64,000 bases of DNA from the NCBI GenBank assembly GCA_020425085.1, contig JAGQRW010000013.1:1-64000 (forward strand), written 5' to 3'. This DNA comes from Paracoccaceae bacterium. Its GTDB lineage: Bacteria; Pseudomonadota; Alphaproteobacteria; Rhodobacterales; Rhodobacteraceae. The notes under the pieces are model-generated. The model was given only the letters and a program-made list of their open reading frames with translations, made no database searches and was not told the DNA's origin. This document shows positions 1 through 64,000 of the stretch, in pieces. Positions within the stretch are counted from its first letter, which is position 1, and every line of letters begins with the position of its first letter. Position numbers and translations under genes: made by a program.

Positions 1-242
1 AGCACCCAGACGGTAAAGCCGCCGCCATCGCCGCGACCCTCGCCGTCCTTGGAAACCAGTGCCATGCTGCCAGGCAGCCGGTCCAGGGAAAAACTCAGCG
101 ATAGCGTGCCGGACGTCAGCGCAAGGCTTTCCATGTGACCCGCGTCAAGATAATCGCCCGCGCTACCGGAATAGCTGCGCGACTGCATCGCAGAGAATTT
201 GGGTGTCAGTTTCAGCCGATTATTCGACGTAGATTCAGCCAT
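1..242 (-). CDS. LamG/concanavalin A-like lectin domain protein (5' part only)
   Basis: The gene starts with ATG at 242-240 and runs off the left edge, so only about 80 N-terminal residues are visible. They have no signal peptide. They contain a GDYLDAGH-type edge strand, a stretch typical of LamG-like jelly rolls (TLSLSFSLDRLPGSMALVSK), and a Gly/Asp-rich loop ending in FTVWV. In alphaproteobacteria such domains are common at the start of secreted Ca-binding (RTX-type) surface proteins, but no RTX repeat is in view, so that is inference. The adjacent exopolysaccharide genes make a cell-surface role plausible. Confidence 0.6.
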   Translation of the reverse strand, partial: MAESTSNNRLKLTPKFSAMQSRSYSGSAGDYLDAGHMESLALTSGTLSLSFSLDRLPGSMALVSKDGEGRGDGGGFTVWV

Positions 243-519
243 TGTAGGGGCTCCGATTCCAAAAGTGCGTAATTGACCTGATCAGGCATCCTTGTCTTAG
301 TGCATCAATGTGGCGGCGATTGGATTATTCGGATAACTAGGCAAAACCCTGCCAACGATCAGCAACTGATTGGAAAGTAGAGTTTATTGTCTAAAGAATT
401 GGTGTATTCCAGGGAACGGCTGGCGGATATGCGCCGGGAAATTGCCATAATCTCACATCATTGCGCCAACCGCTTGCCGACAGCTTCCGCGTCCTGCCGG
501 TGCAAGCCTCAGTGGTATA

Positions 520-1788
520 TCAGGAAGAACCGAATGAATGTTGTTTGTCACAACTCAGCCAGGCGGCGGCAAGAACGGCGATACTGCGCACCATCATGAC
601 CGCAAGCGCCAAATATGCTGTGCCTGAAACGCCGTAATTCGGAATAACCCAAAGATATGCAACAATAACCACGGGGACTATGCAAACATCTAGGCTGAGA
701 AGAAACCGCCTGTTTGACAACAGAACAAACGGAAGGGCCATGGCCGACGTGGTCATCGCAAAAAGAGTACCGGGAACCAAGATCAGGAATATCGGAAAAA
801 TCTCGGTGAATTTGTCAGGCAGATGGTCTTGAATCTGGAAACCCGACAGGGACAGCAAGCCGACATAACATGCGGCGGATACTGCCATTAGCAATAGTTG
901 ATTTCGGCGAAAAAACGGGCCGAGCTGACCCGCGTGCGCATATTTTACCACCCGCGGCGTCAATACTATTCCCAGATACATACCGATCATGTCGGGCACC
1001 GAAGCAAGGGTAACTGCTGCACCATATGCTCCCAATGATTTTGCTGGCAGGAATCCACCCATCAACAAGATGTCCATTCGCGCCAGCGTCGCACCGAGGG
1101 CGAGTGTCGGCAGATACCACGCCAAAGACCTTGCAAGTGACGGAATATGATCAAGTGATCTGGCTTTTTCAGATGCTTCGAACTTGATTTGAAACAGCAT
1201 TGCACCAGTGGCGATTATCGGGGCCAGGAAAAAGCACAGCAGAATGTTTAATGGCGTGGCCATACCAAACCCGACAAGTGCAAACGCCGGAACCATTTTC
1301 AGGGCAACGTGCAACAATTCGACCTTGCCATATTTGGCAAAGGCCTCTCGCATCTGCATGTGCAAGAGCAAAGAACGAATTGTGAGAAGCCCCAGGATTG
1401 CAGCACCGGTGACCAGGATCAGTGCCATGGGCCGCTGATGCTGCGCCAGCTTGATATCCAATACCAGGAACAGGGCAAACGCCATCAGTATGATCAGCGT
1501 CGCAAGCAGCAGTTTCAAAAAGAAGGCTTGTCGTTCGATTGCCAATGCGGTTGACGGATCAGACTTGATTATCGGCTGCGCCACCCTGATGACCGCCAAA
1601 TCAAACGGTGTGCCGATTATGGCATCCGCAAGCAGTATGACATTGATTGCATATGCGTAATATCCATATTGCTCGATGGGAAAGACAACAACGAGTATCA
1701 AGCTGAGCAGTAGCGTCAGTGCGCCGTTTAAAACCTTTGGAACAACTGTAACCAGCACAGAAAAGGTAAGCGAATTTGTCGATTGCAT
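520..1788 (-). CDS. Polysaccharide flippase (MOP/Wzx-like membrane protein)
   Basis: A 422-residue, strongly hydrophobic protein with about 12 membrane segments from residue 8 to the C-terminus and short polar loops, the layout and length of Wzx/MATE-type oligosaccharide flippases. Such proteins move undecaprenyl-linked sugar units across the inner membrane. It is divergent from the epimerase gene at 1923, and the 134-bp gap between them must hold both promoters. The Shine-Dalgarno signal is weak. Family assignment rests on topology, length and context; the exact substrate cannot be read. The region is richer in A+T than the catabolic genes downstream, suggesting separate acquisition. Confidence 0.8.
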   Translation of the reverse strand: MQSTNSLTFSVLVTVVPKVLNGALTLLLSLILVVVFPIEQYGYYAYAINVILLADAIIGTPFDLAVIRVAQPIIKSDPSTALAIERQAFFLKLLLATLIILMAFALFLVLDIKLAQHQRPMALILVTGAAILGLLTIRSLLLHMQMREAFAKYGKVELLHVALKMVPAFALVGFGMATPLNILLCFFLAPIIATGAMLFQIKFEASEKARSLDHIPSLARSLAWYLPTLALGATLARMDILLMGGFLPAKSLGAYGAAVTLASVPDMIGMYLGIVLTPRVVKYAHAGQLGPFFRRNQLLLMAVSAACYVGLLSLSGFQIQDHLPDKFTEIFPIFLILVPGTLFAMTTSAMALPFVLLSNRRFLLSLDVCIVPVVIVAYLWVIPNYGVSGTAYLALAVMMVRSIAVLAAAWLSCDKQHSFGSS

Positions 1789-1922
1789 TGCGTTTCTTTG
1801 CCAATTCGTTCCGTCCCGAATAGCACATTTACCGAAAGAGATGTCGAAAAACGAATTGAAATCTGGTTAGTATTGCCAACCATTAAATTTTTTCAGAGGT
1901 ATTCCGACAGGGAGATTTTTTC

Positions 1923-2855
1923 ATGGTAGGTGCCAAAACCGTTCTGGTAACCGGGTACGCGGGATTCATAGGGTCAGCCATATCCTATCGCTACGCAAAA
2001 GCCGGATTCAACGTTTACGGAATTGGCAACGGCGAACTTGGCCCAATCACGCTTGCCCGATCAAATCTGAAAGGGTGGAAGAAAGGTGAGATCTGTCGCG
2101 ATCTGCTGCAATCAATCGAATTGAAACCTGACATCATCATACATTGCGCAGGCGGCTCGAGTGTCTCGGAATCGATCGAAAACCAGGCGGCTGATTACCG
2201 GCGGACGGTAAGTTCGACGCAAGCACTTGCATCATGGGTAGCTCGTAACGCCCCAAACGCCAGAATCGTCTATACATCGAGCGGTGCCGTCTATGGTGAA
2301 AAAGCCGGAGCACCTGATGAACGTGGATCCCCCGTTGTACCTGTATCACCCTACGGAAGGCACAAACAGCAAGCCGAAGACATACTCATGCGGTCAGCAA
2401 AGCAAGACGGGTTAAAGGTTGCGATTGTCAGACTGTTTTCCATATACGGTCAGGGACTTAGAAAGCAGATTGTTTGGGATGCCTGTTGCAAACTGATAAA
2501 CCATCGCGCTGATTTCTTCGGAACCGGGTTGGAAAAGCGCGACTTTGTCGAAGTTACGGATGTGGCGGAACTTCTTCTGCTTGCAGCGGATGTCGCCGAC
2601 AACAAAGTACCCATAATGGATGGCGGATCAGGTCAGGGCACAACGATCGCCGAGCTTGTGGAACTGATTGCAAATAATCTGTCTCCCGGATCTGCTGTAC
2701 GATTTACGGGTTCTGCCCGTGCCGGTGATCCGGATAGCATGTTAGCCAACCCGCAAGCAGCAAAAGCGATCGGTTGGTCGCCAAGAATTGCACTACATGA
2801 CGGTATCGACCGGTATTGTTCGTGGTTCAGCAGATCTATTGTACCCGTCCGTTGA
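1923..2855 (+). CDS. NAD-dependent epimerase/dehydratase (extended SDR)
   Basis: A 310-residue extended short-chain dehydrogenase. The nucleotide-binding glycine motif GYAGFIG is at residues 11-17, a Ser pair at 119-120 and the catalytic Tyr144-x3-Lys148 (YGRHK). This class acts on UDP-, GDP- or dTDP-sugars (epimerases, dehydratases, reductases), supplying precursors for the polymer made by the neighbouring glycosyltransferases. It is the first gene of the plus-strand exopolysaccharide run and is followed by a 273-bp gap, so it may be transcribed separately from the rest. The sugar specificity cannot be told from sequence alone. Confidence 0.85.
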   Translation: MVGAKTVLVTGYAGFIGSAISYRYAKAGFNVYGIGNGELGPITLARSNLKGWKKGEICRDLLQSIELKPDIIIHCAGGSSVSESIENQAADYRRTVSSTQALASWVARNAPNARIVYTSSGAVYGEKAGAPDERGSPVVPVSPYGRHKQQAEDILMRSAKQDGLKVAIVRLFSIYGQGLRKQIVWDACCKLINHRADFFGTGLEKRDFVEVTDVAELLLLAADVADNKVPIMDGGSGQGTTIAELVELIANNLSPGSAVRFTGSARAGDPDSMLANPQAAKAIGWSPRIALHDGIDRYCSWFSRSIVPVR

Positions 2856-3080
2856 GCACGGCCTGCCGGTCTTGTACGACCCTTGTTGGGCTGACCGGGG
2901 CATCTTGACGCCGAAATGAACAGCAGCCAGCCGTCGAAATCATCATGGATCGGCCCTGCTGTTACCTGTCGAAGCGCACTACCCAACAGGCCCAAAACCG
3001 GTCGACCGGGTTCGACGGATGCTCAGGATATTTCAACTTTTCGAGAATCTCAGATCATTGTGTAGACCACAATTGAAAAT

Positions 3081-3115
3081 CTATAAGATTAATGATACGT
3101 TAACTAATCTTATAG
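3081..3115. promoter_or_regulatory. Perfect 11-bp inverted repeat enclosing a CtrA-type box
   Basis: The arms CTATAAGATTA (3081-3091) and TAATCTTATAG (3105-3115) are perfectly complementary and are separated by 13 bp. Inside, TTAA at 3089-3092 and TTAA at 3100-3103 are separated by exactly 7 bp, which is the TTAA-N7-TTAA consensus of the alphaproteobacterial cell-cycle regulator CtrA. The element ends 13 bp before the ATG of the phosphoglycosyl transferase gene, where it could act as operator or as an mRNA hairpin near the ribosome site. Confidence 0.55.
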
Positions 3116-3128
3116 TGGGGGCTTTAAG

Positions 3129-3848
3129 ATGTTTGATAGTAATACCAATTACAACAAGTCATTTGAGATCATTGATGCAGATGTCTTATCCGTTGCCGGG
3201 CGTCATAAAACTGCCGCAAGCCGAGACGCGTACAAACCGCATTTTTTATATACGATTTGTGAACGTTTGGTATGTCTGGTTGCACTGATTCTCGCGGCGC
3301 CAATCATATTGCTGTTGATGCTGATCATCGTATTGGACAGCAGCGGTTCACCGATCTTCTTTCAAAGAAGAATCGCGATGGGCGGCAAACGACCGTTCTG
3401 GTTCATCAAGCTGCGCTCGATGTACGTCGATTCAAGCCGGCGATTCCCGGCGCTCTGCTCATATCAGTTTGCAGCCGATGAAGTGGATGACGTCAAGCTC
3501 GCCATGAGCGATGATCCGCGAGTAACCAACGTTGGCAGATTCCTGCGGAAAACCAGCCTGGACGAGTTGCCAAACCTCTGGAACGTCGTCACCGGGGAAA
3601 TGACGCTGGTGGGTCCACGGCCTGAAATGTGGGTGATGTTACAGTATTACAACAAGAAATCATTGCGGAAATTCTCGGTAAAACCGGGCATTACCGGATA
3701 TGCCCAAATTTACGGGCGGGGTGATCTTACGCTGGCGGAAACCATTGACCTTGACTTGCGGTATGTCGCCGAGGCTTCTTTGAATACGGATCTTCGGGTT
3801 CTATGGGAGACTGTAAGTGCTGTGATTTGCCAGCGTGGTGCAAAGTAA
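3129..3848 (+). CDS. Undecaprenyl-phosphate sugar phosphotransferase (phosphoglycosyl transferase)
   Basis: A 239-residue member of the bacterial sugar transferase family, which transfers a sugar-1-phosphate to undecaprenyl phosphate and starts assembly of a repeat unit on the inner face of the membrane. One hydrophobic segment lies at about residues 43-68. The family core follows: KLRSMYVDS, then [18 protein letters not shown] and the diagnostic LVGPRPEM, then [14 protein letters not shown] near the C-terminus. It lacks the extra N-terminal membrane domain of WcaJ/WbaP types, so it is a short monotopic form. The inverted repeat with a CtrA-type site directly upstream suggests its own regulation. 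Confidence 0.92.
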
Positions 3849-3910
3849 TTGTAGGTGCGTGCAGGCAAGTATTGGCCGGTGTGTACGATGAAGGTGTCTA
3901 GGTAAGAACC

Positions 3911-5077
3911 ATGCAGAGCAATATCACGAAAATGCTGCAAACTATTCCGCAATACACGCGCATGGGCCGGCACGGTCGTGCGGTATTGGAACACGGAACA
4001 ATTCGAAAATGGGCCAACCTTGCACTTACCGAGGCGGAACGAAAACTGCGCCGTATCAAGGTAAGCGGAAAGCCCTACATTCTGTTTCTGGATCCCTGTA
4101 ACGTATGCAACCTTCGGTGTCCGCTTTGCCCGACAGGCATGAAGGATCTGGGCCGCAAGCAAAGCATGATGAGTCTTGAATGCTTCAAGAGGTATCTGGA
4201 TCCGCATGTGCCATATCTGTTCGAGGTGAATTGCCATAATTGGGGCGAGTCACTTATCAACGAGAACATTTTTGACATGATTGCCTATGCGCAAAGTCGC
4301 AATGTCGGAACGAACATGTCGTCGAATCTGGTCATTGCCAGTGACCACCATCTCGATGGCCTGATTGATGCCGGTCTTGAGCATCTTACCGTAAGTATTG
4401 ATGGCGCGGACGCGGAATCCTATCGCAAGTACCGGGTACGTGGAGACTTTGACCGCGTGATCAACAATATGGCCAGGCTCGTCGAAAAGCGCGAGGCGCG
4501 CGGCGGTAGAGGGCCTTATATCGAATGGCAGTACATCGTCATGCGGCATAACGAGGACAAGGTAGAACAAGCCGAAAAGATTGCGAAAGAAATCGGGATC
4601 GACCGCATCCGGTTCATCCCCGTTGGCCTGCCCTATGAGGTAAAGAACCGTTCCGCACTGGCAGAGGAATGGTTTCCCCGGAAATTCAAGGGGCGCACGG
4701 AGACCGAGGAAACACCGCAGACCTTTGGCCAGGCTGACCGCCCGGCCCCTTGCTACTATCTGTATCGTTCGATGGTTGTGAACACCGATGGCGGCATATC
4801 GCCCTGCTGTATTGTCTATAAGGACAAGCGGGATTTCGATCACATGGAAAATCATCCGGACGGGAATATCGAACAGATCTGGAACAATGAAATGTACCAA
4901 TCGGCACGCGCCCTTTACACCAGCAAGGAATGGGTCGGCCGCAAGAGGACGGTCTGCGATCATTGTGACATTTTTCAGCGGCACACGAGCAAATTGCCTG
5001 AGAATATGCGCAAGGTGAAAATGGCGCAGAAAGAGCAGGAAAAAACCGTGACGGCTGATTCTGTTGCGGGGCAGTGA
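3911..5077 (+). CDS. Radical SAM/SPASM protein in the polysaccharide cluster
   Basis: A 388-residue protein with the radical SAM cluster motif CNLRCPLC (Cys66, Cys70, Cys73), which binds a 4Fe-4S cluster and S-adenosylmethionine. A C-terminal Cys-rich SPASM-like segment contains GGISPCC and CDHCD, for auxiliary clusters. Members of this branch are frequent in lipopolysaccharide and exopolysaccharide loci but their reactions are mostly unassigned. Its stop overlaps the GTG start of the GT2 gene, showing translational coupling. A role in modifying a sugar or lipid-linked intermediate is inferred from the neighbours only. Confidence 0.85.
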   Translation: MQSNITKMLQTIPQYTRMGRHGRAVLEHGTIRKWANLALTEAERKLRRIKVSGKPYILFLDPCNVCNLRCPLCPTGMKDLGRKQSMMSLECFKRYLDPHVPYLFEVNCHNWGESLINENIFDMIAYAQSRNVGTNMSSNLVIASDHHLDGLIDAGLEHLTVSIDGADAESYRKYRVRGDFDRVINNMARLVEKREARGGRGPYIEWQYIVMRHNEDKVEQAEKIAKEIGIDRIRFIPVGLPYEVKNRSALAEEWFPRKFKGRTETEETPQTFGQADRPAPCYYLYRSMVVNTDGGISPCCIVYKDKRDFDHMENHPDGNIEQIWNNEMYQSARALYTSKEWVGRKRTVCDHCDIFQRHTSKLPENMRKVKMAQKEQEKTVTADSVAGQ

Positions 5078-6021
5078 ACGTGCCTGAATCGTCAACATTC
5101 CCGGATCGTGACCTTGGTGATGTTGAACTGAGTGTTGTGATCGTCAACTATAACGGCTGCGATCTGCTGGAAGAGTGTCTGAGGTCGGTTCTGGAGCATG
5201 GGCAGACTGTCAGATATGAGATAATCGTCTATGATAACGCCTCGGCCGATCATAGCAGGGCCATGGTCCGCGAGCTGTTCCCAACTGTACGTTTGCTAGA
5301 AGGCGAGGCGAATATCGGGCTTTGTCGTGCGTTCAACAAGGGCGTTGCTGCCTCGTGCGGCAAATATGTCCTGTCACTGGATAGTGATACGGTGATTTTG
5401 CCAGGTGCGCTGGATGACATGATCGGATTCCTAAAGGAAAATCCGGAAGCGGGCGCATGTGGTGCCACATTGATCTATCCCGATGGAACGCGCCAGCGCA
5501 CGGCCCGAGCCTTTCCGAATGCGCTGTCGGCGGTTTTTGGTCGGCGTTCCCTGATGTCGCGTATCTGGCCGGACAATCCGTTTTCACGCCGCTATATGAT
5601 GGCTGACAAGGAAGGGTCTTTGACTCCATATAAGGTGGATAGCCTGTCCACCGCATGTATGATGGTTCGCAGATCTGTTATCGAAACCGTCGGAGCCTAT
5701 GACGAGCGCTACTTTGTCTACTGGTCCGACACGGATTGGTGCCAGCGGATCAAGAAGGCAGGAAAGGCGATCTATACGCTTCCGGCCAGTACCGTTATCC
5801 ATAACGAAAACATCAAGTCCGGCCACCGCAAAGTCCGCCGTACACGAATGGTAATGGATTTTCATCGGGGTGCGTATTATTATTACGCTACTCATCATGC
5901 CGGTGCGCTTAATCCGATGCGCTATGTAGCCTATGTCGGCCTTCATCTTCGGGCCTATGTAATTCTGTTTAATGATGAGGTTAAGCGGATGATCCGCATA
6001 TTCGGCATTGGTTCGGTGTGA
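5074..6021 (+). CDS. Family 2 glycosyltransferase
   Basis: A 315-residue GT2 protein. The GT-A fold begins with VVIVNYNGCDLLEECLRSV near residue 22. The metal-binding DxD is in SLDSDTVILPG. A later acceptor-side motif is YFVYWSDTDWCQRIKKAG. It should transfer a nucleotide-activated sugar (rhamnosyl- or glucosyltransferase type) to the growing lipid-linked oligosaccharide at the cytoplasmic membrane. The start is GTG at 5074, overlapping the stop of the radical SAM gene by 4 bp; no better ATG precedes the conserved strand. The NTP-transferase gene follows after 22 bp, so all are probably one operon. Confidence 0.9.
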   Translation: MNVPESSTFPDRDLGDVELSVVIVNYNGCDLLEECLRSVLEHGQTVRYEIIVYDNASADHSRAMVRELFPTVRLLEGEANIGLCRAFNKGVAASCGKYVLSLDSDTVILPGALDDMIGFLKENPEAGACGATLIYPDGTRQRTARAFPNALSAVFGRRSLMSRIWPDNPFSRRYMMADKEGSLTPYKVDSLSTACMMVRRSVIETVGAYDERYFVYWSDTDWCQRIKKAGKAIYTLPASTVIHNENIKSGHRKVRRTRMVMDFHRGAYYYYATHHAGALNPMRYVAYVGLHLRAYVILFNDEVKRMIRIFGIGSV

Positions 6022-6043
6022 TTGGTAAACTTGGGAAAAAGTA

Positions 6044-7018
6044 ATGGCGAATGAATTGTTGGGGGCAATACTGGCTGCGGGTCACGGCACACGCATGGCA
6101 CCTTTCGGCAAGGATATCCCGAAGCCGATCCTGCCAATCGGGAACAAGCCACTGATCGAGTATCAGATTGAGACGATGAAGCGTCTCGGAATCTCTGAAA
6201 TCGTGATACTTATCGGTCACTTGGGGTATATGATCACCAAAGTGCTTGGTGATGGTAGCCGCTTTGGCGTGAAGCTGCACTATGTGGAACAAAAAAGCAT
6301 GCTGGGTATCGCACATGCGGTCGGCTATCTGGAACCACTGCTTGATCGCCCCTTTCTGTTGATGCTCGGCGATATTTACTTCGTCGAAGATGACTTGAAT
6401 GACATCGTCCGAAAGCACCGTGAGGCAGATTCCAGCTGCGTACTGGCGGCAAAGATCGAACATGATCCGAACGCCCTGAAGAAAAACTTTTCAATTCTGG
6501 TGGATGACAACGGCAGGGTAAGCCGGGTAATCGAAAAACCCCGCTATGCCACCAACAAGCTGAAGGGGGTCGGCCTATATCTTTTTGATCCGGTCATTTT
6601 CGATGCCATTCGCCGAACACCGCGCACCGCCATGCGAAACGAGTATGAGTTAACCGAGGCAATCCAGGTGCATATTGATGATGGGCACAAGGTGTGTGTC
6701 AGCACTTGCATCAACGACGATATCAATTTGACCACCCCTTCTGATTTCCTGCGATGCAATCTGCTTGTCGCGCAAGCAAACGGATTGAACAGCCTGGCCG
6801 CCGAGAGTGCACATATCAATACCGGAGCCATGCTTGATAATGCGATTATCGGGCCGGGGGCTACGATTCTGAACCCGATCACCATAAGGCGTTCCGTCAT
6901 CTTGGAGAATGCCGTTGTCGAAACCGATCAGGATTTGGATGGTGTTGTAGTATCTCCGCAAAGCATGGTCGATGTTCGTTCGTTTTTTACCTCATGGCCC
7001 GCAGGGCTTATGCTCTGA
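6044..7018 (+). CDS. Sugar-1-phosphate nucleotidyltransferase
   Basis: A 324-residue protein with the nucleotidyltransferase signature at its N-terminus: ILAAGHGTRMAPFGKDIPKP followed by LPIGNKPLIEYQIE. It activates a sugar-1-phosphate with an NTP to make the NDP-sugar donor. The C-terminal 70 residues carry hexapeptide-like repeats (AIIGPGATILNPITI), as in RmlA-long/GlmU-like enzymes with a left-handed helix. It has a Shine-Dalgarno-like GGGAAA before ATG and lies 22 bp after GT2 and 3 bp before GT4. The NTP and sugar preferred are not determinable. Confidence 0.88.
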   Translation: MANELLGAILAAGHGTRMAPFGKDIPKPILPIGNKPLIEYQIETMKRLGISEIVILIGHLGYMITKVLGDGSRFGVKLHYVEQKSMLGIAHAVGYLEPLLDRPFLLMLGDIYFVEDDLNDIVRKHREADSSCVLAAKIEHDPNALKKNFSILVDDNGRVSRVIEKPRYATNKLKGVGLYLFDPVIFDAIRRTPRTAMRNEYELTEAIQVHIDDGHKVCVSTCINDDINLTTPSDFLRCNLLVAQANGLNSLAAESAHINTGAMLDNAIIGPGATILNPITIRRSVILENAVVETDQDLDGVVVSPQSMVDVRSFFTSWPAGLML

Positions 7019-7021
7019 ATC

Positions 7022-8209
7022 ATGCGCATTCTAGCGATCATGCCTTGTCAGCCGTTTCCTGCGTATAATGGGCAAACCCACCGTTTGAGCCATGTCGTCA
7101 GATCGCTTGCCAGAAAGCATCAGGTTTCGCTGGCGTGTTTTGTCGAACCCGATCAGGTCAACAGCTTTCCCGAGAAAGACCGCGCGCTTTTCAGTCAGGT
7201 GAAGTTGTCACCGATTGCGGAACCTTCAAACAATTTCATCGCCAAATGGCTGCGCCGTTTCGGGAAACACCCATTAGATGTGGTTCGACTATCCGCCCCT
7301 GATATGCACGCCCACATTGACAGCTGTCTGGAAGATTTTGATCCTGAGGTAATCCTGGTCGGCGATCCGGCACTGACCCAATATGTGCCTGGCGGCAAGT
7401 CGAGGGTTGTTGCCCTGGACTATGTTTGCGAGGCAACCCTTCAATTTGAAAGGATGAGAGACCTTTCAACGGGCCTGGAACGGACGCTCTGGGAAGCCCG
7501 CCGCCGCAAGTTCGTCCGATTTCTGAAAGGCATGGATGATACTTATGACGCGGTTTTTCTTAACAGCCGTGAGGATGTCGATGCCCTGGCCCGCTATTGG
7601 AGCGCGGATAAGTTGCTGCATGTTCCAAATGGGCTGGAATTGTCGGATTACCCACGTGGACTGGCAGCGCCGGTTCATGGTCAAATGATCTATCCGGGGT
7701 CGGTTCTATATCCGCCGAATCGTGATGCGGTCGAGTGGTTTGCAATGGAGATATTGCCAAGAATCCGGGCACGCCATCCTGGCGCCGAATTGCGTGTAAC
7801 GGGCGCATACGATGAAACCGCGCCCCAGGCAGAAGGACTGGTTTACACGGGTCGCGTCGATGATGTGCGAAAAGAAATTGCAGCCGCTTATCTCTGCGTG
7901 GTTCCATTACGGCTGGGGGCAGGCGGTGCGCGTTTCAAGGTCATAGAATCGATGGCACTGGGTACACCTGTTGTCGGAACCGCGATTGGCGTCGAGGGCC
8001 TGGAATTGTCTCACGCTCAGAACTACATGGCGGCAGAGAGTGCAAATGAAATTGCAGACGCCTGCACAAGTCTGCTTGAACAACCCGATCTGCGCAGGAA
8101 GCTGTCCGTGGGTGCACGCAAGTGCATTGAAGATACCTATAATTGGAATATCCTGTTTGAGCAGATAGAACAGCGGATAGTGAACCTTCACGAGGGCCTG
8201 AAATCATGA
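7022..8209 (+). CDS. Family 4 glycosyltransferase (GT-B, TIGR03087-like)
   Basis: A 395-residue GT-B glycosyltransferase. The N-terminus (ILAIMPCQPFPAYNGQTHR) resembles the acceptor domain of TIGR03087-type enzymes of exopolysaccharide loci. The donor domain has YPGSVLYPPNRDAVEWF, then the GT4 nucleotide-binding EX7E-like region around GGARFKVIESMALGTPVVGT. It should add a sugar to the lipid-linked unit in the cytoplasm. It begins 3 bp after the nucleotidyltransferase and its end overlaps the ORF of the export protein. No exosortase or PEP-CTERM gene is visible, so the XrtA link is not supported here. Confidence 0.87.
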   Translation: MRILAIMPCQPFPAYNGQTHRLSHVVRSLARKHQVSLACFVEPDQVNSFPEKDRALFSQVKLSPIAEPSNNFIAKWLRRFGKHPLDVVRLSAPDMHAHIDSCLEDFDPEVILVGDPALTQYVPGGKSRVVALDYVCEATLQFERMRDLSTGLERTLWEARRRKFVRFLKGMDDTYDAVFLNSREDVDALARYWSADKLLHVPNGLELSDYPRGLAAPVHGQMIYPGSVLYPPNRDAVEWFAMEILPRIRARHPGAELRVTGAYDETAPQAEGLVYTGRVDDVRKEIAAAYLCVVPLRLGAGGARFKVIESMALGTPVVGTAIGVEGLELSHAQNYMAAESANEIADACTSLLEQPDLRRKLSVGARKCIEDTYNWNILFEQIEQRIVNLHEGLKS

Positions 8210-8241
8210 TCGCTGGAATGAGTGTGCTTTCAGGAGAGATA

Positions 8242-9504
8242 ATGACGGTTCATTTTCAGGCACGGAAATTTGCCGGGGTCCTGCTTTTCCTTTCCTTACT
8301 TTTTTTCATGGCATTTTGTAGGATTGCTTATTCGGCTGAATACCGTCTTGGGCCGGGCGATGAACTGGACCTGAGTGTTTTCGATCACCCGGAATTGTCG
8401 GCAAGCAAGAAGATCATTCAGGCCGATGGCTCGATTTCAATTCCTCGTATCGGTCGGGTATCTGCGTCGAATATCGGCATTTCGGCACTTAAGAATATTA
8501 TTGAAGAAAAGCTGATGAACATCTTGGGCATATCCAATCCGAGCGTCAGCATCGAGATCACCAGATATCGTCAATTTTATGTCGCGGGATATGTGGCGAA
8601 TCCCGGAAGCTACGAATACGTGCCCGATATTACGGCGTTGCAGGCCATATCCCTGGCAGGAGGGCTATTTCGACTTTCGGCAGACAACCTTGGCAGTTTT
8701 CTGGAATTGGCGCGTGTTCGTGAAAGACTGGCACAGTACCGCGAACAGATCGCCATCTCGCTGGTACGCCGCGAACGGTTTCTGGCCGAAAGAGACGATA
8801 CAAAGATCGCAATTCCCGAAGAAATCAATTCGTTCATAGGGCCGGACAGAAAGCAATCGCTGGTTAATCGTGAATCCGATCTGATCGAAAAACGCCGGAA
8901 CGCCTATCTTGGTGAGCTATCCATTCTGACCGACCTTGGCGAAGAATTGGACAAGGAAATTTCTGCCTTGAAAGCACAACGCAGCGCCAAGGAGGAACAG
9001 TTGAAGCTTATTGTCCAGGAGGCCGATACGCTGCGATCGCTGAAGGAACGCCAGCTTGTCACGCAGAGCCGAAGCCTTGCGATCGACAGGGAGCGGATCA
9101 GCACCGAGGCTGATGTGTTGGAGGTCACCGCGTTGATTGCACGCTCGCAAACGTCTCGACGCCGAATAGATCAGGACAAACTGAACCTTACCACCAAACG
9201 CAATCTGGAAATTCTGAACGGCCTGAAAGAAGAAGATGACACGATCGCGTTGCTGAGACACCTGATTGACGCGGGGCAGCGCCAACTTGGTGTTGCTGAT
9301 GGACTGCCGATTTCAGCCCAGCAAGAGGTGGATTCAACCATTGGATCAAGAGCCTTGATAGTAGTTCGCGCGGATAAGGACGAAGCCAAGACCCTTCCAA
9401 TCGGATTGAATGAAAAGATCCTTCCGGGCGATGTATTGTATGTACCAAGATTATTCGAAGGCGCATCAAACATTCTTTGGCCGAACGCCAACAGAAGTGA
9501 ATGA
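8242..9504 (+). CDS. Polysaccharide export protein (Wza/ExoF type) with coiled coil
   Basis: A 420-residue periplasmic/outer-membrane export component. A signal peptide (residues 1-31, cleavage after YSA) is followed by the Poly_export domain (YRLGPGDELDLSVFDHPELS), an SLBB-like region (FYVAGYVANPGSYEY), then about 200 residues of charged heptad-like coiled coil, as in rhizobial ExoF. I prefer ATG 8242 over the upstream in-frame ATG 8206, because GGAGA lies just before it and the signal peptide then begins properly. No Wzc-type kinase or polymerase gene follows, so export partners must lie elsewhere. Confidence 0.85.
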   Translation: MTVHFQARKFAGVLLFLSLLFFMAFCRIAYSAEYRLGPGDELDLSVFDHPELSASKKIIQADGSISIPRIGRVSASNIGISALKNIIEEKLMNILGISNPSVSIEITRYRQFYVAGYVANPGSYEYVPDITALQAISLAGGLFRLSADNLGSFLELARVRERLAQYREQIAISLVRRERFLAERDDTKIAIPEEINSFIGPDRKQSLVNRESDLIEKRRNAYLGELSILTDLGEELDKEISALKAQRSAKEEQLKLIVQEADTLRSLKERQLVTQSRSLAIDRERISTEADVLEVTALIARSQTSRRRIDQDKLNLTTKRNLEILNGLKEEDDTIALLRHLIDAGQRQLGVADGLPISAQQEVDSTIGSRALIVVRADKDEAKTLPIGLNEKILPGDVLYVPRLFEGASNILWPNANRSE

Positions 9505-9837
9505 CATGGGTTGCCTGCGCAGCAGATATCGGGTGTAGAGGTATATGCGTTCTGACGGTTGGCCATTTTTCTGGCGGCATCGGTCAGTTCAGATGTCTGA
9601 CGTCGGCGCCTGTAGGACAGTATCGCGGATTTGAACAACTGAGGCTTATGGTTCATCATAGCCACTAGAAGTGAAGATGAACCAGTAATCCGGAACCAGC
9701 AAAGCTGCGGCTGATAAGCTGGAAAAGAACATTCGTCGCAAGATCAGAGGTGCGTTCCGGGTCAATCGCGTCAGGTCTTTGCATTTTCATCATGGCTGAC
9801 CTTGTTGCGCCGGGCATGGTCGAACTCCAACGCGCGA
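9505..9837. other. Intergenic region with no convincing gene
   Basis: This 333-bp gap separates the AT-rich exopolysaccharide cluster from the higher-GC sigma factor operon. On the minus strand an Arg-rich reading frame starts at about 9659 (LSYRRRRQTSEL), but it runs antisense into the export gene without a stop and is not accepted. No terminator hairpin with a T-tract was seen. The change in base composition here is consistent with the edge of a transferred block. Confidence 0.4.
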
Positions 9838-10533
9838 TCACCCCTCGGATGCCCCGCTCAGCGCCCGGACGACGCGGTCGGCCATTCCGGCGCAGCGGGC
9901 GCCGTCAAACGGAAAGACACCGGAAAAATCTGTGGCGAGGTTCCGTCTGATAACATCACGCAGACGCCGTCGGGCGCGAAACAGCCGGGTTTTGACCGTG
10001 ATCGGGTTGACAGCTAGAAGATCGGCAACCTCGCGCGTCGTCATCTCCTGCACATCGTGCAGCACATAGGTCAGACGGAGCGGTTCCGGCAGCGCGTCGA
10101 TCGCTTGTTCCAGAAAGGCGTGCATCTCGGCCCGGCCAAGTTCGGCTTCGGGGGTCGTCGGCGGCGGTCTCATGGTGTTGGTGATGCCTTTTTCAACTTC
10201 CTTGCGATATTCTGAGAGATTGACGATGCGGGCCTGTCGTCGCAGCCGGCCATAGGCCTCATTCATCGCAATACGGGTCAGCCAGGTGGCAAAGGTCGCC
10301 TCGCCTCTGAAACCTTCAAGTTTGGTGAACGCCGACACATAGGTCGCCTGCACCACGTCTTCGGCCTCGCTGTCGTTGTGCAGGATGCCGCGCGCCACCC
10401 GGAAAAGCTGTCGGTTGCAGCGCCGGATCAATTCGCGGATGGCGGCCTCGTCCTTGCTGCGGGCGAGGGCGACAAGCTCGGCTTCCGGCCGATCATCGCC
10501 GGGTGCGGGAACGGATCGGGGCAGTGTTCTCAT
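9838..10533 (-). CDS. ECF-type RNA polymerase sigma factor
   Basis: A 231-residue sigma-70 family protein. Region 2 lies at about residues 35-100 (IRRCNRQLFRVARGIL, then DVVQATYVSAFTKLE and FATWLTRIAMNEAYGRLRR). Region 4 lies at about 155-210 (ALPEPLRLTYVLHDVQEMTT with the helix-turn-helix TREVADLLAVNPITVKTRLF). I chose ATG 10533 because AGGAGG lies 7 bp upstream. The gene follows the cupredoxin gene with only 1 bp between stop and start, implying coupled translation. No anti-sigma gene is adjacent, so control is unclear; the two secreted proteins upstream may be its targets or sensors. Confidence 0.92.
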   Translation of the reverse strand: MRTLPRSVPAPGDDRPEAELVALARSKDEAAIRELIRRCNRQLFRVARGILHNDSEAEDVVQATYVSAFTKLEGFRGEATFATWLTRIAMNEAYGRLRRQARIVNLSEYRKEVEKGITNTMRPPPTTPEAELGRAEMHAFLEQAIDALPEPLRLTYVLHDVQEMTTREVADLLAVNPITVKTRLFRARRRLRDVIRRNLATDFSGVFPFDGARCAGMADRVVRALSGASEG

Positions 10534-10534
10534 G

Positions 10535-11053
10535 TCAACCCTCCTTATGGTGCAGCGGGCCATAGGCAAGGATGTCGGCAACCGTCGGAAACCCGTCGAG
10601 CACCACCTTTTCGAGATCGCCGTCGGGATAATCCTTGAACTTGGTCACACCCGGTTCAGCCACGATGATCCGCCCAACCATGCCCGCCAATTCATGCGGG
10701 ATACAGAAATAGTCATAGATCCCGGGTAGGTTCAACGTCACCTCGAAGCTCTCGCCTGTCAACAGATAGTCACTGTTGAACGGCGCCACGCCTTTGGGGA
10801 TCCGGCGCGGATGATCATCATTGACGGCCGCATAGGCGGTGGCGGTATGCGAATTGGCCTTGTCTCGGTTGATCCAGCGAACCGTCTGGCCGGGATGGAT
10901 CAACACACCGTAAGGATCGAACCAGACCTTTGAGCCATCAGGCCGCCCGGTCATGGTGATCTCGACAGATGCATTGCCCGATGCCAGCGACGGCGAGAAC
11001 GGGAAAGCGGCAGCCAATGCGCCGCTCCCCCCGAGAAACTCCCTGCGTCGCAT
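10535..11053 (-). CDS. Periplasmic cupredoxin (plastocyanin/pseudoazurin-like)
   Basis: A 172-residue protein with a Tat-type signal (RRREFLGG at residues 2-9, hydrophobic stretch to about 20). The fold ends in a type-1 copper site: His69 in NSHTATAY, then Cys117, His120 and Met125 in YDYFCIPHELAGM. This is the usual Cys-x2-His-x4-Met spacing, so copper binding and electron transfer in the periplasm are likely. The long upstream extension of the reading frame is excluded because it overlaps the preceding gene. It sits between a secreted protein gene and the ECF sigma gene, with 1-bp gaps on both sides. Confidence 0.85.
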   Translation of the reverse strand: MRRREFLGGSGALAAAFPFSPSLASGNASVEITMTGRPDGSKVWFDPYGVLIHPGQTVRWINRDKANSHTATAYAAVNDDHPRRIPKGVAPFNSDYLLTGESFEVTLNLPGIYDYFCIPHELAGMVGRIIVAEPGVTKFKDYPDGDLEKVVLDGFPTVADILAYGPLHHKEG

Positions 11054-11054
11054 C

Positions 11055-11474
11055 TTATTTGGCCACGCTGGATTCATCAGCGGCCGGCACATGCCAGAGC
11101 ACGATATGTTCATGCGGCTCCGCAACACCGGGGTGGCCGGCGTTGTAATAAATGTCCACATGATCGACATTGCCGCCCGGAGCTGCGAGATTGTCAAAGC
11201 CGACGTCGGCGTTCATCGCCGAAATCGGGATCATGTAGATGGTGCTGACAAGCCGCCCGTTGTGGTCATAGGCGACAAACGGACCGGCCGGCAGCGTCGC
11301 TGGATCAACGTAAAGCTGGCCAATGCCGGGCAGGAAATCCGGCAGTTTGACCAGATCGCTGACCTTCTGATAGGGCGCTTCGGGCGGGTAGCTGGCAACT
11401 GCCGTGTCCTGGGCCAGCACGGGGCTGGCGGCCATGGCACAAACTGCGGCAACGGTGGCGATAATCCTGTTCAT
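11055..11474 (-). CDS. Secreted conserved protein of unknown function
   Basis: A 139-residue protein with a clear Sec signal peptide (residues 1-20, cleavage after VLA). The mature part is rich in Tyr, Pro and His, with a terminal NVDHVDIYYNAGHPG and EPHEHIVLWHV segment that could bind a metal; it resembles TTHB210/DUF5602-like secreted proteins, a weak match by eye. ATG 11474 is preferred to the in-frame ATG 15 bp upstream. It is the first gene of the three-gene operon with a cupredoxin and an ECF sigma factor, suggesting an envelope copper or redox stress role. Confidence 0.65.
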   Translation of the reverse strand: MNRIIATVAAVCAMAASPVLAQDTAVASYPPEAPYQKVSDLVKLPDFLPGIGQLYVDPATLPAGPFVAYDHNGRLVSTIYMIPISAMNADVGFDNLAAPGGNVDHVDIYYNAGHPGVAEPHEHIVLWHVPAADESSVAK

Positions 11475-12150
11475 CTCTTTACCTTTCAATGTTGATGGAC
11501 ACGGCTTTCTTGTCGCGTCTCCCCTGTTGGATGCGCCAACACTGAAAAGGTTCCCCTATTTTTTCGGATATAATTTTTCCTGCGTGTATCGCTTTGAGAT
11601 GATTCACTGATTTCGGGCTGTATGGGCTGACCGATATCTACAAACAGCAAAGAAGACGGCGTCGCGCGATGAGGTCAGCAAACTCGTGCAGCAGCAGCTA
11701 CACGACAGCAGGTTTTGATGAGCGCGGTGTGGCAGCATGTCCGCCGATTGTGGTATATGACGCGCAGGTCCGGGCGCGGGGCTGGGGACTTGCTTTGCAA
11801 ACCACTTCCGGGCAGCGATAGGGACTGCACGAGGTCAGACCCCACAGAGTGATCGGATACAACGTAGAGCATTGACCCCAAGGACTTTGCCAAGACCGGA
11901 GGATAGTTGGGGCGCAAGTTACAATGTGCGCTGTCGGTCAACATAAAGTTCTTCTTGGGACAAGACGCGATCAATGCGACACTTCAGTATTGGCACCAAC
12001 TGTCGGTGAATTCTGGCGATGGCCCGTCGACCGGGGCAGACGATCAAGCCGCCATGATGGTGCAAACAATTTACCCCTTTGAAAAAGGGGCCACGGTCAA
12101 CGAGCTGTCGGCGCTTGCCGTCGATGAATAGCAGAACAGGAGCGCACCCC
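11475..12150. other. Long intergenic region with one copy of an inverted repeat
   Basis: A 676-bp stretch between divergent operons. It holds the left copy of a roughly 30-bp repeat (11922-11951). A 74-codon plus-strand frame at 11907-12131 matches nothing I recognise and is not called. The promoters for the secreted-protein operon (minus) and for the MoaF-like gene (plus) must lie here, but I could not define them. Confidence 0.4.
11922..11951 (+). repeat. Left copy of a ~30-bp inverted repeat pair
   Basis: It begins CAATGTGCGCTGTCGGTCAA (20 bp identical to the reverse complement of 14658-14677) and continues to a shared AAAGTTC, 27 of 30 positions in all. The partner lies 2.7 kb away in opposite orientation. 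The two copies bracket the MoaF-like, SnoaL-like and AraC genes. Confidence 0.75.
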
Positions 12151-12945
12151 ATGTCCGATCAGAACAAACCCGCCGACTGGAAGGAATTTGATGAATTCGC
12201 CGCCGGTATCGGTACCAACCGGTTGCCGACGACCGCCGCGCTGGTCGGCAAGGATTTCAGGATCACGCTCGACAACGGCCGCAAGATCGACCTGGCCTTT
12301 ACCGCCGCCGACACCGTCGCCTGGAGCGAAGGCGACAAGGCCGGGGCCGACTGGTACGAGGCGCTTGAGGTTGCGCCGGGCGTGTTCTTCATCAACATGA
12401 CATTCGTCAAATCACCGGCCGAGGACGAGGCGTTTGTTGTTTCGACCAACACCCGGCAGGTCCTGTCGATCCGCGAGCGCGTGCGCGACCCTGACGAGGC
12501 CAAGGGCGAGCCGCGCGTGGCGCAGGATTGGGTGCCGGGGGTTCTTGGTGATGCGGCGAAACCGCCAAGCGGCATGAAGCCTCATGCAACGCGGGATCTT
12601 GTCGGTATGGTTGCGCATTACCGCTACAGCCCGAACCACCTTTACGAGCATATCTATTTGTCATCCGAGCGTTATGGCTGGCAGAATATCCTTGGCGTGC
12701 AGCGCGGCCATGGCGATGTTGATCTTGCCACGACGTTCAAGTTTGACGATGGTCAATATGTCTTCGGTTTTCGCGAATTCATCATCCCGGTGGCGTCCCT
12801 GTTCTTTTACAACTGGGCCGACATGCGCTCGACCGGCAAGTTCCTTGGCGTGGCCTCGACCGGGTCGATCGAGAACATGCCGGCCGGCGCCTTTATCGAG
12901 AAGAAATCCCAGACCTTTTACAACGAGGGCGAAGAGCCGGTCTGA
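12151..12945 (+). CDS. MoaF-like protein (MoaF N-terminal/C-terminal domains)
   Basis: A 264-residue cytoplasmic protein with two similar lipocalin-like halves: FRITLDNGRKIDLAFT with ADWYEALEVAPGVFFINMTF in the first, and YSPNHLYEHIYLSSERYGW with FDDGQYVFGFREFIIPV in the second. This is the MoaF family, named from the Klebsiella monoamine regulon. Despite the name there is no sign of molybdenum cofactor chemistry. ATG 12151 is chosen because AGGAG lies about 9 bp upstream, removing 24 residues of a longer frame. It is followed after 18 bp by a SnoaL-like gene and faced by an AraC regulator. Confidence 0.75.
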   Translation: MSDQNKPADWKEFDEFAAGIGTNRLPTTAALVGKDFRITLDNGRKIDLAFTAADTVAWSEGDKAGADWYEALEVAPGVFFINMTFVKSPAEDEAFVVSTNTRQVLSIRERVRDPDEAKGEPRVAQDWVPGVLGDAAKPPSGMKPHATRDLVGMVAHYRYSPNHLYEHIYLSSERYGWQNILGVQRGHGDVDLATTFKFDDGQYVFGFREFIIPVASLFFYNWADMRSTGKFLGVASTGSIENMPAGAFIEKKSQTFYNEGEEPV

Positions 12946-12963
12946 GCTTGTGGAGAACCCAGC

Positions 12964-13353
12964 ATGAACAAGAACCTTGAGGCCGTCAGGGCGCATTATG
13001 CCGCCTCTGACGCCATGGATATGGCGGCGATGCTGGCACCGGTCACGGCGCAGTCCACCTGGACCGAGATGGCCGGTTTTCCCTATGCTGGAACCTATAC
13101 CGGCCCGGATGCCCTGCTGAACGGGGTATTTGCGCGAATTGGCGCGGATTGGGATGGGTTCGGCTTCAAGCTTGATCGCCTGGTCGATGGCGGCGATACG
13201 ATTGTTGCGATCGGCACCTATTGGGGCACCTGCCGCAGGACGAGCCGAAAAATGCAGGCCCGTGCGGTGCATGTCTGGGAAATGGCCGAGGGCAAGTTGC
13301 TGCGGTTCGAGCAATTCGCCGATACCAAGCTGGTTGCCGACGCGATGGCGTGA
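12964..13353 (+). CDS. SnoaL-like (NTF2-fold) protein
   Basis: A 129-residue NTF2-like alpha/beta cone protein. The N-terminal helix (LEAVRAHYAASDAMDMAAML) is followed by TAQSTWTEMAGFPYAGTYTG and a C-terminal sheet with VHVWEMAEGKLLRFEQFAD. SnoaL-like proteins include small isomerases, cyclases and hydrolases, as well as proteins with no known reaction. A GGAGA ribosome site precedes ATG. It is the second gene of the MoaF-like operon and ends 27 bp from the convergent AraC stop. The substrate cannot be assigned. Confidence 0.8.
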   Translation: MNKNLEAVRAHYAASDAMDMAAMLAPVTAQSTWTEMAGFPYAGTYTGPDALLNGVFARIGADWDGFGFKLDRLVDGGDTIVAIGTYWGTCRRTSRKMQARAVHVWEMAEGKLLRFEQFADTKLVADAMA

Positions 13354-13380
13354 TGCGGCGCAGTCCGTCGCGAATTGCCT

Positions 13381-14337
13381 TCAGTGAAGCGATGCGGCGG
13401 CCTGTTCGCGCATGTCCCGGGGGGTGGTGCCAAACCGCGCCTTGAACGCCCGCGAGAAATGCGCGCTGGAATTGAAGCCGCAGGCAAAGGCGATTTCCGA
13501 GATTGAGAGCGCCCTTTTTTCCGGCGACAACAGCGATTTCCGGCTGGCCTCAAGCCGGCGCTCCCAGATGAAACGCTCCAGCGTGGTATCCTCGTTCTCA
13601 AAGGCGCGATGCAGATAGCGGCGCGAGCAACCCATGTGGCTGGCAATATCGGCCAGTGACAGATCGCCCTCGGCGATCTGAGCATCGACATAATCAACGA
13701 TCCGCCCGCGCAGCGCAGCCAGCGGCGATTGCCGCCCCGGCTGATCGCTGGCGTCAAACCGCACCAGGCCACGCACCAACTGGATCAGGCTTTCCCCGAC
13801 CCGCGCGCAGCCCGCATCATCCAGCGTGTCCGCCTCGGACGCGGCCATCTGCATCAGGTTGAAGGCAATCCGCACCAGGCTTTGTTCCTCCGACAACAGC
13901 ACGATCGGCCGCATCAATCTGGCCAATGTGTCATCATCGCAGGTATCGCGTGGCACCTGCAGGATCAGCTGATCAACGCTGGACAGGTTCCGCAGAACAT
14001 AATCGCGGACCGGATCGTAAATTACTGCGGAAAGCCGTTCCAGCTTGACCGAGTCCGCATCCTGGCGGAACAGCGAATGACCCGATAATTGCAAAAGTAT
14101 CTTGATGGAATCCGGGTCAAACGAGCGCCTGAGCGTACAATCGCCAACCACATCATGCGCCGCTGCGTGTATCTGGCTCAGGCGGCAACTGGACAGATCG
14201 ACCGAGGCCAGTTTCGGTAGCTTTGGCGGTGCCTCGCCGACGAAAACCTGTCTGATCGGGCCAAACAGTTCCTGCGAGGTCTGCGCGAATGTTTCGCCAT
14301 CGGCATAAAGATGCGATTTCTGGGCCAGGGCTTGCAT
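13381..14337 (-). CDS. AraC-family transcriptional regulator
   Basis: A 318-residue regulator with a ligand-sensing N-terminal half of the AraC_binding_2 type (FDPDSIKILLQLSGHSLFRQ) and a C-terminal double helix-turn-helix at about residues 213-312 (LSLADIASHMGCSRRYLHRA, then ISEIAFACGFNSSAHFSRAF). GGGAGG stands before ATG. It is convergent with the MoaF/SnoaL-like operon, which is its likeliest target. In gammaproteobacteria MoaF is under monoamine control, so an aromatic amine signal is possible but speculative. A repeat copy lies 310 bp upstream. Confidence 0.9.
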   Translation of the reverse strand: MQALAQKSHLYADGETFAQTSQELFGPIRQVFVGEAPPKLPKLASVDLSSCRLSQIHAAAHDVVGDCTLRRSFDPDSIKILLQLSGHSLFRQDADSVKLERLSAVIYDPVRDYVLRNLSSVDQLILQVPRDTCDDDTLARLMRPIVLLSEEQSLVRIAFNLMQMAASEADTLDDAGCARVGESLIQLVRGLVRFDASDQPGRQSPLAALRGRIVDYVDAQIAEGDLSLADIASHMGCSRRYLHRAFENEDTTLERFIWERRLEASRKSLLSPEKRALSISEIAFACGFNSSAHFSRAFKARFGTTPRDMREQAAASLH

Positions 14338-14751
14338 AAACCGTTTCCTCCCTCATGCATCCGGGTGGCCGACATGGGTGCTTCAGATTGGCCACGCGGA
14401 TCATACTCGGATCAACGAAGCTGAAACATTTCGGCTCATGCGACTTTCTGGCGCAATGCACGAACTTCGAAGTTAGGCCTTTTGTGAAACGAGTCAACAT
14501 AAGTCATGCAGGTTTGCCACCGCCAAGGCCCGCACGATATGCCTGTCGGGTTCGTTCAAGGCCCTGTTTGGTTGCCCGGCTGACAGGTATTAAAGGCCCT
14601 GCGGGCGGATGCTGGCGGGCTTTGGCGGGCGTATCTTGCCTGAGGGGGAACTTTCATTTGACCGACAGCGCACATTGCCGTGCGGACCCGGAATGCTGAT
14701 TTACAGGCCGTCGGGAGCAATGCAATCATCTGCCCAACAAGTGGGAAAGAT
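14338..14751. other. Intergenic region between AraC and MBL-fold genes, carrying a repeat copy
   Basis: A 414-bp divergent spacer. It must hold promoters for the AraC gene (minus) and the metallo-hydrolase operon (plus). It contains the right copy of the inverted repeat at 14648-14677. The long open frames crossing it are antisense extensions and not believed. Confidence 0.4.
14648..14677 (-). repeat. Right copy of a ~30-bp inverted repeat pair
   Basis: Read on the minus strand it starts CAATGTGCGCTGTCGGTCAA and ends AAAGTTC, matching 11922-11951 at 27 of 30 positions. Beyond the 30 bp a looser similarity (a CAAGA-CGC block) can be seen. It may be the remnant of a mobile element end or a dispersed intergenic repeat. 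Confidence 0.75.
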
Positions 14752-15657
14752 ATGAATACAGACCCTGGTACACTGAAGATCACGCTGTTGGGAACCGGAA
14801 TGCCGAAGCCCAATATCAATGCCTTTGGCACCGCAACCATGATCGAGGCCGGGCAGGAGCGGGTCTTGATCGACTGTGGGCGCGGCACGGTCATCCGCAT
14901 GTCGCAGATGGGATTTGCAACCGGCCATACCGATACGCTCATCCTGTCGCATTATCACTCGGATCATTATGCGGGGATATTCGATCTGCTGATGACCGGC
15001 ACGATGCAGCACCCGCATTCAAACCGGGGCGGGCCATTGCATGTTTATGGGCCTCCTGGGGTGACGGATATCGCCGATGGTGCCTGGATCGCGACGCGAC
15101 CGGATCGCAACATCCGTGTTGCCGACCACGAGATCGACCCGGAGCATATGCGCATCATCCCGCATGAATATTCCGAAGGCGTGGTTTATGAAAAAAATGG
15201 CCTGAAGATCATTGCCATCGAAGTGGATCATGGCGAGTTCATTGATATCGCCTATGGGTTTCGGGTTGAATATAACGGCCATGTTTTCGTCCACAGTCAT
15301 GACACGCGCTATAACGAAAACCTGATTGCACAGGCACATGATGCGGATGTTTTCGTGCATGAGGTTGCGGGCGCCCCGGCAGACCTGATGGCGGAAAATC
15401 AGAAGGTAAAGTTGGTGATCGACCACCATGCAACCCCCGCTGAGGTCGGGCGTGTGTTTGCCCGGACCAAGCCAAGACTTGCCATGCTGACGCATCTTGT
15501 ATTGCTGCCGCCCGACGAGTTCACCATCGACATGGTGATGGCGGATCTGGCCGAGGAATATGACGGCATCGTGCTGGTCGCCGAAGACCTGATGACGATC
15601 GAAATCGGCAAGAACATCAGCGTGATCCCGTACAATCACGGCGCGCGTCCTGGATGA
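14752..15657 (+). CDS. MBL-fold metallo-hydrolase (RNase Z/arylsulfatase-like)
   Basis: A 301-residue metallo-beta-lactamase fold protein with the zinc motif HYHSDH (His67, His69, Asp71, His72) after an RVLIDCGRGTVIRM strand. Further ligands are likely the His residues in EVDHGEFIDIAYGFRVEY, HSHDTRYNE and VIDHHATPAE. It belongs to the RNase Z-like branch, which in catabolic loci contains arylsulfatases and lactone or ester hydrolases. There is no signal peptide, so it acts in the cytoplasm. It lies 31 bp before a LigM-like demethylase gene, suggesting the two process the same imported aromatic compound. I cannot name its substrate. Confidence 0.85.
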   Translation: MNTDPGTLKITLLGTGMPKPNINAFGTATMIEAGQERVLIDCGRGTVIRMSQMGFATGHTDTLILSHYHSDHYAGIFDLLMTGTMQHPHSNRGGPLHVYGPPGVTDIADGAWIATRPDRNIRVADHEIDPEHMRIIPHEYSEGVVYEKNGLKIIAIEVDHGEFIDIAYGFRVEYNGHVFVHSHDTRYNENLIAQAHDADVFVHEVAGAPADLMAENQKVKLVIDHHATPAEVGRVFARTKPRLAMLTHLVLLPPDEFTIDMVMADLAEEYDGIVLVAEDLMTIEIGKNISVIPYNHGARPG

Positions 15658-15688
15658 GACTGAAATCAACTTTCACTAAGGAAAACAG

Positions 15689-17047
15689 ATGTCTGTAACC
15701 AATCTGGAACAAAAAATCCAAGCGTCGGGCGGCGTTCTGAATATGCTTCGCAGCTCCAACCTCGGGCCGGTCATCTTTCCCGGCATTCCACCGGAGTTCA
15801 CCAATTGGCGCGATGAACAGCGCGCCTGGCAGCATTCGGTCGTGATGCTCGAACAATCCTTTCACATGACCGAACTGCATCTGCGCGGCGCGGATGTGCT
15901 GAAATTCGTCACCATGTTCGCCACCAACAATCTTGCGGATCTGCACCCGCTGCGGGCCAAGCAACTGGTCATGGTGGACCAGAACGGCCACATGATTTCA
16001 GATGCCATCGTGTTTTGCGAAGCGGATGATTTCCTGCGCGTCGTCGGCCCGCCGACGGCAAGCAACTGGCTGCAATACAACGCCGAAAAGAGCGATCTGA
16101 AGATCGAAGTGACGCGCGACGAAAACATGATCGTGCCGCGTCCGGGCCGCGATGTGTTCCGTTTTCAGTTGCAGGGCCCGAATGCCCTGCCGCTGATGCG
16201 CGAGGTGGTCGAGGGTGATCTGCCCGACATCAAGTTCTTCCATGTCGGTGAATTCAAGATTGCCGGCCAGACAGTGCGCGCGCTGCGGCATGGCATGGCC
16301 GGGCGCCCGGGCTTCGAGATTTACGGCCCCTGGGACGCGCAAACCGCCGTACGTGCAAAAATCGAAGAGGCCGGGCTGAAACATGATCTGCGCAAGGCCG
16401 GTTCGGTAACCTACGCATCTACCGGGCAGGAAAGCGGCTGGATGCCCCGGCCTTTCCCGGCAACCTATCTCGGCGACCAGATGAAGGCCTTTCGGCAATG
16501 GCTGCCAGCGAAATCCTTCGAAGGCACCGCCTCGCTTGGCGGCAGTTTCGTTTCCGACAAGCCGACCGACTATCTGGTTGAACCGAACGAGCTTGGCTAT
16601 GCCAAGATGATTCATTTCGAACACGATTTCATTGGCCGCGATGCGCTGCTGGCGAAAAAGGACATCGCGCCCCGCACCAAGGTGACGCTGGAATGGAACA
16701 ACGAGGACGTGTTCCGCGTGTTGCGCCAGTCAGTCGGCCTTGAACGGCCCCGGACCAAGTTCATCTCGTTGCCGATCCCGATGTACGCGACCTATGAATA
16801 CGATTCGGTTCTGGCCGACGGCAAACCGATTGGCATTTCGCAATGGTCGTCTTATTCGTCCAATGCCGGTGCCGTTCTGTCCACCGCGCTGCTGGATCAC
16901 GATGCCGTCGAGATGGGCAGGGAAGTGACCCTGATGTGGGGCGAACCCAACAGCAAACGCCGCACTGTGGAAGACCACGAGGTTGTTGGTATCCGGGCCA
17001 AGATCGCGCCGGTGCCGTATTTCGAGAAGACCATCAAACGTGACTGA
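15689..17047 (+). CDS. LigM-like tetrahydrofolate-dependent aminomethyl/O-methyl transferase (divergent paralogue)
   Basis: A 452-residue GcvT-fold protein related to vanillate/3-O-methylgallate O-demethylase LigM, which moves an aryl methyl group to tetrahydrofolate. Conserved blocks are TNWRDEQRAW, HGMAGRPGFEIYGPW, TGQESGWMP and GGSFVSDKPTDYLVEPNELG. The His corresponding to LigM His60 is kept (His59, in QSFHM) and so is the Tyr near 250 (GSVTYAST). At the position of LigM Tyr31 this copy has Phe30 (VIFPG). That suggests a different substrate or mechanism from the second copy at 55511. It is followed 105 bp later by a complete TRAP transporter. Confidence 0.82.
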   Translation: MSVTNLEQKIQASGGVLNMLRSSNLGPVIFPGIPPEFTNWRDEQRAWQHSVVMLEQSFHMTELHLRGADVLKFVTMFATNNLADLHPLRAKQLVMVDQNGHMISDAIVFCEADDFLRVVGPPTASNWLQYNAEKSDLKIEVTRDENMIVPRPGRDVFRFQLQGPNALPLMREVVEGDLPDIKFFHVGEFKIAGQTVRALRHGMAGRPGFEIYGPWDAQTAVRAKIEEAGLKHDLRKAGSVTYASTGQESGWMPRPFPATYLGDQMKAFRQWLPAKSFEGTASLGGSFVSDKPTDYLVEPNELGYAKMIHFEHDFIGRDALLAKKDIAPRTKVTLEWNNEDVFRVLRQSVGLERPRTKFISLPIPMYATYEYDSVLADGKPIGISQWSSYSSNAGAVLSTALLDHDAVEMGREVTLMWGEPNSKRRTVEDHEVVGIRAKIAPVPYFEKTIKRD

Positions 17048-17152
17048 ATCCTCCGGCAGCCAGGACAATGCCAAACAAAGCCGGATTTCAATAAACTGGC
17101 CTGAGAAAAGGGCCAGCGTCACAACAGCAAATGCAACTGGAGGAACCCGATC

Positions 17153-18178
17153 ATGAATATCACTGGAAAGACCATTATCGCCGGCTTGTTTTCGGCTCTG
17201 GCCACAGGGGCCGCCGCCGATGAACAACTGGTCATGAACACCTTCTTTGGGCCGACCTATTTCCTCTACAAGCCAATCGTGGAGTGGACCGAAGACGTTG
17301 CCAAGGCCACGAATGGCCGGGTCACCATCTCGATACCGGCGGGTTCGTTGACACCGCCGCCGAAAATGGTGTCGTCGGTGCGCACCGGCATTGCCGATAT
17401 CGGCATTACCGCCAACATCTTTTTCCAGCAACAGGTGCCGGAACTGAGCTTTCCCTCGCTGCCGTTCCAGATCAGCGATGCCGAAGCGGCATCGGTTGCG
17501 GTACGTGAGACCTATGACGAATTTCTGGCCGACAAGAAGCCGATGAATCGCCTTGGTGTGGAACTTCTCAGCATCGTGGCCTTCAATGCGGCGCATCTTT
17601 ACAGCGTGAATGGCGGCGCGATCGACAGTATCGAAGAGTTGAAATCCCGTCGCATGTGGTCGTTGCCGGGCTATACCACCGACCTTATCGTCAACCTAGG
17701 TATCACGCCCGTCACCGGCCCGGCCGTGATGTTGAATGAGCATGTCTCCAAAGGTGTGCTTGACGCCTATTTCGGGGTCGGCCCTGATGCGGTTACCGAT
17801 TTCAACGTTTTGTCCTACACCGATGGCGTCACCGTCTTCCCGACCGGGGTTTCCACGGCGACATTCTCGATCTTCATCAACGAAAATGTCTGGAAGCGCC
17901 TGTCCGAGGAAGACCGCGCTGCCATCGCCTCGGTGTCTGGGGTTGAGTTCTCGCGCAAGATCGGGGCTGCGGCGCAAGCCTATGCCAATGATGCGATGGC
18001 CCGGATCGCTGATGCCGGTGCCGAGGTCATCGACGCATCGGATGTGTTTTATGCCGCCATGCAAGAGGCCGCCGTGCCGATCTACAACAGCTTTTATGAA
18101 GCCACCGCCGCCCAGGGTGTCGATGGTAAAGCGTTGGTGAAATCGTTCCGCGACAACTACGCCAAAGCGGCGAAGTAA
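17153..18178 (+). CDS. dctP: TRAP transporter substrate-binding protein (DctP)
   Basis: A 341-residue periplasmic solute receptor with a Sec signal peptide (residues 1-22, cleavage near GAAA/DE). The DctP fold is seen in GSLTPPPKMVSSVRTGIADIG and KSRRMWSLPGYTTDLIVNLG. It captures an organic acid-like solute for the membrane subunits encoded directly downstream. GGAGG precedes ATG. Placement after the LigM-like gene suggests the ligand is an aromatic or methoxylated acid, which is an inference. The sequence is clearly different from the other DctP genes here (28925, 57074), so the ligands probably differ. Confidence 0.88.
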   Translation: MNITGKTIIAGLFSALATGAAADEQLVMNTFFGPTYFLYKPIVEWTEDVAKATNGRVTISIPAGSLTPPPKMVSSVRTGIADIGITANIFFQQQVPELSFPSLPFQISDAEAASVAVRETYDEFLADKKPMNRLGVELLSIVAFNAAHLYSVNGGAIDSIEELKSRRMWSLPGYTTDLIVNLGITPVTGPAVMLNEHVSKGVLDAYFGVGPDAVTDFNVLSYTDGVTVFPTGVSTATFSIFINENVWKRLSEEDRAAIASVSGVEFSRKIGAAAQAYANDAMARIADAGAEVIDASDVFYAAMQEAAVPIYNSFYEATAAQGVDGKALVKSFRDNYAKAAK

Positions 18179-18183
18179 ACACC

Positions 18184-18642
18184 ATGAGCGGGCTGATCTC
18201 ACGTGTTCTGCCCAAGCTGCAAAAGGGACTGGAATGGCTTGCCGTTCCGGTCCTCGGCGCGCTGGTCGGGCTGATCGTGCTGGACGTGGTCCTGCGCGGG
18301 GTCTTCAAGGCACCGATTTTCGGCTCAAGCGAAATGGCCAACTTCCTTTTGACGCTGTCGGTCGGGGTCGGCATGACCATCGCCGCCATGCGCCAGGGCC
18401 ATATCCGGATGGATTTGCTTGATAAACGAATGGTCAAGTTGTTCGGAGCAAACCGGTACCGCCGTATTCTGCAAATCGTTACCGCTGTTGGCACCTTGCT
18501 GTTTGGTGGTCTGGTAGGCCTGTTCGCCTGGGAATCCGCCAAATATGATGATGTCACATCGGTCCTGCACTGGCCCATTGCGCCTGTGTTTTTCATAGCG
18601 GCAGGTCTGATGATCTTTGCCGCTCTTCTTGGCAGAAAGTAG
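18184..18642 (+). CDS. dctQ: TRAP transporter small membrane subunit (DctQ)
   Basis: A 152-residue protein with four membrane segments (about residues 16-38, 53-72, 95-117 and 128-150) and the family feature VLDVVLRGVFKAPIFGSSE between the first and second. DctQ subunits couple to DctM to form the sodium-driven secondary transporter. The gene starts 5 bp after the dctP stop and ends 6 bp before dctM, so all three are one transcript. The reading frame is intact and of normal length. Confidence 0.87.
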   Translation: MSGLISRVLPKLQKGLEWLAVPVLGALVGLIVLDVVLRGVFKAPIFGSSEMANFLLTLSVGVGMTIAAMRQGHIRMDLLDKRMVKLFGANRYRRILQIVTAVGTLLFGGLVGLFAWESAKYDDVTSVLHWPIAPVFFIAAGLMIFAALLGRK

Positions 18643-18648
18643 GCCCGG

Positions 18649-19947
18649 ATGACGATCGCGCTGATCGGCTTTGCCGTCCTGATCTTTCTCGCCTTTATTG
18701 GCGTGCCACTGGCTTTTGCCTCGCTTATCGTGGGCATTGCCGGTTTTGCCATCTTTCGCGGTATCGAGCCGGCGTTCTATGTAGCAAGCCAGCAGGTTTC
18801 TGACCTGATTTCGAATTTCAACCTGATCGTTCTGCCCTTGTTTATTCTGATGGGCGAGATGGCGCGGCATGGCCGCATGACGGATGCGCTTTATGATCTG
18901 GGGCAGGCGGCGGTTGGCCGCTTCCGGGGCGGTTTGGCCATGGCCACGGTGGTGTCCTGCGGCTTGTTTTCGACCGTCAGCGGCAGTACCATTGCCACGG
19001 CGGCAACCATGGCCAAGGTCTCGTTGCCGCCGATGCGCCGCTATGGATATGGCGATGGCCTGGCGGCGGGGTCGGTGGCGGCCGGTGGCACGCTTGGCAT
19101 CCTCATTCCACCCAGCGTGCCGATGGTGATCTACGCCATCTTCGCCAAGCAGGATATCGGCAAGATGTGGATCGCCGGTATTCTGCCGGGCATATTGATG
19201 ATCCTGACATTCATCATCGCCATCATGATCTATGTCCGCCTGTTCCCTGCCACGCTCAGCGAAAATGCCGGTACGGAAGACGCCGCTGAAGAAAAGGCCG
19301 CCCCGGGTGGCGCGCTGGCTTTTCTGGCGTTGTTCCTGCTGGTGATCGGCGGCATCTATCTCGGCATCTTCACCCCGACCGAAGCCGCCGCCATCGGTGC
19401 CTTTGGCGCCTGGATCCTTGCCATGCTGCGGGGACGGATGCGCAGTCTGGATGAATACCGCGAGGTGTTTTCCTCAGCCGCGGGGATATCCGCTTCGATC
19501 TTCGTGGTGGCCAGTTGTGCGCTGGTCTTCAGCCAGTTCATCAATATCAGCGGCTTGCCCTACACGCTGCTTGGATTCACGCAATGGCTTGAATTAAGCG
19601 GTTTGCAACTGATCCTGATGATCTCGGTCATCTGTATCCTTCTGGGCATGGTGTTTGACTCGCTTGGCATCCTTGTCCTGATCGTGCCGATCTTTCTGCC
19701 CGCGCTGGAGGCGCAGCAGATTGATCTGATCTGGTTTGGCGTCATCGTCATCATTCTGGTGGAAATCGGCCTGATCTCGCCGCCGCTTGGGGTGAATGTA
19801 TTTGTCGTAAAGGCGGTGGATGGCCGAATTGACGTGATGAAGGCATTTCATGGCGCCATCGCATTTGTTCTGGCAATGATCGTGACGGTGGGGCTTATCA
19901 TCCTGTTCCCGGGCATCACATCGGTTCTGACCAGCATGATGCGCTAG
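18649..19947 (+). CDS. dctM: TRAP transporter large membrane subunit (DctM)
   Basis: A 432-residue very hydrophobic protein with the DctM core: FILMGEMARHGRMTDALYDL, GLFSTVSGSTIATAATMAKV, then GGTLGILIPPSVPMVIYAIF and the C-terminal LISPPLGVNVFVVK. It is the elevator-type transport domain that works with DctQ and the periplasmic receptor. It ends the MBL-hydrolase/LigM-like/TRAP operon that began at 14752. No strong terminator follows; an 830-bp region with a degraded gene comes next. Confidence 0.92.
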   Translation: MTIALIGFAVLIFLAFIGVPLAFASLIVGIAGFAIFRGIEPAFYVASQQVSDLISNFNLIVLPLFILMGEMARHGRMTDALYDLGQAAVGRFRGGLAMATVVSCGLFSTVSGSTIATAATMAKVSLPPMRRYGYGDGLAAGSVAAGGTLGILIPPSVPMVIYAIFAKQDIGKMWIAGILPGILMILTFIIAIMIYVRLFPATLSENAGTEDAAEEKAAPGGALAFLALFLLVIGGIYLGIFTPTEAAAIGAFGAWILAMLRGRMRSLDEYREVFSSAAGISASIFVVASCALVFSQFINISGLPYTLLGFTQWLELSGLQLILMISVICILLGMVFDSLGILVLIVPIFLPALEAQQIDLIWFGVIVIILVEIGLISPPLGVNVFVVKAVDGRIDVMKAFHGAIAFVLAMIVTVGLIILFPGITSVLTSMMR

Positions 19948-20086
19948 AGGGCAGGGGGGCTTGTCAGCAGAAATCTGGTTTATGCGGGCAGGGTGGTGAC
20001 GTAACCCACCGGCATGAAAAATTCCGGCCCACTTCATTGCCTTGAAGCGTCCGCGGAGTTTATCCGAGCCCTCATGCCCGTTGGGC

Positions 20087-20545
20087 GACTCAGGCGCCCT
20101 TGGGCATCGCCGTCGATCCTGGCACCCAACCATCGCGGCGTTTCTGGTTGGTTACGGCACCGGATATACCCTGGCGGTCATCGAAGGCACGAACACGCAG
20201 AACCTATATGGCGCCGATGTGGTGTCCCGTCTGTCGGTTGCGATCAACAGCGATGCCGGAAAAGAAAAATTGCGCAGATCGGTGGTGAATTGCCTGAACC
20301 GGATGATACGCGAACTGTGCGCGCTAGCGGATGTGCCAAAGGCGCAGGTTTGTGAAATGGTGATTGCCGGCAATACCGCCATGCATCACCTGTTTCCGGG
20401 GCTTTCGGTCCGGCAGTTGGCGCTGGCCCCGTTCAAGCCCGATACCGACGCCGCGCTTTACCTGCTGTCAAAAGACATCGGGCTGGATATCCGGCCCGCC
20501 GCACGTGTCTCTTTTCAACCGCCAGGATGCGTAGTGAGGTGTTGA
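20087..20545 (+). pseudogene. Remnant of a RACo-like corrinoid-protein activator (DUF4445/ASKHA)
   Basis: Two adjacent frames together spell an ASKHA/DUF4445 fragment: LGIAVDPGTQ in one frame (about 20099-20128), then TIAAFLV from about 20130 in the next. A one-base loss inside the conserved nucleotide-binding DxGTTTxAAxL motif explains the shift. Downstream are YGADVVSRLSVAINSD, MVIAGNTAMHHLFPGL and LGLDIRPAARV-like blocks, typical of reductive activators of corrinoid proteins. The N-terminal 2Fe-2S domain and the C-terminal half are missing: roughly 150 of 600 or more residues remain. It points to a former corrinoid-dependent methyl transfer system next to the present LigM-type genes. Confidence 0.7.
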
Positions 20546-20774
20546 CGTGAGATATGGATCAATTCGGTTTGATTTCGAAACGTTGCTGCAGTCAAGGCTA
20601 TGCATCACGGCGTCGAAGGTCGGGCGTCCGGCACGGTCGATCCGGTATCTGTCATGCACCTTCTTGGGCCAATGGGCTGGCTCATGATCACGAAAAGGAT
20701 ATGCTTAAAGAGACATACAAATTCCCGCATTTACAATATGTTGATGCCATCCAAGATGTTGTCGATCTCACAGG
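20546..20774. other. Non-coding remainder between the pseudogene and TRAP permease
   Basis: About 230 bp downstream of the RACo-like remnant, ending at the stop codon of the convergent TRAP permease. It contains no conserved frame that I recognise; a minus-strand frame at 20468-20659 is probably decayed coding sequence. No T-tract terminator was seen. Confidence 0.35.
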
Positions 20775-23135
20775 TCAAGTGGTTTCCTGCGAAACCGCCC
20801 TGGATCGCGCGGCAAGCGTGTGCCAACCCAGGAATACTGCCGCGCTGGTGATACCGGCAATCTGCATCCAGGGGATCAGGGACAGAACGATGATCGCAAG
20901 CCCGATGCGCACAACGATTTCCCACCCGGCCAGTTTGCGAAGGTCAAATCCCGCCAGCGCGCTGGCAAGCAGATAAAGCGCCAGAACGATTCGCAGCAGC
21001 AAGAGCGTCAGGGCCGGCCAATTCACCGAACCATCATAACCGGGCAGGTAGGCGATGGCGTTGGTACTTGACGTCGGATCAATCACGGCGTCTTCGATCA
21101 GCAGTATCTCGGGGTATAGCGCAAAGACGAAGGGGATCACGAACATCACGATTCCGGATTTCACCGCCGAAAATCCGGTCATCATCGGACTGGCTTTGGT
21201 AATGGAGGCCGCCGCAAAAGCCGCAAGCGCGATTGGCGGGGTGATGGCGCTGGCGACGGCAAAGTAGAAAATGAACATATGGGCGGTAAATGTCGCGATG
21301 CCAAGGCCCGCCAGAACCGGCCCCATCAGGAGTGCGACGTTGATATAGGCCGGCACCGCGGGCATTCCCATGCCAAGCAGAAGCGCAATAATCATCGTGA
21401 CGAACAACGCGATCAACTGAAATCCGACCGAGCCGCCTTGCCCCAGATTGAGCGTGTTCAACCAGCCCAGAATATCCAGCGAGAAAAAGTTGGGCAGGCC
21501 GGTGAATTGCAGGCAGAAGTCGATGATCGAAACCGCCAGGAACATCAGATAGAGGGTGGATACCAGAATTCCGGCCTCCGACAACGCCATCAGAATCTTG
21601 CCGGGTTTCGCCCTTACCTCGGGATCCACAAACAAAAGAACCAACAGCAGCAACACCGCCCACCAGCCCGCGCTGCCTGCATCGCCCGCCGCGTTTTGTA
21701 TGGCTTTTTGAAACCACGACAGGCTTTCAACGACACAGGTCCCATCCACGAAAGTTCGCTCTGCCCCGGCCAGCCCACCCAAAAGACCGCATCCGACGGT
21801 GTCCTTGTTGGTCAAAAGCAAAACCAGGATCAGCAGGATCGGCCCGAAGATCATCACCAGGTTGAGGATGTCCTGCCGCGACAGACGCATGTAATCGGTC
21901 AGTTCGCCAATCGCCTGAATGTTCTGTTTGCGCGCCTGAAACACCACCGACAGGAAGATGCAGAAGAAATAGGCAACCGCCGGGATGATCGCGGCGATGA
22001 TCACCTCCGAATAGGGCACCACGGTAAGCGACGCCAGAACAAAGGCGGCAACACCCATCACCGGCGGCATGATGGAGCCCCCCGAAGATGCCGCCGCTTC
22101 GATTCCGCCCGCGAATACCCGGGAAAACCCGCGCTTCAGCATCATCGGAATTGTCAGCACACCGGTTGACAGCACATTGACGATCGGCCCGCCGGAAATG
22201 GTGCCGAACATCGCGGATGAGACAATCGCCGCATGCGCAGGCCCGCCGCGCAGTTTGCGCGTCCAGCGAAACGCCAACTTGATCAGCGACTGGCCCCCGG
22301 CCGAAGCACCAAACAGCGAGCCCAGAACCAGATAGGGGAAAATCGTGTTCAGCATGATATTCATGAACTGGCCCAGCAGACCCGAGCCGTTGTTGACCAG
22401 AATGTCGTGCACCCTTGGTCGCCCGTCAGACAGCATGCGCGGTTCACCCGCCAGCTTGGTCATCAGGTATTTGTTGATGTCCTCGGGTCCGTGAAAGTAC
22501 CAGACGAAAACGGTGACAATAGTGTAAATCGCAATGCCAAGCGCCACCGCAACCAGCGCCAGACCCCAGACCCGTATGTTATAGGCCAGAAATACCAGCA
22601 CGGTCAGGCCGACGATCAGAACAAGCCAGCCGCCGGTGTTGCCGACACAGCTTGGATTTTCCACTGTCGTTGGTGCGGGCAGTCCCATGGTGCTGGCGAT
22701 TTCGGTTTCGATGCGCAGGGCTTCACCGATCAGGCGGGCGCGTTCACCTGTAATCTGGTCGATCAGGCAGATCGATTCAATTTCGACAATGTAGGTCACG
22801 GACACCGTGAACGCTGAAACAACCATTGCCAGATCCAGAAACAGTCCAAACCGGCGCTTGGCCGCCGAGGCATTGGCCCATTCTTTCCAGGCCGAGTTTT
22901 TCAGCACGACGCACAGCATCATCAGCGCAAACATCAGCGGATAGAACCATTCGGTCGGAAACCGATGGATCCTGAACCAGCTAACCCCGGTCAGATCGCG
23001 CAATATGGAATCCAATCCGGGAATGCCGGGAATGGCGTTGGTAAGGCCGGCAACGACGATGAACAGAGACAGCCAGAATATAACACCGCGTGTGTCGGGA
23101 TCCGGTGCCATTGCGGTATTGGATGTCTCGTTCAT
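20775..23135 (-). CDS. Fused TRAP transporter permease (DctQ-DctM fusion, TAXI type)
   Basis: A 786-residue membrane protein in which a DctQ-like N-terminal part (membrane segments within residues 20-230) is joined to a DctM-like part with GTISGGPIVNVLSTGVLTIP, GGIEAAASSGGSIMPPVMGV and the C-terminal ITPPIALAAFAAASI. This fused form partners with TAXI-type receptors, and one is encoded directly upstream (23196-24242). ATG 23135 is favoured over the in-frame TTG at 23153, because GAGG lies 7 bp before it. It is the last gene of the sulfatase/TAXI/TRAP operon. C-terminal hydrophobic segments beyond the DctM core are usual for this fusion class. Confidence 0.9.
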   Translation of the reverse strand: MNETSNTAMAPDPDTRGVIFWLSLFIVVAGLTNAIPGIPGLDSILRDLTGVSWFRIHRFPTEWFYPLMFALMMLCVVLKNSAWKEWANASAAKRRFGLFLDLAMVVSAFTVSVTYIVEIESICLIDQITGERARLIGEALRIETEIASTMGLPAPTTVENPSCVGNTGGWLVLIVGLTVLVFLAYNIRVWGLALVAVALGIAIYTIVTVFVWYFHGPEDINKYLMTKLAGEPRMLSDGRPRVHDILVNNGSGLLGQFMNIMLNTIFPYLVLGSLFGASAGGQSLIKLAFRWTRKLRGGPAHAAIVSSAMFGTISGGPIVNVLSTGVLTIPMMLKRGFSRVFAGGIEAAASSGGSIMPPVMGVAAFVLASLTVVPYSEVIIAAIIPAVAYFFCIFLSVVFQARKQNIQAIGELTDYMRLSRQDILNLVMIFGPILLILVLLLTNKDTVGCGLLGGLAGAERTFVDGTCVVESLSWFQKAIQNAAGDAGSAGWWAVLLLLVLLFVDPEVRAKPGKILMALSEAGILVSTLYLMFLAVSIIDFCLQFTGLPNFFSLDILGWLNTLNLGQGGSVGFQLIALFVTMIIALLLGMGMPAVPAYINVALLMGPVLAGLGIATFTAHMFIFYFAVASAITPPIALAAFAAASITKASPMMTGFSAVKSGIVMFVIPFVFALYPEILLIEDAVIDPTSSTNAIAYLPGYDGSVNWPALTLLLLRIVLALYLLASALAGFDLRKLAGWEIVVRIGLAIIVLSLIPWMQIAGITSAAVFLGWHTLAARSRAVSQETT

Positions 23136-23195
23136 GTCAGACCTCGGTGACAAAGGTACAGAGGGCGACCTTCGCCGCCCCCCGGTTCCGAAAAA

Positions 23196-24242
23196 TCAGG
23201 GTTTTGCGCAATCCGGCAAAGTGTACCCTGCTTCTTCCCAGGCACGCACGGCACCCGGGTGGTACTTCAGCGGGTTTGGTCCACACATCCCGGTTTTTGC
23301 CGGATCAGTTTCACCCAGCCAGCCACTTGGCATACTTGGTGTTCGCGCCTTGATTTTCGGCAAGCCCTCAAGGAAGGTCTTGGTCAGCAGATACGCCAGT
23401 TCCTCGTCCATGGCGACGTTGACCACATCGCCGCCGGTATCGGCATATCCACGAAAGAACCCGTCTTCGGATTCCACCGAGATACCGGGACCGAACAGTT
23501 CATCGACGATCGGTTCGACCACTGCGGCACTTCCCGGGGCGTCGCCGAATTTTTTGCCGGGTTCGCTTTCAAACACCTTTTTGGGAAAGGAAAAGACCAC
23601 CATGTTGCCCGAGGCTGCGGCTTGCGATAGTCGGGCATCGGGGAAGTTCATCGGCAGGATATTGGCGTTGGCCGAACCATCGGTGATGGTGGTAACGGCA
23701 AGTCCCCAATTCACCTGAATACCCGAATAGCCCTTGCCTTCGTCCATTCCGGTTGCAAGGCGCACCATGGCGCGTGCCTTGTTCAGCGCCGCCCCCCGCG
23801 GCGGGCCGTTATAGATCGTGGCACCCTTGATCGCATCCCAACCACCAAAGTTCTTGCTGGTATAGGCAGAAAGACCAAACACCGCCAGCCGGTAGGTATA
23901 GAGAACCGCAAGGTTTGACGATAACGCCGCCCCGGACTCGGCCCCGAGGCTGGCGTAAGGCCCCGCACCTTTCGACATCAGGAACGGCAATACGAATGGC
24001 GCAGCGGCGATGTCGGTCTTGCCCTCGGCCACGTTCTGGATCGAGTTTGTCAGCGTTTGTCCGGCCGCCACCTGAATGTTGGCGATACCGGCATCTGCCG
24101 CCAGTTCGGCCACACCGAACATTGCCTGGGCTGCGATTTCCGTGGCTGGCGTGGTTTCCCCGGTAAGGTTGGCCTGCGCATGCGCCGCCGATGAAATTCC
24201 AAGTGCCGCTACGACACCTGCCAATATGTTGATTTTAGACAT
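23196..24242 (-). CDS. TAXI-family TRAP solute-binding protein
   Basis: A 348-residue periplasmic receptor with a Sec signal (residues 1-23, cleavage after AHA). The TAXI-type features are IQVAAGQTLTNSIQNVAEGK near residue 55 and the central TIYNGPPRGAALNKARAMVR. ATG 24242 has GGGAGG just upstream and gives a proper signal peptide, so the longer frame is rejected. It delivers its ligand to the fused permease encoded 60 bp downstream. The gene 24 bp upstream is a sulfatase lacking a signal peptide, so the transported compound may be a sulfate ester hydrolysed after import. Confidence 0.88.
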   Translation of the reverse strand: MSKINILAGVVAALGISSAAHAQANLTGETTPATEIAAQAMFGVAELAADAGIANIQVAAGQTLTNSIQNVAEGKTDIAAAPFVLPFLMSKGAGPYASLGAESGAALSSNLAVLYTYRLAVFGLSAYTSKNFGGWDAIKGATIYNGPPRGAALNKARAMVRLATGMDEGKGYSGIQVNWGLAVTTITDGSANANILPMNFPDARLSQAAASGNMVVFSFPKKVFESEPGKKFGDAPGSAAVVEPIVDELFGPGISVESEDGFFRGYADTGGDVVNVAMDEELAYLLTKTFLEGLPKIKARTPSMPSGWLGETDPAKTGMCGPNPLKYHPGAVRAWEEAGYTLPDCAKP

Positions 24243-24265
24243 GGTTTCCTCCCTTTTTGTTGATA

Positions 24266-25930
24266 TCAACTTGCTACGTGGCTTGGCATTTTCCTGCCAT
24301 CTTGTTCGAGTTCGCCTTGATCAAGATATCCGATCAGAATGCCTGGCGGCTCCTTGTTCAGGGTCATCTTTTCGATGCTTTCGGAAGATCGTGTGATCCG
24401 GTTGTGATGCTGGCGGGACCATTGAAAATGCAGATCCGCAAGCCGTTTCAGTTCGCCGGCAAAGGCCGGATCGCCGGCCAGATCGCGCAGTTCACCGGGG
24501 TCGTTGTGCAGATCGAACAATAGTGGGCGCATCTTTTCGACATGGATGTATTTCCAACGCCCGTCAAAGATCATCGTCAGGCGGGCGTCGGCCTGATCGA
24601 CACCGACATCCCGCCGCGCATCGCGCGTTGAATAATCGTATTCTGAAACGACAAAGCCGCGTAGATCCGATGCCTTTGCGTGCAGCAGCGGCGACAGCGA
24701 ATGACCCTCCAGGATATGTGGCTTGGGCTGCCCCTTGAAGAAGTCAAGAAATGTGGGCACAAGGTCAATGGCTTCGACCAGCGCGTCCGTTTCGGTTCCC
24801 CGGGTTTCGTCGGCTTCGGCGCGCGGATCATAGATCAACAGCGGGATTCGCGCCGAGCAATCATAGAACAGGTCCTTTTCGCCCAGCCAGTGATCGCCCA
24901 TATTGTCGCCGTGGTCGGAACAGAACACGATCATGGTGTCGTCCATGCGCCCGCTTTTGCGAAGATGGGAAAACAGTCGTCCCATTTGGTCATCAAGTTC
25001 CTTGATCAGCCCCATATAACAGGGGGCGACCAGATCGCGTACCTCATCGCGCGACATGTTTTTGCACACGCGCATGTTCATCCATGCCTGCAACAGCGGA
25101 TGGTCGGTATGGCGTTCATGGTCGCTGCGGTTGACCGGCGGCAGATCATCGGCACCGTAAAGCGCGTTGTAGGGCGCCGGGGCGAGGTAGGGCCAATGCG
25201 GCTTGATATAGCTCAGATGGCATAACCAGGGCTGGTCATCCTGCGCGTCGATATATTCGATCGCGCGGGTGGTCAGCCATGCGGTTTCCGAATGCTCCTT
25301 TGGCACGCGTGCTGCAAGTGGCGCGTTTTCAAGCAGCCAGCCCGTGCGCTTTTCGCCGTCCGGGCCGATGGCGGTGTTGGCCCATTCTTCCCAGGGGTTC
25401 TGGCCGCCCATGCCATGATCGCGCAGATACTGGTCATAGTCTTCGGCGTGGCGGTTGGGATAGTCGTTGTGGTTGGTGCCATCATCTCGAACGATGACGT
25501 CAAAACCGCATTCCGACACCAAGGCACCGATCGTGCTTTGCGGGGAAATCCCCAGGCGTTTCATGCCTTCCTTGTCCGGCGTCATATGGGTCTTGCCGAC
25601 CAACGAGCATTTCACGCCGATCTCGCGCAGATGGTCGCCGAGCGTGGGTTCCCCGACGCGCAGCGGAAATCCGTTCCAGGTGGCCCCGTGGCTGCGGACA
25701 TAGCGCCCGGTGTAAAAGCTCATCCGGCTTGGCCCGCAAATCGGCGATTGCACATAGGCCCGGTTGAACCGCACGCCTTGCGACGCCAGCCAGTCCAGAT
25801 TTGGCGTCTCGATATGATCAGCTCCATAGCAGCCGAGATAGTCCCAGCGAAGCTGGTCGGCCATGATGAACAGCACGTTTTTCGGGGTTTCAGCCATGGC
25901 GGGTGTCCGCTTGACCCGTTTGGGCGCCAT
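24266..25930 (-). CDS. Sulfatase (formylglycine-dependent, alkaline phosphatase superfamily)
   Basis: A 554-residue hydrolase. The N-terminal metal site is FIMADQLRWD (Asp25), and the active-site sequence CGPSRMSFYTGR has Cys65 with Pro67 and Arg69, matching the C-x-P-x-R signature for conversion to formylglycine. More metal ligands lie in FCSDHGDNMGDH. There is no signal peptide, so it should act in the cytoplasm on an imported sulfate ester. No maturase gene is in the window. The start may be 25930 or ATG 25897; neither has a good ribosome site. It heads the operon with the TAXI receptor and permease, divergent from a LysR gene. Confidence 0.9.
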   Translation of the reverse strand: MAPKRVKRTPAMAETPKNVLFIMADQLRWDYLGCYGADHIETPNLDWLASQGVRFNRAYVQSPICGPSRMSFYTGRYVRSHGATWNGFPLRVGEPTLGDHLREIGVKCSLVGKTHMTPDKEGMKRLGISPQSTIGALVSECGFDVIVRDDGTNHNDYPNRHAEDYDQYLRDHGMGGQNPWEEWANTAIGPDGEKRTGWLLENAPLAARVPKEHSETAWLTTRAIEYIDAQDDQPWLCHLSYIKPHWPYLAPAPYNALYGADDLPPVNRSDHERHTDHPLLQAWMNMRVCKNMSRDEVRDLVAPCYMGLIKELDDQMGRLFSHLRKSGRMDDTMIVFCSDHGDNMGDHWLGEKDLFYDCSARIPLLIYDPRAEADETRGTETDALVEAIDLVPTFLDFFKGQPKPHILEGHSLSPLLHAKASDLRGFVVSEYDYSTRDARRDVGVDQADARLTMIFDGRWKYIHVEKMRPLLFDLHNDPGELRDLAGDPAFAGELKRLADLHFQWSRQHHNRITRSSESIEKMTLNKEPPGILIGYLDQGELEQDGRKMPSHVAS

Positions 25931-26014
25931 CGTCGTCCAGGCCAGTGATGAGTGTGATCCTGCCCATATTCCCCCTGGGGTTCAGCACATTCAGGTGCAT
26001 TCCAAGGGTAATTG

Positions 26015-26043
26015 TTGACGACAGTGACATATCAGTCCAATAT
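26015..26043 (+). promoter_or_regulatory. Possible sigma-70 promoter of the LysR gene
   Basis: TTGACG at 26015-26020 is followed after 17 bp by CAATAT at 26038-26043, 31 bp before the preferred ATG at 26074. It lies in the divergent gap between the sulfatase operon and the LysR gene. The -10 match is only moderate. Confidence 0.35.
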
Positions 26044-26073
26044 TATTACTACAAGTTAACTTGCGTTTTTGAT

Positions 26074-27003
26074 ATGTATATCGACCCAAGACATCTTGAA
26101 CAAATCGCCGCCATCGTCGAGCATGGAACCTTGCACGAGGCCGCGCGGCAGCTTGGAACATCGCAACCGGCGCTGAGCCGGATGATAACCAATCTGGAAA
26201 ACCGGATCGGCATGCGGTTGTTCGAACGCAGCAGCCGACCGCTGACCCCGACCGAAATCGGCGAGAAGTTTGCCCGGCATGGCCGCGCGATCAACGCAAT
26301 CCGCCAGCAAGCCTTTGAGGAAATGCAGGTCGGGCTGCGCGGCATGAGCGGCGAGTTGAATATCGGCGCGCCACCTTTTCTGTGCGAGCGGTTGGTGGGC
26401 GAAGCGATATCCAGTTTCTTGATGCAACGACCGGATATCCAGGTCAGGCTGGTCCCGGAATATTTTCCGCAACTCGAACGGATCGTGCTTTTGAACCAGG
26501 TCGATATTGTGATCTGCCCACTCAGGTTGCTGACATCCTCCAAGAATGAATTGGCAATAGATCCCTTGTTTCGTGACGACCATGTGATCGTTGCACGCAA
26601 GGATCATCACCTTTCCAAGAAAATGAAGATCACCCCGCGTGATCTCGAAGAATCGATCTGGATCAGCCATTCTGAACACAGCATGCTTCGCTCGGACATG
26701 GCGACGGCGCTAACATCGTTTGGTGTGTCCAATCTGAAAATAGCATTTCAAAGCGAATCCGCCGGGGCGGTTTTCGAAATGCTCCGCAACACAGATTTTC
26801 TGACGGTGCTGCCGCGATACGCCATCAGCAGAATTGCCGCTTCAAATGGGTTGTGCGCGCTGCCTGTCCAATTCCAATCCTCCTTCATGATGGTTGGCAT
26901 GGTCACACCCAGGAACCGACTGGAACGCCCATTACTGTCCGCGTTCGCAGCACACATGCACGATTATGTGGCCAAGGAGCTGTCAGACGGGCCAATCCCC
27001 TGA
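26074..27003 (+). CDS. LysR-family regulator (divergent to sulfatase operon)
   Basis: A 309-residue LysR protein. The winged helix-turn-helix is at residues 5-62 (GTLHEAARQLGTSQPALSRM, then GMRLFERSSRPLTPTEIGE), followed by a normal substrate-binding effector domain (LNIGAPPFLCERLVGEAISS). ATG 26074 is chosen because the helix-turn-helix begins right after it; the longer frame adds 43 residues without family similarity. Its position, divergent from sulfatase/TAXI/TRAP with a 143-bp spacer, makes it the likely regulator of that operon, with the substrate or its desulfated product as co-inducer. Confidence 0.88.
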   Translation: MYIDPRHLEQIAAIVEHGTLHEAARQLGTSQPALSRMITNLENRIGMRLFERSSRPLTPTEIGEKFARHGRAINAIRQQAFEEMQVGLRGMSGELNIGAPPFLCERLVGEAISSFLMQRPDIQVRLVPEYFPQLERIVLLNQVDIVICPLRLLTSSKNELAIDPLFRDDHVIVARKDHHLSKKMKITPRDLEESIWISHSEHSMLRSDMATALTSFGVSNLKIAFQSESAGAVFEMLRNTDFLTVLPRYAISRIAASNGLCALPVQFQSSFMMVGMVTPRNRLERPLLSAFAAHMHDYVAKELSDGPIP

Positions 27004-27155
27004 TGTGGCTTGAGGCAAAATCTTTCGATCTGCGTTCTGGTTCGCGGCTGGGGTTCTGGCAACAAACGGCGGCAATATTTTTGCTGTTTTTGAATAGGCA
27101 TGGCCAGAAATCAAATGCGTTTCATGCAGGTTTCCCTGCAACAACCATAACCGCA

Positions 27156-27515
27156 TCAGGGAATGTCTGGCTTTAGGAAACCCTCGTTCAATAACCAGCG
27201 TCTGATTGTGAATTCGCGGGTTCTGGTCAAATGCATCGGGTCGTTCTCGGCGATTTCCCTGGCCGCTGCCAGTGATTTGGCCCGGTAAACAATCAGCCCT
27301 TCACCGGCCATTTCGTCACCGGAAAAATTGGAAAGCGGACCAGCCAGCGCCAGGTTGCCAGCGGCTTCCTGTTTGACCTGGTAGGCCAGGTGCCCAGGCA
27401 ATGCCGCCTTCACGGCATCGGGTGACTTTACCGGAGTGCTGATGACGACGAACAATTCCATGGCCAAAGAACCACGCGCGCGTGCCGTTTTCTTGTACTT
27501 GGTCCAGGCAACCAT
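27156..27515 (-). CDS. YciI-like protein (dimeric alpha-beta barrel)
   Basis: A 119-residue YCII-family protein: ELFVVISTPVKSPDAVKAAL, then HLAYQVKQEAAGNLALAGPL, an acidic turn (GDEMAGEGLIVYRAKSLAAA) and ENDPMHLTRTREFTIRRWL. The His in GHLAYQ and the Asp-Pro-Met-His motif are characteristic of this fold. I keep the full frame starting MVAWTKYKKTARARG, because GGGGAGG precedes ATG 27515 and relatives share that N-terminal extension. The gene is convergent with the LysR gene. YciI-like proteins are linked to small acid or quinone metabolism, but no reaction can be assigned here. Confidence 0.82.
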   Translation of the reverse strand: MVAWTKYKKTARARGSLAMELFVVISTPVKSPDAVKAALPGHLAYQVKQEAAGNLALAGPLSNFSGDEMAGEGLIVYRAKSLAAAREIAENDPMHLTRTREFTIRRWLLNEGFLKPDIP

Positions 27516-27627
27516 CCCAGCCTCCCCAATGGGTTTGGTGCAATCAGCTTGCCGGTCGAGTCATGGCCAATGCCAGTCAGTCCGCCGACCTGAAGATCCA
27601 CACATTTATCTTGACCATGTGTCCCAG

Positions 27628-27638
27628 AATACAATACA
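27628..27638. promoter_or_regulatory. AATACAATACA motif upstream of nitroreductase operon
   Basis: The 10-mer ATACAATACA at 27629-27638 recurs at 32790-32799 in front of the cupin operon and IclR gene. It lies about 70 bp before the nitroreductase start. A shared regulator site is possible, since both operons could answer to the IclR protein encoded at 31900-32661. Confidence 0.35.
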
Positions 27639-27704
27639 CTAGTACCATTATACGGTCAAACCAGAATCGCGGTTTGATTGTTGTGACAAGCTGGCAACCG
27701 CCAA

Positions 27705-28409
27705 ATGTCGAGGGGAAGTCGTGTCAATGATGGGATTATCCGGGTGAATGCATTGACCAAAGACGCATTGTCGACGGCGCGTATGCAGGCTCAGGCGGCG
27801 GTGCGCGCCGTTCGTGCCAGAAAACCTTTTCTGGACGACGCCTCGATTGACCTTATCTTGCGCGACGCACGTTCGCATTACGCGTGGCAGGACCGGCCGG
27901 TTCCGGATTCATTGTTGCGCAGCATCTATGAAATTACCGCCAGCGGCCCGACCAGCATGAACTGCTGCCCGGCGCGTTTTACTTTTGTTATTTCGCCTGA
28001 AGGCAAGAAACGGTTGGCCAAGTCACTGAAAGACAAGAATATCAGCAAGATGATGGCGGCACCGGTGACCGCGATCATTGCCCATGATCTGGAATTCTGG
28101 ACCGAGCTTCCGTATCTTTTTCCACATGAAGACCGACGGCCGCATTTCCAGGGCAAGCCGGAACATTCCGAAGAGACAGCGTTTCGCAATGGCACGTTGC
28201 AGGCTGCCTATTTCATGATTGCAGCCCGCGCTGTCGGTCTGGATGTCGGCGCTATGTCAGGTTTTTCAAATGACATTGTCGATCAGGAATTCTTTGCCGG
28301 TTCGAGTCTGCGGTCGAATTTTCTGTGCAACCTTGGCTATGCGGACGAAAGCGCCTTGTTTCAAAAACTTCCGCGCTTTTCGTTCGAAAAGGTCTGTTCA
28401 TACAAATGA
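27705..28409 (+). CDS. Nitroreductase-family oxidoreductase (RutE/malonic semialdehyde reductase-like)
   Basis: A 234-residue FMN-binding nitroreductase-fold protein close to RutE: ASGPTSMNCCPARFTFV, MMAAPVTAIIAHDLEFWTEL, LFPHEDRRPHFQGKPEHSEE, ETAFRNGTLQAAYFMIAARA and LRSNFLCNLGYAD. RutE reduces malonic semialdehyde to 3-hydroxypropionate with NADH. In this context the enzyme may reduce another aldehyde or ring intermediate. The start is uncertain: ATG 27705, or GTG 27744 in the same frame, which would shorten it by 13 residues. It overlaps the ribosome site of the OsmC gene, so the two are coupled and lie upstream of a TRAP operon. Confidence 0.85.
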   Translation: MSRGSRVNDGIIRVNALTKDALSTARMQAQAAVRAVRARKPFLDDASIDLILRDARSHYAWQDRPVPDSLLRSIYEITASGPTSMNCCPARFTFVISPEGKKRLAKSLKDKNISKMMAAPVTAIIAHDLEFWTELPYLFPHEDRRPHFQGKPEHSEETAFRNGTLQAAYFMIAARAVGLDVGAMSGFSNDIVDQEFFAGSSLRSNFLCNLGYADESALFQKLPRFSFEKVCSYK

Positions 28410-28416
28410 GGATCCG

Positions 28417-28875
28417 ATGGCAGAAATCAGAATGAAAACGACGGTAAAGCTCAGGGCCAAGGCTGTTTGCCCGTCGCATTCGCGCGCCGACATTTCCATA
28501 CGCGACCTGACCTTTGCGATTGATGAGCCTGAGGTGCGTGGCGGCGGCAATGCCGGACCCACACCCACCGATACTGCCATCGCGGCGCTGGTTGGTTGCA
28601 CCAACGTGATCGGCCACAAATGCGCCAAATCGCTTGGCATCGACATCGGGCACCTGACCATAAACGCGGTCTGTGATTTTGACCGGCGCGGAGTGACCCT
28701 GGAACAGGAAATCGAGGTGCCGTTCACCGCCGTCAGTCTCAACGTGCGTGCCGATGGCAGTGCCGATCAGGCTGCGCTGGTGCGCGTTGGCGCCGAAACC
28801 GAAAAATACTGCCCGTTGTCAAAACTTTTCAAAGCTGCGGGTGCACGGGTGGAGGTCAACTGGCAAAAAGCCTGA
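28417..28875 (+). CDS. OsmC-family protein (thiol-dependent peroxidase-like)
   Basis: A 152-residue OsmC/Ohr-fold protein. The two conserved cysteines are Cys61 (ALVGCTNVIGHKCAKSLG) and Cys132 (EKYCPLSKLF), the usual pair. Typical members reduce organic hydroperoxides using lipoylated proteins or thiols, but many in catabolic operons have no known substrate. The start ATG 28417 has TGAGGA upstream and the gene begins 8 bp after the nitroreductase stop. It precedes the DctP gene by 49 bp, so it probably belongs to the nitroreductase/OsmC/TRAP operon. Confidence 0.85.
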   Translation: MAEIRMKTTVKLRAKAVCPSHSRADISIRDLTFAIDEPEVRGGGNAGPTPTDTAIAALVGCTNVIGHKCAKSLGIDIGHLTINAVCDFDRRGVTLEQEIEVPFTAVSLNVRADGSADQAALVRVGAETEKYCPLSKLFKAAGARVEVNWQKA

Positions 28876-28924
28876 GTCTTTTCACCAAACCAAACCAAAT
28901 CAAACAAGATCAAGGGAGGAAATG

Positions 28925-29998
28925 ATGTTTGTTTTTTCAAAAAGACTGGCGCTTGGCGCGGTAATGGCAGTTCTGCCGGCCTTGCCGGCAATGGCAACTG
29001 AAACCATCAAGGCTGTAGTGATCGACGGTTATCCGGCGCGGGCTATGTGGGTAAAGGAGTTCACCGATTTCTTCATCCCCGAGGTTGATGCCCGGCTGGC
29101 CAAGACGGGCAACTACAAGATCGACTGGCAGGAAAGCTATGGCGGTGCCATTGTCAAACCCAAGGGTGTTCTGGAAGGCATCAAGCTTGGTCTTGGTGAT
29201 ATCGGCATTGTCACCACGATCTTCCACTCGTCCAAACTGCCATCTCAGGCAATTTCGGCGGTAACACCTTTTGTGGCACCCGATGCGCCCGCAGTGGCCA
29301 AGGCGGTTGACGAGATCGCCCGTGAATTCCCGACCATGCAAAAGGAATTTGCCGCGCAGAACCAGGTATATCTGGCAACCGGCGTTGTGCTGGATACCTA
29401 TCAGGTGTTCAGCGCGACTCCGATTGCCTCGATTTCTGATATGGCGGGCAAGAAGGTTGCCGGGGCTGGCATGAACCTGCGGTATCTGGAAGGCATTCCG
29501 GGGGCCGTCGGGGTGCGTGGCGGTTTGACCGACTTTTACAACATGCTGCAAACCGGCCTTGTCACTCAGGCGATGCTGTGGCCCGAAGCCGCCGCAACCT
29601 TCAAGATTGCCGAAGTGGCCCCCTATATGCTGCGCGCTGATCTGGGGGCGGTAAACACCAAGACCGTTACCGTGAGCCAGGATTACTGGAACAAGCTGCC
29701 TGATGAGGTGAAAGGCGTGCTGCAAGAGGTGGCCGTTCTTTACCGTGATCATGTCGCCGGTATTGCCACGGACGCCGCAGCAGCCAGCCGCGATGCCTAT
29801 GTCGCCGCAGGTGGCACGATTGTCGAGGTCAGCACCGAAGAACGCGCTGCCTGGGCCAACGCCATGCCGAATATCGCAGCCGAATGGGCCGCCGATCTGG
29901 ATGCCAGGGGTGAGCCTGGCAGCGAAATGTTGCGCGCCTATCTGGCCAAGCTGAAGGCCGCAGGGTTTACCGGTGTGCGTGACTGGACCGTGAATTAA
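28925..29998 (+). CDS. dctP: TRAP transporter substrate-binding protein (DctP)
   Basis: A 357-residue periplasmic receptor with a Sec signal (cleavage after AMA near residue 25). DctP features are GVLEGIKLGLGDIGIVTTIF and the central MAGKKVAGAGMNLRYLEGIP, which aligns with the conserved Arg-containing ligand loop of TRAP receptors. Two ATG codons stand in tandem at 28922 and 28925. GGGAGG is 5 bp from the second, so I use that one. The membrane subunits follow at 30035 and 30589. The ligand is unknown; the OsmC and nitroreductase genes upstream suggest a redox-active organic acid. Confidence 0.87.
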   Translation: MFVFSKRLALGAVMAVLPALPAMATETIKAVVIDGYPARAMWVKEFTDFFIPEVDARLAKTGNYKIDWQESYGGAIVKPKGVLEGIKLGLGDIGIVTTIFHSSKLPSQAISAVTPFVAPDAPAVAKAVDEIAREFPTMQKEFAAQNQVYLATGVVLDTYQVFSATPIASISDMAGKKVAGAGMNLRYLEGIPGAVGVRGGLTDFYNMLQTGLVTQAMLWPEAAATFKIAEVAPYMLRADLGAVNTKTVTVSQDYWNKLPDEVKGVLQEVAVLYRDHVAGIATDAAAASRDAYVAAGGTIVEVSTEERAAWANAMPNIAAEWAADLDARGEPGSEMLRAYLAKLKAAGFTGVRDWTVN

Positions 29999-30034
29999 CG
30001 GCACAGCCCGGCAAGATGAAAGGCCGATGATAGT

Positions 30035-30592
30035 ATGCTGAATGTGATCAAACCGGCGATCAGCGGCCTGTCTTCGGTTACCAGAATCCTGGCCAAAGGT
30101 GCCAATATCGCCGGGACCCTTGTGGTCCTGGCGCTTGTTGGTGTGGTGAACTTTGATGTCATCGCACGCGGGGCGTTCAACGCGCCGTTTCTGGGTGCGG
30201 TCGAGGTGGTGCAGTTTTCCATGATCCTGATCGTTTTTCTGCAATTACCTGACGTTGTCCGGGTCAACCGACTGACCCGGTCCGATGGCTTTCTGGTGTT
30301 TCTGAATGATCGTGCGCCGCGTCTGACCTTGGTATTGACCCGTTTGATCGAAATTGTTTCCTCGGTGTTCATGACATTGATCGCCATCGCGATCTGGCCT
30401 GAATTTACCGAGATGTGGCAAACCAGGGACTATTTCGGCGTGCCGGGGGTGTTTACCGCACCCTGGTGGCCGATCAAGCTGGTGATCTTTCTGAGCGCAG
30501 CACTTTGTGCGTTGATATTCGTGCTCAAGGTGCTGTCACCGGCCCACAAACCCGAGCTGATCCGCGCGCCCGAGTTTGAGGATACCCCATGA
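30035..30592 (+). CDS. dctQ: TRAP transporter small membrane subunit (DctQ)
   Basis: A 185-residue four-helix DctQ protein (segments at about residues 24-46, 58-75, 106-127 and 144-165), with the family feature NFDVIARGAFNAPFLGAVEV. It pairs with the DctM encoded downstream, whose ATG overlaps its stop codon by 4 bp (ATGA), a sign of translational coupling. The start at 30035 follows dctP by 36 bp. Confidence 0.87.
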   Translation: MLNVIKPAISGLSSVTRILAKGANIAGTLVVLALVGVVNFDVIARGAFNAPFLGAVEVVQFSMILIVFLQLPDVVRVNRLTRSDGFLVFLNDRAPRLTLVLTRLIEIVSSVFMTLIAIAIWPEFTEMWQTRDYFGVPGVFTAPWWPIKLVIFLSAALCALIFVLKVLSPAHKPELIRAPEFEDTP

Positions 30593-31896
30593 GCCCGATC
30601 GAAATCGGCCTGACCTCGGTCGCTGCCATCGTCATACTGATCTATCTGGGCTTGTATATCCCGATCGCGCTTGGCGTGGTCTCGTTCGTTTCCATCTGGT
30701 TGATGCGGGACAACTTTGAACTGGCGATGAACCTTCTCAAGGTGGCGCTCAGCGACAGCGTGATGGAATACACCTTTGCCACGGTGCCGCTGTTTACCTT
30801 CATGGGGCTGATCGTGTCCAAGGCCGGGCTGGGGGCGGATGTCTATGAGGTGATGAGCACCGGGTTTCGCCGCATCAAAGGCGGCATCGGCATGGCCACG
30901 GTGGGGGCAAATGCGGTCTTTGCCGCGGTGACCGGGTCGTCCATTGCATCGGCTTCGGTCTTTTCCAGGGTTTCCGTGCCGCAGATGCTGAACCTTGACT
31001 ATAACCCGCGTTTTGCCGTCGGGGTTGTGGCGGGGTCATCGGTGCTGGGTATGATCATTCCGCCTTCGGCAATGCTGATCATCTATTCTTTTGTCGCCGA
31101 ACAATCTGTGGGCGACATGTTCCTTGCCGGCGTGGTGCCCGGCCTGATGCTGGCGGCGGCCTATATCGCCGCGATTTTCTTGATGGCGCGTCTGACCCCG
31201 GCTTTTGTCAGGGGGCGCCCGGCATCGGATTATCAACCAATGACATGGGGCGAGATTGCGGCCAAGACCTTGCCGGTCATCGGGCTGATCGTGGTCGTTC
31301 TGGGCGGTATCTACACGGGCTGGATGACCCCGGTCGAGGCCGGTGCGGCGGGCGCGCTGGTGGCTCTGCTGATCGCGCTTTTCCGCCGCCGGATGACCCT
31401 GAAAGGATTTTGGGAGTCGCTGCTGGAAACCGGGCATATCACGGCGTCGATACTGTTCTTGATCACCGCCGCGTCGATCTACAGCCGGATGCTGGGGCTG
31501 GCCGGTCTGCCCAATCAGTTGGGCGATATTCTTGCCTCCAGCCATGCCAGTTTCTTCATGGTCATGTTTTTATATGTGATTCTGATGCTGTTTCTCGGCA
31601 CACTTCTGGATACCGCTTCGATCGTACTGATCGTGGTGCCGTTATTCCTGCCCCTGATCGAGCCGATGGGGCTGTCGCTGGTCTGGTTCGGAATCATTAC
31701 CGTGGTCGGTGCCGAGATCGGACTGCTGACGCCACCGCTTGGCATCTCGTGTTTCGTGATCAAGGCCACATTGAACGACTATGATATCAGTTTGAAGGAC
31801 GTGTTCCTGGGCGCATTGCCTTTTGCAGGGGTCATGCTGGTGGTTCTGATCCTGTTGATCCGTTTTCCGGCACTTAGCCTTGCCATTCTGAACTAG
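30589..31896 (+). CDS. dctM: TRAP transporter large membrane subunit (DctM)
   Basis: A 435-residue DctM transporter core with multiple membrane segments. Conserved blocks are FTFMGLIVSKAGLGADVYEV, AAVTGSSIASASVFSRVSVP, GMIIPPSAMLIIYSFVAEQS and the C-terminal LLTPPLGISCFVIK. It completes the third TRAP system of the window and ends 4 bp from the convergent IclR gene, so transcription of the two collides unless terminated. It carries a normal GG-x-Y-x-G-x-x-TPVEAGA loop (GGIYTGWMTPVEAGAAGAL). Confidence 0.92.
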   Translation: MSPIEIGLTSVAAIVILIYLGLYIPIALGVVSFVSIWLMRDNFELAMNLLKVALSDSVMEYTFATVPLFTFMGLIVSKAGLGADVYEVMSTGFRRIKGGIGMATVGANAVFAAVTGSSIASASVFSRVSVPQMLNLDYNPRFAVGVVAGSSVLGMIIPPSAMLIIYSFVAEQSVGDMFLAGVVPGLMLAAAYIAAIFLMARLTPAFVRGRPASDYQPMTWGEIAAKTLPVIGLIVVVLGGIYTGWMTPVEAGAAGALVALLIALFRRRMTLKGFWESLLETGHITASILFLITAASIYSRMLGLAGLPNQLGDILASSHASFFMVMFLYVILMLFLGTLLDTASIVLIVVPLFLPLIEPMGLSLVWFGIITVVGAEIGLLTPPLGISCFVIKATLNDYDISLKDVFLGALPFAGVMLVVLILLIRFPALSLAILN

Positions 31897-31899
31897 GGG

Positions 31900-32661
31900 C
31901 TAAAGCGCAGCCTCGACCGTCTTCATGGTTTTCCGCAAGGCTTTCACAAGCATGTCGCGCTTGGCCGCAAACCGATGCGACGGCACCGGCAACGAGATTG
32001 AATAGATCAGACCGGCGGGATCCCTAAACGCCATCGCAGCGGCGGAAATGCCGCTGGTATGTTCATCAAGATCAAATGCCACAGCACTTTTGCGGACAGT
32101 TTCGATTTCGGCAATCACCTCAGACAGGGACCTGGTGTTTTTGTTGTTCTGGCGCAATTCACGCGCCGCGATGGTCGCCACCTGTTCTTCGTCCAGAAGG
32201 GCCATGGTGGCTTTGCCAGTTGCGGTGGTGACCATGGGAAAGGCTTCGCCAACGGCCGACACGGTTCTAAGCCGGTGTGAACCGACGACCTGATCAACGA
32301 ACAACACATGGTTGTCGCGGTAAACCGAAAGATCGACGGTTTCACCGGTTTCATTTGCCAGTTCCGCCAGCATCGGGTGGATCAGTTCAACCACATTGAT
32401 GCGACCGGCCGCTGCCAGTGCCTGAATTTCCGATCCCAAACGCAAACCACCCTCGGGCGAGGCCGACATCACCAACCGTTCCGCCAGCAGCGCGTTGACG
32501 ATCCTTTGCACCGTGGAACGCGGCAGCGAAACCCGCTTGGCGATCTGGCCAAGGCTCAGACCCTCGTTGTCATTTTTCAGCACGCGCAAAATGTCGGCGG
32601 CACGGGCGATAACCTGGACTCCCTGGCCGCCTTTTTCCTTGTTGGCTGAATCGGTTTTCAT
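31900..32661 (-). CDS. IclR-family regulator
   Basis: A 253-residue IclR protein. The N-terminal winged helix-turn-helix at about residues 18-75 includes LSLGQIAKRVSLPRSTVQRI. The GAF-like effector domain contains GSHRLRTVSAVGEAFPMVTT and a C-terminal SGISAAAMAFRDPAGLIYSI. ATG 32661 is chosen since GAGGAA lies upstream; the longer frame adds 14 unrelated residues. The gene is divergent from the cupin/SDR/aldolase operon at 32835 and convergent with the TRAP operon. It resembles the second IclR gene (45842) more than the third (63603), so duplication followed by specialisation is likely. Confidence 0.9.
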   Translation of the reverse strand: MKTDSANKEKGGQGVQVIARAADILRVLKNDNEGLSLGQIAKRVSLPRSTVQRIVNALLAERLVMSASPEGGLRLGSEIQALAAAGRINVVELIHPMLAELANETGETVDLSVYRDNHVLFVDQVVGSHRLRTVSAVGEAFPMVTTATGKATMALLDEEQVATIAARELRQNNKNTRSLSEVIAEIETVRKSAVAFDLDEHTSGISAAAMAFRDPAGLIYSISLPVPSHRFAAKRDMLVKALRKTMKTVEAAL

Positions 32662-32780
32662 TCTGCAAATCTTCCTCAACCTGAATTTCACTGGTGAAAA
32701 CACAAACCGGCAAGACTGAAAAGCCTTATCTGATTTTGCGCATCACGGCATATTGGGTATTGATCATATTGCGGTACAGA

Positions 32781-32799
32781 TGTATTAATATACAATACA
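32781..32799. promoter_or_regulatory. Candidate IclR operator before the cupin operon
   Basis: TGTAT (32781-32785) and ATACA (32790-32794) form an inverted repeat with a 4-bp spacer, and the run continues as ATACAATACA to 32799. The site lies 36 bp before the cupin ATG and within the divergent spacer of the IclR gene. The same 10-mer occurs before the nitroreductase gene at 27629. Confidence 0.45.
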
Positions 32800-32834
32800 A
32801 TATCAAGTAGTGCAAATGCCGGGAGGGGCAAGCA

Positions 32835-33179
32835 ATGCAAATCAAACGTTTTTCAGACGCACCGTATTATGATGCGCCAAATCACTTTGACTGCAAGGCC
32901 ATGCGCCTTGCCGGTTTTGAGGATGGCGGACCCGAAAATTTCTGGATCGGGTGTTCGCATTTTCTGCCGGGCGGCGGGGCCGGGCCGGACAGTTCGCCAC
33001 TGGAAAAGGTTTATGTGATCCTGAGCGGTCAGTTGACCATCCGCGTCGGCGGCAAGGAAGAAAAGGCCGGGCCGATGGACAGCGTCACCATTCCCGCTGG
33101 AGAAGAGCGTGAAATTGTCAATGAAAGCAACGATATCGTCACGATGATTGTTGTGATGCCTTATCCCAAGAAATCCTGA
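32835..33179 (+). CDS. Cupin-fold protein with degenerate metal site
   Basis: A 114-residue small cupin. Motif 1 is recognisable (LPGGGAGPDSSPLEKVYVIL followed by SGQLTI) but the usual His-x-His is replaced by Asp/Ser residues, and motif 2 (DSVTIPAGEEREIVNESND) also lacks its His. The common metal-binding function is therefore doubtful, and this may be a ligand-binding or isomerase-type cupin. It is the first gene of the IclR-controlled operon and is followed 15 bp later by the SDR gene. GGGAGG lies about 10 bp before ATG. Confidence 0.82.
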   Translation: MQIKRFSDAPYYDAPNHFDCKAMRLAGFEDGGPENFWIGCSHFLPGGGAGPDSSPLEKVYVILSGQLTIRVGGKEEKAGPMDSVTIPAGEEREIVNESNDIVTMIVVMPYPKKS

Positions 33180-33194
33180 ACAAAGGACAGAGCC

Positions 33195-33989
33195 ATGAGT
33201 TTCTTCAAAAATCCGATTTCCCTGTTTGACCTCAAGGGCAAGGTTGCCCTCGTTGCCGGTGCATCTGGCGCATTCGGCAATGTGGCGGCCAAGACGCTGG
33301 CCGGGGCAGGGTGCAAGGTTGTTCTGGCTGCCGGCAACAGTGATGCGCTGGCCAAGATCGGTGCCGAATGCAAGGCGTTGGGGGCCGAGGTCACGCTGGT
33401 CAACGACCGCCCCGCCACCGAAGCGTCATGCGAGGAGATGGTGAAAGTTGCGGTCGACACCTATGGTGCGCTTGATGTTCTGGTTGTTGCCTCGGGCATC
33501 AACCGGGTTGCCAAGATTGACGACATGGCCCCCGAAACGTTTCTGGAGGTGATGGATGCCAATGTCACCCAATCCTGGCTGTTGTCGCGCGCTGCCACCA
33601 AACAGATGAAAAAGCAGGGTTCGGGAAAAATCGTGCTGGTCTCATCCGCGCGCGGGTTGCTGGGCCATCCGGCGGGATATACCGCCTATTGCGCCTCCAA
33701 ATCCGGTATTGACGGCATGGTCAAGGCGCTTGGCTGTGAACTCGGTGGCGATGGCATCACCGTCAATGCGATTGCACCGACGGTTTTTCGTTCACCCCTG
33801 ACGGCGTGGATGTTTGCCGACACCGACGAGGCGAAAAAGGTCCGCGAGGGGTTCTATGCCCGCCTGCCAAAAGGCCGGTTGGGGGAGCCGGAAGATCTGG
33901 CCGGGCCGCTGTTGTTCCTGTCGTCAAAGGCGTCCGACTTTTATACCGGCCACATCCTTTATGCCGATGGCGGCTATACCGCCGGATAG
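33195..33989 (+). CDS. SDR-family oxidoreductase
   Basis: A 264-residue classical short-chain dehydrogenase. The nucleotide-binding motif GASGAFG lies at residues 22-28, the catalytic Ser at 150/151 and Tyr165-x3-Lys169 (YCASK). It ends in the usual ILYADGGYTAG. An oxidation of a hydroxy acid or alcohol to the keto compound is likely. Position between the cupin and the HpcH-type aldolase suggests it acts in the same catabolic route: oxidise, then cleave. Confidence 0.9.
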   Translation: MSFFKNPISLFDLKGKVALVAGASGAFGNVAAKTLAGAGCKVVLAAGNSDALAKIGAECKALGAEVTLVNDRPATEASCEEMVKVAVDTYGALDVLVVASGINRVAKIDDMAPETFLEVMDANVTQSWLLSRAATKQMKKQGSGKIVLVSSARGLLGHPAGYTAYCASKSGIDGMVKALGCELGGDGITVNAIAPTVFRSPLTAWMFADTDEAKKVREGFYARLPKGRLGEPEDLAGPLLFLSSKASDFYTGHILYADGGYTAG

Positions 33990-34020
33990 GTATCGGACTA
34001 ACCAACAAGGGTTTTGGCCT

Positions 34021-34821
34021 ATGACGACGCATGACTTTTACAACCCGATCAAGGCCAGGCTGAAGAACGGCCAGAAAACCGCTGGCGCGTTTTTGCAGAT
34101 CCCCCACAGCATCCCGGCCGAGATATTCGGTCAGGCCGGGTTTGACTGGCTGATTGTCGATATGGAACATGCCGCCGGGGATTATGGCAATCTGCTGGTG
34201 CAACTACAGGCGATCAGCGCATCGGGCACGGTGCCATTCGTTCGCCCGCCCTGGAATGATGATGTGGCGATCAAGAAAATCCTCGATCTCGGCGCCAAAG
34301 GGGTTCTGGTGCCCTATGTGAATTCCGGGGCCGAGGCGGCATCGGCGGTGGCGGCATGTCGCTATCCGCCCGCCGGAGTCCGCGGCGTTGCTGGCAGTAC
34401 CCGCGCCGCCAGATACGGCAAGAATATCCGCAATTACCTGGAAAGCGCCAATCGCGAGATCATCGTTATCGTCGCCATAGAAACCCGCCAGGCCATGGAT
34501 AATCTGGATGATATCCTGGCGGTTGACGATCTTGACGGCGTCTTTATCGGGCCAATGGATCTGGCGACCAACCTTGGTCATCCGGGCAATCCCAATCATG
34601 CAGAGGTGAAGGCGGCGTTTGCCGAGATCGAGAAAAAGGTTCTGGCCTCGGATAAATTTCTCGGCACGCTGACCACCACCTGGGAACGCACCGAAGAATG
34701 CTTTGCCAAGGGGTATCAGTGGCTGATCGTGATGCAGGACGGCTCGGCCCTGGTGGCGGCGGCGGGCGCGATGGCCGACAGAATTCGTGCGACTTATGGA
34801 GGTGATGATGGCAAACCATGA
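34021..34821 (+). CDS. HpcH/HpaI-family aldolase (class II)
   Basis: A 266-residue metal-dependent aldolase. Conserved parts are FDWLIVDMEHA (His50), PFVRPPWND (Arg75), AIETRQAMDNLDDI and the magnesium-binding FIGPMDLATNLG. Relatives cleave 4-hydroxy-2-ketoacids into pyruvate plus an aldehyde, as in homoprotocatechuate breakdown. The start ATG 34021 follows the SDR stop by 31 bp, and its last 14 bp overlap the LVIVD gene. No SD closer than GGGTTTTGG was seen. The native substrate cannot be named but should come from the SDR/dehydrogenase steps in the operon. Confidence 0.9.
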   Translation: MTTHDFYNPIKARLKNGQKTAGAFLQIPHSIPAEIFGQAGFDWLIVDMEHAAGDYGNLLVQLQAISASGTVPFVRPPWNDDVAIKKILDLGAKGVLVPYVNSGAEAASAVAACRYPPAGVRGVAGSTRAARYGKNIRNYLESANREIIVIVAIETRQAMDNLDDILAVDDLDGVFIGPMDLATNLGHPGNPNHAEVKAAFAEIEKKVLASDKFLGTLTTTWERTEECFAKGYQWLIVMQDGSALVAAAGAMADRIRATYGGDDGKP

Positions 34822-36067
34822 TGTGCTGAAACCCGACTACGCCCGTAACATGCACATCCTGGGCCATAGCGATCAGGGCGGGCGCGGCGACGGCGTACAG
34901 GTGATGGTAACCGGCGGATATGCCTATGTCGGGCATCTGTTTTCGCAGGGCTGGTCGGTGATCGACGTGCGTGATCCGCGCAATCCAACATTCGTCAAAC
35001 ACTACCCCATGCCCGGTTCGACCTGGAGTCAGCATCTGCAAACGCATGGCGATCTGCTGCTGGTCGTGAACATGAAGAACGTGATGGCCGACGAGGGCGT
35101 CAAAGGTGGCAACTACTACGAAGGCTCGATCGGCGACAAGATCGACACCACCGGCAGCGACCAGAGCTATTCTGCGGGCATGCGGGTTTACGACATTTCC
35201 AACCGGGCCAACCCGGTTGAAATCGGCTTCATGCCGCTGGAAGGTCTTGGCCTTCATCGCATCTGGTATGATGGCGGGCGCTGGGCCTATGTCTCGGCGC
35301 TGCCGCCGGGCTTCACCGACGACATCTTCATTATCATCGACCTGGCAGACCCGACCAACCCGAAACCGGTCAGCAAGCTCTGGCTGCCGGGCATGAATGC
35401 CGCCGCCGGCGAAAAACCCGGCTGGGACCCGAAATACCGCTATGCGCTGCATCACGCGATCGTCAAGGGCGATCTGGCCTGCGGTGCCTGGCGTGACGGT
35501 GGCCTGACGACGATGGATGTCAGCGACCGGTACAATCCGAAGATCCTCAGCCATGTGAATTTCTGCCCGCCTTTCGCCGGCGGCAGCCACAACGCGCTCG
35601 CCTTGCCCGACCGCAACCTGCTGGTTCTGGTGGAAGAGGCCACGGGCAACGACATGGCAGACGGTATCAAGCGCAACTGGATCTTTGACATTACCGATCC
35701 GTCAAGGCCGATCAGCATCTCGACCCTGCCGATCCCCGATGATGCGGACTACGCTACCAAGGGTGGTCAGTTCGGCCCGCACAATATCCACGAGAACCGG
35801 CCCGAAAGCTTTCAAAGCTCGGACATGATTTTCGTGACCTACCAGAATGCGGGCCTCAGGGTCTATGACATCCGCGATCCCTTCCGCCCGAAGGAAATCG
35901 CCGCCCTGGTGCCGCCAGCCCCGGAAAAGATCTTCGATGTCCGTCCGAACATGCCGAAGATCGTCGACACCACCGATGTATTCGTGGCCGAGGATGGGCT
36001 GATCTACATCACCGATTTCAACGCCGGGCTTTACATTCTTGAGATGGACAAGGGCTTGCTTGACTAG
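34808..36067 (+). CDS. LVIVD-repeat beta-propeller protein
   Basis: A 419-residue protein built of LVIVD-type repeats: GWSVIDVRDPRNPTFVKHYP, then MRVYDISNRANPVEIGFMPL, IFIIIDLADPTNPKPVSKLW, TTMDVSDRYNPKILSHVNF and LRVYDIRDPFRPKEIAAL. This predicts a beta-propeller fold. It has no signal peptide. His residues in LHRIWYDG, ALHHAIVKGD and FGPHNIHENR could form a metal site as in some propeller oxygenases or lyases, but that is inference. Of tandem ATGs at 34805 and 34808 the second has GGAGG at 5 bp. It is part of a catabolic operon, an unusual place for this family. Confidence 0.8.
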   Translation: MANHDVLKPDYARNMHILGHSDQGGRGDGVQVMVTGGYAYVGHLFSQGWSVIDVRDPRNPTFVKHYPMPGSTWSQHLQTHGDLLLVVNMKNVMADEGVKGGNYYEGSIGDKIDTTGSDQSYSAGMRVYDISNRANPVEIGFMPLEGLGLHRIWYDGGRWAYVSALPPGFTDDIFIIIDLADPTNPKPVSKLWLPGMNAAAGEKPGWDPKYRYALHHAIVKGDLACGAWRDGGLTTMDVSDRYNPKILSHVNFCPPFAGGSHNALALPDRNLLVLVEEATGNDMADGIKRNWIFDITDPSRPISISTLPIPDDADYATKGGQFGPHNIHENRPESFQSSDMIFVTYQNAGLRVYDIRDPFRPKEIAALVPPAPEKIFDVRPNMPKIVDTTDVFVAEDGLIYITDFNAGLYILEMDKGLLD

Positions 36068-36076
36068 GGGCAGCGC

Positions 36077-37066
36077 ATGAAAAAAGTGACGGTTATCGGC
36101 CAGCTTCATCAATCCGGGCTGGATATTCTTTATGGCCACGGCGGGCTGGAAATTACCGAATTTACTGATCCCAAGGTGCCGGTCAGCAAAGCCAGCATCA
36201 CCGGTGCCGATGCCTTGCTGGTGCGAACCGGCAACCTGACGACCGAAGATATCAGGGACGCCGTCAACCTAAGGGTAGTTTCGCGTCACGGCGTGGGTTG
36301 TGACAACCTGCCGGTGGATGCCCTTTCGGCACGCGGCATACCGGTAACCATCGTCGGCCCGGTCAACGCGATTTCTGTGGCGGAACAAACCCTGACGATG
36401 ATGTTGACACTGACCAAGCGGGTTGCTGAATATGACCGTGCGGTAAGAAGCGGCGATTGGGAGTTTCGCAACTCACTCAGATCCAACGAGCTTGCCGGCA
36501 AGACCCTGCTGCTGCTGGGATTGGGGCGCATTGGCAGTGAGGTTGCCAAACGCGCCGCAGCGTTTGACATGAACATTCTGGCCTATGATCCCTACCAGTC
36601 AGCCGAGGTGATACGCAGTGCCGGGGCGACCAGGATCGAAGTTTGGTTCGGGGCGCTTGGTTCGGCCGATATCCTGAGCATTCACCTGCCGCTCAGCGAT
36701 GCTACCCGTAACATCATTGATGCCAAGGCACTCGCGGCAATGAAACCCGGCGCGATCATTCTCAATGCGGCACGCGGCGGGCTGATTGACGAGGCGGCGC
36801 TGTTTCACGAACTTGGCGGCCGGATGGCGTCCGGCGGTGCCGGGCTTGATGTTTTTGAGGTCGAGCCACCACCCCTGAACACGCCACTTTTGACCCTGCC
36901 CAACGTGGTTGTTAGTCCGCACAGTGCCGCCATGACCGAACAAAGCGCGCGCAAAATGGCCGAGGTTTCGGCACATAACGTCATCGCGGGGCTGGAGGGT
37001 GGACTTGACCCGGCGCTGATCTTCAACCGCAAGGCATTGGCAGACCGGGGGCAACATGAAACATGA
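36077..37066 (+). CDS. D-2-hydroxyacid dehydrogenase (NAD-dependent)
   Basis: A 329-residue enzyme of the D-isomer 2-hydroxyacid dehydrogenase family. The nucleotide-binding GLGRIG lies at residues 148-153. Catalytic residues are the Arg in NAARGGLIDE, the Glu in FEVEPPP and the His in SPHSAAMT. It interconverts a 2-hydroxy acid and its 2-keto acid with NAD(P)H. It lies between the LVIVD gene and the cytochrome b561 gene and overlaps the latter by 11 bp. It is a good candidate to reduce or oxidise the keto acid handled by the neighbouring aldolase. Confidence 0.88.
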   Translation: MKKVTVIGQLHQSGLDILYGHGGLEITEFTDPKVPVSKASITGADALLVRTGNLTTEDIRDAVNLRVVSRHGVGCDNLPVDALSARGIPVTIVGPVNAISVAEQTLTMMLTLTKRVAEYDRAVRSGDWEFRNSLRSNELAGKTLLLLGLGRIGSEVAKRAAAFDMNILAYDPYQSAEVIRSAGATRIEVWFGALGSADILSIHLPLSDATRNIIDAKALAAMKPGAIILNAARGGLIDEAALFHELGGRMASGGAGLDVFEVEPPPLNTPLLTLPNVVVSPHSAAMTEQSARKMAEVSAHNVIAGLEGGLDPALIFNRKALADRGQHET

Positions 37067-37763
37067 AATTCCCACAGAGTTCACCATCGGGTTTCTGAAC
37101 CGGACCATCGAAATCCATTGGGGCCTGCACGCTTGGCTGATGTTCATTTGCTGGTTCGTGCTGGTGCCGTTCGGCGTGATGTCGATCCGTTACCTGAAAA
37201 CCAGACCCGTGCCCTTGGGGTTGCCGCGAGGGGTCGGCAAGTTTGACCCGCTGTTCATATGGTGGGTGATGCATATCTGGACTCTTTATACCGCGATCGG
37301 ACTGTCGCTGTTGGGGGCCGCCATCGCGCTTGTGGTCAGTGGTGGGTTCAGCGGTTCGGTGCACTCTTTTTTCGGTATTGCGACGGTGTTGTTCGGGACA
37401 CTGCAAATCGTGGCGGCCTGGAACCGCGGCTCGCATGGCGGGCACAACCATCTCAGCTCTGACCCGGATGATCCGTCAACCTGGCGCGGCGATCATTTCG
37501 ACATGACACCGAAACGCCGCCTGTTTGAAGCTTATCACAAACCCGGCGGTTATTTCTCGGTGTTTCTGGCGATCGGAGCGGTTGCTTCGGGGCTGGTGCA
37601 ATTCTGGATGCCGGCGATTGCAATTACCCTTGGCCTGATTTTCATCGGCGGGTTTGTTCTGATCGTTTTCAGCGAATTCAGGGGATATCGTTACGATACC
37701 TACCGGGCGGTTTTCGGCAGTCATCCGGATCATCCGGGCAACAAGAAGCGAGAAGGTCTTTGA
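37056..37763 (+). CDS. Cytochrome b561-domain membrane protein
   Basis: A 235-residue membrane protein with about five hydrophobic segments. His25 (GLHAWLMF), His73 (WWVMHIWTLY), His103 (GSVHSFFG) and His161 (AYHKPGGYF) sit in membrane helices with the spacing of a two-heme b561-type domain. Electron transfer across or into the membrane is expected. Its start overlaps the 2-hydroxyacid dehydrogenase gene, so it is coupled with it and ends the operon. A membrane electron acceptor for one of the dehydrogenases or for the propeller protein is an attractive inference. There is no domain fusion such as DOMON. Confidence 0.78.
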   Translation: MKHEIPTEFTIGFLNRTIEIHWGLHAWLMFICWFVLVPFGVMSIRYLKTRPVPLGLPRGVGKFDPLFIWWVMHIWTLYTAIGLSLLGAAIALVVSGGFSGSVHSFFGIATVLFGTLQIVAAWNRGSHGGHNHLSSDPDDPSTWRGDHFDMTPKRRLFEAYHKPGGYFSVFLAIGAVASGLVQFWMPAIAITLGLIFIGGFVLIVFSEFRGYRYDTYRAVFGSHPDHPGNKKREGL

Positions 37764-38206
37764 TGACTTCGGCGCTGTGATTGTTGCTGTCCGAAAGATG
37801 TAACTGAGCATCGACCGATGCGCCGCTTATGGCTGGCGGCATCAGAGACAGGCCTTCCGCCTTTGATCGGCTTTGGTCCGTCAGTTGCCGGTTGGGCGCG
37901 ACCACAAATCCAATATCAAGGCCGATTCATCAACCGCTGGCAGCCGGTTGATCAATGTGATGGGTCAGGGCCAGTGAATCTTGATCACAAGTGCAAATTT
38001 GGATGCGGCCGGATATTCCCTTGTCCGTTAATAACGTTTCTACCGCTATCGACGGTATGGATATCAAGTCTCCCAACTAACGATTATTCATGCGGGTGCA
38101 AAACCGCTAGCGTCTGTTTCACTGGCCAAGCAACTTGCCCGCAGCCGGCTGAACCGGGCGAGGTTTCAGTGAATTACGATCAGAAACTAAGACAGGAACG
38201 ACAAGC
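37764..38206. other. Intergenic region with an interrupted palindrome
   Basis: A 443-bp gap downstream of the cytochrome b561 operon and before the PhlG-like gene. The frame at 37818-38261 has the Cys-rich, low-complexity look of chance coding and is not called. The most notable structure is the inverted repeat at 37929-37952. A promoter for the PhlG-like gene probably lies here. Confidence 0.4.
37929..37952. promoter_or_regulatory. Palindrome ATCAACCG-N8-CGGTTGAT
   Basis: Arms ATCAACCG (37929-37936) and CGGTTGAT (37945-37952) are perfectly complementary with an 8-bp spacer, so centres are one and a half helical turns apart. It lies about 255 bp upstream of the PhlG-like gene and 166 bp after the b561 gene. 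It could be an operator of an unknown regulator or an mRNA hairpin. Confidence 0.45.
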
Positions 38207-38827
38207 ATGGAATACGCAGTACGCCACGATGCCTTGGGAACGCATCTTGACTGGAGCCTGAACGAGGTTACTGCCCGCCAGATCGACTGGTTCTGGAGCA
38301 ACATGGAAAAGGCCTTCGTGCTCTGGCATCCCGAACAGCACGAATATCTGGAATGGCCGGTGCCGGTCAAGCATGGCGATCTGAGAGGGGCCATTCACAA
38401 CGCACCACAGACCTGGCGCGACGGCAAGCGGCAGAACCTTTATATCCGGTATGAAAACCTTGCCGATGTGGCGCCGGAAATTCGCGATGTGCTGACGATG
38501 AAACATGCGATCGTGGTTGCCGGTCTTGGTTTTGATGAACAGGCATTGGCCAAGGGTGATCCGATGGGCTACCGCATTCATCAATGGGAACCCAGCGACA
38601 GCGGTGTGATCGGTATGTCCTCGGGTATCGGCACGCGGCGTAAGGAAACCGTCGAGGACGGCAAGATCTGGGCCGAGCATTGCGCACAGGAGGTTGGCAA
38701 CTGGGAAGTGTTCCTGCCCGACCTCTACCGGCTTTACAAGGTGGTTGAACCCGGCAGCCGCAACCCCTTCACCGACCTTTCGCTAGACGGCAAGGGACGC
38801 AATGCGAGCTTTAGTCATATGAAATGA
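38207..38827 (+). CDS. Short PhlG/DAPG-hydrolase-family protein
   Basis: A 206-residue protein in the family of diacetylphloroglucinol and phloretin hydrolases. IDWFWSNMEKAFVLWHPEQH (residues 26-45) matches the family motif of helix plus W-x-P-x-x-H. His158-x3-Glu162 in AEHCAQEVGNWEVFLPDLY matches the zinc-binding H-x3-E of PhlG, and of the longer paralogue at 43870 (ARHNVKE...FLPRIY). The family hydrolyses a C-C bond between an acyl group and a phenolic ring. It is shorter than typical (about 280-300) because the N-terminal part is missing, so it may be a sub-type. An EthD-like protein follows at 39203. Confidence 0.7.
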   Translation: MEYAVRHDALGTHLDWSLNEVTARQIDWFWSNMEKAFVLWHPEQHEYLEWPVPVKHGDLRGAIHNAPQTWRDGKRQNLYIRYENLADVAPEIRDVLTMKHAIVVAGLGFDEQALAKGDPMGYRIHQWEPSDSGVIGMSSGIGTRRKETVEDGKIWAEHCAQEVGNWEVFLPDLYRLYKVVEPGSRNPFTDLSLDGKGRNASFSHMK

Positions 38828-39202
38828 TCCGGTCGCTATTGCAGGGGCATCCCATGATCCGAAGCATCGTTCTGCATGACCTTTCAGCGACCCGTATCGC
38901 CGCGATTGGGCGATGGTTCTGGCGAAATCATTCGCCGGAAACATGTCAGCAAAAAGGGCTGTTCAGGTTCCTTGGCATCGGCACCGCTGCCCTCAATAGC
39001 GGATTGGACGGAACCTGGCCAAGCCGCTGCATGCCACCAACGGAATCGTTTTCTGCCAGCCGGGTAGGGGTGATTGAACGCTGGTTTGAGAATTTTGATC
39101 ACCGGCGAAATGCTGTGATCGACAACCTGCCCACGGATACCAAATCACCTTGAACAGCCGGATCACCCCGGTGTGACCGATTAGAGTTTGAAAGGAAACA
39201 GG
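38828..39202. pseudogene. Possible decayed EthD-like gene (weak)
   Basis: The 375-bp gap contains a small frame from ATG 38854 to the stop at 39153. Its start (MIRSIVLHDL, then GRWFWRNHSPETC) resembles the opening of the EthD-like proteins nearby, but the similarity is lost after about 45 residues, so a frameshifted remnant of a duplicated EthD-like gene is possible. A short, unrelated ORF is the alternative. Confidence 0.3.
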
Positions 39203-40039
39203 ATGAACGAACCGGAAATGCCGAAATGGCAGCCCATGCGAAGCGTGATCATGGTTTGTGTGCGCGATGATAGTGATCTGCCCGCCGCCTATCGCTGGCT
39301 TTACAAACACCATGTCGCCGACAGCATTTCGCAATTCGCCCCCTATGTGACGAAATATGCCAGCTATCGCGCCCTGCCGATCCCGCCGGGCGGCGAGGAT
39401 TTCGGCACTTACAATTTCATCATGACCGAGCATTACTGGCTGATCGACCCGTTCAACAACTCATCGACCGGCGCACCGGTTGGCCTTGCGTTCAGCGAAC
39501 ATTTCACCGACGAGTATCTGGAAATCACCCGTCAGCCGACCGGACAGGGGCTGCGGCCGACCAAATGGATGGGATCGCGCGAGGGGTTTCACCCGACCGT
39601 GTTCACCTTTCTGCCGATGTTCTGGGAGGATGATTTCAAAGGCAAGCGTTCAATCGAGGATGGCGCCAACTATCGCTGGCAAATCTCATTTGCCTATCCC
39701 GACGGCATCTCCTGCGACGAGGGCGACAAATGGTTCCGCGAACATTTCGTTCCCGCAATCTGCGACCGGCCCGAGGTTACGCGCTTCATCTCCAGCCGGG
39801 TTCTGAACGATCCGCGCAAGTCGCCATTTCACCGGTTCGCGGAAATCTGGTTTGAAAACAGCCGCGACTGGGAAGTCGCGATAAAAGCGATCAGTGGCAA
39901 GGTCGCGCCGCCGCCTTGGGCAGGCTATGACCGTTTTCCGTTCTTTGAACCTTACAAGGATTTTGTCGGCATTTTCTTGCTGGACCGCCCGGAATCCGAC
40001 CATCTGCAACAATTTCGGGGCTATGTGACCACACGCTAG
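39203..40039 (+). CDS. EthD-like tandem dimeric alpha-beta barrel protein
   Basis: A 278-residue protein with two ferredoxin-like halves. The first holds RSVIMVCVRDDSDLPAAYRW with LYKHHVADSISQFAPYVTKY; the second holds WQISFAYPDGISCDEGDKWF with REHFVPAICDRPEVTRFISS. A conserved His in the helix and a buried hydrophobic cleft are typical of EthD/dabb proteins such as polyketide cyclases. It may bind or cyclise the product of the hydrolase at 38207. The start ATG 39203 is preceded by AAGGAAACAGG. The family assignment is by pattern, so moderate certainty. Confidence 0.62.
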   Translation: MNEPEMPKWQPMRSVIMVCVRDDSDLPAAYRWLYKHHVADSISQFAPYVTKYASYRALPIPPGGEDFGTYNFIMTEHYWLIDPFNNSSTGAPVGLAFSEHFTDEYLEITRQPTGQGLRPTKWMGSREGFHPTVFTFLPMFWEDDFKGKRSIEDGANYRWQISFAYPDGISCDEGDKWFREHFVPAICDRPEVTRFISSRVLNDPRKSPFHRFAEIWFENSRDWEVAIKAISGKVAPPPWAGYDRFPFFEPYKDFVGIFLLDRPESDHLQQFRGYVTTR

Positions 40040-40111
40040 CGCAATCCGACAGCACCACCCTAAAGCAATCAAAGACGGGGTTTGCGGCCAAAAACCGAAT
40101 TCTGACCTCAG

Positions 40112-40248
40112 GCATCACAGTGTGCGATCGGTGTGCGCGAACTGAACGAAACCATCGCCAGCTGGTGTGATGCCTTCGGGTTTGAACTGGGCATCGCCAT
40201 TGATATCCGGACCGGTCAATAAGTCTGGATCGGCGCAGCGGATTGTTA
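40112..40248 (+). pseudogene. Fragment of a VOC/glyoxalase-fold gene
   Basis: One frame reads IGVRELNETIASWCDAFGFE then LGIAIDIRTGQ, an in-frame TAA at 40219-40221, then VWIGAAD. This matches the start of VOC-superfamily enzymes (V-x-D-L-x-x-T-I-x-W-W-x-x-x-F-G-F-E). It is too short and interrupted by the stop, so it is a decayed remnant between the EthD-like gene and the convergent LLM oxidoreductase. VOC genes often accompany aromatic ring cleavage, so the loss fits a remodelled cluster. Confidence 0.55.
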
Positions 40249-40273
40249 GGCGCAAATCGCGTCGGTTGAAGAA

Positions 40274-40296
40274 AAAGGGGACCATGTGCCCCCTTT
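40274..40296 (-). terminator. Hairpin with T-tract after the LLM gene
   Basis: Arms AAAGGGG (40274-40280) and CCCCTTT (40290-40296) are complementary with a 9-bp loop. Read on the minus strand the stem is followed by a T-rich run. It lies 31 bp beyond the LLM oxidoreductase stop, a good place for its terminator. Confidence 0.55.
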
Positions 40297-40326
40297 AACC
40301 TTTTGCTGACGCTAACTGGCCGGACC

Positions 40327-41367
40327 CTAGTATTTCGACTCGGCCTTCAAAACCGGCATGACCTCTTCGGCGAACAGCTTCATGCTGCGTTCAACATCGG
40401 CGGTCTTGGTTCCGGGCGGGCGGAACTCCAGCATGATATGGTTGATAAGACCCGTCTCACCGCGCACGATGGGCAGGAATTTTTCGATCACATCCTCGAC
40501 GGTGCCTGCAACCGGGGCGAACATGCCAACAGGTTTGCCTTCGGTATGGCCCTTGCGGAATGCTTCCATGCTGATGCGGTTGGATTCCGGCGGATAGCTA
40601 CCGTCAAGCTCGCGCCGCGTCGCATAGATGTTGTTCACCCACAGCGATGGTTCGGCAATCGCTTCAAATGCAGCCTCGCGGGTTTTGCCGACGGCCAGGT
40701 GATGGGCAAAGCCAATGAACTTATCCTCAGGCTTGCCGCCGTTTTCGCGGATCGTCTTGCAGAACATGCCGGTGACATCCGGTGCGACCAGATTGAAGCC
40801 ACGTTCGGCGGCGCGTTTCACGCCTTGCGGGCTGAAGCCGCCCCAGAAAAACGGAACCTTTGCCTGATAGGGTGGGATGATCCAGCGGATATCTGGGAAA
40901 TTATAATACTTGCCCTCGTGCGAGAATTCTTCCTCGGTGCCGCTCAGGCAACGTTCAATGATATCAACCGCTTCCCAGGTGCGGGCGAAACGATCCTTGT
41001 AAGGAATGCCAAAGGTGTGAAATTCGCGATATTGCGACCCGACTCCAAATCCGAAATCGAACCGCCCTTTGGAAACGATATCGACCGCAGCAATGTCTTC
41101 GGCGACGCGCAGCGGGTTGTGAAACGGAAGGCAGGTGATCGAGGTGCCAACGCGAATGCGTTCGGTTCGCGCCGCGACTTCGGCCAGCATCACGAAAGGC
41201 GAGCTGTTACCGGAGGCAAAGCAGAAATGGTGTTCGCCGATAAAAAATGAATCAAACCCCAGTTTTTCCGCGCGCAGACCATCTTCGACAAAGTTTTGCC
41301 ACGCCTCCTTGGCGGGCTGTTTCAGATCGGGCCGCTGTCGCGGGCCACCGATATAGGAAAATCGCAT
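40327..41367 (-). CDS. LLM-class flavin-dependent oxidoreductase
   Basis: A 346-residue luciferase-like monooxygenase-fold protein. Conserved parts are GFDSFFIGEHHFCFASGNSS, then RTERIRVGTSITCLPFHNPL, VDIVSKGRFDFGFGVGSQYR and the glycine turn PFFWGGFSPQGVKRA. It probably uses FMN (or F420) to oxidise or monooxygenate a small organic compound. ATG 41367 is supported by AGGAGG directly upstream. It is transcribed toward the EthD-like gene and divergent from the MFS gene. A role in the surrounding aromatic pathway, such as ring hydroxylation, is plausible but not shown. Confidence 0.88.
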   Translation of the reverse strand: MRFSYIGGPRQRPDLKQPAKEAWQNFVEDGLRAEKLGFDSFFIGEHHFCFASGNSSPFVMLAEVAARTERIRVGTSITCLPFHNPLRVAEDIAAVDIVSKGRFDFGFGVGSQYREFHTFGIPYKDRFARTWEAVDIIERCLSGTEEEFSHEGKYYNFPDIRWIIPPYQAKVPFFWGGFSPQGVKRAAERGFNLVAPDVTGMFCKTIRENGGKPEDKFIGFAHHLAVGKTREAAFEAIAEPSLWVNNIYATRRELDGSYPPESNRISMEAFRKGHTEGKPVGMFAPVAGTVEDVIEKFLPIVRGETGLINHIMLEFRPPGTKTADVERSMKLFAEEVMPVLKAESKY

Positions 41368-41680
41368 AATTCCTCCTGTTTGCACCTGATGTTTTCGAAA
41401 GCTTATAGCCGGTTCTGCAAGTGAACAAATCCATAGTTGTGATAGCGGAAATCCGGCTGGTGAATAATGGATGCCGGGCGGAATTGGGCCGGTCGCGCAG
41501 CACCCGGCAAAGTTTCACTTCGGGCCGATATCAAGCAAGCAGTCAAAGCTGCAGCGGAGATATTCATTTTGCCTATCAATTTGGTGAATACATACCCTCA
41601 AGCAAAATGAATTTATCAAATAATTCATTCACTGAATAAGGTTTCAGTCGGCACATCAACCAAACCGAAAGGAAATCAAA
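41368..41680. other. AT-rich divergent spacer
   Basis: A 313-bp gap between the LLM and MFS genes. Its right part is AT-rich and includes the inverted repeat TGAATT-N8-AATTCA (about 41608-41627), which could be an operator for the MFS gene. No open frame of interest was seen. Confidence 0.4.
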
Positions 41681-42838
41681 ATGACCAAAACCCATTCTGG
41701 TGCAGGAAAGGCGGCGTTGGTTATCGGCCATGTTGCCGGCATGATTGATCTGGTGGCGCTGCCGCTTTGGGTCGATACCCTGATTCTTGGCTACAAGTAT
41801 TCGCCGGCTCAGGCAGGCGCGCTGCCGACGCTGTTTCTGATTGGTGCGGTGATTGCATCGGTCGTGCTGTCCAGAAGGTTTCATGCAATCAATGGTCGTG
41901 GTTTGGTTCCGCTTGGCTTTGCAATCGCGGCGGTTTCGTTCTTTGTTGTCACCAAGACCGACAGCTATGTAGTCCGGGCAGGTTTGCACCTGCTAAGCGG
42001 AATTGCCGCCGGGACAAGCGTTTCGATCATTCACGGAACCATGGGCAAAACCGACCAGCCGCACCGGGTTTTTGCCATGGCGGGGATTGGACTTGGCTTA
42101 TTTGCCATCCTGTTTCTTGGCGGCATGCCGCAGATCATCACTGCAGTCGGGCCGCAAGCCTTCTTTTATGGAATCGGTGGCACCATGGCGATCGCTGCGG
42201 TTGTTACCGCTGCGCTGATGCCGTCAAAAGCGGTTGAGGTTCACGCGCTTGAAGGCATTGATGCACTGCCCTTGTCGGTCAAATATGCCATCGTCGGTGT
42301 TATGGGCATGGCGCTGGTGCAGGGCATGGTGTTTTCGTTTCTGGTGCAGGTTGGCAATGCCCGCGGATTTGGCAGCAGTAATGTCGAGATTGTGCTGATC
42401 GTGCTTGGTTTCATCAGCCTTTCGGCCCCGGTTCTGGCGGCATTTCTTGAAAAACGCCTTTCCGCCATGACGGTGGCCAGGGTCGGGCCGGTGGTTCAGG
42501 CTGCATTTGCCACGGCAATCATGACGGCGCCGGTATATTTGGGTTATGCCGTGCCGGCGGTATTCTTTGCGGCAGTGATGATCTTTACCCATACTTTTGT
42601 TTTCGGCTTCATGGCGCGTCAGGATCCCACCGGCAGGGCGGTCGCTGCAACCCCCGCCATCGTGATGAGTGGCGCTGCCATCGGGCCATTTCTTGGTGGT
42701 GCGCTGGTTGAACTTTCGGGATATCCGGCTATCGGTATCGCCGCTATCGTGATTGCGGTGGTCTGCATCGTGATGTTCACAAATGCCGACAGAACCGCCA
42801 GGGCCGGCGGCACGGCGGCGGGTGCGATTGCCAACTGA
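41681..42838 (+). CDS. MFS transporter
   Basis: A 385-residue membrane protein with about 11-12 hydrophobic segments. The N-terminal helix starts at ALVIGHVAGMIDLVALPLWV, and YKYSPAQAGALPTLFLIGAV with VVLSRRFHAINGRGLVPLGF spans the loop between segments 2 and 3, as in the major facilitator fold. The C-terminal half repeats the pattern (GFISLSAPVLAAFLEKRLSA). It could import or export an aromatic or acid compound; in this region import is more likely. A hairpin terminator follows at 42860. Confidence 0.85.
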   Translation: MTKTHSGAGKAALVIGHVAGMIDLVALPLWVDTLILGYKYSPAQAGALPTLFLIGAVIASVVLSRRFHAINGRGLVPLGFAIAAVSFFVVTKTDSYVVRAGLHLLSGIAAGTSVSIIHGTMGKTDQPHRVFAMAGIGLGLFAILFLGGMPQIITAVGPQAFFYGIGGTMAIAAVVTAALMPSKAVEVHALEGIDALPLSVKYAIVGVMGMALVQGMVFSFLVQVGNARGFGSSNVEIVLIVLGFISLSAPVLAAFLEKRLSAMTVARVGPVVQAAFATAIMTAPVYLGYAVPAVFFAAVMIFTHTFVFGFMARQDPTGRAVAATPAIVMSGAAIGPFLGGALVELSGYPAIGIAAIVIAVVCIVMFTNADRTARAGGTAAGAIAN

Positions 42839-42859
42839 ACCGGCGATCAACCAACGCCT

Positions 42860-42889
42860 ACCGGGGTGCAGCTAAGCCTGCACCCCGGT
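42860..42889 (+). terminator. 12-bp GC-rich hairpin after the MFS gene
   Basis: Arms ACCGGGGTGCAG (42860-42871) and CTGCACCCCGGT (42878-42889) match perfectly with a 6-base loop. There is no clear T-tract, so it may be an imperfect terminator or an mRNA 3'-end stabiliser, 22 bp after the stop codon. Confidence 0.6.
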
Positions 42890-43063
42890 GGGACAACACC
42901 GTTCAGCCCTGACTTGACCAAAATGTAACGGCCGGGAATCTGTTTGCCATTGGGTTCAATGATCCGTCCGGTTGATACGCGATCTCCACAAAATCAACTT
43001 CTCAAATCCGGTGCTTGAAATAGGTTTATCGGAAAATCTGGTGCATCTTGGGAAAGGAAAACC

Positions 43064-43849
43064 ATGCCGATCAAACTGATGGCAGCCTCGCGCCGCCGCC
43101 CCGGGTTAACCCGGTCCGAGTATCAGCGTTATCTTGAATTCTATCACGGCACCATCGCCCGCCAGGAACGCTTGAAGATCAGTACCTATGTGCAGAACCA
43201 CGTCATTGATGGTGCCTTTGGCACGCTGGCAGATGAAACCCATCAGCAGGTGGCAAACCGTGACGCGGTGGTCGAACTGGTTTTTGACAGTTTCCGCGAC
43301 ATGATTGAAACGCTGGAGCCTGCTGTCCCTTCGGCGGCCTCGCAGGACGGTAAGTTCTTTGCCGATGAATGCAATAACATCATCGTCATGGCCGAAGAAG
43401 AAGAGGTGCCGGTACCCAACCCCATTCCCGCCTTCAACCCCGGCCTCGGCATCGTTCAAGGTGTCGGCGGCCTGAAGGTGCTGCAATATATCATGCGTGA
43501 TGACAGCGTGTTTCGTGAGGATTACCTGATCCACTGGCGCAAGGCACACCAGCATGCAATGGAAAACGCGCCCTATGCGCGCGAACAGTTGCGGCGCTGC
43601 GTGATGAACAAGCGAAGCCGGATCAACGATAACGACGGTGCCGCACGAGCGCATTTCAAGATGGTCGATCCGCCGGTTTACGATCTGGTTGTCAGCCACT
43701 GGTTTGACACGATCGAACAGGCCGGTGCATTCCGCCAGTATCTTGAAGCGATGCAAAGCTATCCAGCGCCTTTCGCCAACTGGTCGAAATCATTCTACCT
43801 TTACACCCGGCAAGTCGTGATCATCCGCGACACCCCCCAGGACGTTTGA
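43064..43849 (+). CDS. EthD-domain protein (tandem)
   Basis: A 261-residue protein with two EthD-type halves. The first has IKLMAASRRRPGLTRSEYQR with YLEFYHGTIARQERL and VVELVFDSFRDMIETL; the second has LKVLQYIMRDDSVFREDYLI, HWRKAHQHAMENAPYA and YDLVVSHWFDTIEQAGAFRQ. Each has the His-containing helix of the dabb fold. EthD proteins accompany many aromatic and ether-degrading operons, though their reaction is often unproven. It precedes the PhlG-family hydrolase by 20 bp with a GAGGAG ribosome site between, so they are in one transcript. The paired layout mirrors 38207/39203. Confidence 0.82.
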   Translation: MPIKLMAASRRRPGLTRSEYQRYLEFYHGTIARQERLKISTYVQNHVIDGAFGTLADETHQQVANRDAVVELVFDSFRDMIETLEPAVPSAASQDGKFFADECNNIIVMAEEEEVPVPNPIPAFNPGLGIVQGVGGLKVLQYIMRDDSVFREDYLIHWRKAHQHAMENAPYAREQLRRCVMNKRSRINDNDGAARAHFKMVDPPVYDLVVSHWFDTIEQAGAFRQYLEAMQSYPAPFANWSKSFYLYTRQVVIIRDTPQDV

Positions 43850-43869
43850 GAATCAGAGGAGTTAACAGG

Positions 43870-44766
43870 ATGTCAGCAATCACCGCAGAAACCCGCGCCC
43901 AAAAGAACTATTCCGACTGGTACGCCTCGACCAAGGCCAAATCCCTGCGCCCGCCTCTGACCCCCGAGGAAGAAGCGCGGCCGTTTTCCAAATATTACTA
44001 TGAAGAGATCCCGGAACCTGATCCGAAGCACCTGAAAAAGATGGACAAGCCTTGTGATCCGTCACTTGCGATCGAGCCGCATCAGATTAACGATCTGCTC
44101 GATCCGGGCGAACTGGATGTCGAGATTGGCTGGTGCAATCTAGAAAACGGCGCCGGGTTCATCGCCAACCGCATCGTTTATCCGGAAATCACCGCAGACA
44201 TGATTGACTGGTGGTTTGCCTGGCACGCGCTGGAGGATCTGCGCTATCGCATCTGGTATCCGCCGCAGCATGGCGGCATCATGGTCAGCCCCGAGGCGCG
44301 TAAACGCCTGCTGGATCCGGCGGTTCCGTTTGCGGAAAAGAACTGGGGGCAAATCCATCATGTCACCGAAGATTGCAACTGCGGCATGGAGAATATCGAC
44401 ATCAATTTCCTGTCGCCAAAGGATATTGGCTTTGACATGAGCCGCTGGAAAAAACCGTTTGTTTCGGCCTTCGCGGGCGGGCAGGGCTGGGCGGTAACGG
44501 TCGACAAGACCGACATGTCGATCACCGCACCGGCCGTGATGTGCCACATTTTCCGCCAGCACCCTGACGGGCTGGAGCATCGCACGCGGTTCTGGATGGG
44601 GTATCGCCTGTCGAACGGCATGCCTGAACTGTCGCTGCCGCCGGGCATATCGGTGCCGGTCGAGGCGATTCAGGGGCTGGCGCGCCACAACGTCAAGGAA
44701 TTCACCCGCTTCAAGTATTTCCTGCCGCGCATCTACGCCGAATTCGGCGGCCGGATGGAGGCATGA
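43870..44766 (+). CDS. Diacetylphloroglucinol/phloretin hydrolase family (PhlG-like) C-C hydrolase
   Basis: A 298-residue full-length family member. It carries MIDWWFAWHALEDLRYRIWY with PPQH (His119, His134), a HVTEDCNCGMENIDINF block with Glu174, and His273-x3-Glu277 (ARHNVKE), the spacing of the zinc-binding His/Glu pair known in PhlG. The family cleaves the C-C bond of acylphloroglucinols without cofactor, via a zinc-activated water. The start ATG 43870 has GAGGAG upstream. Its neighbour is an EthD-domain protein, and a NodD-like LysR lies convergent downstream. The natural substrate is likely a phloroglucinol- or chalcone-type aromatic, not determined. Confidence 0.85.
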   Translation: MSAITAETRAQKNYSDWYASTKAKSLRPPLTPEEEARPFSKYYYEEIPEPDPKHLKKMDKPCDPSLAIEPHQINDLLDPGELDVEIGWCNLENGAGFIANRIVYPEITADMIDWWFAWHALEDLRYRIWYPPQHGGIMVSPEARKRLLDPAVPFAEKNWGQIHHVTEDCNCGMENIDINFLSPKDIGFDMSRWKKPFVSAFAGGQGWAVTVDKTDMSITAPAVMCHIFRQHPDGLEHRTRFWMGYRLSNGMPELSLPPGISVPVEAIQGLARHNVKEFTRFKYFLPRIYAEFGGRMEA

Positions 44767-44809
44767 AGCAGCGGTAATTCCGCCGCAATCGGAAAACCTG
44801 AACAGACTC

Positions 44810-44828
44810 CTCCCGGTTTCACCGGGGG
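44810..44828. terminator. Short hairpin between convergent hydrolase and LysR genes
   Basis: CCCGGT (44812-44817) and ACCGGG (44821-44826) pair around a TTC loop, with G-T and C-G pairs extending outward. It lies 44-62 bp after the hydrolase stop and just before the LysR stop, so it could serve either strand. No T-tract, so moderate support. Confidence 0.4.
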
Positions 44829-44830
44829 GG

Positions 44831-45742
44831 TCATACAGGATCGGTGTCCTTGAAAAACGCTATGAACTTCTGGCGAACCCAGGCAAGGCATTCGTCGCCG
44901 TCGTTGTAGATGTGCCACTGGATAGATTCGTCAATGCGCGGAATATCAATCGGCGGCTCGCTCATTCTGATCGGCATGGACTGGCTCAGAACCAGGGCGA
45001 GGCGGCGGTGCATCAAGGCTATGCGGTCGGTACCGGTCAGGAAATACGGCACCGCCGCGAACGAGCCCACCATGACTTCGACATTCCGTTCCGAGCCGTA
45101 TCGCTCGAACACCCAGGATTCATAGGTGGGTTTGGAGTTTGGGAACTGTACCGCCACGTGGCTCTGGCGCATGAACTCGATCACGCTCATGCTTGAATAG
45201 TCGCGGGCATTCCGCGCGCAGCTGACGACGCAGTAATCGTCAAAAAACATGTGCTCGAACGGGTGGTCGGGCGACATGTACATTTCGGGAATGACCAGGA
45301 AATCGGCCTCGCCACGTTCCAGATCTTCGCGCGGGTTCAACTGCTGCGGCGAGAATTGAAACCGCAGTTTCGGCGCCTCACGGCGAATGTCGATCAAGGC
45401 CGAGGCCAGCCCGGCCATCAGCGAATAATCCGACGCGATGATCTTGATCTCGCGGCTTTCCTCGGCCGGGTTGAATTCCGGGCGCTTGATGACACGGCCC
45501 TCGATCTGAAGCAGCACTTCGCGAACCGATTGCGACAGTTCAAGCGCGCGGGGGGTCGGCACCATGGTGCGCCCGACCCTGACCAGAAGTTCATCCTGAA
45601 AATATTCACGCAACCGCGCCAGCGCGCTGCTGGTCGCCGACTGGCTGAGGAACAGTTTTTCCGAGGCGCGCGAAATGCTTCTTTCGGTCAGCAAGCGATC
45701 AAGCGTTACCAAGAGATTGAGGTCGAGTTTCTGAAACCGCAT
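44831..45742 (-). CDS. NodD/NahR-like LysR regulator
   Basis: A 303-residue LysR of the NodD sub-type: LDLNLLVTLDRLLTERSISR at residues 6-25, helix-turn-helix with ASEKLFLSQSATSSALARLR, then VRVGRTMVPTPRALELSQSV and the DNA-linker/effector domain with GEADFLVIPEMYMSPDHPFE. NodD-type proteins sense flavonoids or other aromatics, which fits a neighbouring phloretin-type hydrolase. The gene is convergent with the EthD/PhlG-like operon and downstream of an IclR gene on the same strand. A palindrome (45791-45802) stands before its start. Confidence 0.9.
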   Translation of the reverse strand: MRFQKLDLNLLVTLDRLLTERSISRASEKLFLSQSATSSALARLREYFQDELLVRVGRTMVPTPRALELSQSVREVLLQIEGRVIKRPEFNPAEESREIKIIASDYSLMAGLASALIDIRREAPKLRFQFSPQQLNPREDLERGEADFLVIPEMYMSPDHPFEHMFFDDYCVVSCARNARDYSSMSVIEFMRQSHVAVQFPNSKPTYESWVFERYGSERNVEVMVGSFAAVPYFLTGTDRIALMHRRLALVLSQSMPIRMSEPPIDIPRIDESIQWHIYNDGDECLAWVRQKFIAFFKDTDPV

Positions 45743-45790
45743 GACCGCGCCTGTCCTTTGTTTCCATCGGGTTTAGCATAACTTCCATCT

Positions 45791-45802
45791 TTGTGCGCAC
45801 AA
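45791..45802. promoter_or_regulatory. Palindrome TTGTGCGCACAA upstream of the LysR gene
   Basis: A perfect 12-bp palindrome about 49 bp upstream of the NodD-like LysR start, in the 99-bp gap after the IclR stop. It is in the usual position for a LysR autoregulatory site, although it is not a textbook T-N11-A box. Confidence 0.4.
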
Positions 45803-45841
45803 TCATTATATAGTGCGAAGAACGACCATACCGCCGCACCG

Positions 45842-46654
45842 CTAGTTCCGGACGGTAATGTCTTGGGCGATCATCCTGCTTGTGCTTTTCAGAGTCCGCA
45901 GAAGTTCCGTTTCGACCATTGTCCGTTTTTCGTGAAACCTGTTGGACGGGATGGGAACTGATATCGCGTGCAGATCACCGGTCCAGTCCCTGAAGGCGAA
46001 CCCGATTGCCGAAATGCCCGAGGTATGATCATCCATATCATAGGCCAGGCCTGTTTCGCGGATTTTTACAAGGTCGGCCAGCGTCTTGTCGATATCGCCG
46101 CTGATCTGGTTTCTTTCCCACTCATTGGCAATCAGTTGCCGCGCCTTGGGTTCCGGCAGTTGCGCGAGGCATGCGCGGCCATTGGCGGTGGAGGTCAGCG
46201 GAAACACTTCACCGATGGAGGAAACCGTGCGCAAGCGATGACTGCCTGGCGCCTGATCGAGAAAGATCATTCCGGTGCCACGCAGAACCGACAGATCGGC
46301 GGTTTCCCCGGTCTTCAGCGCCAGTTCCCTGAGCAACAGGCGGCAATGTTCGACGATATTGTAATTTGCCGCCTCGGCCAGGGTGGTGATTTCAGGCCCC
46401 AGACGCAGCGCACCGCCTTGCGAGTCGCTGATGATCATTCGTTCAGAGGCAAGTGCCGCGACGATTCGCTGTACCGTCGAGCGGGGCAGGCCGACCCGTT
46501 CGGCGATCTGGCCAAGGCTCATCCCGGATTGGGTGTCGCGTAACGTGCGCAGGATCGATGCGGCCCTGGCAATCACCTGAATGCCACCACGGCTGTTTTC
46601 ATTGTCTTTTTCGGGCAATAGCGTGGTGTGGTTTGTGGATTTATCTGTTGGCAT
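45842..46654 (-). CDS. IclR-family regulator
   Basis: A 270-residue IclR protein with the helix-turn-helix region IQVIARAASILRTLRDTQSG then MSLGQIAERVGLPRSTVQRI at about residues 25-70. The effector domain holds GSHRLRTVSSIGEVFPLTST and the C-terminal SGISAIGFAFRDWTGDLHAI. It is very similar to the IclR at 31900-32661 in both domains. It is divergent from the cyclase/dehydrogenase/ABC/BKACE operon, for which it is the natural regulator. A nested GATGCA/TGCATC repeat lies 82 bp before its start. Confidence 0.9.
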   Translation of the reverse strand: MPTDKSTNHTTLLPEKDNENSRGGIQVIARAASILRTLRDTQSGMSLGQIAERVGLPRSTVQRIVAALASERMIISDSQGGALRLGPEITTLAEAANYNIVEHCRLLLRELALKTGETADLSVLRGTGMIFLDQAPGSHRLRTVSSIGEVFPLTSTANGRACLAQLPEPKARQLIANEWERNQISGDIDKTLADLVKIRETGLAYDMDDHTSGISAIGFAFRDWTGDLHAISVPIPSNRFHEKRTMVETELLRTLKSTSRMIAQDITVRN

Positions 46655-46735
46655 TAGCTGAACTTATTGCTGTTTTCGATGCGTTGCAAAGCGATTTGAG
46701 CATACCGTTCTGCAATTTATTCTTGACCACGATAC

Positions 46736-46757
46736 GATGCAAGTGCATCATGATGCA
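46736..46757. promoter_or_regulatory. Nested GATGCA/TGCATC palindromes (candidate IclR operator)
   Basis: The 22-bp run is GATGCA, AG, TGCATC, AT, GATGCA: three alternating half-sites forming a 14-bp perfect palindrome (46744-46757) and an overlapping inverted repeat (46736-46749). A TTGACC -35-like hexamer is at 46723-46728. The site lies between the divergent IclR and cyclase genes. Confidence 0.55.
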
Positions 46758-46832
46758 AGACATATAGGGTGAGTCCTTCAACTTTCAAACTGGCAGAAAC
46801 CGGTCATTCCGGTGAACAGAAAAGGTGTGCTT

Positions 46833-47669
46833 ATGGTTAAAATCCGCGGAATTGAATTTCAGTCCAATACCGACAATGACATGGGGCTGGAGTTTTATAA
46901 CCTGTCGCATCGGTTCGGGTTTCAGAACCCCAACTGGCCATATTTTGAGGATACCAAGATCGAACGTATCCACTACATGGCGAAATCCGGCGTGCTCAGC
47001 CAGCGGATCACTACCACGATGCACGCCACCACCCATATCGACGCACCCGCGCATGTGGTGCAGGGCACTCCGTTTATCGACGAGGTGCCGCTGCCGCATT
47101 TCTTTGGCACCGGCATCGTCGTCTCGATCCCGAAAAAGAAATGGGAGTTCATCACCGGCGACGATCTGGAAAAGGCCTGTGGCCACGTCATCCGCAAGGG
47201 CGATGTGCTGATCATCAATACCGGCTGGCATCACGACTATGACGACGGTGATTATTTCGCCTATTGCCCGGGTTTCGTGCCGTCGGCGGGCGAATGGATG
47301 GTGAAAAAGGGCATCAAGGTTGTCGGCCACGATACCCAGGCAAACGACCACCCGCTGGCCACCGCAATCGGCCCGCAAAGGAATGGCCCGCTGTTGCCGC
47401 ATCTGGAACAGGAATACAAGGAATGGTCCGGCGGCAACGACTGGAAAGACGATTTCCCCGACTGGGAACCGGTCCACCAGATCCTGTTCAGGAACGGCAT
47501 CCTTGGCATCGAAAACGTCGGTGGTGATCTGGATGCGGTTACCGGCAAACGCTGCACTTTTGCCTTTTTCCCGTGGAACTGGGATCGCGGCGATGGCTGC
47601 ATCATTCGCCTGGTGGCGATGATCGACAAGGATCAAAAGTTCCGCATCGACGATGGTGCCGAATTCTGA
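46833..47669 (+). CDS. Cyclase family hydrolase (metal-dependent, kynurenine formamidase-like)
   Basis: A 278-residue cyclase-family enzyme with the metal motif H-x3-H-x-D-x-P-x-H seen as MHATTHIDAPAH (His64, His68, Asp70, His74). Further conserved parts are DVLIINTGWHHDYDDGDYF and VVGHDTQANDHPLATAIG. Relatives hydrolyse or open rings of amides and lactones. ATG 46833 is used; a GTG at 46812 could extend it by 7 residues. It is the first gene of the operon with a 3-hydroxyacyl-CoA dehydrogenase, ABC transporter and BKACE, though a strong terminator (47683-47711) separates it from the next gene. Confidence 0.87.
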   Translation: MVKIRGIEFQSNTDNDMGLEFYNLSHRFGFQNPNWPYFEDTKIERIHYMAKSGVLSQRITTTMHATTHIDAPAHVVQGTPFIDEVPLPHFFGTGIVVSIPKKKWEFITGDDLEKACGHVIRKGDVLIINTGWHHDYDDGDYFAYCPGFVPSAGEWMVKKGIKVVGHDTQANDHPLATAIGPQRNGPLLPHLEQEYKEWSGGNDWKDDFPDWEPVHQILFRNGILGIENVGGDLDAVTGKRCTFAFFPWNWDRGDGCIIRLVAMIDKDQKFRIDDGAEF

Positions 47670-47682
47670 ATTCTCCCCGACT

Positions 47683-47711
47683 GGTCGCCGGGGAACCGGC
47701 GACCTTTTTAT
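47683..47711 (+). terminator. Rho-independent terminator after the cyclase gene
   Basis: GGTCGCCGG (47683-47691) pairs perfectly with CCGGCGACC (47696-47704) around a GGAA loop, followed by TTTTTATT. It lies 14 bp after the cyclase stop codon and is the best terminator in the window. It suggests that the following genes have their own promoter or are reached by partial read-through. Confidence 0.85.
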
Positions 47712-47824
47712 TGCAAGGCAGGCATGCACAGCAACCAATCATCAACCGACAACCGGTGCTACGAAAACCTGTGTGAGGGTTTTGCAAATGGCAGCGTCGG
47801 GGCCGGCGCGAAACGGGATTGATC

Positions 47825-48751
47825 ATGACTGAACAGCTTCGGATCGGCATTGTAGGTGCGGGCCTCATGGGGCACGGTATTGCCCTTGCGCTGGCGCGTG
47901 GCGGCCAGCAGGTGGCGATTACCGATGCGTTTGCGGCGGCGCGACAAAGCGTGATCGGTCGGATCGCCGACAGCCTGAAGATGCTGGGCGAAAGCGACAG
48001 CAGCATTTCCGCCATCCTGCAAAACATCACGGTTGTTGATACCGTCGCTGATGCCGTCAGACAGGCCGATGCGGTGTTCGAGGCCGCGCCGGAAAAGCTG
48101 GACCTGAAACAGGCGATTTTTGCCGAGATCGAGGAACATGCGCCGGACGCTTGTATCCTGGCGTCGAACACTTCGGTGATGCCGATCACCAAAATCATGT
48201 CGCAGCTTCGCAACAAGAACCGCGCCCTCGGCACCCATTGGTGGAACCCGCCGCATCTGATCCCGCTGGTCGAAGTGGTCAGCACGGAATGGACCGATGA
48301 CGCGGTGGCCGATCGGATGATGCGGCTGCTGGCGGAGATCGGCAAAACCCCGGTGCGGGTGAACAAGGACGTGCCGGGCTTCATCGGCAACCGTTTGCAA
48401 CATGCCCTCTGGCGCGAGGCGATCAGCCTGGTGGAAAACGGCATCTGCGATGCCGAAGCCGTGGATACGGTGATCAAGTCCAGCTTTGGCCGCCGCCTTG
48501 CGGTGCTGGGGCCGCTGGAAAACGCCGATCTGGTGGGCACCGATCTGACGCTCGATATCCATGAAAACGTGCTGTTCGATCTTGAAAGCCGCAAAGGCCC
48601 GTCGCCCTATCTGGAAAAGCTGGTGCAGGATGGCCGTCTGGGCATGAAATCCGGCGAAGGCTTCAGAACCTGGACCAATGCCGAGGCTGACAAAGCCCGC
48701 GCAAGGGTCGCGAGTTTCCTGACCCGGCTGGACAGCATTCTTGAAGATTAA
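47825..48751 (+). CDS. 3-hydroxyacyl-CoA dehydrogenase-family oxidoreductase
   Basis: A 308-residue protein of the 3-hydroxyacyl-CoA dehydrogenase family: NAD-binding GAGLMG at residues 11-16, then the central GTHWWNPPHLIPLVEVV with its catalytic His-Glu region, and PVRVNKDVPGFIGNRLQHAL. It oxidises a 3-hydroxy acid or its CoA ester to the 3-keto form with NAD. ATG 47825 is used, with a weak ribosome site; an in-frame TTG 6 bp earlier is possible. The product would suit the BKACE encoded at 53452 in the same transcription unit. Confidence 0.9.
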   Translation: MTEQLRIGIVGAGLMGHGIALALARGGQQVAITDAFAAARQSVIGRIADSLKMLGESDSSISAILQNITVVDTVADAVRQADAVFEAAPEKLDLKQAIFAEIEEHAPDACILASNTSVMPITKIMSQLRNKNRALGTHWWNPPHLIPLVEVVSTEWTDDAVADRMMRLLAEIGKTPVRVNKDVPGFIGNRLQHALWREAISLVENGICDAEAVDTVIKSSFGRRLAVLGPLENADLVGTDLTLDIHENVLFDLESRKGPSPYLEKLVQDGRLGMKSGEGFRTWTNAEADKARARVASFLTRLDSILED

Positions 48752-48788
48752 CAACCGTGGCCACGCGCCACATGAAGGGGAGAAAAAC

Positions 48789-50066
48789 ATGAAAAGCAAA
48801 CCTGTCAACCCGACCCGCCGCAAGTTTCTGCAAGTCGGCGCGGCGGCGGTCGCAGCACCTGCCATTCTTGGCGCAACCCGTGCCTATGCCGCGAACCCGG
48901 TGATCCGGGTGGGCCATATCAGCCCGCGCACCGGCCCGCTGGCCAATTTCGCCGAAGCCGATGATTATGTGCTGGATGCGATCAACAAGATCTTCGCCGC
49001 CGGTCTTGAAAACAACGGCAAGACCTACAATGTCGAGATCATCTCGAAAGACAGCCAATCGAACCCGAACCGCGCCGCAGAGGTGGCGGCGGATCTGATC
49101 CTTGGCGACGAGGTGGACATCATCGTCGCGGCCTCAACACCGGACACGGTGAACCCGGTTGCCGATCAGGCCGAAATCAACGAGGTGCCCTGCGTCACCA
49201 CCGACTGCCCGTGGCAGCCCTATTTCTTTGGCCGCAACGGCGTGCCGGGTGTGGGTTTCCAGAGCACCTATCACTTTTTCTGGGGTCTGGAGGACGTGAT
49301 CGGTGCCTTTCTGGACATGTGGGGACAAAGTGGCGTGACCAAGACTGTCGGCGGGCTGTTTCCAAACGACGCAGACGGCAACGCCTGGGGCGATGCGGAG
49401 CTTGGCCTGCCGAAACCGCTGGCCGCTGCCGGATACGCCCTGACCGATCCGGGCCGCTATCAGCCGCTGTCGGATGATTTCTCCAACCAGATCGCGGCGT
49501 TCAAGGCGGCAGGCTGTGAGATCGTGACCGGCAACATGATCCCGCCGGATTTCGCCACCTTCTGGGCGCAGGCCGCGCAACAGGGTTTCGCGCCAAAAAT
49601 CGTGACCATCGGCAAGGCGCTTCTGTTTCCTTCGGTGATTGAATCGCTCGGCGCACGGGGCGACGGGCTGAGTTCCGAGGTCTGGTGGTCGCCGCACCAC
49701 CCGTTCTCATCCTCGTTGACCGGTGCCAGTTCGAAACAGCTCGCCGATGGCTATACCGCCGCTTCGGGCCGCCCATGGACCCAGCCCATCGGTTTCAAGC
49801 ATGCGCTGTTCGAGGTGGTGGCGGATGTGATCCGGCGTTCGGATGATCTGGATGACCCATCGGCCATCGTGGCGGCAATTGCCGCGACCGACCTCAACAC
49901 CATCGTCGGGCCGGTGAACTGGGCCAATGGCCCGATCAACAATGTCACCAAGACGCCACTGGTGGCCGGGCAGTGGCAGCGCGAGGGCGATGCCTTTGAC
50001 CTCAAGATCGTGGCCAATTCCGCCGCCCCGGAAATTCCGCTGACCGGGTCGCTGAAACTGCTGTGA
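48789..50066 (+). CDS. ABC transporter substrate-binding protein (HAAT/LivJ-like)
   Basis: A 425-residue periplasmic binding protein with a Tat signal (TRRKFLQVGAAAVAAPAILG, near residues 9-28). The mature part has the branched-chain amino acid receptor fold: VIRVGHISPRTGPLANFAEA, NRAAEVAADLILGDEVDIIV and NAWGDAELGLPKPLAAAGYA. Unlike most LivJ-type receptors it carries a Tat-type signal. GGGGAG stands before ATG 48789. The ATPases and permeases follow immediately. The ligand is unlikely to be a simple amino acid given the operon partners. Confidence 0.9.
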   Translation: MKSKPVNPTRRKFLQVGAAAVAAPAILGATRAYAANPVIRVGHISPRTGPLANFAEADDYVLDAINKIFAAGLENNGKTYNVEIISKDSQSNPNRAAEVAADLILGDEVDIIVAASTPDTVNPVADQAEINEVPCVTTDCPWQPYFFGRNGVPGVGFQSTYHFFWGLEDVIGAFLDMWGQSGVTKTVGGLFPNDADGNAWGDAELGLPKPLAAAGYALTDPGRYQPLSDDFSNQIAAFKAAGCEIVTGNMIPPDFATFWAQAAQQGFAPKIVTIGKALLFPSVIESLGARGDGLSSEVWWSPHHPFSSSLTGASSKQLADGYTAASGRPWTQPIGFKHALFEVVADVIRRSDDLDDPSAIVAAIAATDLNTIVGPVNWANGPINNVTKTPLVAGQWQREGDAFDLKIVANSAAPEIPLTGSLKLL

Positions 50067-50130
50067 TCGCCAGATGACTGCGTGGTGTCCGGGTTTGCGG
50101 GCACCACGCACAACCGGTTCGGGAGATATG

Positions 50131-50859
50131 ATGTCCGCCTTCCTCAGGCTTGAAAATGTCTGCAAGTCGTTCGGCGCGGTGACCGTTGCCGATGACCTCA
50201 GCTATGATCTGGCCGAGGGCGAGGCATTGGGCATCATCGGCCCGAACGGTGCCGGCAAGACCACCATGTTCAACCTGATCACCGGCACGCTCAGGCCGGA
50301 TTCAGGGCAGGTGCATTTTCAGGGGAAAAACTTGACCGGGCTTAGCGCCGCACGCCGCTGCCGGTCGGGGCTGGTGCGCAGTTTCCAGGTGCCGCAGCCG
50401 TTTTCCGGCATGACGGTGTTTGAAAACGCGATGATTGCAGCGACACAGGCGGCTGGATTGACCGGAAATGCCGCCGAGCGGCTATGCCTTGAGGTGCTGG
50501 ATCAGACCGGGCTTCTGGACAAGGCCAATACGCTTGCCGGTTCCCTGCCGTTGTTGGGCCGCAAGCGGCTGGAACTGACCCGCGCCCTTTGCACGCGGCC
50601 AAGGCTGCTGATGCTGGATGAAATCGCCGGTGGCCTGACTGAGGCGGAATGCACCGCGCTGGTAGGGACAATCCGGGATATTCATGTCAGTGGTGTTACC
50701 ATTATCTGGATCGAACATGTGGTGCACGCGCTTCTGGCGGTGGTGGATCGCCTGATCGTCATTGATTTTGGCCGCAAGATCGCCGAGGGCGAGCCGCAGG
50801 CGATCATGCAAAGCCCCGAGGTTCAGGAGATTTATCTGGGGATCGAAGTCGATGCCTGA
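50131..50859 (+). CDS. ABC transporter ATP-binding protein (LivG-like)
   Basis: A 242-residue ATPase with Walker A GPNGAGKTT, Walker B LLMLDEIAGGL and Q-loop in LVRSFQVPQPF. The signature segment is the LivG variant LPLLGRKRLELTRA rather than the classical LSGGQ. It drives the HAAT-type importer with the LivF-like partner. Of the tandem ATGs at 50128 and 50131, the second has GGGAG 5 bp upstream. It overlaps the LivF-like gene by 8 bp. Confidence 0.92.
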   Translation: MSAFLRLENVCKSFGAVTVADDLSYDLAEGEALGIIGPNGAGKTTMFNLITGTLRPDSGQVHFQGKNLTGLSAARRCRSGLVRSFQVPQPFSGMTVFENAMIAATQAAGLTGNAAERLCLEVLDQTGLLDKANTLAGSLPLLGRKRLELTRALCTRPRLLMLDEIAGGLTEAECTALVGTIRDIHVSGVTIIWIEHVVHALLAVVDRLIVIDFGRKIAEGEPQAIMQSPEVQEIYLGIEVDA

Positions 50860-51559
50860 CATGGTTCTGGAAATCCGCGGGCTGGACGCGCATTACGGCG
50901 ACTTTCAGGCGCTTTACGGGATCGACATGACGGTGGCGCGCGGCGAAATGCTGGCGATCATCGGCGCGAACGGTGCTGGCAAGACGACGTTGCTGCGCTC
51001 GATCTCAGGGTTGATGAAAAACGGCAATGACCAGATCCGTTATAACGGCGCGCCGATCGGTGCCATGCGCGCCGATCTGGTGGCCCGCCTTGGCATTGCG
51101 CTGGTGCCGGAAGGCCGGCAGTTATTCCCTTCGCTTTCGGTCGAGGAAAACCTCGTCATCGGCGGGCAGGTCGGTCGCAAGGGGCCGTGGTCACTGTCCG
51201 AAATCTATGCGCTGTTCCCGATCCTCAAGGAACGGCGGCACCAGCCATCAACCTCATTGTCAGGCGGTCAGCAACAGATGGTTGCGATTGGCCGCGCCCT
51301 GATGGCCAACCCGGACCTGATCCTGTTTGACGAGATCAGCCTCGGGCTTGCGCCGGTCATCATCAAGTCGATCTACCAGGCGCTGCCAAATATCGTTGGT
51401 CAGGGAATGACGGCGCTGATCGTCGAACAGGATATCGCCAGGGCGCTGTCGGTGTCGTCGCGCGTCTATTGCCTGCAGGAGGGGAGGGTCTCGCTGGAAG
51501 GCGCATCAGGCGGCATATCGCGCGCGGAAATCTCCCGCGCCTATTTCGGAGTGACCTAG
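50852..51559 (+). CDS. ABC transporter ATP-binding protein (LivF-like)
   Basis: A 235-residue ATPase: Walker A GANGAGKTT near residue 38, Q-loop in LVPEGRQLFPSLSVEENL, signature LSGGQQQ and Walker B LILFDEISLGLAP. It is the second nucleotide-binding subunit of the HAAT importer. Its start overlaps the end of the LivG-like gene by 8 bp, so the longer frame starting at 50762 is rejected. The reading frame is complete and of normal length. Confidence 0.93.
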   Translation: MPDMVLEIRGLDAHYGDFQALYGIDMTVARGEMLAIIGANGAGKTTLLRSISGLMKNGNDQIRYNGAPIGAMRADLVARLGIALVPEGRQLFPSLSVEENLVIGGQVGRKGPWSLSEIYALFPILKERRHQPSTSLSGGQQQMVAIGRALMANPDLILFDEISLGLAPVIIKSIYQALPNIVGQGMTALIVEQDIARALSVSSRVYCLQEGRVSLEGASGGISRAEISRAYFGVT

Positions 51560-51560
51560 T

Positions 51561-52424
51561 TTGGAATGGTTCAATGCAGTGGTTCAGGGCGCCCTTCTTG
51601 GCGGGCTATACGCGCTTTTCGCGGCTGGCCTGTCGCTGATTTTCGGGGTGATGCGGCTGGTCAATATTGCGCATGGTGATCTGATCGTGCTGGCGGCCTA
51701 TCTGGGACTGTCGGTGACCTTGGTGCTGGGCATCCATCCCTTGCTGGCCTTGATCGTGGTGGTACCGGCGATGGCGGTGGCGGGGTATATCCTGCAACGG
51801 GGAATTCTCAACCAGACGCTGGGTCAGGATCTGTTGCCACCACTTCTGGTTACGTTCGGTTTGTCGGTCATCATCCAGAACGCCTTGCTGGAAATCTATA
51901 CCGCCGATCCGCAGAAAATGAATGCGGGCCTGCTGGAAACCGCTTCGGTGTCGTTGGGCGGGCTGTCGCTGGGGGTTCTGCCGCTTTTGACATTCGCGGT
52001 GGCGGTGCTGGTGATTGCCGGTCTGCAATGGACGTTTTACCGCACGGCACTTGGCCGCGCGTTTCGCGCGGTGTCGGACAATCAGGATATTGCGCAACTG
52101 ATGGGGCTGAACCGGCATCACATATTTGGGCTGTCGATGGCGCTTGCGCTGGCGGTGACGGCGATCGCGGGCATCTTGCTGGGTATCCGCACCAGCTTTG
52201 ATCCATCCATCGGCGGTGGCCGCCTGATATTCGGGTTTGAGGCGGTGATCATCGGCGGCCTTGGCAACCTCTGGGGGACGCTGGCGGGCGGTGTCATTCT
52301 GGGGGTGGCACAGACCATCGGTGCCAAGATTGATCCCGGCTGGCAAATACTGTCGGGGCATCTGGTGTTTCTGATCATTCTGGCGGTTCGTCCCAACGGC
52401 CTGTTCCCGAGGATCAGCGGATGA
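51561..52424 (+). CDS. Branched-chain amino acid-type ABC permease (LivH-like)
   Basis: A 287-residue membrane protein of eight or so segments: NAVVQGALLGGLYALFAAGL, SLIFGVMRLVNIAHGDLIVL, and the coupling-loop region ALGRAFRAVSDNQDIAQLMG. It opens the channel of the importer together with LivM. It starts with TTG at 51561, right after the LivF stop; the nearby ATG at 51566 is out of frame. It overlaps the LivM gene by 4 bp (ATGA). Confidence 0.91.
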   Translation: MEWFNAVVQGALLGGLYALFAAGLSLIFGVMRLVNIAHGDLIVLAAYLGLSVTLVLGIHPLLALIVVVPAMAVAGYILQRGILNQTLGQDLLPPLLVTFGLSVIIQNALLEIYTADPQKMNAGLLETASVSLGGLSLGVLPLLTFAVAVLVIAGLQWTFYRTALGRAFRAVSDNQDIAQLMGLNRHHIFGLSMALALAVTAIAGILLGIRTSFDPSIGGGRLIFGFEAVIIGGLGNLWGTLAGGVILGVAQTIGAKIDPGWQILSGHLVFLIILAVRPNGLFPRISG

Positions 52425-53449
52425 GCCATCGGGATTACAGCGTCACCCGCAGTTCACGCGCCGCGCGCGTTGCCACCGTTCTGGGGGCCATTCTGCTGGT
52501 CGTGCTGATCGCGGCACCCTGGTGGGCCGGTCGCGCCGATATGCGCCTGATGGGCGAGTTGTTTCTGTATCTGGCGCTGGCCAGCCTCTGGAACTTGTTG
52601 GCGGGTTATGCCGGGCTGGTGTCGGTGGGCCAGCAGGCATTTGTCGGATTTGGCGGCTACATGCTGTTCGCGCTGACCATCTTTGCCGGGTTGCCGCCGG
52701 TGGTGGCGGTTCTGGGCGCCGGGGTTCTGGGGGCGTTGATCGCGGTGCCGGTGGCGCTGCTGATTTTCCGGCTACGCGGTGCCTATTTCGCCATTGGCAC
52801 CTGGGTCGTGGCCGAGGTGTTCCGCTTGTCGTTTGCGCAAATATCGGCGCTTGGGGGCGGATCGGGTTCGTCGCTTCCGACCAATATCGTAAGATCAATG
52901 GCGGCATCGCGCGACGGGCGCGAGTCGCTCAGCTATTGGCTGGCGCTTGGCGCGGCGGTGCTGGTGATCACCGTGGTCTACCTGTTCCTGCGTTCGCGCA
53001 AGGGTCTGGCGCTTAGTGCCATTCGCGACAATGAATTGGCGGCGGGATCGCTTGGCATTGATATCTGGCGCACCAAGTTCCTGGTCTATGTGATAACCGC
53101 CGCTTTGACCGCAACGGTCGGGGCGCTGATCTTCCTGCAAAAACTGCGGATTTCCCCGGATGCGGCGTTTTCGGTCAATGACTGGACGGCGTTCGTGATC
53201 TTCATCGTGGTGATCGGCGGTATTGGCACCGTCGAAGGCCCGATCATCGGCACGCTGATCTTTTTCGCACTACGTGAAACGCTGGCAGATCTTGGCACCA
53301 TCTATCTGATCGTGCTGGGGATCGTCGCCATCATGATCATGCTGAAGGCCCCCAAAGGGGTCTGGGGCCTGATCCGCGCGCGCTATGACCTTCAGCTTTT
53401 TCCGCTTGGTTTTAGGGTGGAGCGATCCAACAACGACAAAGGAACCTGA
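52421..53449 (+). CDS. Branched-chain amino acid-type ABC permease (LivM-like)
   Basis: A 342-residue membrane permease with the family motif SLWNLLAGYAGLVSVGQQAF, a cytoplasmic coupling loop GLALSAIRDNELAAGSLGID and GGIGTVEGPIIGTLIFFALR. It forms the translocation pore with the LivH-like subunit. Translation is coupled to it through the ATGA overlap. It is followed 2 bp later by the BKACE gene, so uptake and catabolism are in one transcript. Confidence 0.92.
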   Translation: MSHRDYSVTRSSRAARVATVLGAILLVVLIAAPWWAGRADMRLMGELFLYLALASLWNLLAGYAGLVSVGQQAFVGFGGYMLFALTIFAGLPPVVAVLGAGVLGALIAVPVALLIFRLRGAYFAIGTWVVAEVFRLSFAQISALGGGSGSSLPTNIVRSMAASRDGRESLSYWLALGAAVLVITVVYLFLRSRKGLALSAIRDNELAAGSLGIDIWRTKFLVYVITAALTATVGALIFLQKLRISPDAAFSVNDWTAFVIFIVVIGGIGTVEGPIIGTLIFFALRETLADLGTIYLIVLGIVAIMIMLKAPKGVWGLIRARYDLQLFPLGFRVERSNNDKGT

Positions 53450-53451
53450 CC

Positions 53452-54384
53452 ATGGCCAAACAGCAAAAGACCATCATCACCTGCGCCATTACCGGCGCGA
53501 TCCACACACCCACCATGTCGGATGCGCTGCCGTATACGGCGGATGACATCACCGCGCAGGCGGTCGCGGCGGCCGAGGCGGGGGCGTCGATCCTGCACCT
53601 GCATGCGCGCCGCCCGGAAGATGGCGGCGTGTCGGTCGATGTCGATCATTTCGCTGCCTTCCTGCCGCGGATCAAGCAGGCAAGCGGTGCGGTGGTCAAT
53701 ATTTCCACCGGTGGGTCGCTGACCCTCAGCATCGCGGATCGGGTCAGGCCGGCGACGACGTTTTCGCCCGAGATGTGCTCGCTCAACATGGGTTCGATGA
53801 ATTTCTCGTTCCATCCGCTTGCCAAACGCTATGACGATTGGAAATTCGATTGGGAAAAGGACTATGTGGCCAATTCCGAAGGCAACATCTTCCGCAACAC
53901 CTTCCGCGATATCCGCGAGGCGGCCGAAACCCTGGCACCGCATGACATCAAGTTCGAACATGAATGCTATGATGTCGGCCACCTTTACAATTTGAAATTC
54001 TGCATGGAAGCCGGGCTGTTCAAGGCACCGGTATTCATCCAGTTCATCTTTGGCATCCTTGGCGGCATCGGCCCTGAGGTGGACAACCTGATCTTCATGA
54101 AACGCACCGCCGATCGCCTGTTCGGCGACGATTACCGCTGGTCGGTTCTGGGGGCCGGGGGGGCGCAGATGCCACTGGCCACCACCGCCAGCCAGATGGG
54201 CGGCAATGTCCGCGTCGGGCTGGAGGACAGCCTGTTGATCGCGCGCGGCAAGCTGGCAGAAAGCAATGCCCAACAAGTCACCAAGATCCGCCGCATCATC
54301 GAGGATCTGGGCAGCCAGGTGGCAACCCCGGACGAGGCGCGCGAAATCCTCGACCTGAAAGGCGGCGACAAGGTCGCGTTCTGA
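53452..54384 (+). CDS. BKACE-family beta-keto acid cleavage enzyme
   Basis: A 310-residue BKACE (formerly DUF849; Kce type). The zinc site is LHLHAR with His49 and His51, and a later Glu in VRVGLEDSLL. Other conserved parts are NISTGGSLTLSIADRV and SLNMGSMNFSF. Members condense a beta-keto acid with acetyl-CoA to give acetoacetyl-CoA and a shortened CoA ester. Here the upstream 3-hydroxyacyl-CoA dehydrogenase could make the beta-keto acid. The pairing recalls carnitine breakdown (dehydrogenase plus BKACE), but the dehydrogenase here does not look like the carnitine one. The gene ends the operon. Confidence 0.93.
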   Translation: MAKQQKTIITCAITGAIHTPTMSDALPYTADDITAQAVAAAEAGASILHLHARRPEDGGVSVDVDHFAAFLPRIKQASGAVVNISTGGSLTLSIADRVRPATTFSPEMCSLNMGSMNFSFHPLAKRYDDWKFDWEKDYVANSEGNIFRNTFRDIREAAETLAPHDIKFEHECYDVGHLYNLKFCMEAGLFKAPVFIQFIFGILGGIGPEVDNLIFMKRTADRLFGDDYRWSVLGAGGAQMPLATTASQMGGNVRVGLEDSLLIARGKLAESNAQQVTKIRRIIEDLGSQVATPDEAREILDLKGGDKVAF

Positions 54385-54594
54385 TGCTGGGTTGAAATTG
54401 AACCGGACATGTCCCGCGCGCGGTTCTGCTCAGGTCATCTGATATTTTCTGCCCGTAATCAGGCATCGCCGGTCAACGAAGTCTTGCCCTGTTGGAAATC
54501 GCCTGAACCGGGACATTTTTGCTGCCGACGCACTGGTGGTGGGGCGGTGTGGCCACTTGTGGCACAGTTTGCGATGGTTCGGGATTAACGAAAT

Positions 54595-54602
54595 TGTATA
54601 CA
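54595..54602. promoter_or_regulatory. Upstream TGTATACA operator half-site
   Basis: The 8-bp palindrome TGTATACA, in the context TTGTATACAT, repeats the core of the site at 54665-54680. FCD-type GntR regulators commonly bind TTGTATACAA-like sequences. It lies 45 bp upstream of the -35 hexamer. Confidence 0.45.
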
Positions 54603-54664
54603 TAAATATATGAATCTTGCATGATTTTGCCGATTATCATCCGATCTTGACAAATGCAGACATT

Positions 54665-54680
54665 GTTCTGTATACAGAAC
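54665..54680. promoter_or_regulatory. GntR-type operator overlapping the promoter -10
   Basis: GTTCTGTATACAGAAC is a perfect 16-bp palindrome with a TGTATACA core. It overlaps the -10 (TATACA, 54671-54676) of a promoter whose -35 is TTGACA (54647-54652). This places it where a repressor would block RNA polymerase, in front of the FCD GntR gene at 54711. Confidence 0.65.
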
Positions 54681-54710
54681 TAGACATTCCAGCGATTGTT
54701 TGGGGGGAGC

Positions 54711-55460
54711 ATGTCGAACGGGCCAAACCAGACCGACGAACGCGGTTCACAGGTTGAGCACGCCCTCTTGGGGCTTCGCTCGCTGGTGCTTGGCGGCGCG
54801 TTCGAGGCGAATGGCCGGATCTCCGAAGTTGCCACCGCCGAACGTCTCGGCGTCTCGCGCACGCCGCTGCGTCAGGCCATGGACCGGATGGTCGGCGAAG
54901 GCCTCCTGATCCGCAACGAGACCGGCGGCGTCCGGGTGGCCAGCTTTACCGTTGCCGACATCGTCGACGCCATTGAACTTCGCGGCGTGATCGAAGGTGC
55001 TGCTTCGCGCCTTGCTGCGGAACGTGGTGCCGAAACATCGGCGCTTGAAGCGGTGGAACAGATCATCAGCGGGATCGACCACGCGCTTGAACGCCCGCGC
55101 GGTATGGATTTCGATACCTATGTTGCGCTCAACGCCCGGTTCCACAGCCAGATCGCCGCGCTTTCCGGCAGCGCGATCATGCAGCGCGAAGTCGAGCGGG
55201 TCTATCAGTTGCCATTCGCCTCGCCGTCGTCGTTCTTGCAGGAACAAGAGATGATCCCGGATTTCCGCCAGTCACTGCTGGTGGCGCAGAGCCACCATCG
55301 CGCCATCCTTGACGCCATCCGCAACCGCGAGGGTGCCCGCGCCGAGGCGCTCAGCCGCGAACATGCGCGCCTTGCGCGACTCAACCTCGAACATGTCATG
55401 CGCGGCGATCCGGCCTGGATCGACCGTTTCCCCGGTCTCGCCCTGGTTTCCACTGGGTGA
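54711..55460 (+). CDS. FCD-type GntR-family regulator
   Basis: A 249-residue GntR protein. The winged helix-turn-helix at about residues 25-75 includes ISEVATAERLGVSRTPLRQA and MVGEGLLIRNETGGVRVAS. The helical FCD effector domain follows (VDAIELRGVIEGAASRLAAE, then NARFHSQIAALSG), whose Asp/His residues may bind a metal and an organic acid. ATG 54711 has GGGGGAG in front; the TTG frame start at 54696 is rejected. It lies 50 bp upstream of the LigM-like demethylase gene and most likely controls it and itself through the TGTATACA sites. Confidence 0.92.
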   Translation: MSNGPNQTDERGSQVEHALLGLRSLVLGGAFEANGRISEVATAERLGVSRTPLRQAMDRMVGEGLLIRNETGGVRVASFTVADIVDAIELRGVIEGAASRLAAERGAETSALEAVEQIISGIDHALERPRGMDFDTYVALNARFHSQIAALSGSAIMQREVERVYQLPFASPSSFLQEQEMIPDFRQSLLVAQSHHRAILDAIRNREGARAEALSREHARLARLNLEHVMRGDPAWIDRFPGLALVSTG

Positions 55461-55510
55461 GGCGCAATCGCCGTTCTGAAACACCAAATCCCGATGGAGG
55501 AGAAACAAAG

Positions 55511-56923
55511 ATGCCCAGCCTTACCGATGTGATTGCCCAGCACAAGAACCCGGTCGAGATGCTTCGAAACTCGAAGATCGGGATGTATGTCTATCCGGTG
55601 GTGACGCCCGAATTCCAGAACTGGCGCAACGAACAGCGCGCCTGGCGCGAGACCGCCGTTCTGTTCGACCAGACGCACCACATGGATGAGCTGATCGTCG
55701 AAGGTCCGCAGGCCGAGGAATTCCTCGCCCATCACGGCATCAACAGCTTTTCGAATTTCGACCTGAACCGCGCCAAGCACTATGTTCCCGTCACGCCGAA
55801 CGGCCATGTGATCGGTGATCACATCATCTTTCGTGAACGGCAGGACAAGTTCATCCTGGTCGGCCGCGCGCCGGTTTCGAACTGGCTTCAGTTCTGCGCC
55901 GCCTGGGGCAAGTGGAACGTGCGCATCAAGCACGATCCCCGCTCCACCTCGCGCCCCGAGGGCGAGCGCGTGCTGCGCACCCATTACCGCTATCAGATAC
56001 AAGGCCCCGACGCGCCGAAGATCATCGAAAAGATGAACGGCGGGCCGATTCAGGACATCAAGTTCTTCCATGTCGACTGGATCAATGTCGGCTCCAAGCG
56101 GGTGCAGGCGCTGCGCCATGGCATGTCCGGCGCGCCCGGTCTGGAGATCTGGGGCCCCTACGAGGACAAGAACTATATCCTGTCAACCGTCATGCAGGCC
56201 GCACAAGACGCGGGCGTCGACCTGGTCCGCTGCGGCAGCCGCGCCTATTCCACCAACACGGTCGAATCCGGCTGGATCCCATCGCCACTGCCCGGCATCT
56301 ATACCGGCGACGGCATGCTGAAGGAGTACCGCGACTGGCTTGGCCCCGAAAGCTACGAGGCAAGCGGCTCGATCGGCGGTTCGTTCGTATCGGGCAACAT
56401 CGAGGATTACTACGTCAACCCGTTCGAACTCGGCTATGATTTCTATATCGGCTGGAAGAAAAAGGACTTCGTCGGCAAGGCGGCGCTGGAAAAGATGAAA
56501 GGCGCCAAAAATCGCAAGAAGGTCACCTTTGAATGGAACGCCGAGGATGTGATCAAGGTCGTCAGTTCGGCCTTCAAGCCGGGCGAGGAAAACTACAAGT
56601 GGATCGACTTTCCGCAGCCGAACTACGCCTCATCCTCGGCCGACATGGTCATGCATGGCGACAAGATGGTCGGCATGTCGATGTTCAACGGCTATTCGTT
56701 CAACGAGCGCTGCATGCTATCGCTTGGCGTCGTGAACCAGGACGTCAAGGTCGGCGATGTGCTGACCCTCAAATGGGGCGAGCCGGATCATACCGGCAAG
56801 ACCTCGACCGAAAAGCACAAGCAGGCCGAGATCCGGGTCCGGGTTTCGCCGACCCCCTACGCCGCCGAGGCGCGCACCAACTACGCCGATAGCTGGCGCA
56901 GCAAGGCCGCAGCCAACGCCTGA
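55511..56923 (+). CDS. ligM: LigM-type tetrahydrofolate-dependent aryl O-demethylase
   Basis: A 470-residue GcvT-fold protein very close to LigM of Sphingobium, which demethylates vanillate and 3-O-methylgallate by moving the methyl group to tetrahydrofolate. Tyr28 (MYVYPVV, LigM Tyr31) and His57 (QTHHM, LigM His60) are kept, as is the Tyr of GSRAYSTNTVESGW and the motif HGMSGAPGLEIWGPY. GGAGGAG stands before ATG 55511. It is followed by a DctPQM TRAP transporter and a MetF-type reductase, and preceded by a GntR regulator. Substrate identity is inferred from LigM and not proven; syringate or related methoxybenzoates are alternatives. Confidence 0.88.
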   Translation: MPSLTDVIAQHKNPVEMLRNSKIGMYVYPVVTPEFQNWRNEQRAWRETAVLFDQTHHMDELIVEGPQAEEFLAHHGINSFSNFDLNRAKHYVPVTPNGHVIGDHIIFRERQDKFILVGRAPVSNWLQFCAAWGKWNVRIKHDPRSTSRPEGERVLRTHYRYQIQGPDAPKIIEKMNGGPIQDIKFFHVDWINVGSKRVQALRHGMSGAPGLEIWGPYEDKNYILSTVMQAAQDAGVDLVRCGSRAYSTNTVESGWIPSPLPGIYTGDGMLKEYRDWLGPESYEASGSIGGSFVSGNIEDYYVNPFELGYDFYIGWKKKDFVGKAALEKMKGAKNRKKVTFEWNAEDVIKVVSSAFKPGEENYKWIDFPQPNYASSSADMVMHGDKMVGMSMFNGYSFNERCMLSLGVVNQDVKVGDVLTLKWGEPDHTGKTSTEKHKQAEIRVRVSPTPYAAEARTNYADSWRSKAAANA

Positions 56924-57073
56924 GCAAATGCGCGCGGCCGGGGTAAATCCGTGGCCGCCCGGGAATTTGATTTGAGTACCGGCAACCGGTGTGGAATACC
57001 GGAAGTCAAAAACTGAGGAATGGGATGGCGGCCATGGTGGCCAAGACCCCGACCAACTTGGAGGAGACCAGAA

Positions 57074-58054
57074 ATGACGATCAGGACCACTTTGCTTGGG
57101 GCGGCACTGGCCGCTGCAACAGTTCTTCCGGCCAGTGCCGAGGAACTGAAATTCGCAAGTTTCGCATCGCCCGCCCATACCATCACCGCATCGGTGATCG
57201 ACAAGCTGAACGATTCGTTGTCAAGCGCCACCAACGGCGCCCTTACCGTCAAGGGCTATTTCGGCGGCGCCCTTGGGGCCGGTCCGGCCGAACAATATGT
57301 CCGCGTGCTACAAGGTGTCGCCGACATCGCCTGGGGTCTGCCCGGCTATACCTCGTCGCAATTCCCCAGAACCATGCTGGCCGAGATGCCGGGCGTCATC
57401 CCCGAAGGCGTGCCGGGTTACGTCGTGCTCTGGAAAGCCTATGATCAGTACCTGAAGGGCGAATTTCCCGGCACCAAGCCGCTTGCGCTCTGGACCGCCG
57501 AGCCGAACATCCTGATCATGAAGGAAAAGGTTATCCGCAAACCAGAGGATCTGGCCGGCCTGAAGTTGCGCGTCGCTGGCACCACTGCCGGTGAAGCGGT
57601 TTCGGCACTTGGCGCGACCCCGGTGCAGATGCCGATGAACGACGTCTATAACGCGCTTCAGACCGGGCTGATCGACGGCGCGATCTCGGGTTACTCGACG
57701 CTTTCGGACTTCAAACTTGACGAGGTGGCATCGTCTTACACCTTCGGTGTCCCGCTTGGCCGTCTGACCTTCTACACGGTGATGAACAAGGCCAAGTACG
57801 ACAGCCTGCCCGACGACCAGAAGGCGGCGATCGACGCCATCGCCGGTGAACCGCTGTCCAAAAGCGCCGAGGATGCCTGGCTGGTCACCGCGACCGCAGC
57901 ACTGGATGCGGCCCGCGCCAGCGGCGACAACACCATCGTCGAACTGACACCGGAACAGGCCAAGCCCTTCGCCGATGCCATCTCTGCGGTGACCGAGAAC
58001 TACGCCAAGTCGGTCGGCGCCGAAGACGTGCTGAAATCAATGCGCGGTAAATGA
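57074..58054 (+). CDS. dctP: TRAP transporter substrate-binding protein (DctP)
   Basis: A 326-residue periplasmic receptor with a Sec signal (residues 1-22, cleavage after ASA). DctP features are GALGAGPAEQYVRVLQGVAD and PEDLAGLKLRVAGTTAGEAV, the latter with the Arg used to bind the ligand carboxylate. GGAGGAG precedes ATG 57074, so the longer frame at 57020 is rejected. It lies 150 bp after the LigM-type gene, whose methoxylated aromatic acid substrate it may capture. A GC-rich hairpin (about 56935-56962) lies between them. Confidence 0.9.
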   Translation: MTIRTTLLGAALAAATVLPASAEELKFASFASPAHTITASVIDKLNDSLSSATNGALTVKGYFGGALGAGPAEQYVRVLQGVADIAWGLPGYTSSQFPRTMLAEMPGVIPEGVPGYVVLWKAYDQYLKGEFPGTKPLALWTAEPNILIMKEKVIRKPEDLAGLKLRVAGTTAGEAVSALGATPVQMPMNDVYNALQTGLIDGAISGYSTLSDFKLDEVASSYTFGVPLGRLTFYTVMNKAKYDSLPDDQKAAIDAIAGEPLSKSAEDAWLVTATAALDAARASGDNTIVELTPEQAKPFADAISAVTENYAKSVGAEDVLKSMRGK

Positions 58055-58596
58055 ACCAGCCGGCGGCGGGACCGATGCGGATCGTTCGCACCATTGCCGA
58101 CAGGCTGATCGGCCTCGCCGCCATTCTCGGCTCTCTCGGGCTTCTGTCCGAGGGGGCGGTCATCCTGGCCGACGTGATCGGCCGGGCCTTTGGCCACCCG
58201 CTGTTCGGCGCGCAGGACATCGTGACCATGGCCAGCGTGATCGTGGTGTTTGGCGGCATGGCAATCTGTGACCGCATCGGCGGCCATATCGCGGTCGATA
58301 TTTTCGAACGCTATTTTCCGCCGGCTTTCAACCGCGGCGTGGATATCGTCACGGCGCTGATAGGCACGGCAATCTTCCTTGGAATCGCCTGGGCGGTTCT
58401 GGACAGCGCCAGGATATCTTTGATGCTGAACCTTTCCACCAACATCATCCGCCTGCCCAAGGTCTGGTTCCAGTATGCGCTCTCGGGATTTGCCGTGCTG
58501 ACTGCACTTGGCATGCTGCTGCGCGCGGTGGAGCTTGCATTCTCGGGCCGCGATGTGCGTGAGCGGGACAACGTGCGCATCAGGGAATCGGTATGA
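58051..58596 (+). CDS. dctQ: TRAP transporter small membrane subunit (DctQ)
   Basis: A 181-residue four-segment DctQ protein with the feature VILADVIGRAFGHPLFGAQD and a second pair of helices around VDIVTALIGTAIFLGIAWAV. The start overlaps the dctP stop by 4 bp (ATGA); ATG 58075 is an alternative. Its stop overlaps the dctM ATG by 4 bp, so the three are tightly coupled. Length is normal and no domain is missing. Confidence 0.88.
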   Translation: MNQPAAGPMRIVRTIADRLIGLAAILGSLGLLSEGAVILADVIGRAFGHPLFGAQDIVTMASVIVVFGGMAICDRIGGHIAVDIFERYFPPAFNRGVDIVTALIGTAIFLGIAWAVLDSARISLMLNLSTNIIRLPKVWFQYALSGFAVLTALGMLLRAVELAFSGRDVRERDNVRIRESV

Positions 58597-59897
58597 GCGC
58601 CGTCGCCACCGGCATTTTGGGTGTAATTTTCCTGTTCATCCTGTTGATGATCCGGATTCCGGTGGCATTTTCGATGTTTGTCGTCGGTTTCACCGGCATC
58701 TGGTATCTGAACGGTTTCGGTGCTGCGATGGCCCTGCTGGCCTCGGAAAGCTTCACCCTGGCCTCGTCGCCGGAACTGGTGGTCATTCCGCTGTTCATCC
58801 TGATGGGCAACGTCGCCTCGGCAACCGGCATGAGCCGCCGCCTTTACGATGCCGCCTATGCGCTGATCGGCTCGGTTCGCGGCGGGCTGGCCTCGGCCAC
58901 CGTGATCGGCTGCGGCGGCTTTGCGGCGCTTTCCGGATCGTCGGTGGCCTCTGCCCTCACCATGGGCAAGGTGGCGCTGGTCGAGATGGATCGCTTTGAT
59001 TACGACAACCGGCTGTCCACCGGCGCGGTCGCCGCCGGGGGCACCCTAGGCATCCTGATCCCGCCCTCGACCGGTTTCGTGATCTACGCCATCCTGACCG
59101 AGCAGTCGATCGGTCGCCTGTTCCTCGCCGGTGTCTTTCCCGGCATCCTTTTGCTGCTAGCCTTTGTGGCCTGTGTCAGCGTGATCTGCTGGTTCCGCCC
59201 GGCCTTTGGCCCGGCCGGACCGCGCACCAACACCATGCAGAAGCTGCGCGCCATCGGCGGTGCCGCGCCGATCATTCTGGTGATCCTGCTGACCATCGGC
59301 GGCATTTATGGCGGCTTTTTCTCGCCGGTCGAGGCGGCGGCGGTGGGTGCCGGTCTTGTCATCCTGATCGGCATCGTGACCCGCACTCTATCGCTCGGCG
59401 ATCTGTGGAACGCCACCCGAGATTCGGTCACCACCACCTCCACGGTGATGCTGATCCTGATCTCGGCCTACCTCATCAACCCGTTTCTGGCCTACAGTCA
59501 GATCCCGGATTTCGTCGGCGGCGCAATCATCGGCCTGAACCTGCCGCCGATGGCGGTTCTGGCGCTCATGCTTTTGATCTATCTGGTGCTCGGATGCTTC
59601 CTCGAAGGTTTCGCCATGATGGTGCTGACGCTGCCGATCTTCTTTCCGATCATCACCAGCCTTGGCATCGACCCGATCTGGTTCGGTGTGCTGGTGGTGC
59701 TGACGCTTGAAATGGGGCTGATCTCACCGCCGGTGGGTCTTAACGTCTTCATCGTGAAATCGGTGGCGATGAACGTTCCGCTCGGGCGGATCTTTGAAGG
59801 CGTGATCCCGTTCTGGCTGATGATGCTGCTGACGCTGGCGATCCTGGTCGCGTTTCCGCAGATTTCGCTGTTCTTGCCAAACTCCATGTTCAACTGA
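58593..59897 (+). CDS. dctM: TRAP transporter large membrane subunit (DctM)
   Basis: A 434-residue DctM protein: FILMGNVASATGMSRRLYDA, GGFAALSGSSVASALTMGKV, AAGGTLGILIPPSTGFVIYA, GGIYGGFFSPVEAAAVGAGL and the C-terminal LISPPVGLNVFIVK. It forms the transport core of the LigM-linked TRAP system and is followed 22 bp later by the MetF-type gene. The order LigM, DctP, DctQ, DctM repeats that at 15689-19947. Confidence 0.93.
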   Translation: MSAVATGILGVIFLFILLMIRIPVAFSMFVVGFTGIWYLNGFGAAMALLASESFTLASSPELVVIPLFILMGNVASATGMSRRLYDAAYALIGSVRGGLASATVIGCGGFAALSGSSVASALTMGKVALVEMDRFDYDNRLSTGAVAAGGTLGILIPPSTGFVIYAILTEQSIGRLFLAGVFPGILLLLAFVACVSVICWFRPAFGPAGPRTNTMQKLRAIGGAAPIILVILLTIGGIYGGFFSPVEAAAVGAGLVILIGIVTRTLSLGDLWNATRDSVTTTSTVMLILISAYLINPFLAYSQIPDFVGGAIIGLNLPPMAVLALMLLIYLVLGCFLEGFAMMVLTLPIFFPIITSLGIDPIWFGVLVVLTLEMGLISPPVGLNVFIVKSVAMNVPLGRIFEGVIPFWLMMLLTLAILVAFPQISLFLPNSMFN

Positions 59898-59919
59898 CGC
59901 CTGACCAAAGGATAATCGC

Positions 59920-60843
59920 ATGCCAATTCTGCCTTTTTCCCGCAAACGCCCGAAACCCCGCCTGGTTGGGGTCGGCGACCTGTTGCAGGGGTTCTCGATC
60001 GAGGTGATGCCGCGCACCGCCGCCAAGATCGCGGATTTCCGCGCCATCCTGCCCGCTGGCACAATGGTATATATCGCCCATATCGAGGGTACGGAAATCA
60101 ACGACATGGTGGCCACCGCCAAGCGGCTGACCGATGAAGGTTTCCGGGCAATGCCGCATATCCCGGCCCGGATCATCAAAGACCGCGCCGAGTTCGAAAC
60201 CTGGCTTATCCGCTATGCCACCGAGGCCGGCGTCGATCAGGCGCTGGTGCTTGCCGGCGGTCCCAGGGTTCCGGCGGGCGACTATCACTCGACCATGCAG
60301 CTTCTGGAATCCGGCCTGTTCGACAAGCATGGCTACAGGCGCCTGCATGTCGCAGGCCATCCCGAGGGCAACCGCGACATCGACCTCGATGGCAGCACCA
60401 GGCTGGTGGACGAGGCCGCCCAATGGAAGCAGGCATTCGCCGAACGCACCGGGGTGGATATGGCGATGGCGACCCAGTTCGCATTCGACGCCGGCGCGGT
60501 GGTGAAATGGGCCGCCCGCCTGAAAGCGGCGGGCGTCGATCTGCCGATCCATGTCGGCGTCGCCGGTCCGGCCAAGCTTCAGACCATGATCAAGTTCGCC
60601 ATCGCCTGCGGCGTCGGCCCCTCGCTTTCGGTGCTGCAAAAACGCGCCGCGGATGTGACCCGCCTGTTGATGCCCTATGAGCCGGGCGATGTGCTGTCGG
60701 ACCTCGCAGCTCAGGTGCGCGACGCCGACACCAATATCGCCGGCGTGCATTTCTTCCCCCTCGGCGGCATCAACGCCACCGCCGAATGGATCGCCAACGC
60801 CACCGCCGAGACCCGGAGCGAGCAGGGCGCCGCTGGCGCCTGA
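59920..60843 (+). CDS. Methylenetetrahydrofolate reductase-family protein (MetF-type)
   Basis: A 307-residue TIM-barrel protein of the MetF family. It contains SIEVMPRTAAKIADFRAILP, GTEINDMVATAKRLTDEGFR, DQALVLAGGPRVPAGDYHST, then HVAGHPEGNRDIDLDGSTRL and FDAGAVVKWAARLKAAGVDL. MetF interconverts 5-methyl- and 5,10-methylene-tetrahydrofolate using FAD. In vanillate degraders it regenerates folate after LigM-type methyl transfer, and this gene ends the LigM/TRAP operon, so the same role is likely. The sequence is diverged from housekeeping MetF, so it is probably a dedicated catabolic copy. Confidence 0.82.
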   Translation: MPILPFSRKRPKPRLVGVGDLLQGFSIEVMPRTAAKIADFRAILPAGTMVYIAHIEGTEINDMVATAKRLTDEGFRAMPHIPARIIKDRAEFETWLIRYATEAGVDQALVLAGGPRVPAGDYHSTMQLLESGLFDKHGYRRLHVAGHPEGNRDIDLDGSTRLVDEAAQWKQAFAERTGVDMAMATQFAFDAGAVVKWAARLKAAGVDLPIHVGVAGPAKLQTMIKFAIACGVGPSLSVLQKRAADVTRLLMPYEPGDVLSDLAAQVRDADTNIAGVHFFPLGGINATAEWIANATAETRSEQGAAGA

Positions 60844-60892
60844 AAGGACGCGGCGGCCATGCGGCGCATCCCACGCGAGGCGCCACCGTGGG

Positions 60893-61597
60893 TCAGCAGC
60901 TTGCCGCCATGCGAACCGGTGACGCGAGGCGGGCGGACGGGCTGTTGACGCCGGTGATCGCGGGCGCTTCGCGGATCAGCGCGGGGTCCGTCAACGCCGC
61001 CACCATGAACAAGGCGAAATCGCTGCGCCGGGTCAGGTTGCTGGCAAGGATCGGATCGCCCACATGTCTGGCCCAGACCGGCAGACCTTCGCTTGCGCCT
61101 TCCTCAAGGTTCGAGCCGCGCACCACGGTCCAGTTCCGGTTTGAGGCGAAAATCAGGTCGGTCGCGCGTACCTGGTCAGAGATATCGGCCATCCGGGTGG
61201 CCCGGCCGAGGAAGGTGAACAAGGCATAGATGAACCTCTGCCGCAGGCTGTAGCGGTCCTTGCCGTCCTTGGTAATATGCCAGCCGCAGGAGAAGATCAG
61301 CCGGGCGTGTGCCTCGGCATTTTCCAGAACGGCCCTGGCCGTGCCGCTTGCGTAGTTGGTGAAACCCCAGGGCGCGAGCACCGTGAGCACACCGTCGCAG
61401 CCTTTCACCGCGCGGGCAACCACGTCGGCGTCGTCGGTCCGCCCCGGCAAAACGGTGATCCGTCCCTTGAAGCGTTCGAGCTTGCCAACGCTTTCGGGGC
61501 GGCAGACGCCAACCACCTCATAGCCTTGGGCGAGCGCGTGTTCGGTCATGTATTGCCCCAGCTTGCCGGAGATGCCGATGATGCAGATGCGTTTCAT
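60893..61597 (-). CDS. NAD(P)-binding NmrA/atypical SDR protein
   Basis: A 234-residue atypical short-chain dehydrogenase: RICIIGISGKLGQYMTEHAL with the G-x-x-G-x-x-G-like loop at the start, then VVGVCRPESVGKLERF and a VRATDLIFASNRNWTVVRGS segment typical of NAD(P)H-binding NmrA-like proteins. The catalytic Tyr-Lys is not obvious. It may reduce or sense a small substrate. It is convergent with the MetF-type gene (49-bp gap) and followed in sequence by the DUF4386 gene on the same strand. Function unassigned. Confidence 0.8.
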   Translation of the reverse strand: MKRICIIGISGKLGQYMTEHALAQGYEVVGVCRPESVGKLERFKGRITVLPGRTDDADVVARAVKGCDGVLTVLAPWGFTNYASGTARAVLENAEAHARLIFSCGWHITKDGKDRYSLRQRFIYALFTFLGRATRMADISDQVRATDLIFASNRNWTVVRGSNLEEGASEGLPVWARHVGDPILASNLTRRSDFALFMVAALTDPALIREAPAITGVNSPSARLASPVRMAASC

Positions 61598-61660
61598 GTC
61601 GATTGTCCTTTCTTGATTTGAATGAAGCGCGGGCAGGAGGCCGCCCGCGCCGGGTGTGGG

Positions 61661-62389
61661 TCAGGCCGCAGCCCGGGTCATGGAAGTCGCGGCGGGGCGC
61701 GGTCCACGGATCACCAGCCACAAGGAAAAGCCGACTTCGGCCAGCGTGACAATGCCGAGCGGGACGGCGGTGACAATGCCCAGCCCCGTGGCCTCGGGCA
61801 GCGCGAATTTGTGCAGGCTGTCGAGCAGGTAGCCGACCGAACCCAGCGTCATCGCGTGACCCAGAAGGCGGGGAAAACGGCCCGAGCGTGCGACGAGCTG
61901 GCCGAGAATGGCAAGGTGCACGGTAAAGAACACCTGCCAGATCCAGACGCCGGTATCGTGCATCCCCAGAAACAGGTTGCCGAGGTCAAGGCGCTGCGCT
62001 TGGGTGAAACTGGCCAGCGTTCCGCCCGGTTCAGCCAGCGCCAGCGCAGCGGCCGAGAAGAACAGCATCGCCGCCATCACGCCCACCATGCTGAGGCGTG
62101 CAAGTGCTGCGGCAAAGGACAGCGCGGCGCTGACCGGCTTGAACATGAAATAAAGCAGTGCGGTTGCCATGATCTCGGCGATCAGGATCGCAACTTCGCC
62201 ACCGATGCCGGCCAAAAACAGCCCACGCCGGGCCAGGATGTTGTCGAAGGTCGCCGCCGCGTCGCCCGGCACCAGCAGTTGCGCTGGCACCCAGAGGATC
62301 GAGAAAAAGCCAAACATGGCGATGGAGAGGTAAAAAGCGCCGGTCAGACGGGCATAGCCACGCGACTGGGGATCGTTGAAGATGTGCAT
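61661..62389 (-). CDS. DUF4386 membrane protein
   Basis: A 242-residue protein with about six membrane segments: YARLTGAFYLSIAMFGFFSI, ILIAEIMATALLYFMFKPVS and LARLSMVGVMAAMLFFSAAA, followed by more near the C-terminus. The N-terminal R-x-x-G-x-x-Y motif and length fit DUF4386, a family of unknown function. ATG 62389 is chosen with AAGGAAAGG upstream; the much longer frame starting at 62935 is antisense to LysR and rejected. It is probably co-transcribed with the NmrA-like gene and divergent from a LysR gene. Confidence 0.8.
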   Translation of the reverse strand: MHIFNDPQSRGYARLTGAFYLSIAMFGFFSILWVPAQLLVPGDAAATFDNILARRGLFLAGIGGEVAILIAEIMATALLYFMFKPVSAALSFAAALARLSMVGVMAAMLFFSAAALALAEPGGTLASFTQAQRLDLGNLFLGMHDTGVWIWQVFFTVHLAILGQLVARSGRFPRLLGHAMTLGSVGYLLDSLHKFALPEATGLGIVTAVPLGIVTLAEVGFSLWLVIRGPRPAATSMTRAAA

Positions 62390-62560
62390 GTCGTCGTCCT
62401 TTCCTTGGGCAAACCGGGTCCGGTCCCGCACCGGGGGTGCGGGTCGACTGGTGTGCCGTCTTGGGTCTGTTTTCTGTGTTCGCGCGCTGCGTTTGCGTCG
62501 CTGAATGAGGGATAGCGCAAATGGAGGCTCAAGAAAATTGACTGGATATGCCGATCTGAT

Positions 62561-63475
62561 ATGCGTATTCGCATGGATTGGAAGTCGATCAAGTTTGACT
62601 GGAACCGGGCACGCGCGTTTCTGGTGACTGCCGAAGAAGGCTCGCTTTCGGCGGCGGCCCGCGCCCTCAAGCTGGCGCAGCCGACGGTTGGCCGGCAGGT
62701 CGAGGCGCTCGAGGCCGAGCTTGGCGTCGCGCTGTTTGAACGATCCGGCCATGGTTTGCGCCTGACCCCATCGGGCCACGAACTTCTGGGCCATGCCCGG
62801 ATGATGGGTGAAGGTGCGCGCGCCCTGTCCCTGGCCGCCTGGGGGCAGACCGAGGCGCTGGAGGGCGAGGTGGCGATCTCGGCCTCGGACGCTTATGCCA
62901 GTTATCTTCTGCCACCGGTCCTTCAGCAGCTGCACCTCGTTGAGCCGCGCATCCGCGTCGCGGTGGTGGTGTCGAACGACCTGTCGGATCTGTCGCGCCG
63001 CGAAGCCGACATCGCCGTGCGCAACGTCCGGCCGAGCGAGCCCGATCTTGTCGCCCGCAAGGTTCGCGACGCTTCGGCCCGGCTATATGCGACTTCGGAA
63101 TATCTGGATCGTCTGGGCCGCCCGGAAACGCCTGAGGCGTTTTCGGCCGCCGAATTCATCGAGATCGACGATCAGGGCAGCCTGATGGGCCTGCTGAATG
63201 GACAGGGCTTTGCCCTTGAAGGGCGCAACTTTCCCTATCGCTGCCGCAATTTCACGGTGATGTGGGAAATGGTGCGCCGGAGCATGGGGATCGGCATCCT
63301 AGACGACCGCATCGGTGATGCCGATCCCCAGGTCGAACGCGCCGTGCCCGGTTTCGATCCGGTCAGATTCCCGGTCTGGCTGGTGGCCCACCGCGACATC
63401 GCCCGTTCCCGTCGCCTGCGGGTGGTTTTCGATGCGTTGGCGCAAGGTCTGGGCGCTGCGCCCGGCAATCCCTGA
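62561..63475 (+). CDS. LysR-family regulator
   Basis: A 304-residue LysR protein with helix-turn-helix at about residues 27-50 (GSLSAAARALKLAQPTVGRQ), VALFERSGHGLRLTPSGHEL and the effector domain (VAISASDAYASYLLPPVLQQ). The start may be ATG 62561 or ATG 62573; the first is kept. It is divergent from the DUF4386/NmrA-like pair with a 171-bp spacer, so it probably controls them. The sequence is less similar to the NodD-like LysR at 44831 than to general LysR regulators. Confidence 0.9.
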   Translation: MRIRMDWKSIKFDWNRARAFLVTAEEGSLSAAARALKLAQPTVGRQVEALEAELGVALFERSGHGLRLTPSGHELLGHARMMGEGARALSLAAWGQTEALEGEVAISASDAYASYLLPPVLQQLHLVEPRIRVAVVVSNDLSDLSRREADIAVRNVRPSEPDLVARKVRDASARLYATSEYLDRLGRPETPEAFSAAEFIEIDDQGSLMGLLNGQGFALEGRNFPYRCRNFTVMWEMVRRSMGIGILDDRIGDADPQVERAVPGFDPVRFPVWLVAHRDIARSRRLRVVFDALAQGLGAAPGNP

Positions 63476-63602
63476 CCGGGTCTGGGGCGCATCACGGCGA
63501 ACCATCACGCGGGTTTGAACCCACCGGAAGATATTTGTTCCATTTTATGGCCCTCCGTGTTTCACTGACCGGAACGCGGTCACGCAGGACGTGTCGAGTC
63601 GG

Positions 63603-64000
63603 ATGACAAAACAACAGGTTGTTTCAGTTCAGACCATCGGGCGGACATCAATGGTGCTGCGCGCACTGGCGGATGATGCGGGCAAGGGAACCCGGCTTGC
63701 CCGTGTGGCCGAGACGACAGGTCTGGGCAAGACCACGGTGCTGCGCCTGCTCAAGGCGCTGATCGAGGTTGGCTATGTCGAATTTGATGACAAGACCAAA
63801 CTTTACAGTCTTGGTTATGATCTGTTCCTTCTGGGGCAATCCGCGCGGCGTGTGCATATCATCGAACTGGCCCGTGCCGGGCTGGGCCGGCTGGCGGCCC
63901 AAACCGGTGATACGGTTTTTCTGTCGGTACGCGAAGGCAATATGGCCCGGTGCATCGACCGGTGTACCGGATCTTATCCCATTCGCAGCCTTACCCTGTC
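63603..64000 (+). CDS. IclR-family regulator (3' end beyond window)
   Basis: The first 132 codons are visible and no stop is reached. The helix-turn-helix region includes GTRLARVAETTGLGKTTVLR and is preceded by QTIGRTSMVLRALADDAG, the standard IclR N-terminus; the effector domain begins with ELARAGLGRLAAQTGDTVFL. The ribosome site is unclear. It is less similar to the other two IclR proteins here. The target genes would lie to the right. Confidence 0.85.
   Translation, partial: MTKQQVVSVQTIGRTSMVLRALADDAGKGTRLARVAETTGLGKTTVLRLLKALIEVGYVEFDDKTKLYSLGYDLFLLGQSARRVHIIELARAGLGRLAAQTGDTVFLSVREGNMARCIDRCTGSYPIRSLTL

Follow-up and report, generated by a model that had tools for sequence, protein, structure and literature searches.

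A conserved gene block for probable oxygen-independent flavonoid breakdown via phloroglucinol in a Rhodobacteraceae-type bacterium

The window, meaning the whole stretch of 64,000 nucleotides analysed here, contains a conserved core at 27.7-54.4 kb. It is fairly probable that this core serves the oxygen-independent import and mineralisation of flavanone- or chalcone-type flavonoids via phloroglucinol in a Rhodobacteraceae-type bacterium, which is probably marine. The kinds of enzyme are already known; the combination, the host and two uncharacterised partners, a cupin and a compact hydrolase, are new. In the proposed process, the substrate would be taken up through the TRAP, MFS or LIV-type ABC system, and the chalcone isomerase (CHI) would open the C ring of the flavanone to give the chalcone. 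Some reductase, the gene for which is not placed, may then yield the dihydrochalcone, and C-C hydrolysis by the PhlG-family protein at 43846-44766, perhaps also by the compact protein at 38207-38827, would release phloroglucinol and a phenylpropanoid acid. During the last stage, phloroglucinol would be reduced to dihydrophloroglucinol by an SDR, with the cupin beside it in an unspecified role, the ring would be opened hydrolytically by the cyclase-family protein, triacetate would be formed by the 3-hydroxyacid dehydrogenase, and BKACE with acetyl-CoA would split triacetate into acetoacetate and acetoacetyl-CoA.

It can be observed that 25 of the 26 core genes have counterparts of 65-99% identity in another Rhodobacteraceae genome (G395), all inside 25 kb of a single contig (G395:C8) in rearranged order, the MFS gene being the sole exception, while none of the 29 entries outside the core has a counterpart on that stretch. 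Recurrence of these genes together in a second genome implies that their grouping is more than chance. The sequence-only reading had described a single 46-kb catabolic unit, the homologues of which should be found together elsewhere. An island is indeed present, and its polyphenol- or chalcone-type character is supported by the chalcone isomerase and phloroglucinol ring-opening genes, yet neither its centre nor its chemistry is as described there: co-occurrence in G395 is limited to 27.7-54.4 kb, and both O-demethylase genes (LigM1 and LigM2), the MetF-like gene and the sulfatase gene are absent from the matching contig. Moreover, six transport systems rather than five are counted (three TRAP, one TAXI-TRAP, one LIV ABC and one MFS), and the start given at 14752 falls on an ATG inside the MBL gene, the longest reading frame of which begins at 14680. 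The core is opened by the nitroreductase-family gene, with an 80% counterpart on G395:C8, where counterparts of the core TRAP genes show 80-90%. The HpcH/HpaI aldolase named earlier is confirmed by its Pfam match. The LVIVD protein gave a fold match to phosphotriesterase 5hrm, and the membrane protein at 37056-37763 had no Pfam or NCBIfam match.

Table 1. Features of the window, in order of position, with the evidence for each assignment.
Feature	Position	Strand	Evidence
MBL-fold hydrolase, flank	14680..15657	+	PF12706
DesA/LigM-like O-demethylase 1 (LigM1), flank	15689..17047	+	PDB LigM 5x1i E 5e-118
TRAP transporter, flank	17153..19947	+	
TAXI-TRAP transporter, flank	20775..24269	-	PF06808, PF16868; overlaps sulfatase gene end
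Sulfatase, 4upi/4upl group, flank	24266..25930	-	PF00884 165 bits; PDB 4upi E 5e-192
Nitroreductase family, malonic-semialdehyde-reductase (RutE)-like	27705..28409	+	PF00881; PRK05365 262.6 > 152
TRAP transporter P-Q-M, core importer	28748..31896	+	PF03480, PF06808 (outer genes scanned; middle gene 30035-30592)
IclR regulator	31900..32703	-	PF01614; counterpart in G395:C8
Cupin	32835..33176	+	PF07883; immediately 5' of PGR-like SDR
SDR, phloroglucinol-reductase (PGR)-like	33195..33989	+	best PDB match 5g4k/5g4l E 1e-51
HpcH/HpaI class II aldolase	34021..34821	+	PF03328; TIGR02311 249.6 vs cutoff 368.8
LVIVD beta-propeller	34808..36067	+	PF08309; 96-98% identical in G395
D-2-hydroxyacid dehydrogenase	36077..37066	+	PF02826, PF00389
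Membrane protein, cytochrome-b561-like by eye only	37056..37763	+	74% counterpart in G395:C8
Compact (206 aa) PhlG-like putative C-C hydrolase, CHI partner	38207..38827	+	fold search, hhalign
Bacterial chalcone isomerase family (CHI)	39188..40039	+	PF18232; likely start ATG 39203
Luciferase-like (LLM) flavin-dependent oxidoreductase	40327..41385	-	PF00296; 97% counterpart in G395:C8
MFS transporter	41681..42838	+	PF07690; 52% homologue adjoins Vibrio CHI
EthD-domain protein	43064..43849	+	PF07110
PhlG/phloretin-hydrolase family C-C hydrolase	43846..44766	+	PF18089 233.9 bits (cutoff 22.7)
LysR regulator	44831..45742	-	PF00126; homologue adjoins CHI genes in L002, L003
IclR regulator, divergent to cyclase operon	45842..46654	-	PF01614
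Cyclase-family hydrolase, dihydrophloroglucinol-cyclohydrolase (DPGC)-like	46812..47669	+	33% to Vibrio DPGC-like protein
3-Hydroxyacid dehydrogenase, triacetate-forming-dehydrogenase (TfD)-like	47819..48751	+	44% to Vibrio counterpart
LIV-type ABC importer, 5 genes	48741..53449	+	94-95% counterparts in G395:C8
BKACE, triacetate (3,5-dioxohexanoate) cleavage candidate	53452..54384	+	PF05853; NF053538 533 > 430
LigM vanillate/3-O-methylgallate O-demethylase (LigM2), flank	55457..56923	+	NF047885 630.6 > 580 bits
TRAP transporter, flank	57020..59897	+	P and M genes scanned
MetF-like TIM barrel, putative methyl-THF partner, flank	59920..60843	+	

Two EthD partners had been claimed. That at 43064-43849 is an EthD protein, while the assignment of 39188-40039 is rejected, since this protein is a bacterial chalcone isomerase by PF18232; it does give an EthD-family match to TIGR02118, below the cutoff (22.6 versus 30.5 bits). 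It matches PDB 4d06/3zph, the enzyme of Eubacterium ramulus, at E 1.3e-56 over its full length (query residues 13-283 on chain 5-283), covering both ferredoxin-like domains, as in branch A of Meinert et al. 2021. Catalytic His33 and Asp36, the roles of which are described in the available text of PMC9694015, and also Tyr48, are kept as H42, D45 and Y57 in the alignment to E. ramulus CHI, and the catalytic His is invariant in all seven aligned sequences. Regarding the A-ring residues Gln69, Thr71 and Gln101, stated to be strongly conserved except in branches 1 and 2, the set is incomplete: Thr71 is kept, Ile78 stands at Gln69, and Glu104 at Gln101, the latter behind an alignment gap. All 13 branch-A candidates chosen by Meinert et al. 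2021 were active (PMC8361940, available text), and the mismatches therefore lower the assignment without removing it. By sequence the protein belongs to the chalcone isomerase family, and isomerase activity would be expected.

Among the 394 genomes of the family searched, CHI occurs in one, that under study. Three further genomes carry CHI together with the DPGC-type set: Acetoanaerobium (L042), Vibrio (L004) and G395, in which both share a contig. The Silicimonas genome (G394) has its CHI on a different contig from the cyclase operon; the two cyclases aligned from G397 are without the W-P-Y motif described below, and G398 holds CHI with no cyclase match found. As to the reductive step, the FMN reductase preceding CHI in Acetoanaerobium had no match in the genome under study (search without positive control), and no chalcone or flavanone reductase was placed in the block, the eight PF00724 match pieces all lying on other contigs. 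According to the available part of PMC8398226, the E. ramulus reductase Fcr forms phloretin from naringenin in the absence of CHI, and CHI is therefore not necessarily a main step.

Two PhlG-type hydrolases had also been claimed, of which that at 43846-44766 is clear. It lies directly behind the EthD gene and matches phloretin hydrolase PDB 5xe5 (E 8.7e-33), with H127, E175, H281 and E285 invariant in all four aligned sequences; we take His, Glu and HxxxE residues to form the PhlG metal site. Against the DAPG-hydrolase equivalog NF047887 it scored 88.3 bits, below the cutoff of 600. The protein at 38207-38827 resembles PhlG in fold and by remote similarity alone, and may represent a compact, divergent relative. 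Sequence searches of Pfam, NCBIfam and the PDB gave no match for it, and its Acetoanaerobium orthologue reached 22.1 bits for PF18089 (cutoff 22.7). The top Foldseek matches of its predicted model (pLDDT 66) were 3hwp and 5xey, both PhlG/phloretin hydrolase, at E 7e-4 and TM 0.4-0.5, with other START-like folds close behind, and hhalign gave E 1.9e-6 over 24 columns including HxxxE. Of seven genomes or loci that carry such a CHI, six also have the compact protein, and the two are found as a pair again in Acetoanaerobium, Vibrio and an actinobacterial MAG.

The ring-opening genes resemble the reductive phloroglucinol route PGR-DPGC-TfD-TAL of Clostridium scatologenes (Zhou et al. 2023, PMC10470551), a cluster already reported there in marine alpha- and gammaproteobacteria. 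The cupin, SDR, cyclase and 3-hydroxyacid dehydrogenase, which with BKACE make up this set, had been overlooked in the sequence-only reading. At all nine loci examined that hold a PGR-DPGC set, the cupin takes the same position. The SDR, the closest structures to which presumably show the phloroglucinol reductase described by Conradt et al. 2016, is 41% identical to the Vibrio PGR-like SDR and is the best of 24 matches in its own genome (E 5e-50 versus 5e-34 for the next). It carries AGN, as do the aligned alphaproteobacterial orthologues, in place of TR(S/N), the NADPH motif of PGRs (PMC10470551). The cyclase is the only gene in its genome matched by the Vibrio DPGC-like protein. W-P-Y, corresponding to the substrate-residue signature Trp20/Tyr22 of CsDPGC (PMC10470551), is present in 9 of 11 aligned rows including the window protein, the numbering being exact in the Acetoanaerobium row. 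In the TfD-like protein, Ser, His and Asn are present by motif position, the alignment reference being the Vibrio counterpart rather than CsTfD. BKACE, named earlier, is confirmed by PF05853; NF053538 proved broad, since a BKACE encoded elsewhere in this genome, unlinked to the core, passes it as well. Where Vibrio and Acetoanaerobium have Trp, the window protein has Ile, and thus it lacks the Trp16 that replaces Glu14 of BKACE in the characterised triacetate lyase (TAL; PMC10470551). The enzyme set and cupin form one gene run on plasmids of Pacificitalea, Aminobacter, Novosphingobium and Sinorhizobium. Around the Silicimonas cyclase operon, the 38 kb read contained no BKACE homologous to that of the window.

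The flanking genes are additions separable from the core. Homologues of the MBL protein (38-40%) are located within cyclase operons L033 and L034. Both LigM/DesA-family genes claimed earlier hold up. LigM1 is below the cutoffs of LigM NF047885 (439.7 versus 580 bits) and DesA (491.9 versus 800), and has no close orthologue in the genomes compared (best 43%). LigM2 has orthologues of 83% in G395 and 79% in Silicimonas, both CHI-bearing Rhodobacteraceae, on contigs apart from the CHI block. Neither the genus mate G169, which is without CHI, nor Vibrio G396 gave a match to it. A MetF-type partner had been proposed; a weak likeness stands (TIGR00676 E 2.8e-6; 34% to an annotated MTHFR adjoining a LigM homologue in Rhizobium anhuiense), but the score is 26.9 against 293.7 bits, and no Pfam match appeared at 1e-3. 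The sulfatase contains CGPSR besides its PF00884 match, which fits Cys-x-Pro-Ser-Arg, presumably the formylglycine motif of type I sulfatases, and the absence of a signal peptide by eye agrees with the cytoplasmic location first suggested. A 78% orthologue lies inside the Silicimonas cyclase operon, the next best being 53% and, among the best 12 of 696 plasmid records, 57%. Removal of methyl and sulfate groups, from the phenolics handled by the core or from related ones, is the probable task of the LigM, MetF-like and sulfatase genes, and we infer methylated or sulfated substrates. Regarding phlorotannin, the evidence points neither for nor against.

Alternative readings should be weighed against these results. 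The SDR, cyclase, dehydrogenase and BKACE might open another phloroglucinol-like ring by the same chemistry, such as that of a 1,3-diketone-forming phenol which is C-methylated or bears some other substituent. The consistently altered cofactor and substrate signatures of the aligned alphaproteobacterial SDRs and BKACEs favour such a ring, as do two operons adjoining aromatic genes (ring-hydroxylating dioxygenase, maleylacetate reductase or intradiol dioxygenase) and the lack of a CHI match in stretches L033-L036. We consider it unlikely, given that W-P-Y is widely kept and that the set in G395 shares its contig with CHI and PhlG, expected to yield phloroglucinol. Still less probable is that CHI, PhlG, EthD and LLM form a phenolic side-chain cutter, the substrates of which would not be flavanones but flavanonols (their ring contracted to give auronols), acylphloroglucinols or phlorotannin-like compounds. 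The deviating A-ring residues would suit this, the available text of PMC9694015 records conversion of taxifolin to alphitonin by E. ramulus CHI, and the low DAPG-hydrolase score of PhlG leaves the acyl group unspecified; against it, both catalytic residues are conserved, and the substrate that CHI chemistry requires is a flavanone, chalcone or flavanonol. That unrelated catabolic operons were gathered on one contig by chance is very improbable. Separate regulators, the lack of co-conservation of LigM1 and the sulfatase with the core, and the rarity of CHI in the family could be read in that way, yet the rearranged core recurs in another genome, and the CHI-compact hydrolase pair and the CHI-DPGC combination recur in other hosts, as described above.

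Flavonoid import and breakdown via phloroglucinol thus remains the preferred reading. A bolder extension is tentative and rather doubtful: marine Alphaproteobacteria might own a complete oxygen-independent flavonoid-to-acetoacetate island, in which a new family of compact (~206 aa) PhlG-like hydrolases would act with CHI directly on the chalcone, releasing phloroglucinol and a cinnamate without a reductase, the cupin would be an overlooked PGR partner, and the sulfatase and O-demethylases would open up sulfated or methoxylated seagrass-type flavonoids. Seagrass flavonoids are reported to be often sulfated. To our knowledge, marine flavonoid breakdown is poorly known at the gene level, and the block offers a named, testable gene set for it, chalcone isomerase foremost. 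The oxygen-free phloroglucinol route has so far been studied mainly in gut and sediment anaerobes; the host lineage is usually regarded as aerobic, and the block would place anaerobe-type ring opening within it. Furthermore, the cupin and the compact CHI-linked hydrolase may be unrecognised pathway parts in anaerobes too.

In comparison with known systems, the flanks recall LigM/DesA of Sphingobium SYK-6, which carry out tetrahydrofolate-dependent O-demethylation; the gene at 55457-56923 passes the LigM equivalog cutoff, that at 15689-17047 neither LigM nor DesA, and neither accompanies the core in G395. The sulfatase matches PDB 4upi/4upl at full length and shares the Cys motif, its closest relative among the matches listed being the Silicimonas copy. 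With the C. scatologenes pathway the window shares all four enzyme families and the DPGC Trp/Tyr signature. It differs in that its SDR is without TR(S/N) and its BKACE without Trp, its genes are divided between two operons, one with the LIV-ABC importer, and the cupin adjoining the SDR is absent from the main text of PMC10470551. With anaerobic flavonoid degradation by E. ramulus and Flavonifractor plautii (CHI, Fcr/enoate reductase, phloretin hydrolase), the window shares the CHI family and a PhlG/phloretin-hydrolase-family enzyme in one block. In contrast to these systems, it is without a placed reductase (the search used the FMN reductase from the Acetoanaerobium CHI locus). Meinert et al. 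2021 describe the hosts of their CHI genes as, for the most part, anaerobes or facultative anaerobes (PMC8361940, available text); here the host is Rhodobacteraceae-type, and the block contains an extra compact PhlG-like protein.

Gene families, signature residues and linkage are established for the island, and the window itself, which occupies positions 1-64000 of a contig of 64,965 bases (genome 3.34 Mb, 57% GC), yielded no tRNA or Rfam family. Most of the parts listed in the sequence-only reading were borne out by Pfam, NCBIfam and PDB searches, and some were corrected, chiefly the second protein called EthD, which is instead a bacterial chalcone isomerase (CHI) aligned at near full length to the E. 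ramulus enzyme (E 1.3e-56). Codon GC pattern and homology identify the cyclase and dehydrogenase on the plus strand as the genes; two minus-strand reading frames were ruled out on the same grounds, and three further frames without a family match were taken as non-genes. Before the island, polysaccharide/export-type genes display a GC of 0.51-0.55, compared with 0.55-0.64 in the rest, the Pfam scan covering the last of these genes. A truncated fragment of RACo type (corrinoid-protein reductive activator), matched by PF17651 alone and surrounded by stops, resembles the remnant of a further O-demethylase system.

Positions of the features discussed, in the window and in compared loci
Feature	Sequence	Position
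Polysaccharide/export-type genes	window	1-9504
LigM1	window	15689-17047
RACo-type fragment	window	20042-20545
Rejected reading frame, no family match	window	21279-22169
Sulfatase	window	24266-25930
Core gene block	window	27,705-54,384
Cupin	window	32835-33176
SDR (PGR candidate)	window	33195-33989
LVIVD-repeat beta-propeller	window	34808-36067
Compact hydrolase (206 aa)	window	38207-38827
CHI	window	39188-40039
Rejected reading frame, no family match	window	40303-41250
EthD protein	window	43064-43849
PhlG	window	43846-44766
Rejected minus-strand reading frame	window	46785-47738
Cyclase (DPGC candidate)	window	46812-47669
Rejected minus-strand reading frame	window	47759-48865
BKACE (TAL candidate)	window	53452-54384
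LigM2	window	55457-56923
MetF-like gene	window	59920-60843
Rejected reading frame, no family match	window	61622-62515
Second CHI-like protein	Silicimonas locus L002	9218-10006
CHI-like protein	Clostridioides difficile plasmid, L043	9980-10828
Distant CHI-like protein	Novosphingobium plasmid, L044	7902-8729
Cyclase homologue	plasmid pSC52_2, L045	15001-15350

A single 50-kb contig from the Rhodobacteraceae MAG G395 was searched for counterparts of the 55 window entries, the RACo fragment among them; a match required an identity of 60% or more and a query coverage of 70% or more. Counterparts were found for 25 of the 26 core genes, the MFS transporter being the single core gene without one, and for none of the 29 entries outside. 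On this contig, the expectation that homologues would be found together elsewhere held for the core and failed for LigM1, LigM2, the MetF-like gene and the sulfatase. The counterparts span 25.3 kb in altered order, with identities of 98.6% for the cyclase and 96.5% for the LVIVD protein, and the cupin was located on the same contig in a separate search (85%). On Pacificitalea, Aminobacter, Novosphingobium and Sinorhizobium plasmids, cyclase, cupin, SDR, dehydrogenase, transporter and BKACE form one gene run. A similar run in Silicimonas also includes a sulfatase, and no BKACE was seen there within the 38 kb read. The cyclase search covered five CHI genomes of unstated completeness. Matches were observed on the CHI contig in G395 (99%) and Vibrio G396 (38%), and on a contig other than the CHI contig in the Silicimonas MAG G394 (81%); in G397 they reached 47%, both aligned rows being without W-P-Y, and G398, likewise of unstated completeness, gave no match. 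The pSC52_2 plasmid of Rhodobacteraceae bacterium SC52 carries an interrupted copy, a cyclase homologue (96%, residues 7-119) that ends at an IS5 transposase. The LVIVD-repeat protein is 96-98% identical in G395; in the actinobacterial locus L005, 1.1 kb separate CHI from an upstream homologue (31%). A fold search with the predicted model of the window protein (pLDDT 70) ranks 5hrm, a phosphotriesterase from Sphingobium TCM1, first (E 4e-15, against 2e-10 for the next other entry), so the protein may be a metallohydrolase.

The flanks do not belong to the conserved block and are plausible accessories. A close orthologue of LigM1 was absent from the CHI genomes searched (best 43%), and its relatives in the plasmid collection were all under 60% among the matches listed. 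LigM2 has orthologues in G395 (83%) and G394 (79%), on contigs apart from those of the core or cyclase; searches of G396 and of the genus mate G169, which lacks CHI, gave no match. The MetF-like gene and the transporters of the flanks had no orthologue on the matching G395 contig, the sole contig searched for them. For the sulfatase, a 78% orthologue was found only in Silicimonas among the CHI genomes searched (next 53%), and plasmid relatives were under 60% among the best 12 of 696 records. Sulfated flavonoids are reported from seagrasses in literature excerpts, from which a link between the sulfatase and such compounds would be ecologically reasonable.

Alignment with the E. ramulus enzyme places the catalytic His33 and Asp36 at H42 and D45 of the window CHI, and Tyr48 and Thr71 at Y57 and T80. 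Ile replaces Gln69 and Pro replaces Asp79; beyond an alignment gap, Glu stands at Gln101 and Lys at Arg125. Pocket positions 50, 91, 122 and 135 are also changed, and position 87 is gapped. Excerpts of Meinert et al. 2021 (PMC8361940) describe His33 in all branch-A proteins and acceptance of a para-methoxy B ring where Pro79 occurs, while the role of Asp36 in catalysis is taken from an excerpt of PMC9694015. Pro at position 79, just behind which the alignment is gapped, would fit the O-demethylases nearby. Among 394 family genomes searched, CHI was present in one, the own genome, and it was absent from the single genus mate searched. A pattern scan of genome contigs, which reaches close relatives only, gave five CHI loci. 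The host is treated as Rhodobacteraceae-type because its closest CHI relatives belong to the Silicimonas (81%) and Rhodobacteraceae (80%) MAGs, and by the same relatives its habitat is probably marine. The remaining EthD protein was rejected as a second chalcone isomerase, giving no match by blastp or by hhalign with an EthD profile of only two sequences. A second CHI-like protein (26% identical, Chalcone_N 33 bits) lies between compact hydrolase and CHI in Silicimonas. On the Clostridioides difficile plasmid, a CHI-like protein (36%) annotated as hypothetical lies near an NAD(P)H-dependent oxidoreductase, an arrangement resembling the pairing of FMN reductase and CHI in Acetoanaerobium. The Novosphingobium protein (27%) is flanked by genes for a PQQ-dependent dehydrogenase and an acyl-CoA ligase.

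The compact hydrolase accompanies CHI in six of seven CHI genomes or loci. It was matched in the own genome and four of the five other CHI genomes (G394, G395, G396 and G398), and not in G397 or the genus mate G169. It adjoins CHI in loci L002, L003 and L006; the Vibrio orthologue shares a contig with CHI at a distance of about 10 kb. Within the phloroglucinol gene run of Acetoanaerobium, whose CHI is 40% identical, it comes after the BKACE, and PhlG was not seen in the 27 kb examined (threshold 1e-8). The Clostridioides and Novosphingobium plasmids, the more distant CHI-like carriers, gave no match. The G395 counterpart is only 65% identical. A putative PhlG relationship is suggested by a fold search with a medium-quality predicted model (pLDDT 66), which ranks PhlG and phloretin hydrolase first and other START-like folds shortly after them, by a short profile match around HxxxE...FLPxxY, and by a Pfam match just under cutoff in the Acetoanaerobium orthologue. 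We infer the substrates, step order, uptake and regulation of the island. No chalcone or flavanone reductase was found, and the FMN reductase of the Acetoanaerobium CHI locus has no match in the own genome. In the bolder reading, the compact hydrolase may cleave the chalcone directly; otherwise the step may fall to an enzyme encoded outside this region of the genome, for example one of the PF00724 family.

Phloroglucinol degradation, as described in excerpts of Zhou et al. 2023 (PMC10470551), employs the SDR phloroglucinol reductase (PGR), the cyclase-family dihydrophloroglucinol cyclohydrolase (DPGC; Trp20, Tyr22), the 3-hydroxyacid dehydrogenase TfD and the BKACE triacetate lyase (TAL; Trp16). 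The window contains one candidate for each family. The SDR has its best PDB match in 5g4k/5g4l (E 1.3e-51), listed merely as an SDR family protein, which we take to be phloroglucinol reductase. It tops 24 own-genome matches to the Vibrio PGR-like protein (5e-50, next 5e-34), and is without the cofactor motif TR(S/N). The cyclase is the sole own-genome gene matching the Vibrio DPGC-like protein and retains Trp-Pro-Tyr, a signature present in 9 of the 11 aligned rows. Identity to the Vibrio counterpart is 44% for the dehydrogenase and 30% for the BKACE, in which the Trp is missing; the Vibrio lyase is closer to an unlinked own-genome BKACE (39%). The window BKACE scores 533 against a cutoff of 430 for NCBIfam NF053538 (3,5-dioxohexanoate:acetyl-CoA acetone transferase), a broad model that six of eight further BKACEs also pass. 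This pass was rejected as proof of the BKACE step because the unlinked BKACE, on contig C8, reaches 514.6 bits and both Trp-type candidates for the lyase fail, with 189 in Vibrio and 228 in Acetoanaerobium; the name of the model may be applied too broadly. The enzyme families, linkage and the retained signature residues of the cyclase support a phloroglucinol route, whereas two missing signatures, the TR(S/N) of the SDR and the Trp of the BKACE, call it into question. A search for the cupin covered the window and 11 loci. In each of the nine that hold the PGR-DPGC set (window, L003, Vibrio L004, L033-L036, L039 and Acetoanaerobium L042) it stands immediately upstream of the SDR, the Vibrio match being weak (30%). 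It had no match in L002, L005 or L006, where the PGR-DPGC set was likewise absent from the stretches examined.

In the open-licence literature, no report was found of CHI, PhlG and phloroglucinol genes as a Rhodobacteraceae-type island, although the supplements to the Zhou et al. and Meinert et al. papers may list single members. Nor did this literature, queried for the union only, yield the sulfatase of the Silicimonas operon, the cupin found at every PGR-DPGC locus examined, or the compact hydrolase linked to CHI. Zhou et al. 2023 (PMC10470551) make no mention of the cupin in their main text, as far as the excerpts extend. Characterised relatives exist for every enzyme kind except the compact hydrolase, and phloroglucinol genes are already reported in marine alphaproteobacteria in excerpts of Zhou et al. 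(PMC10470551).
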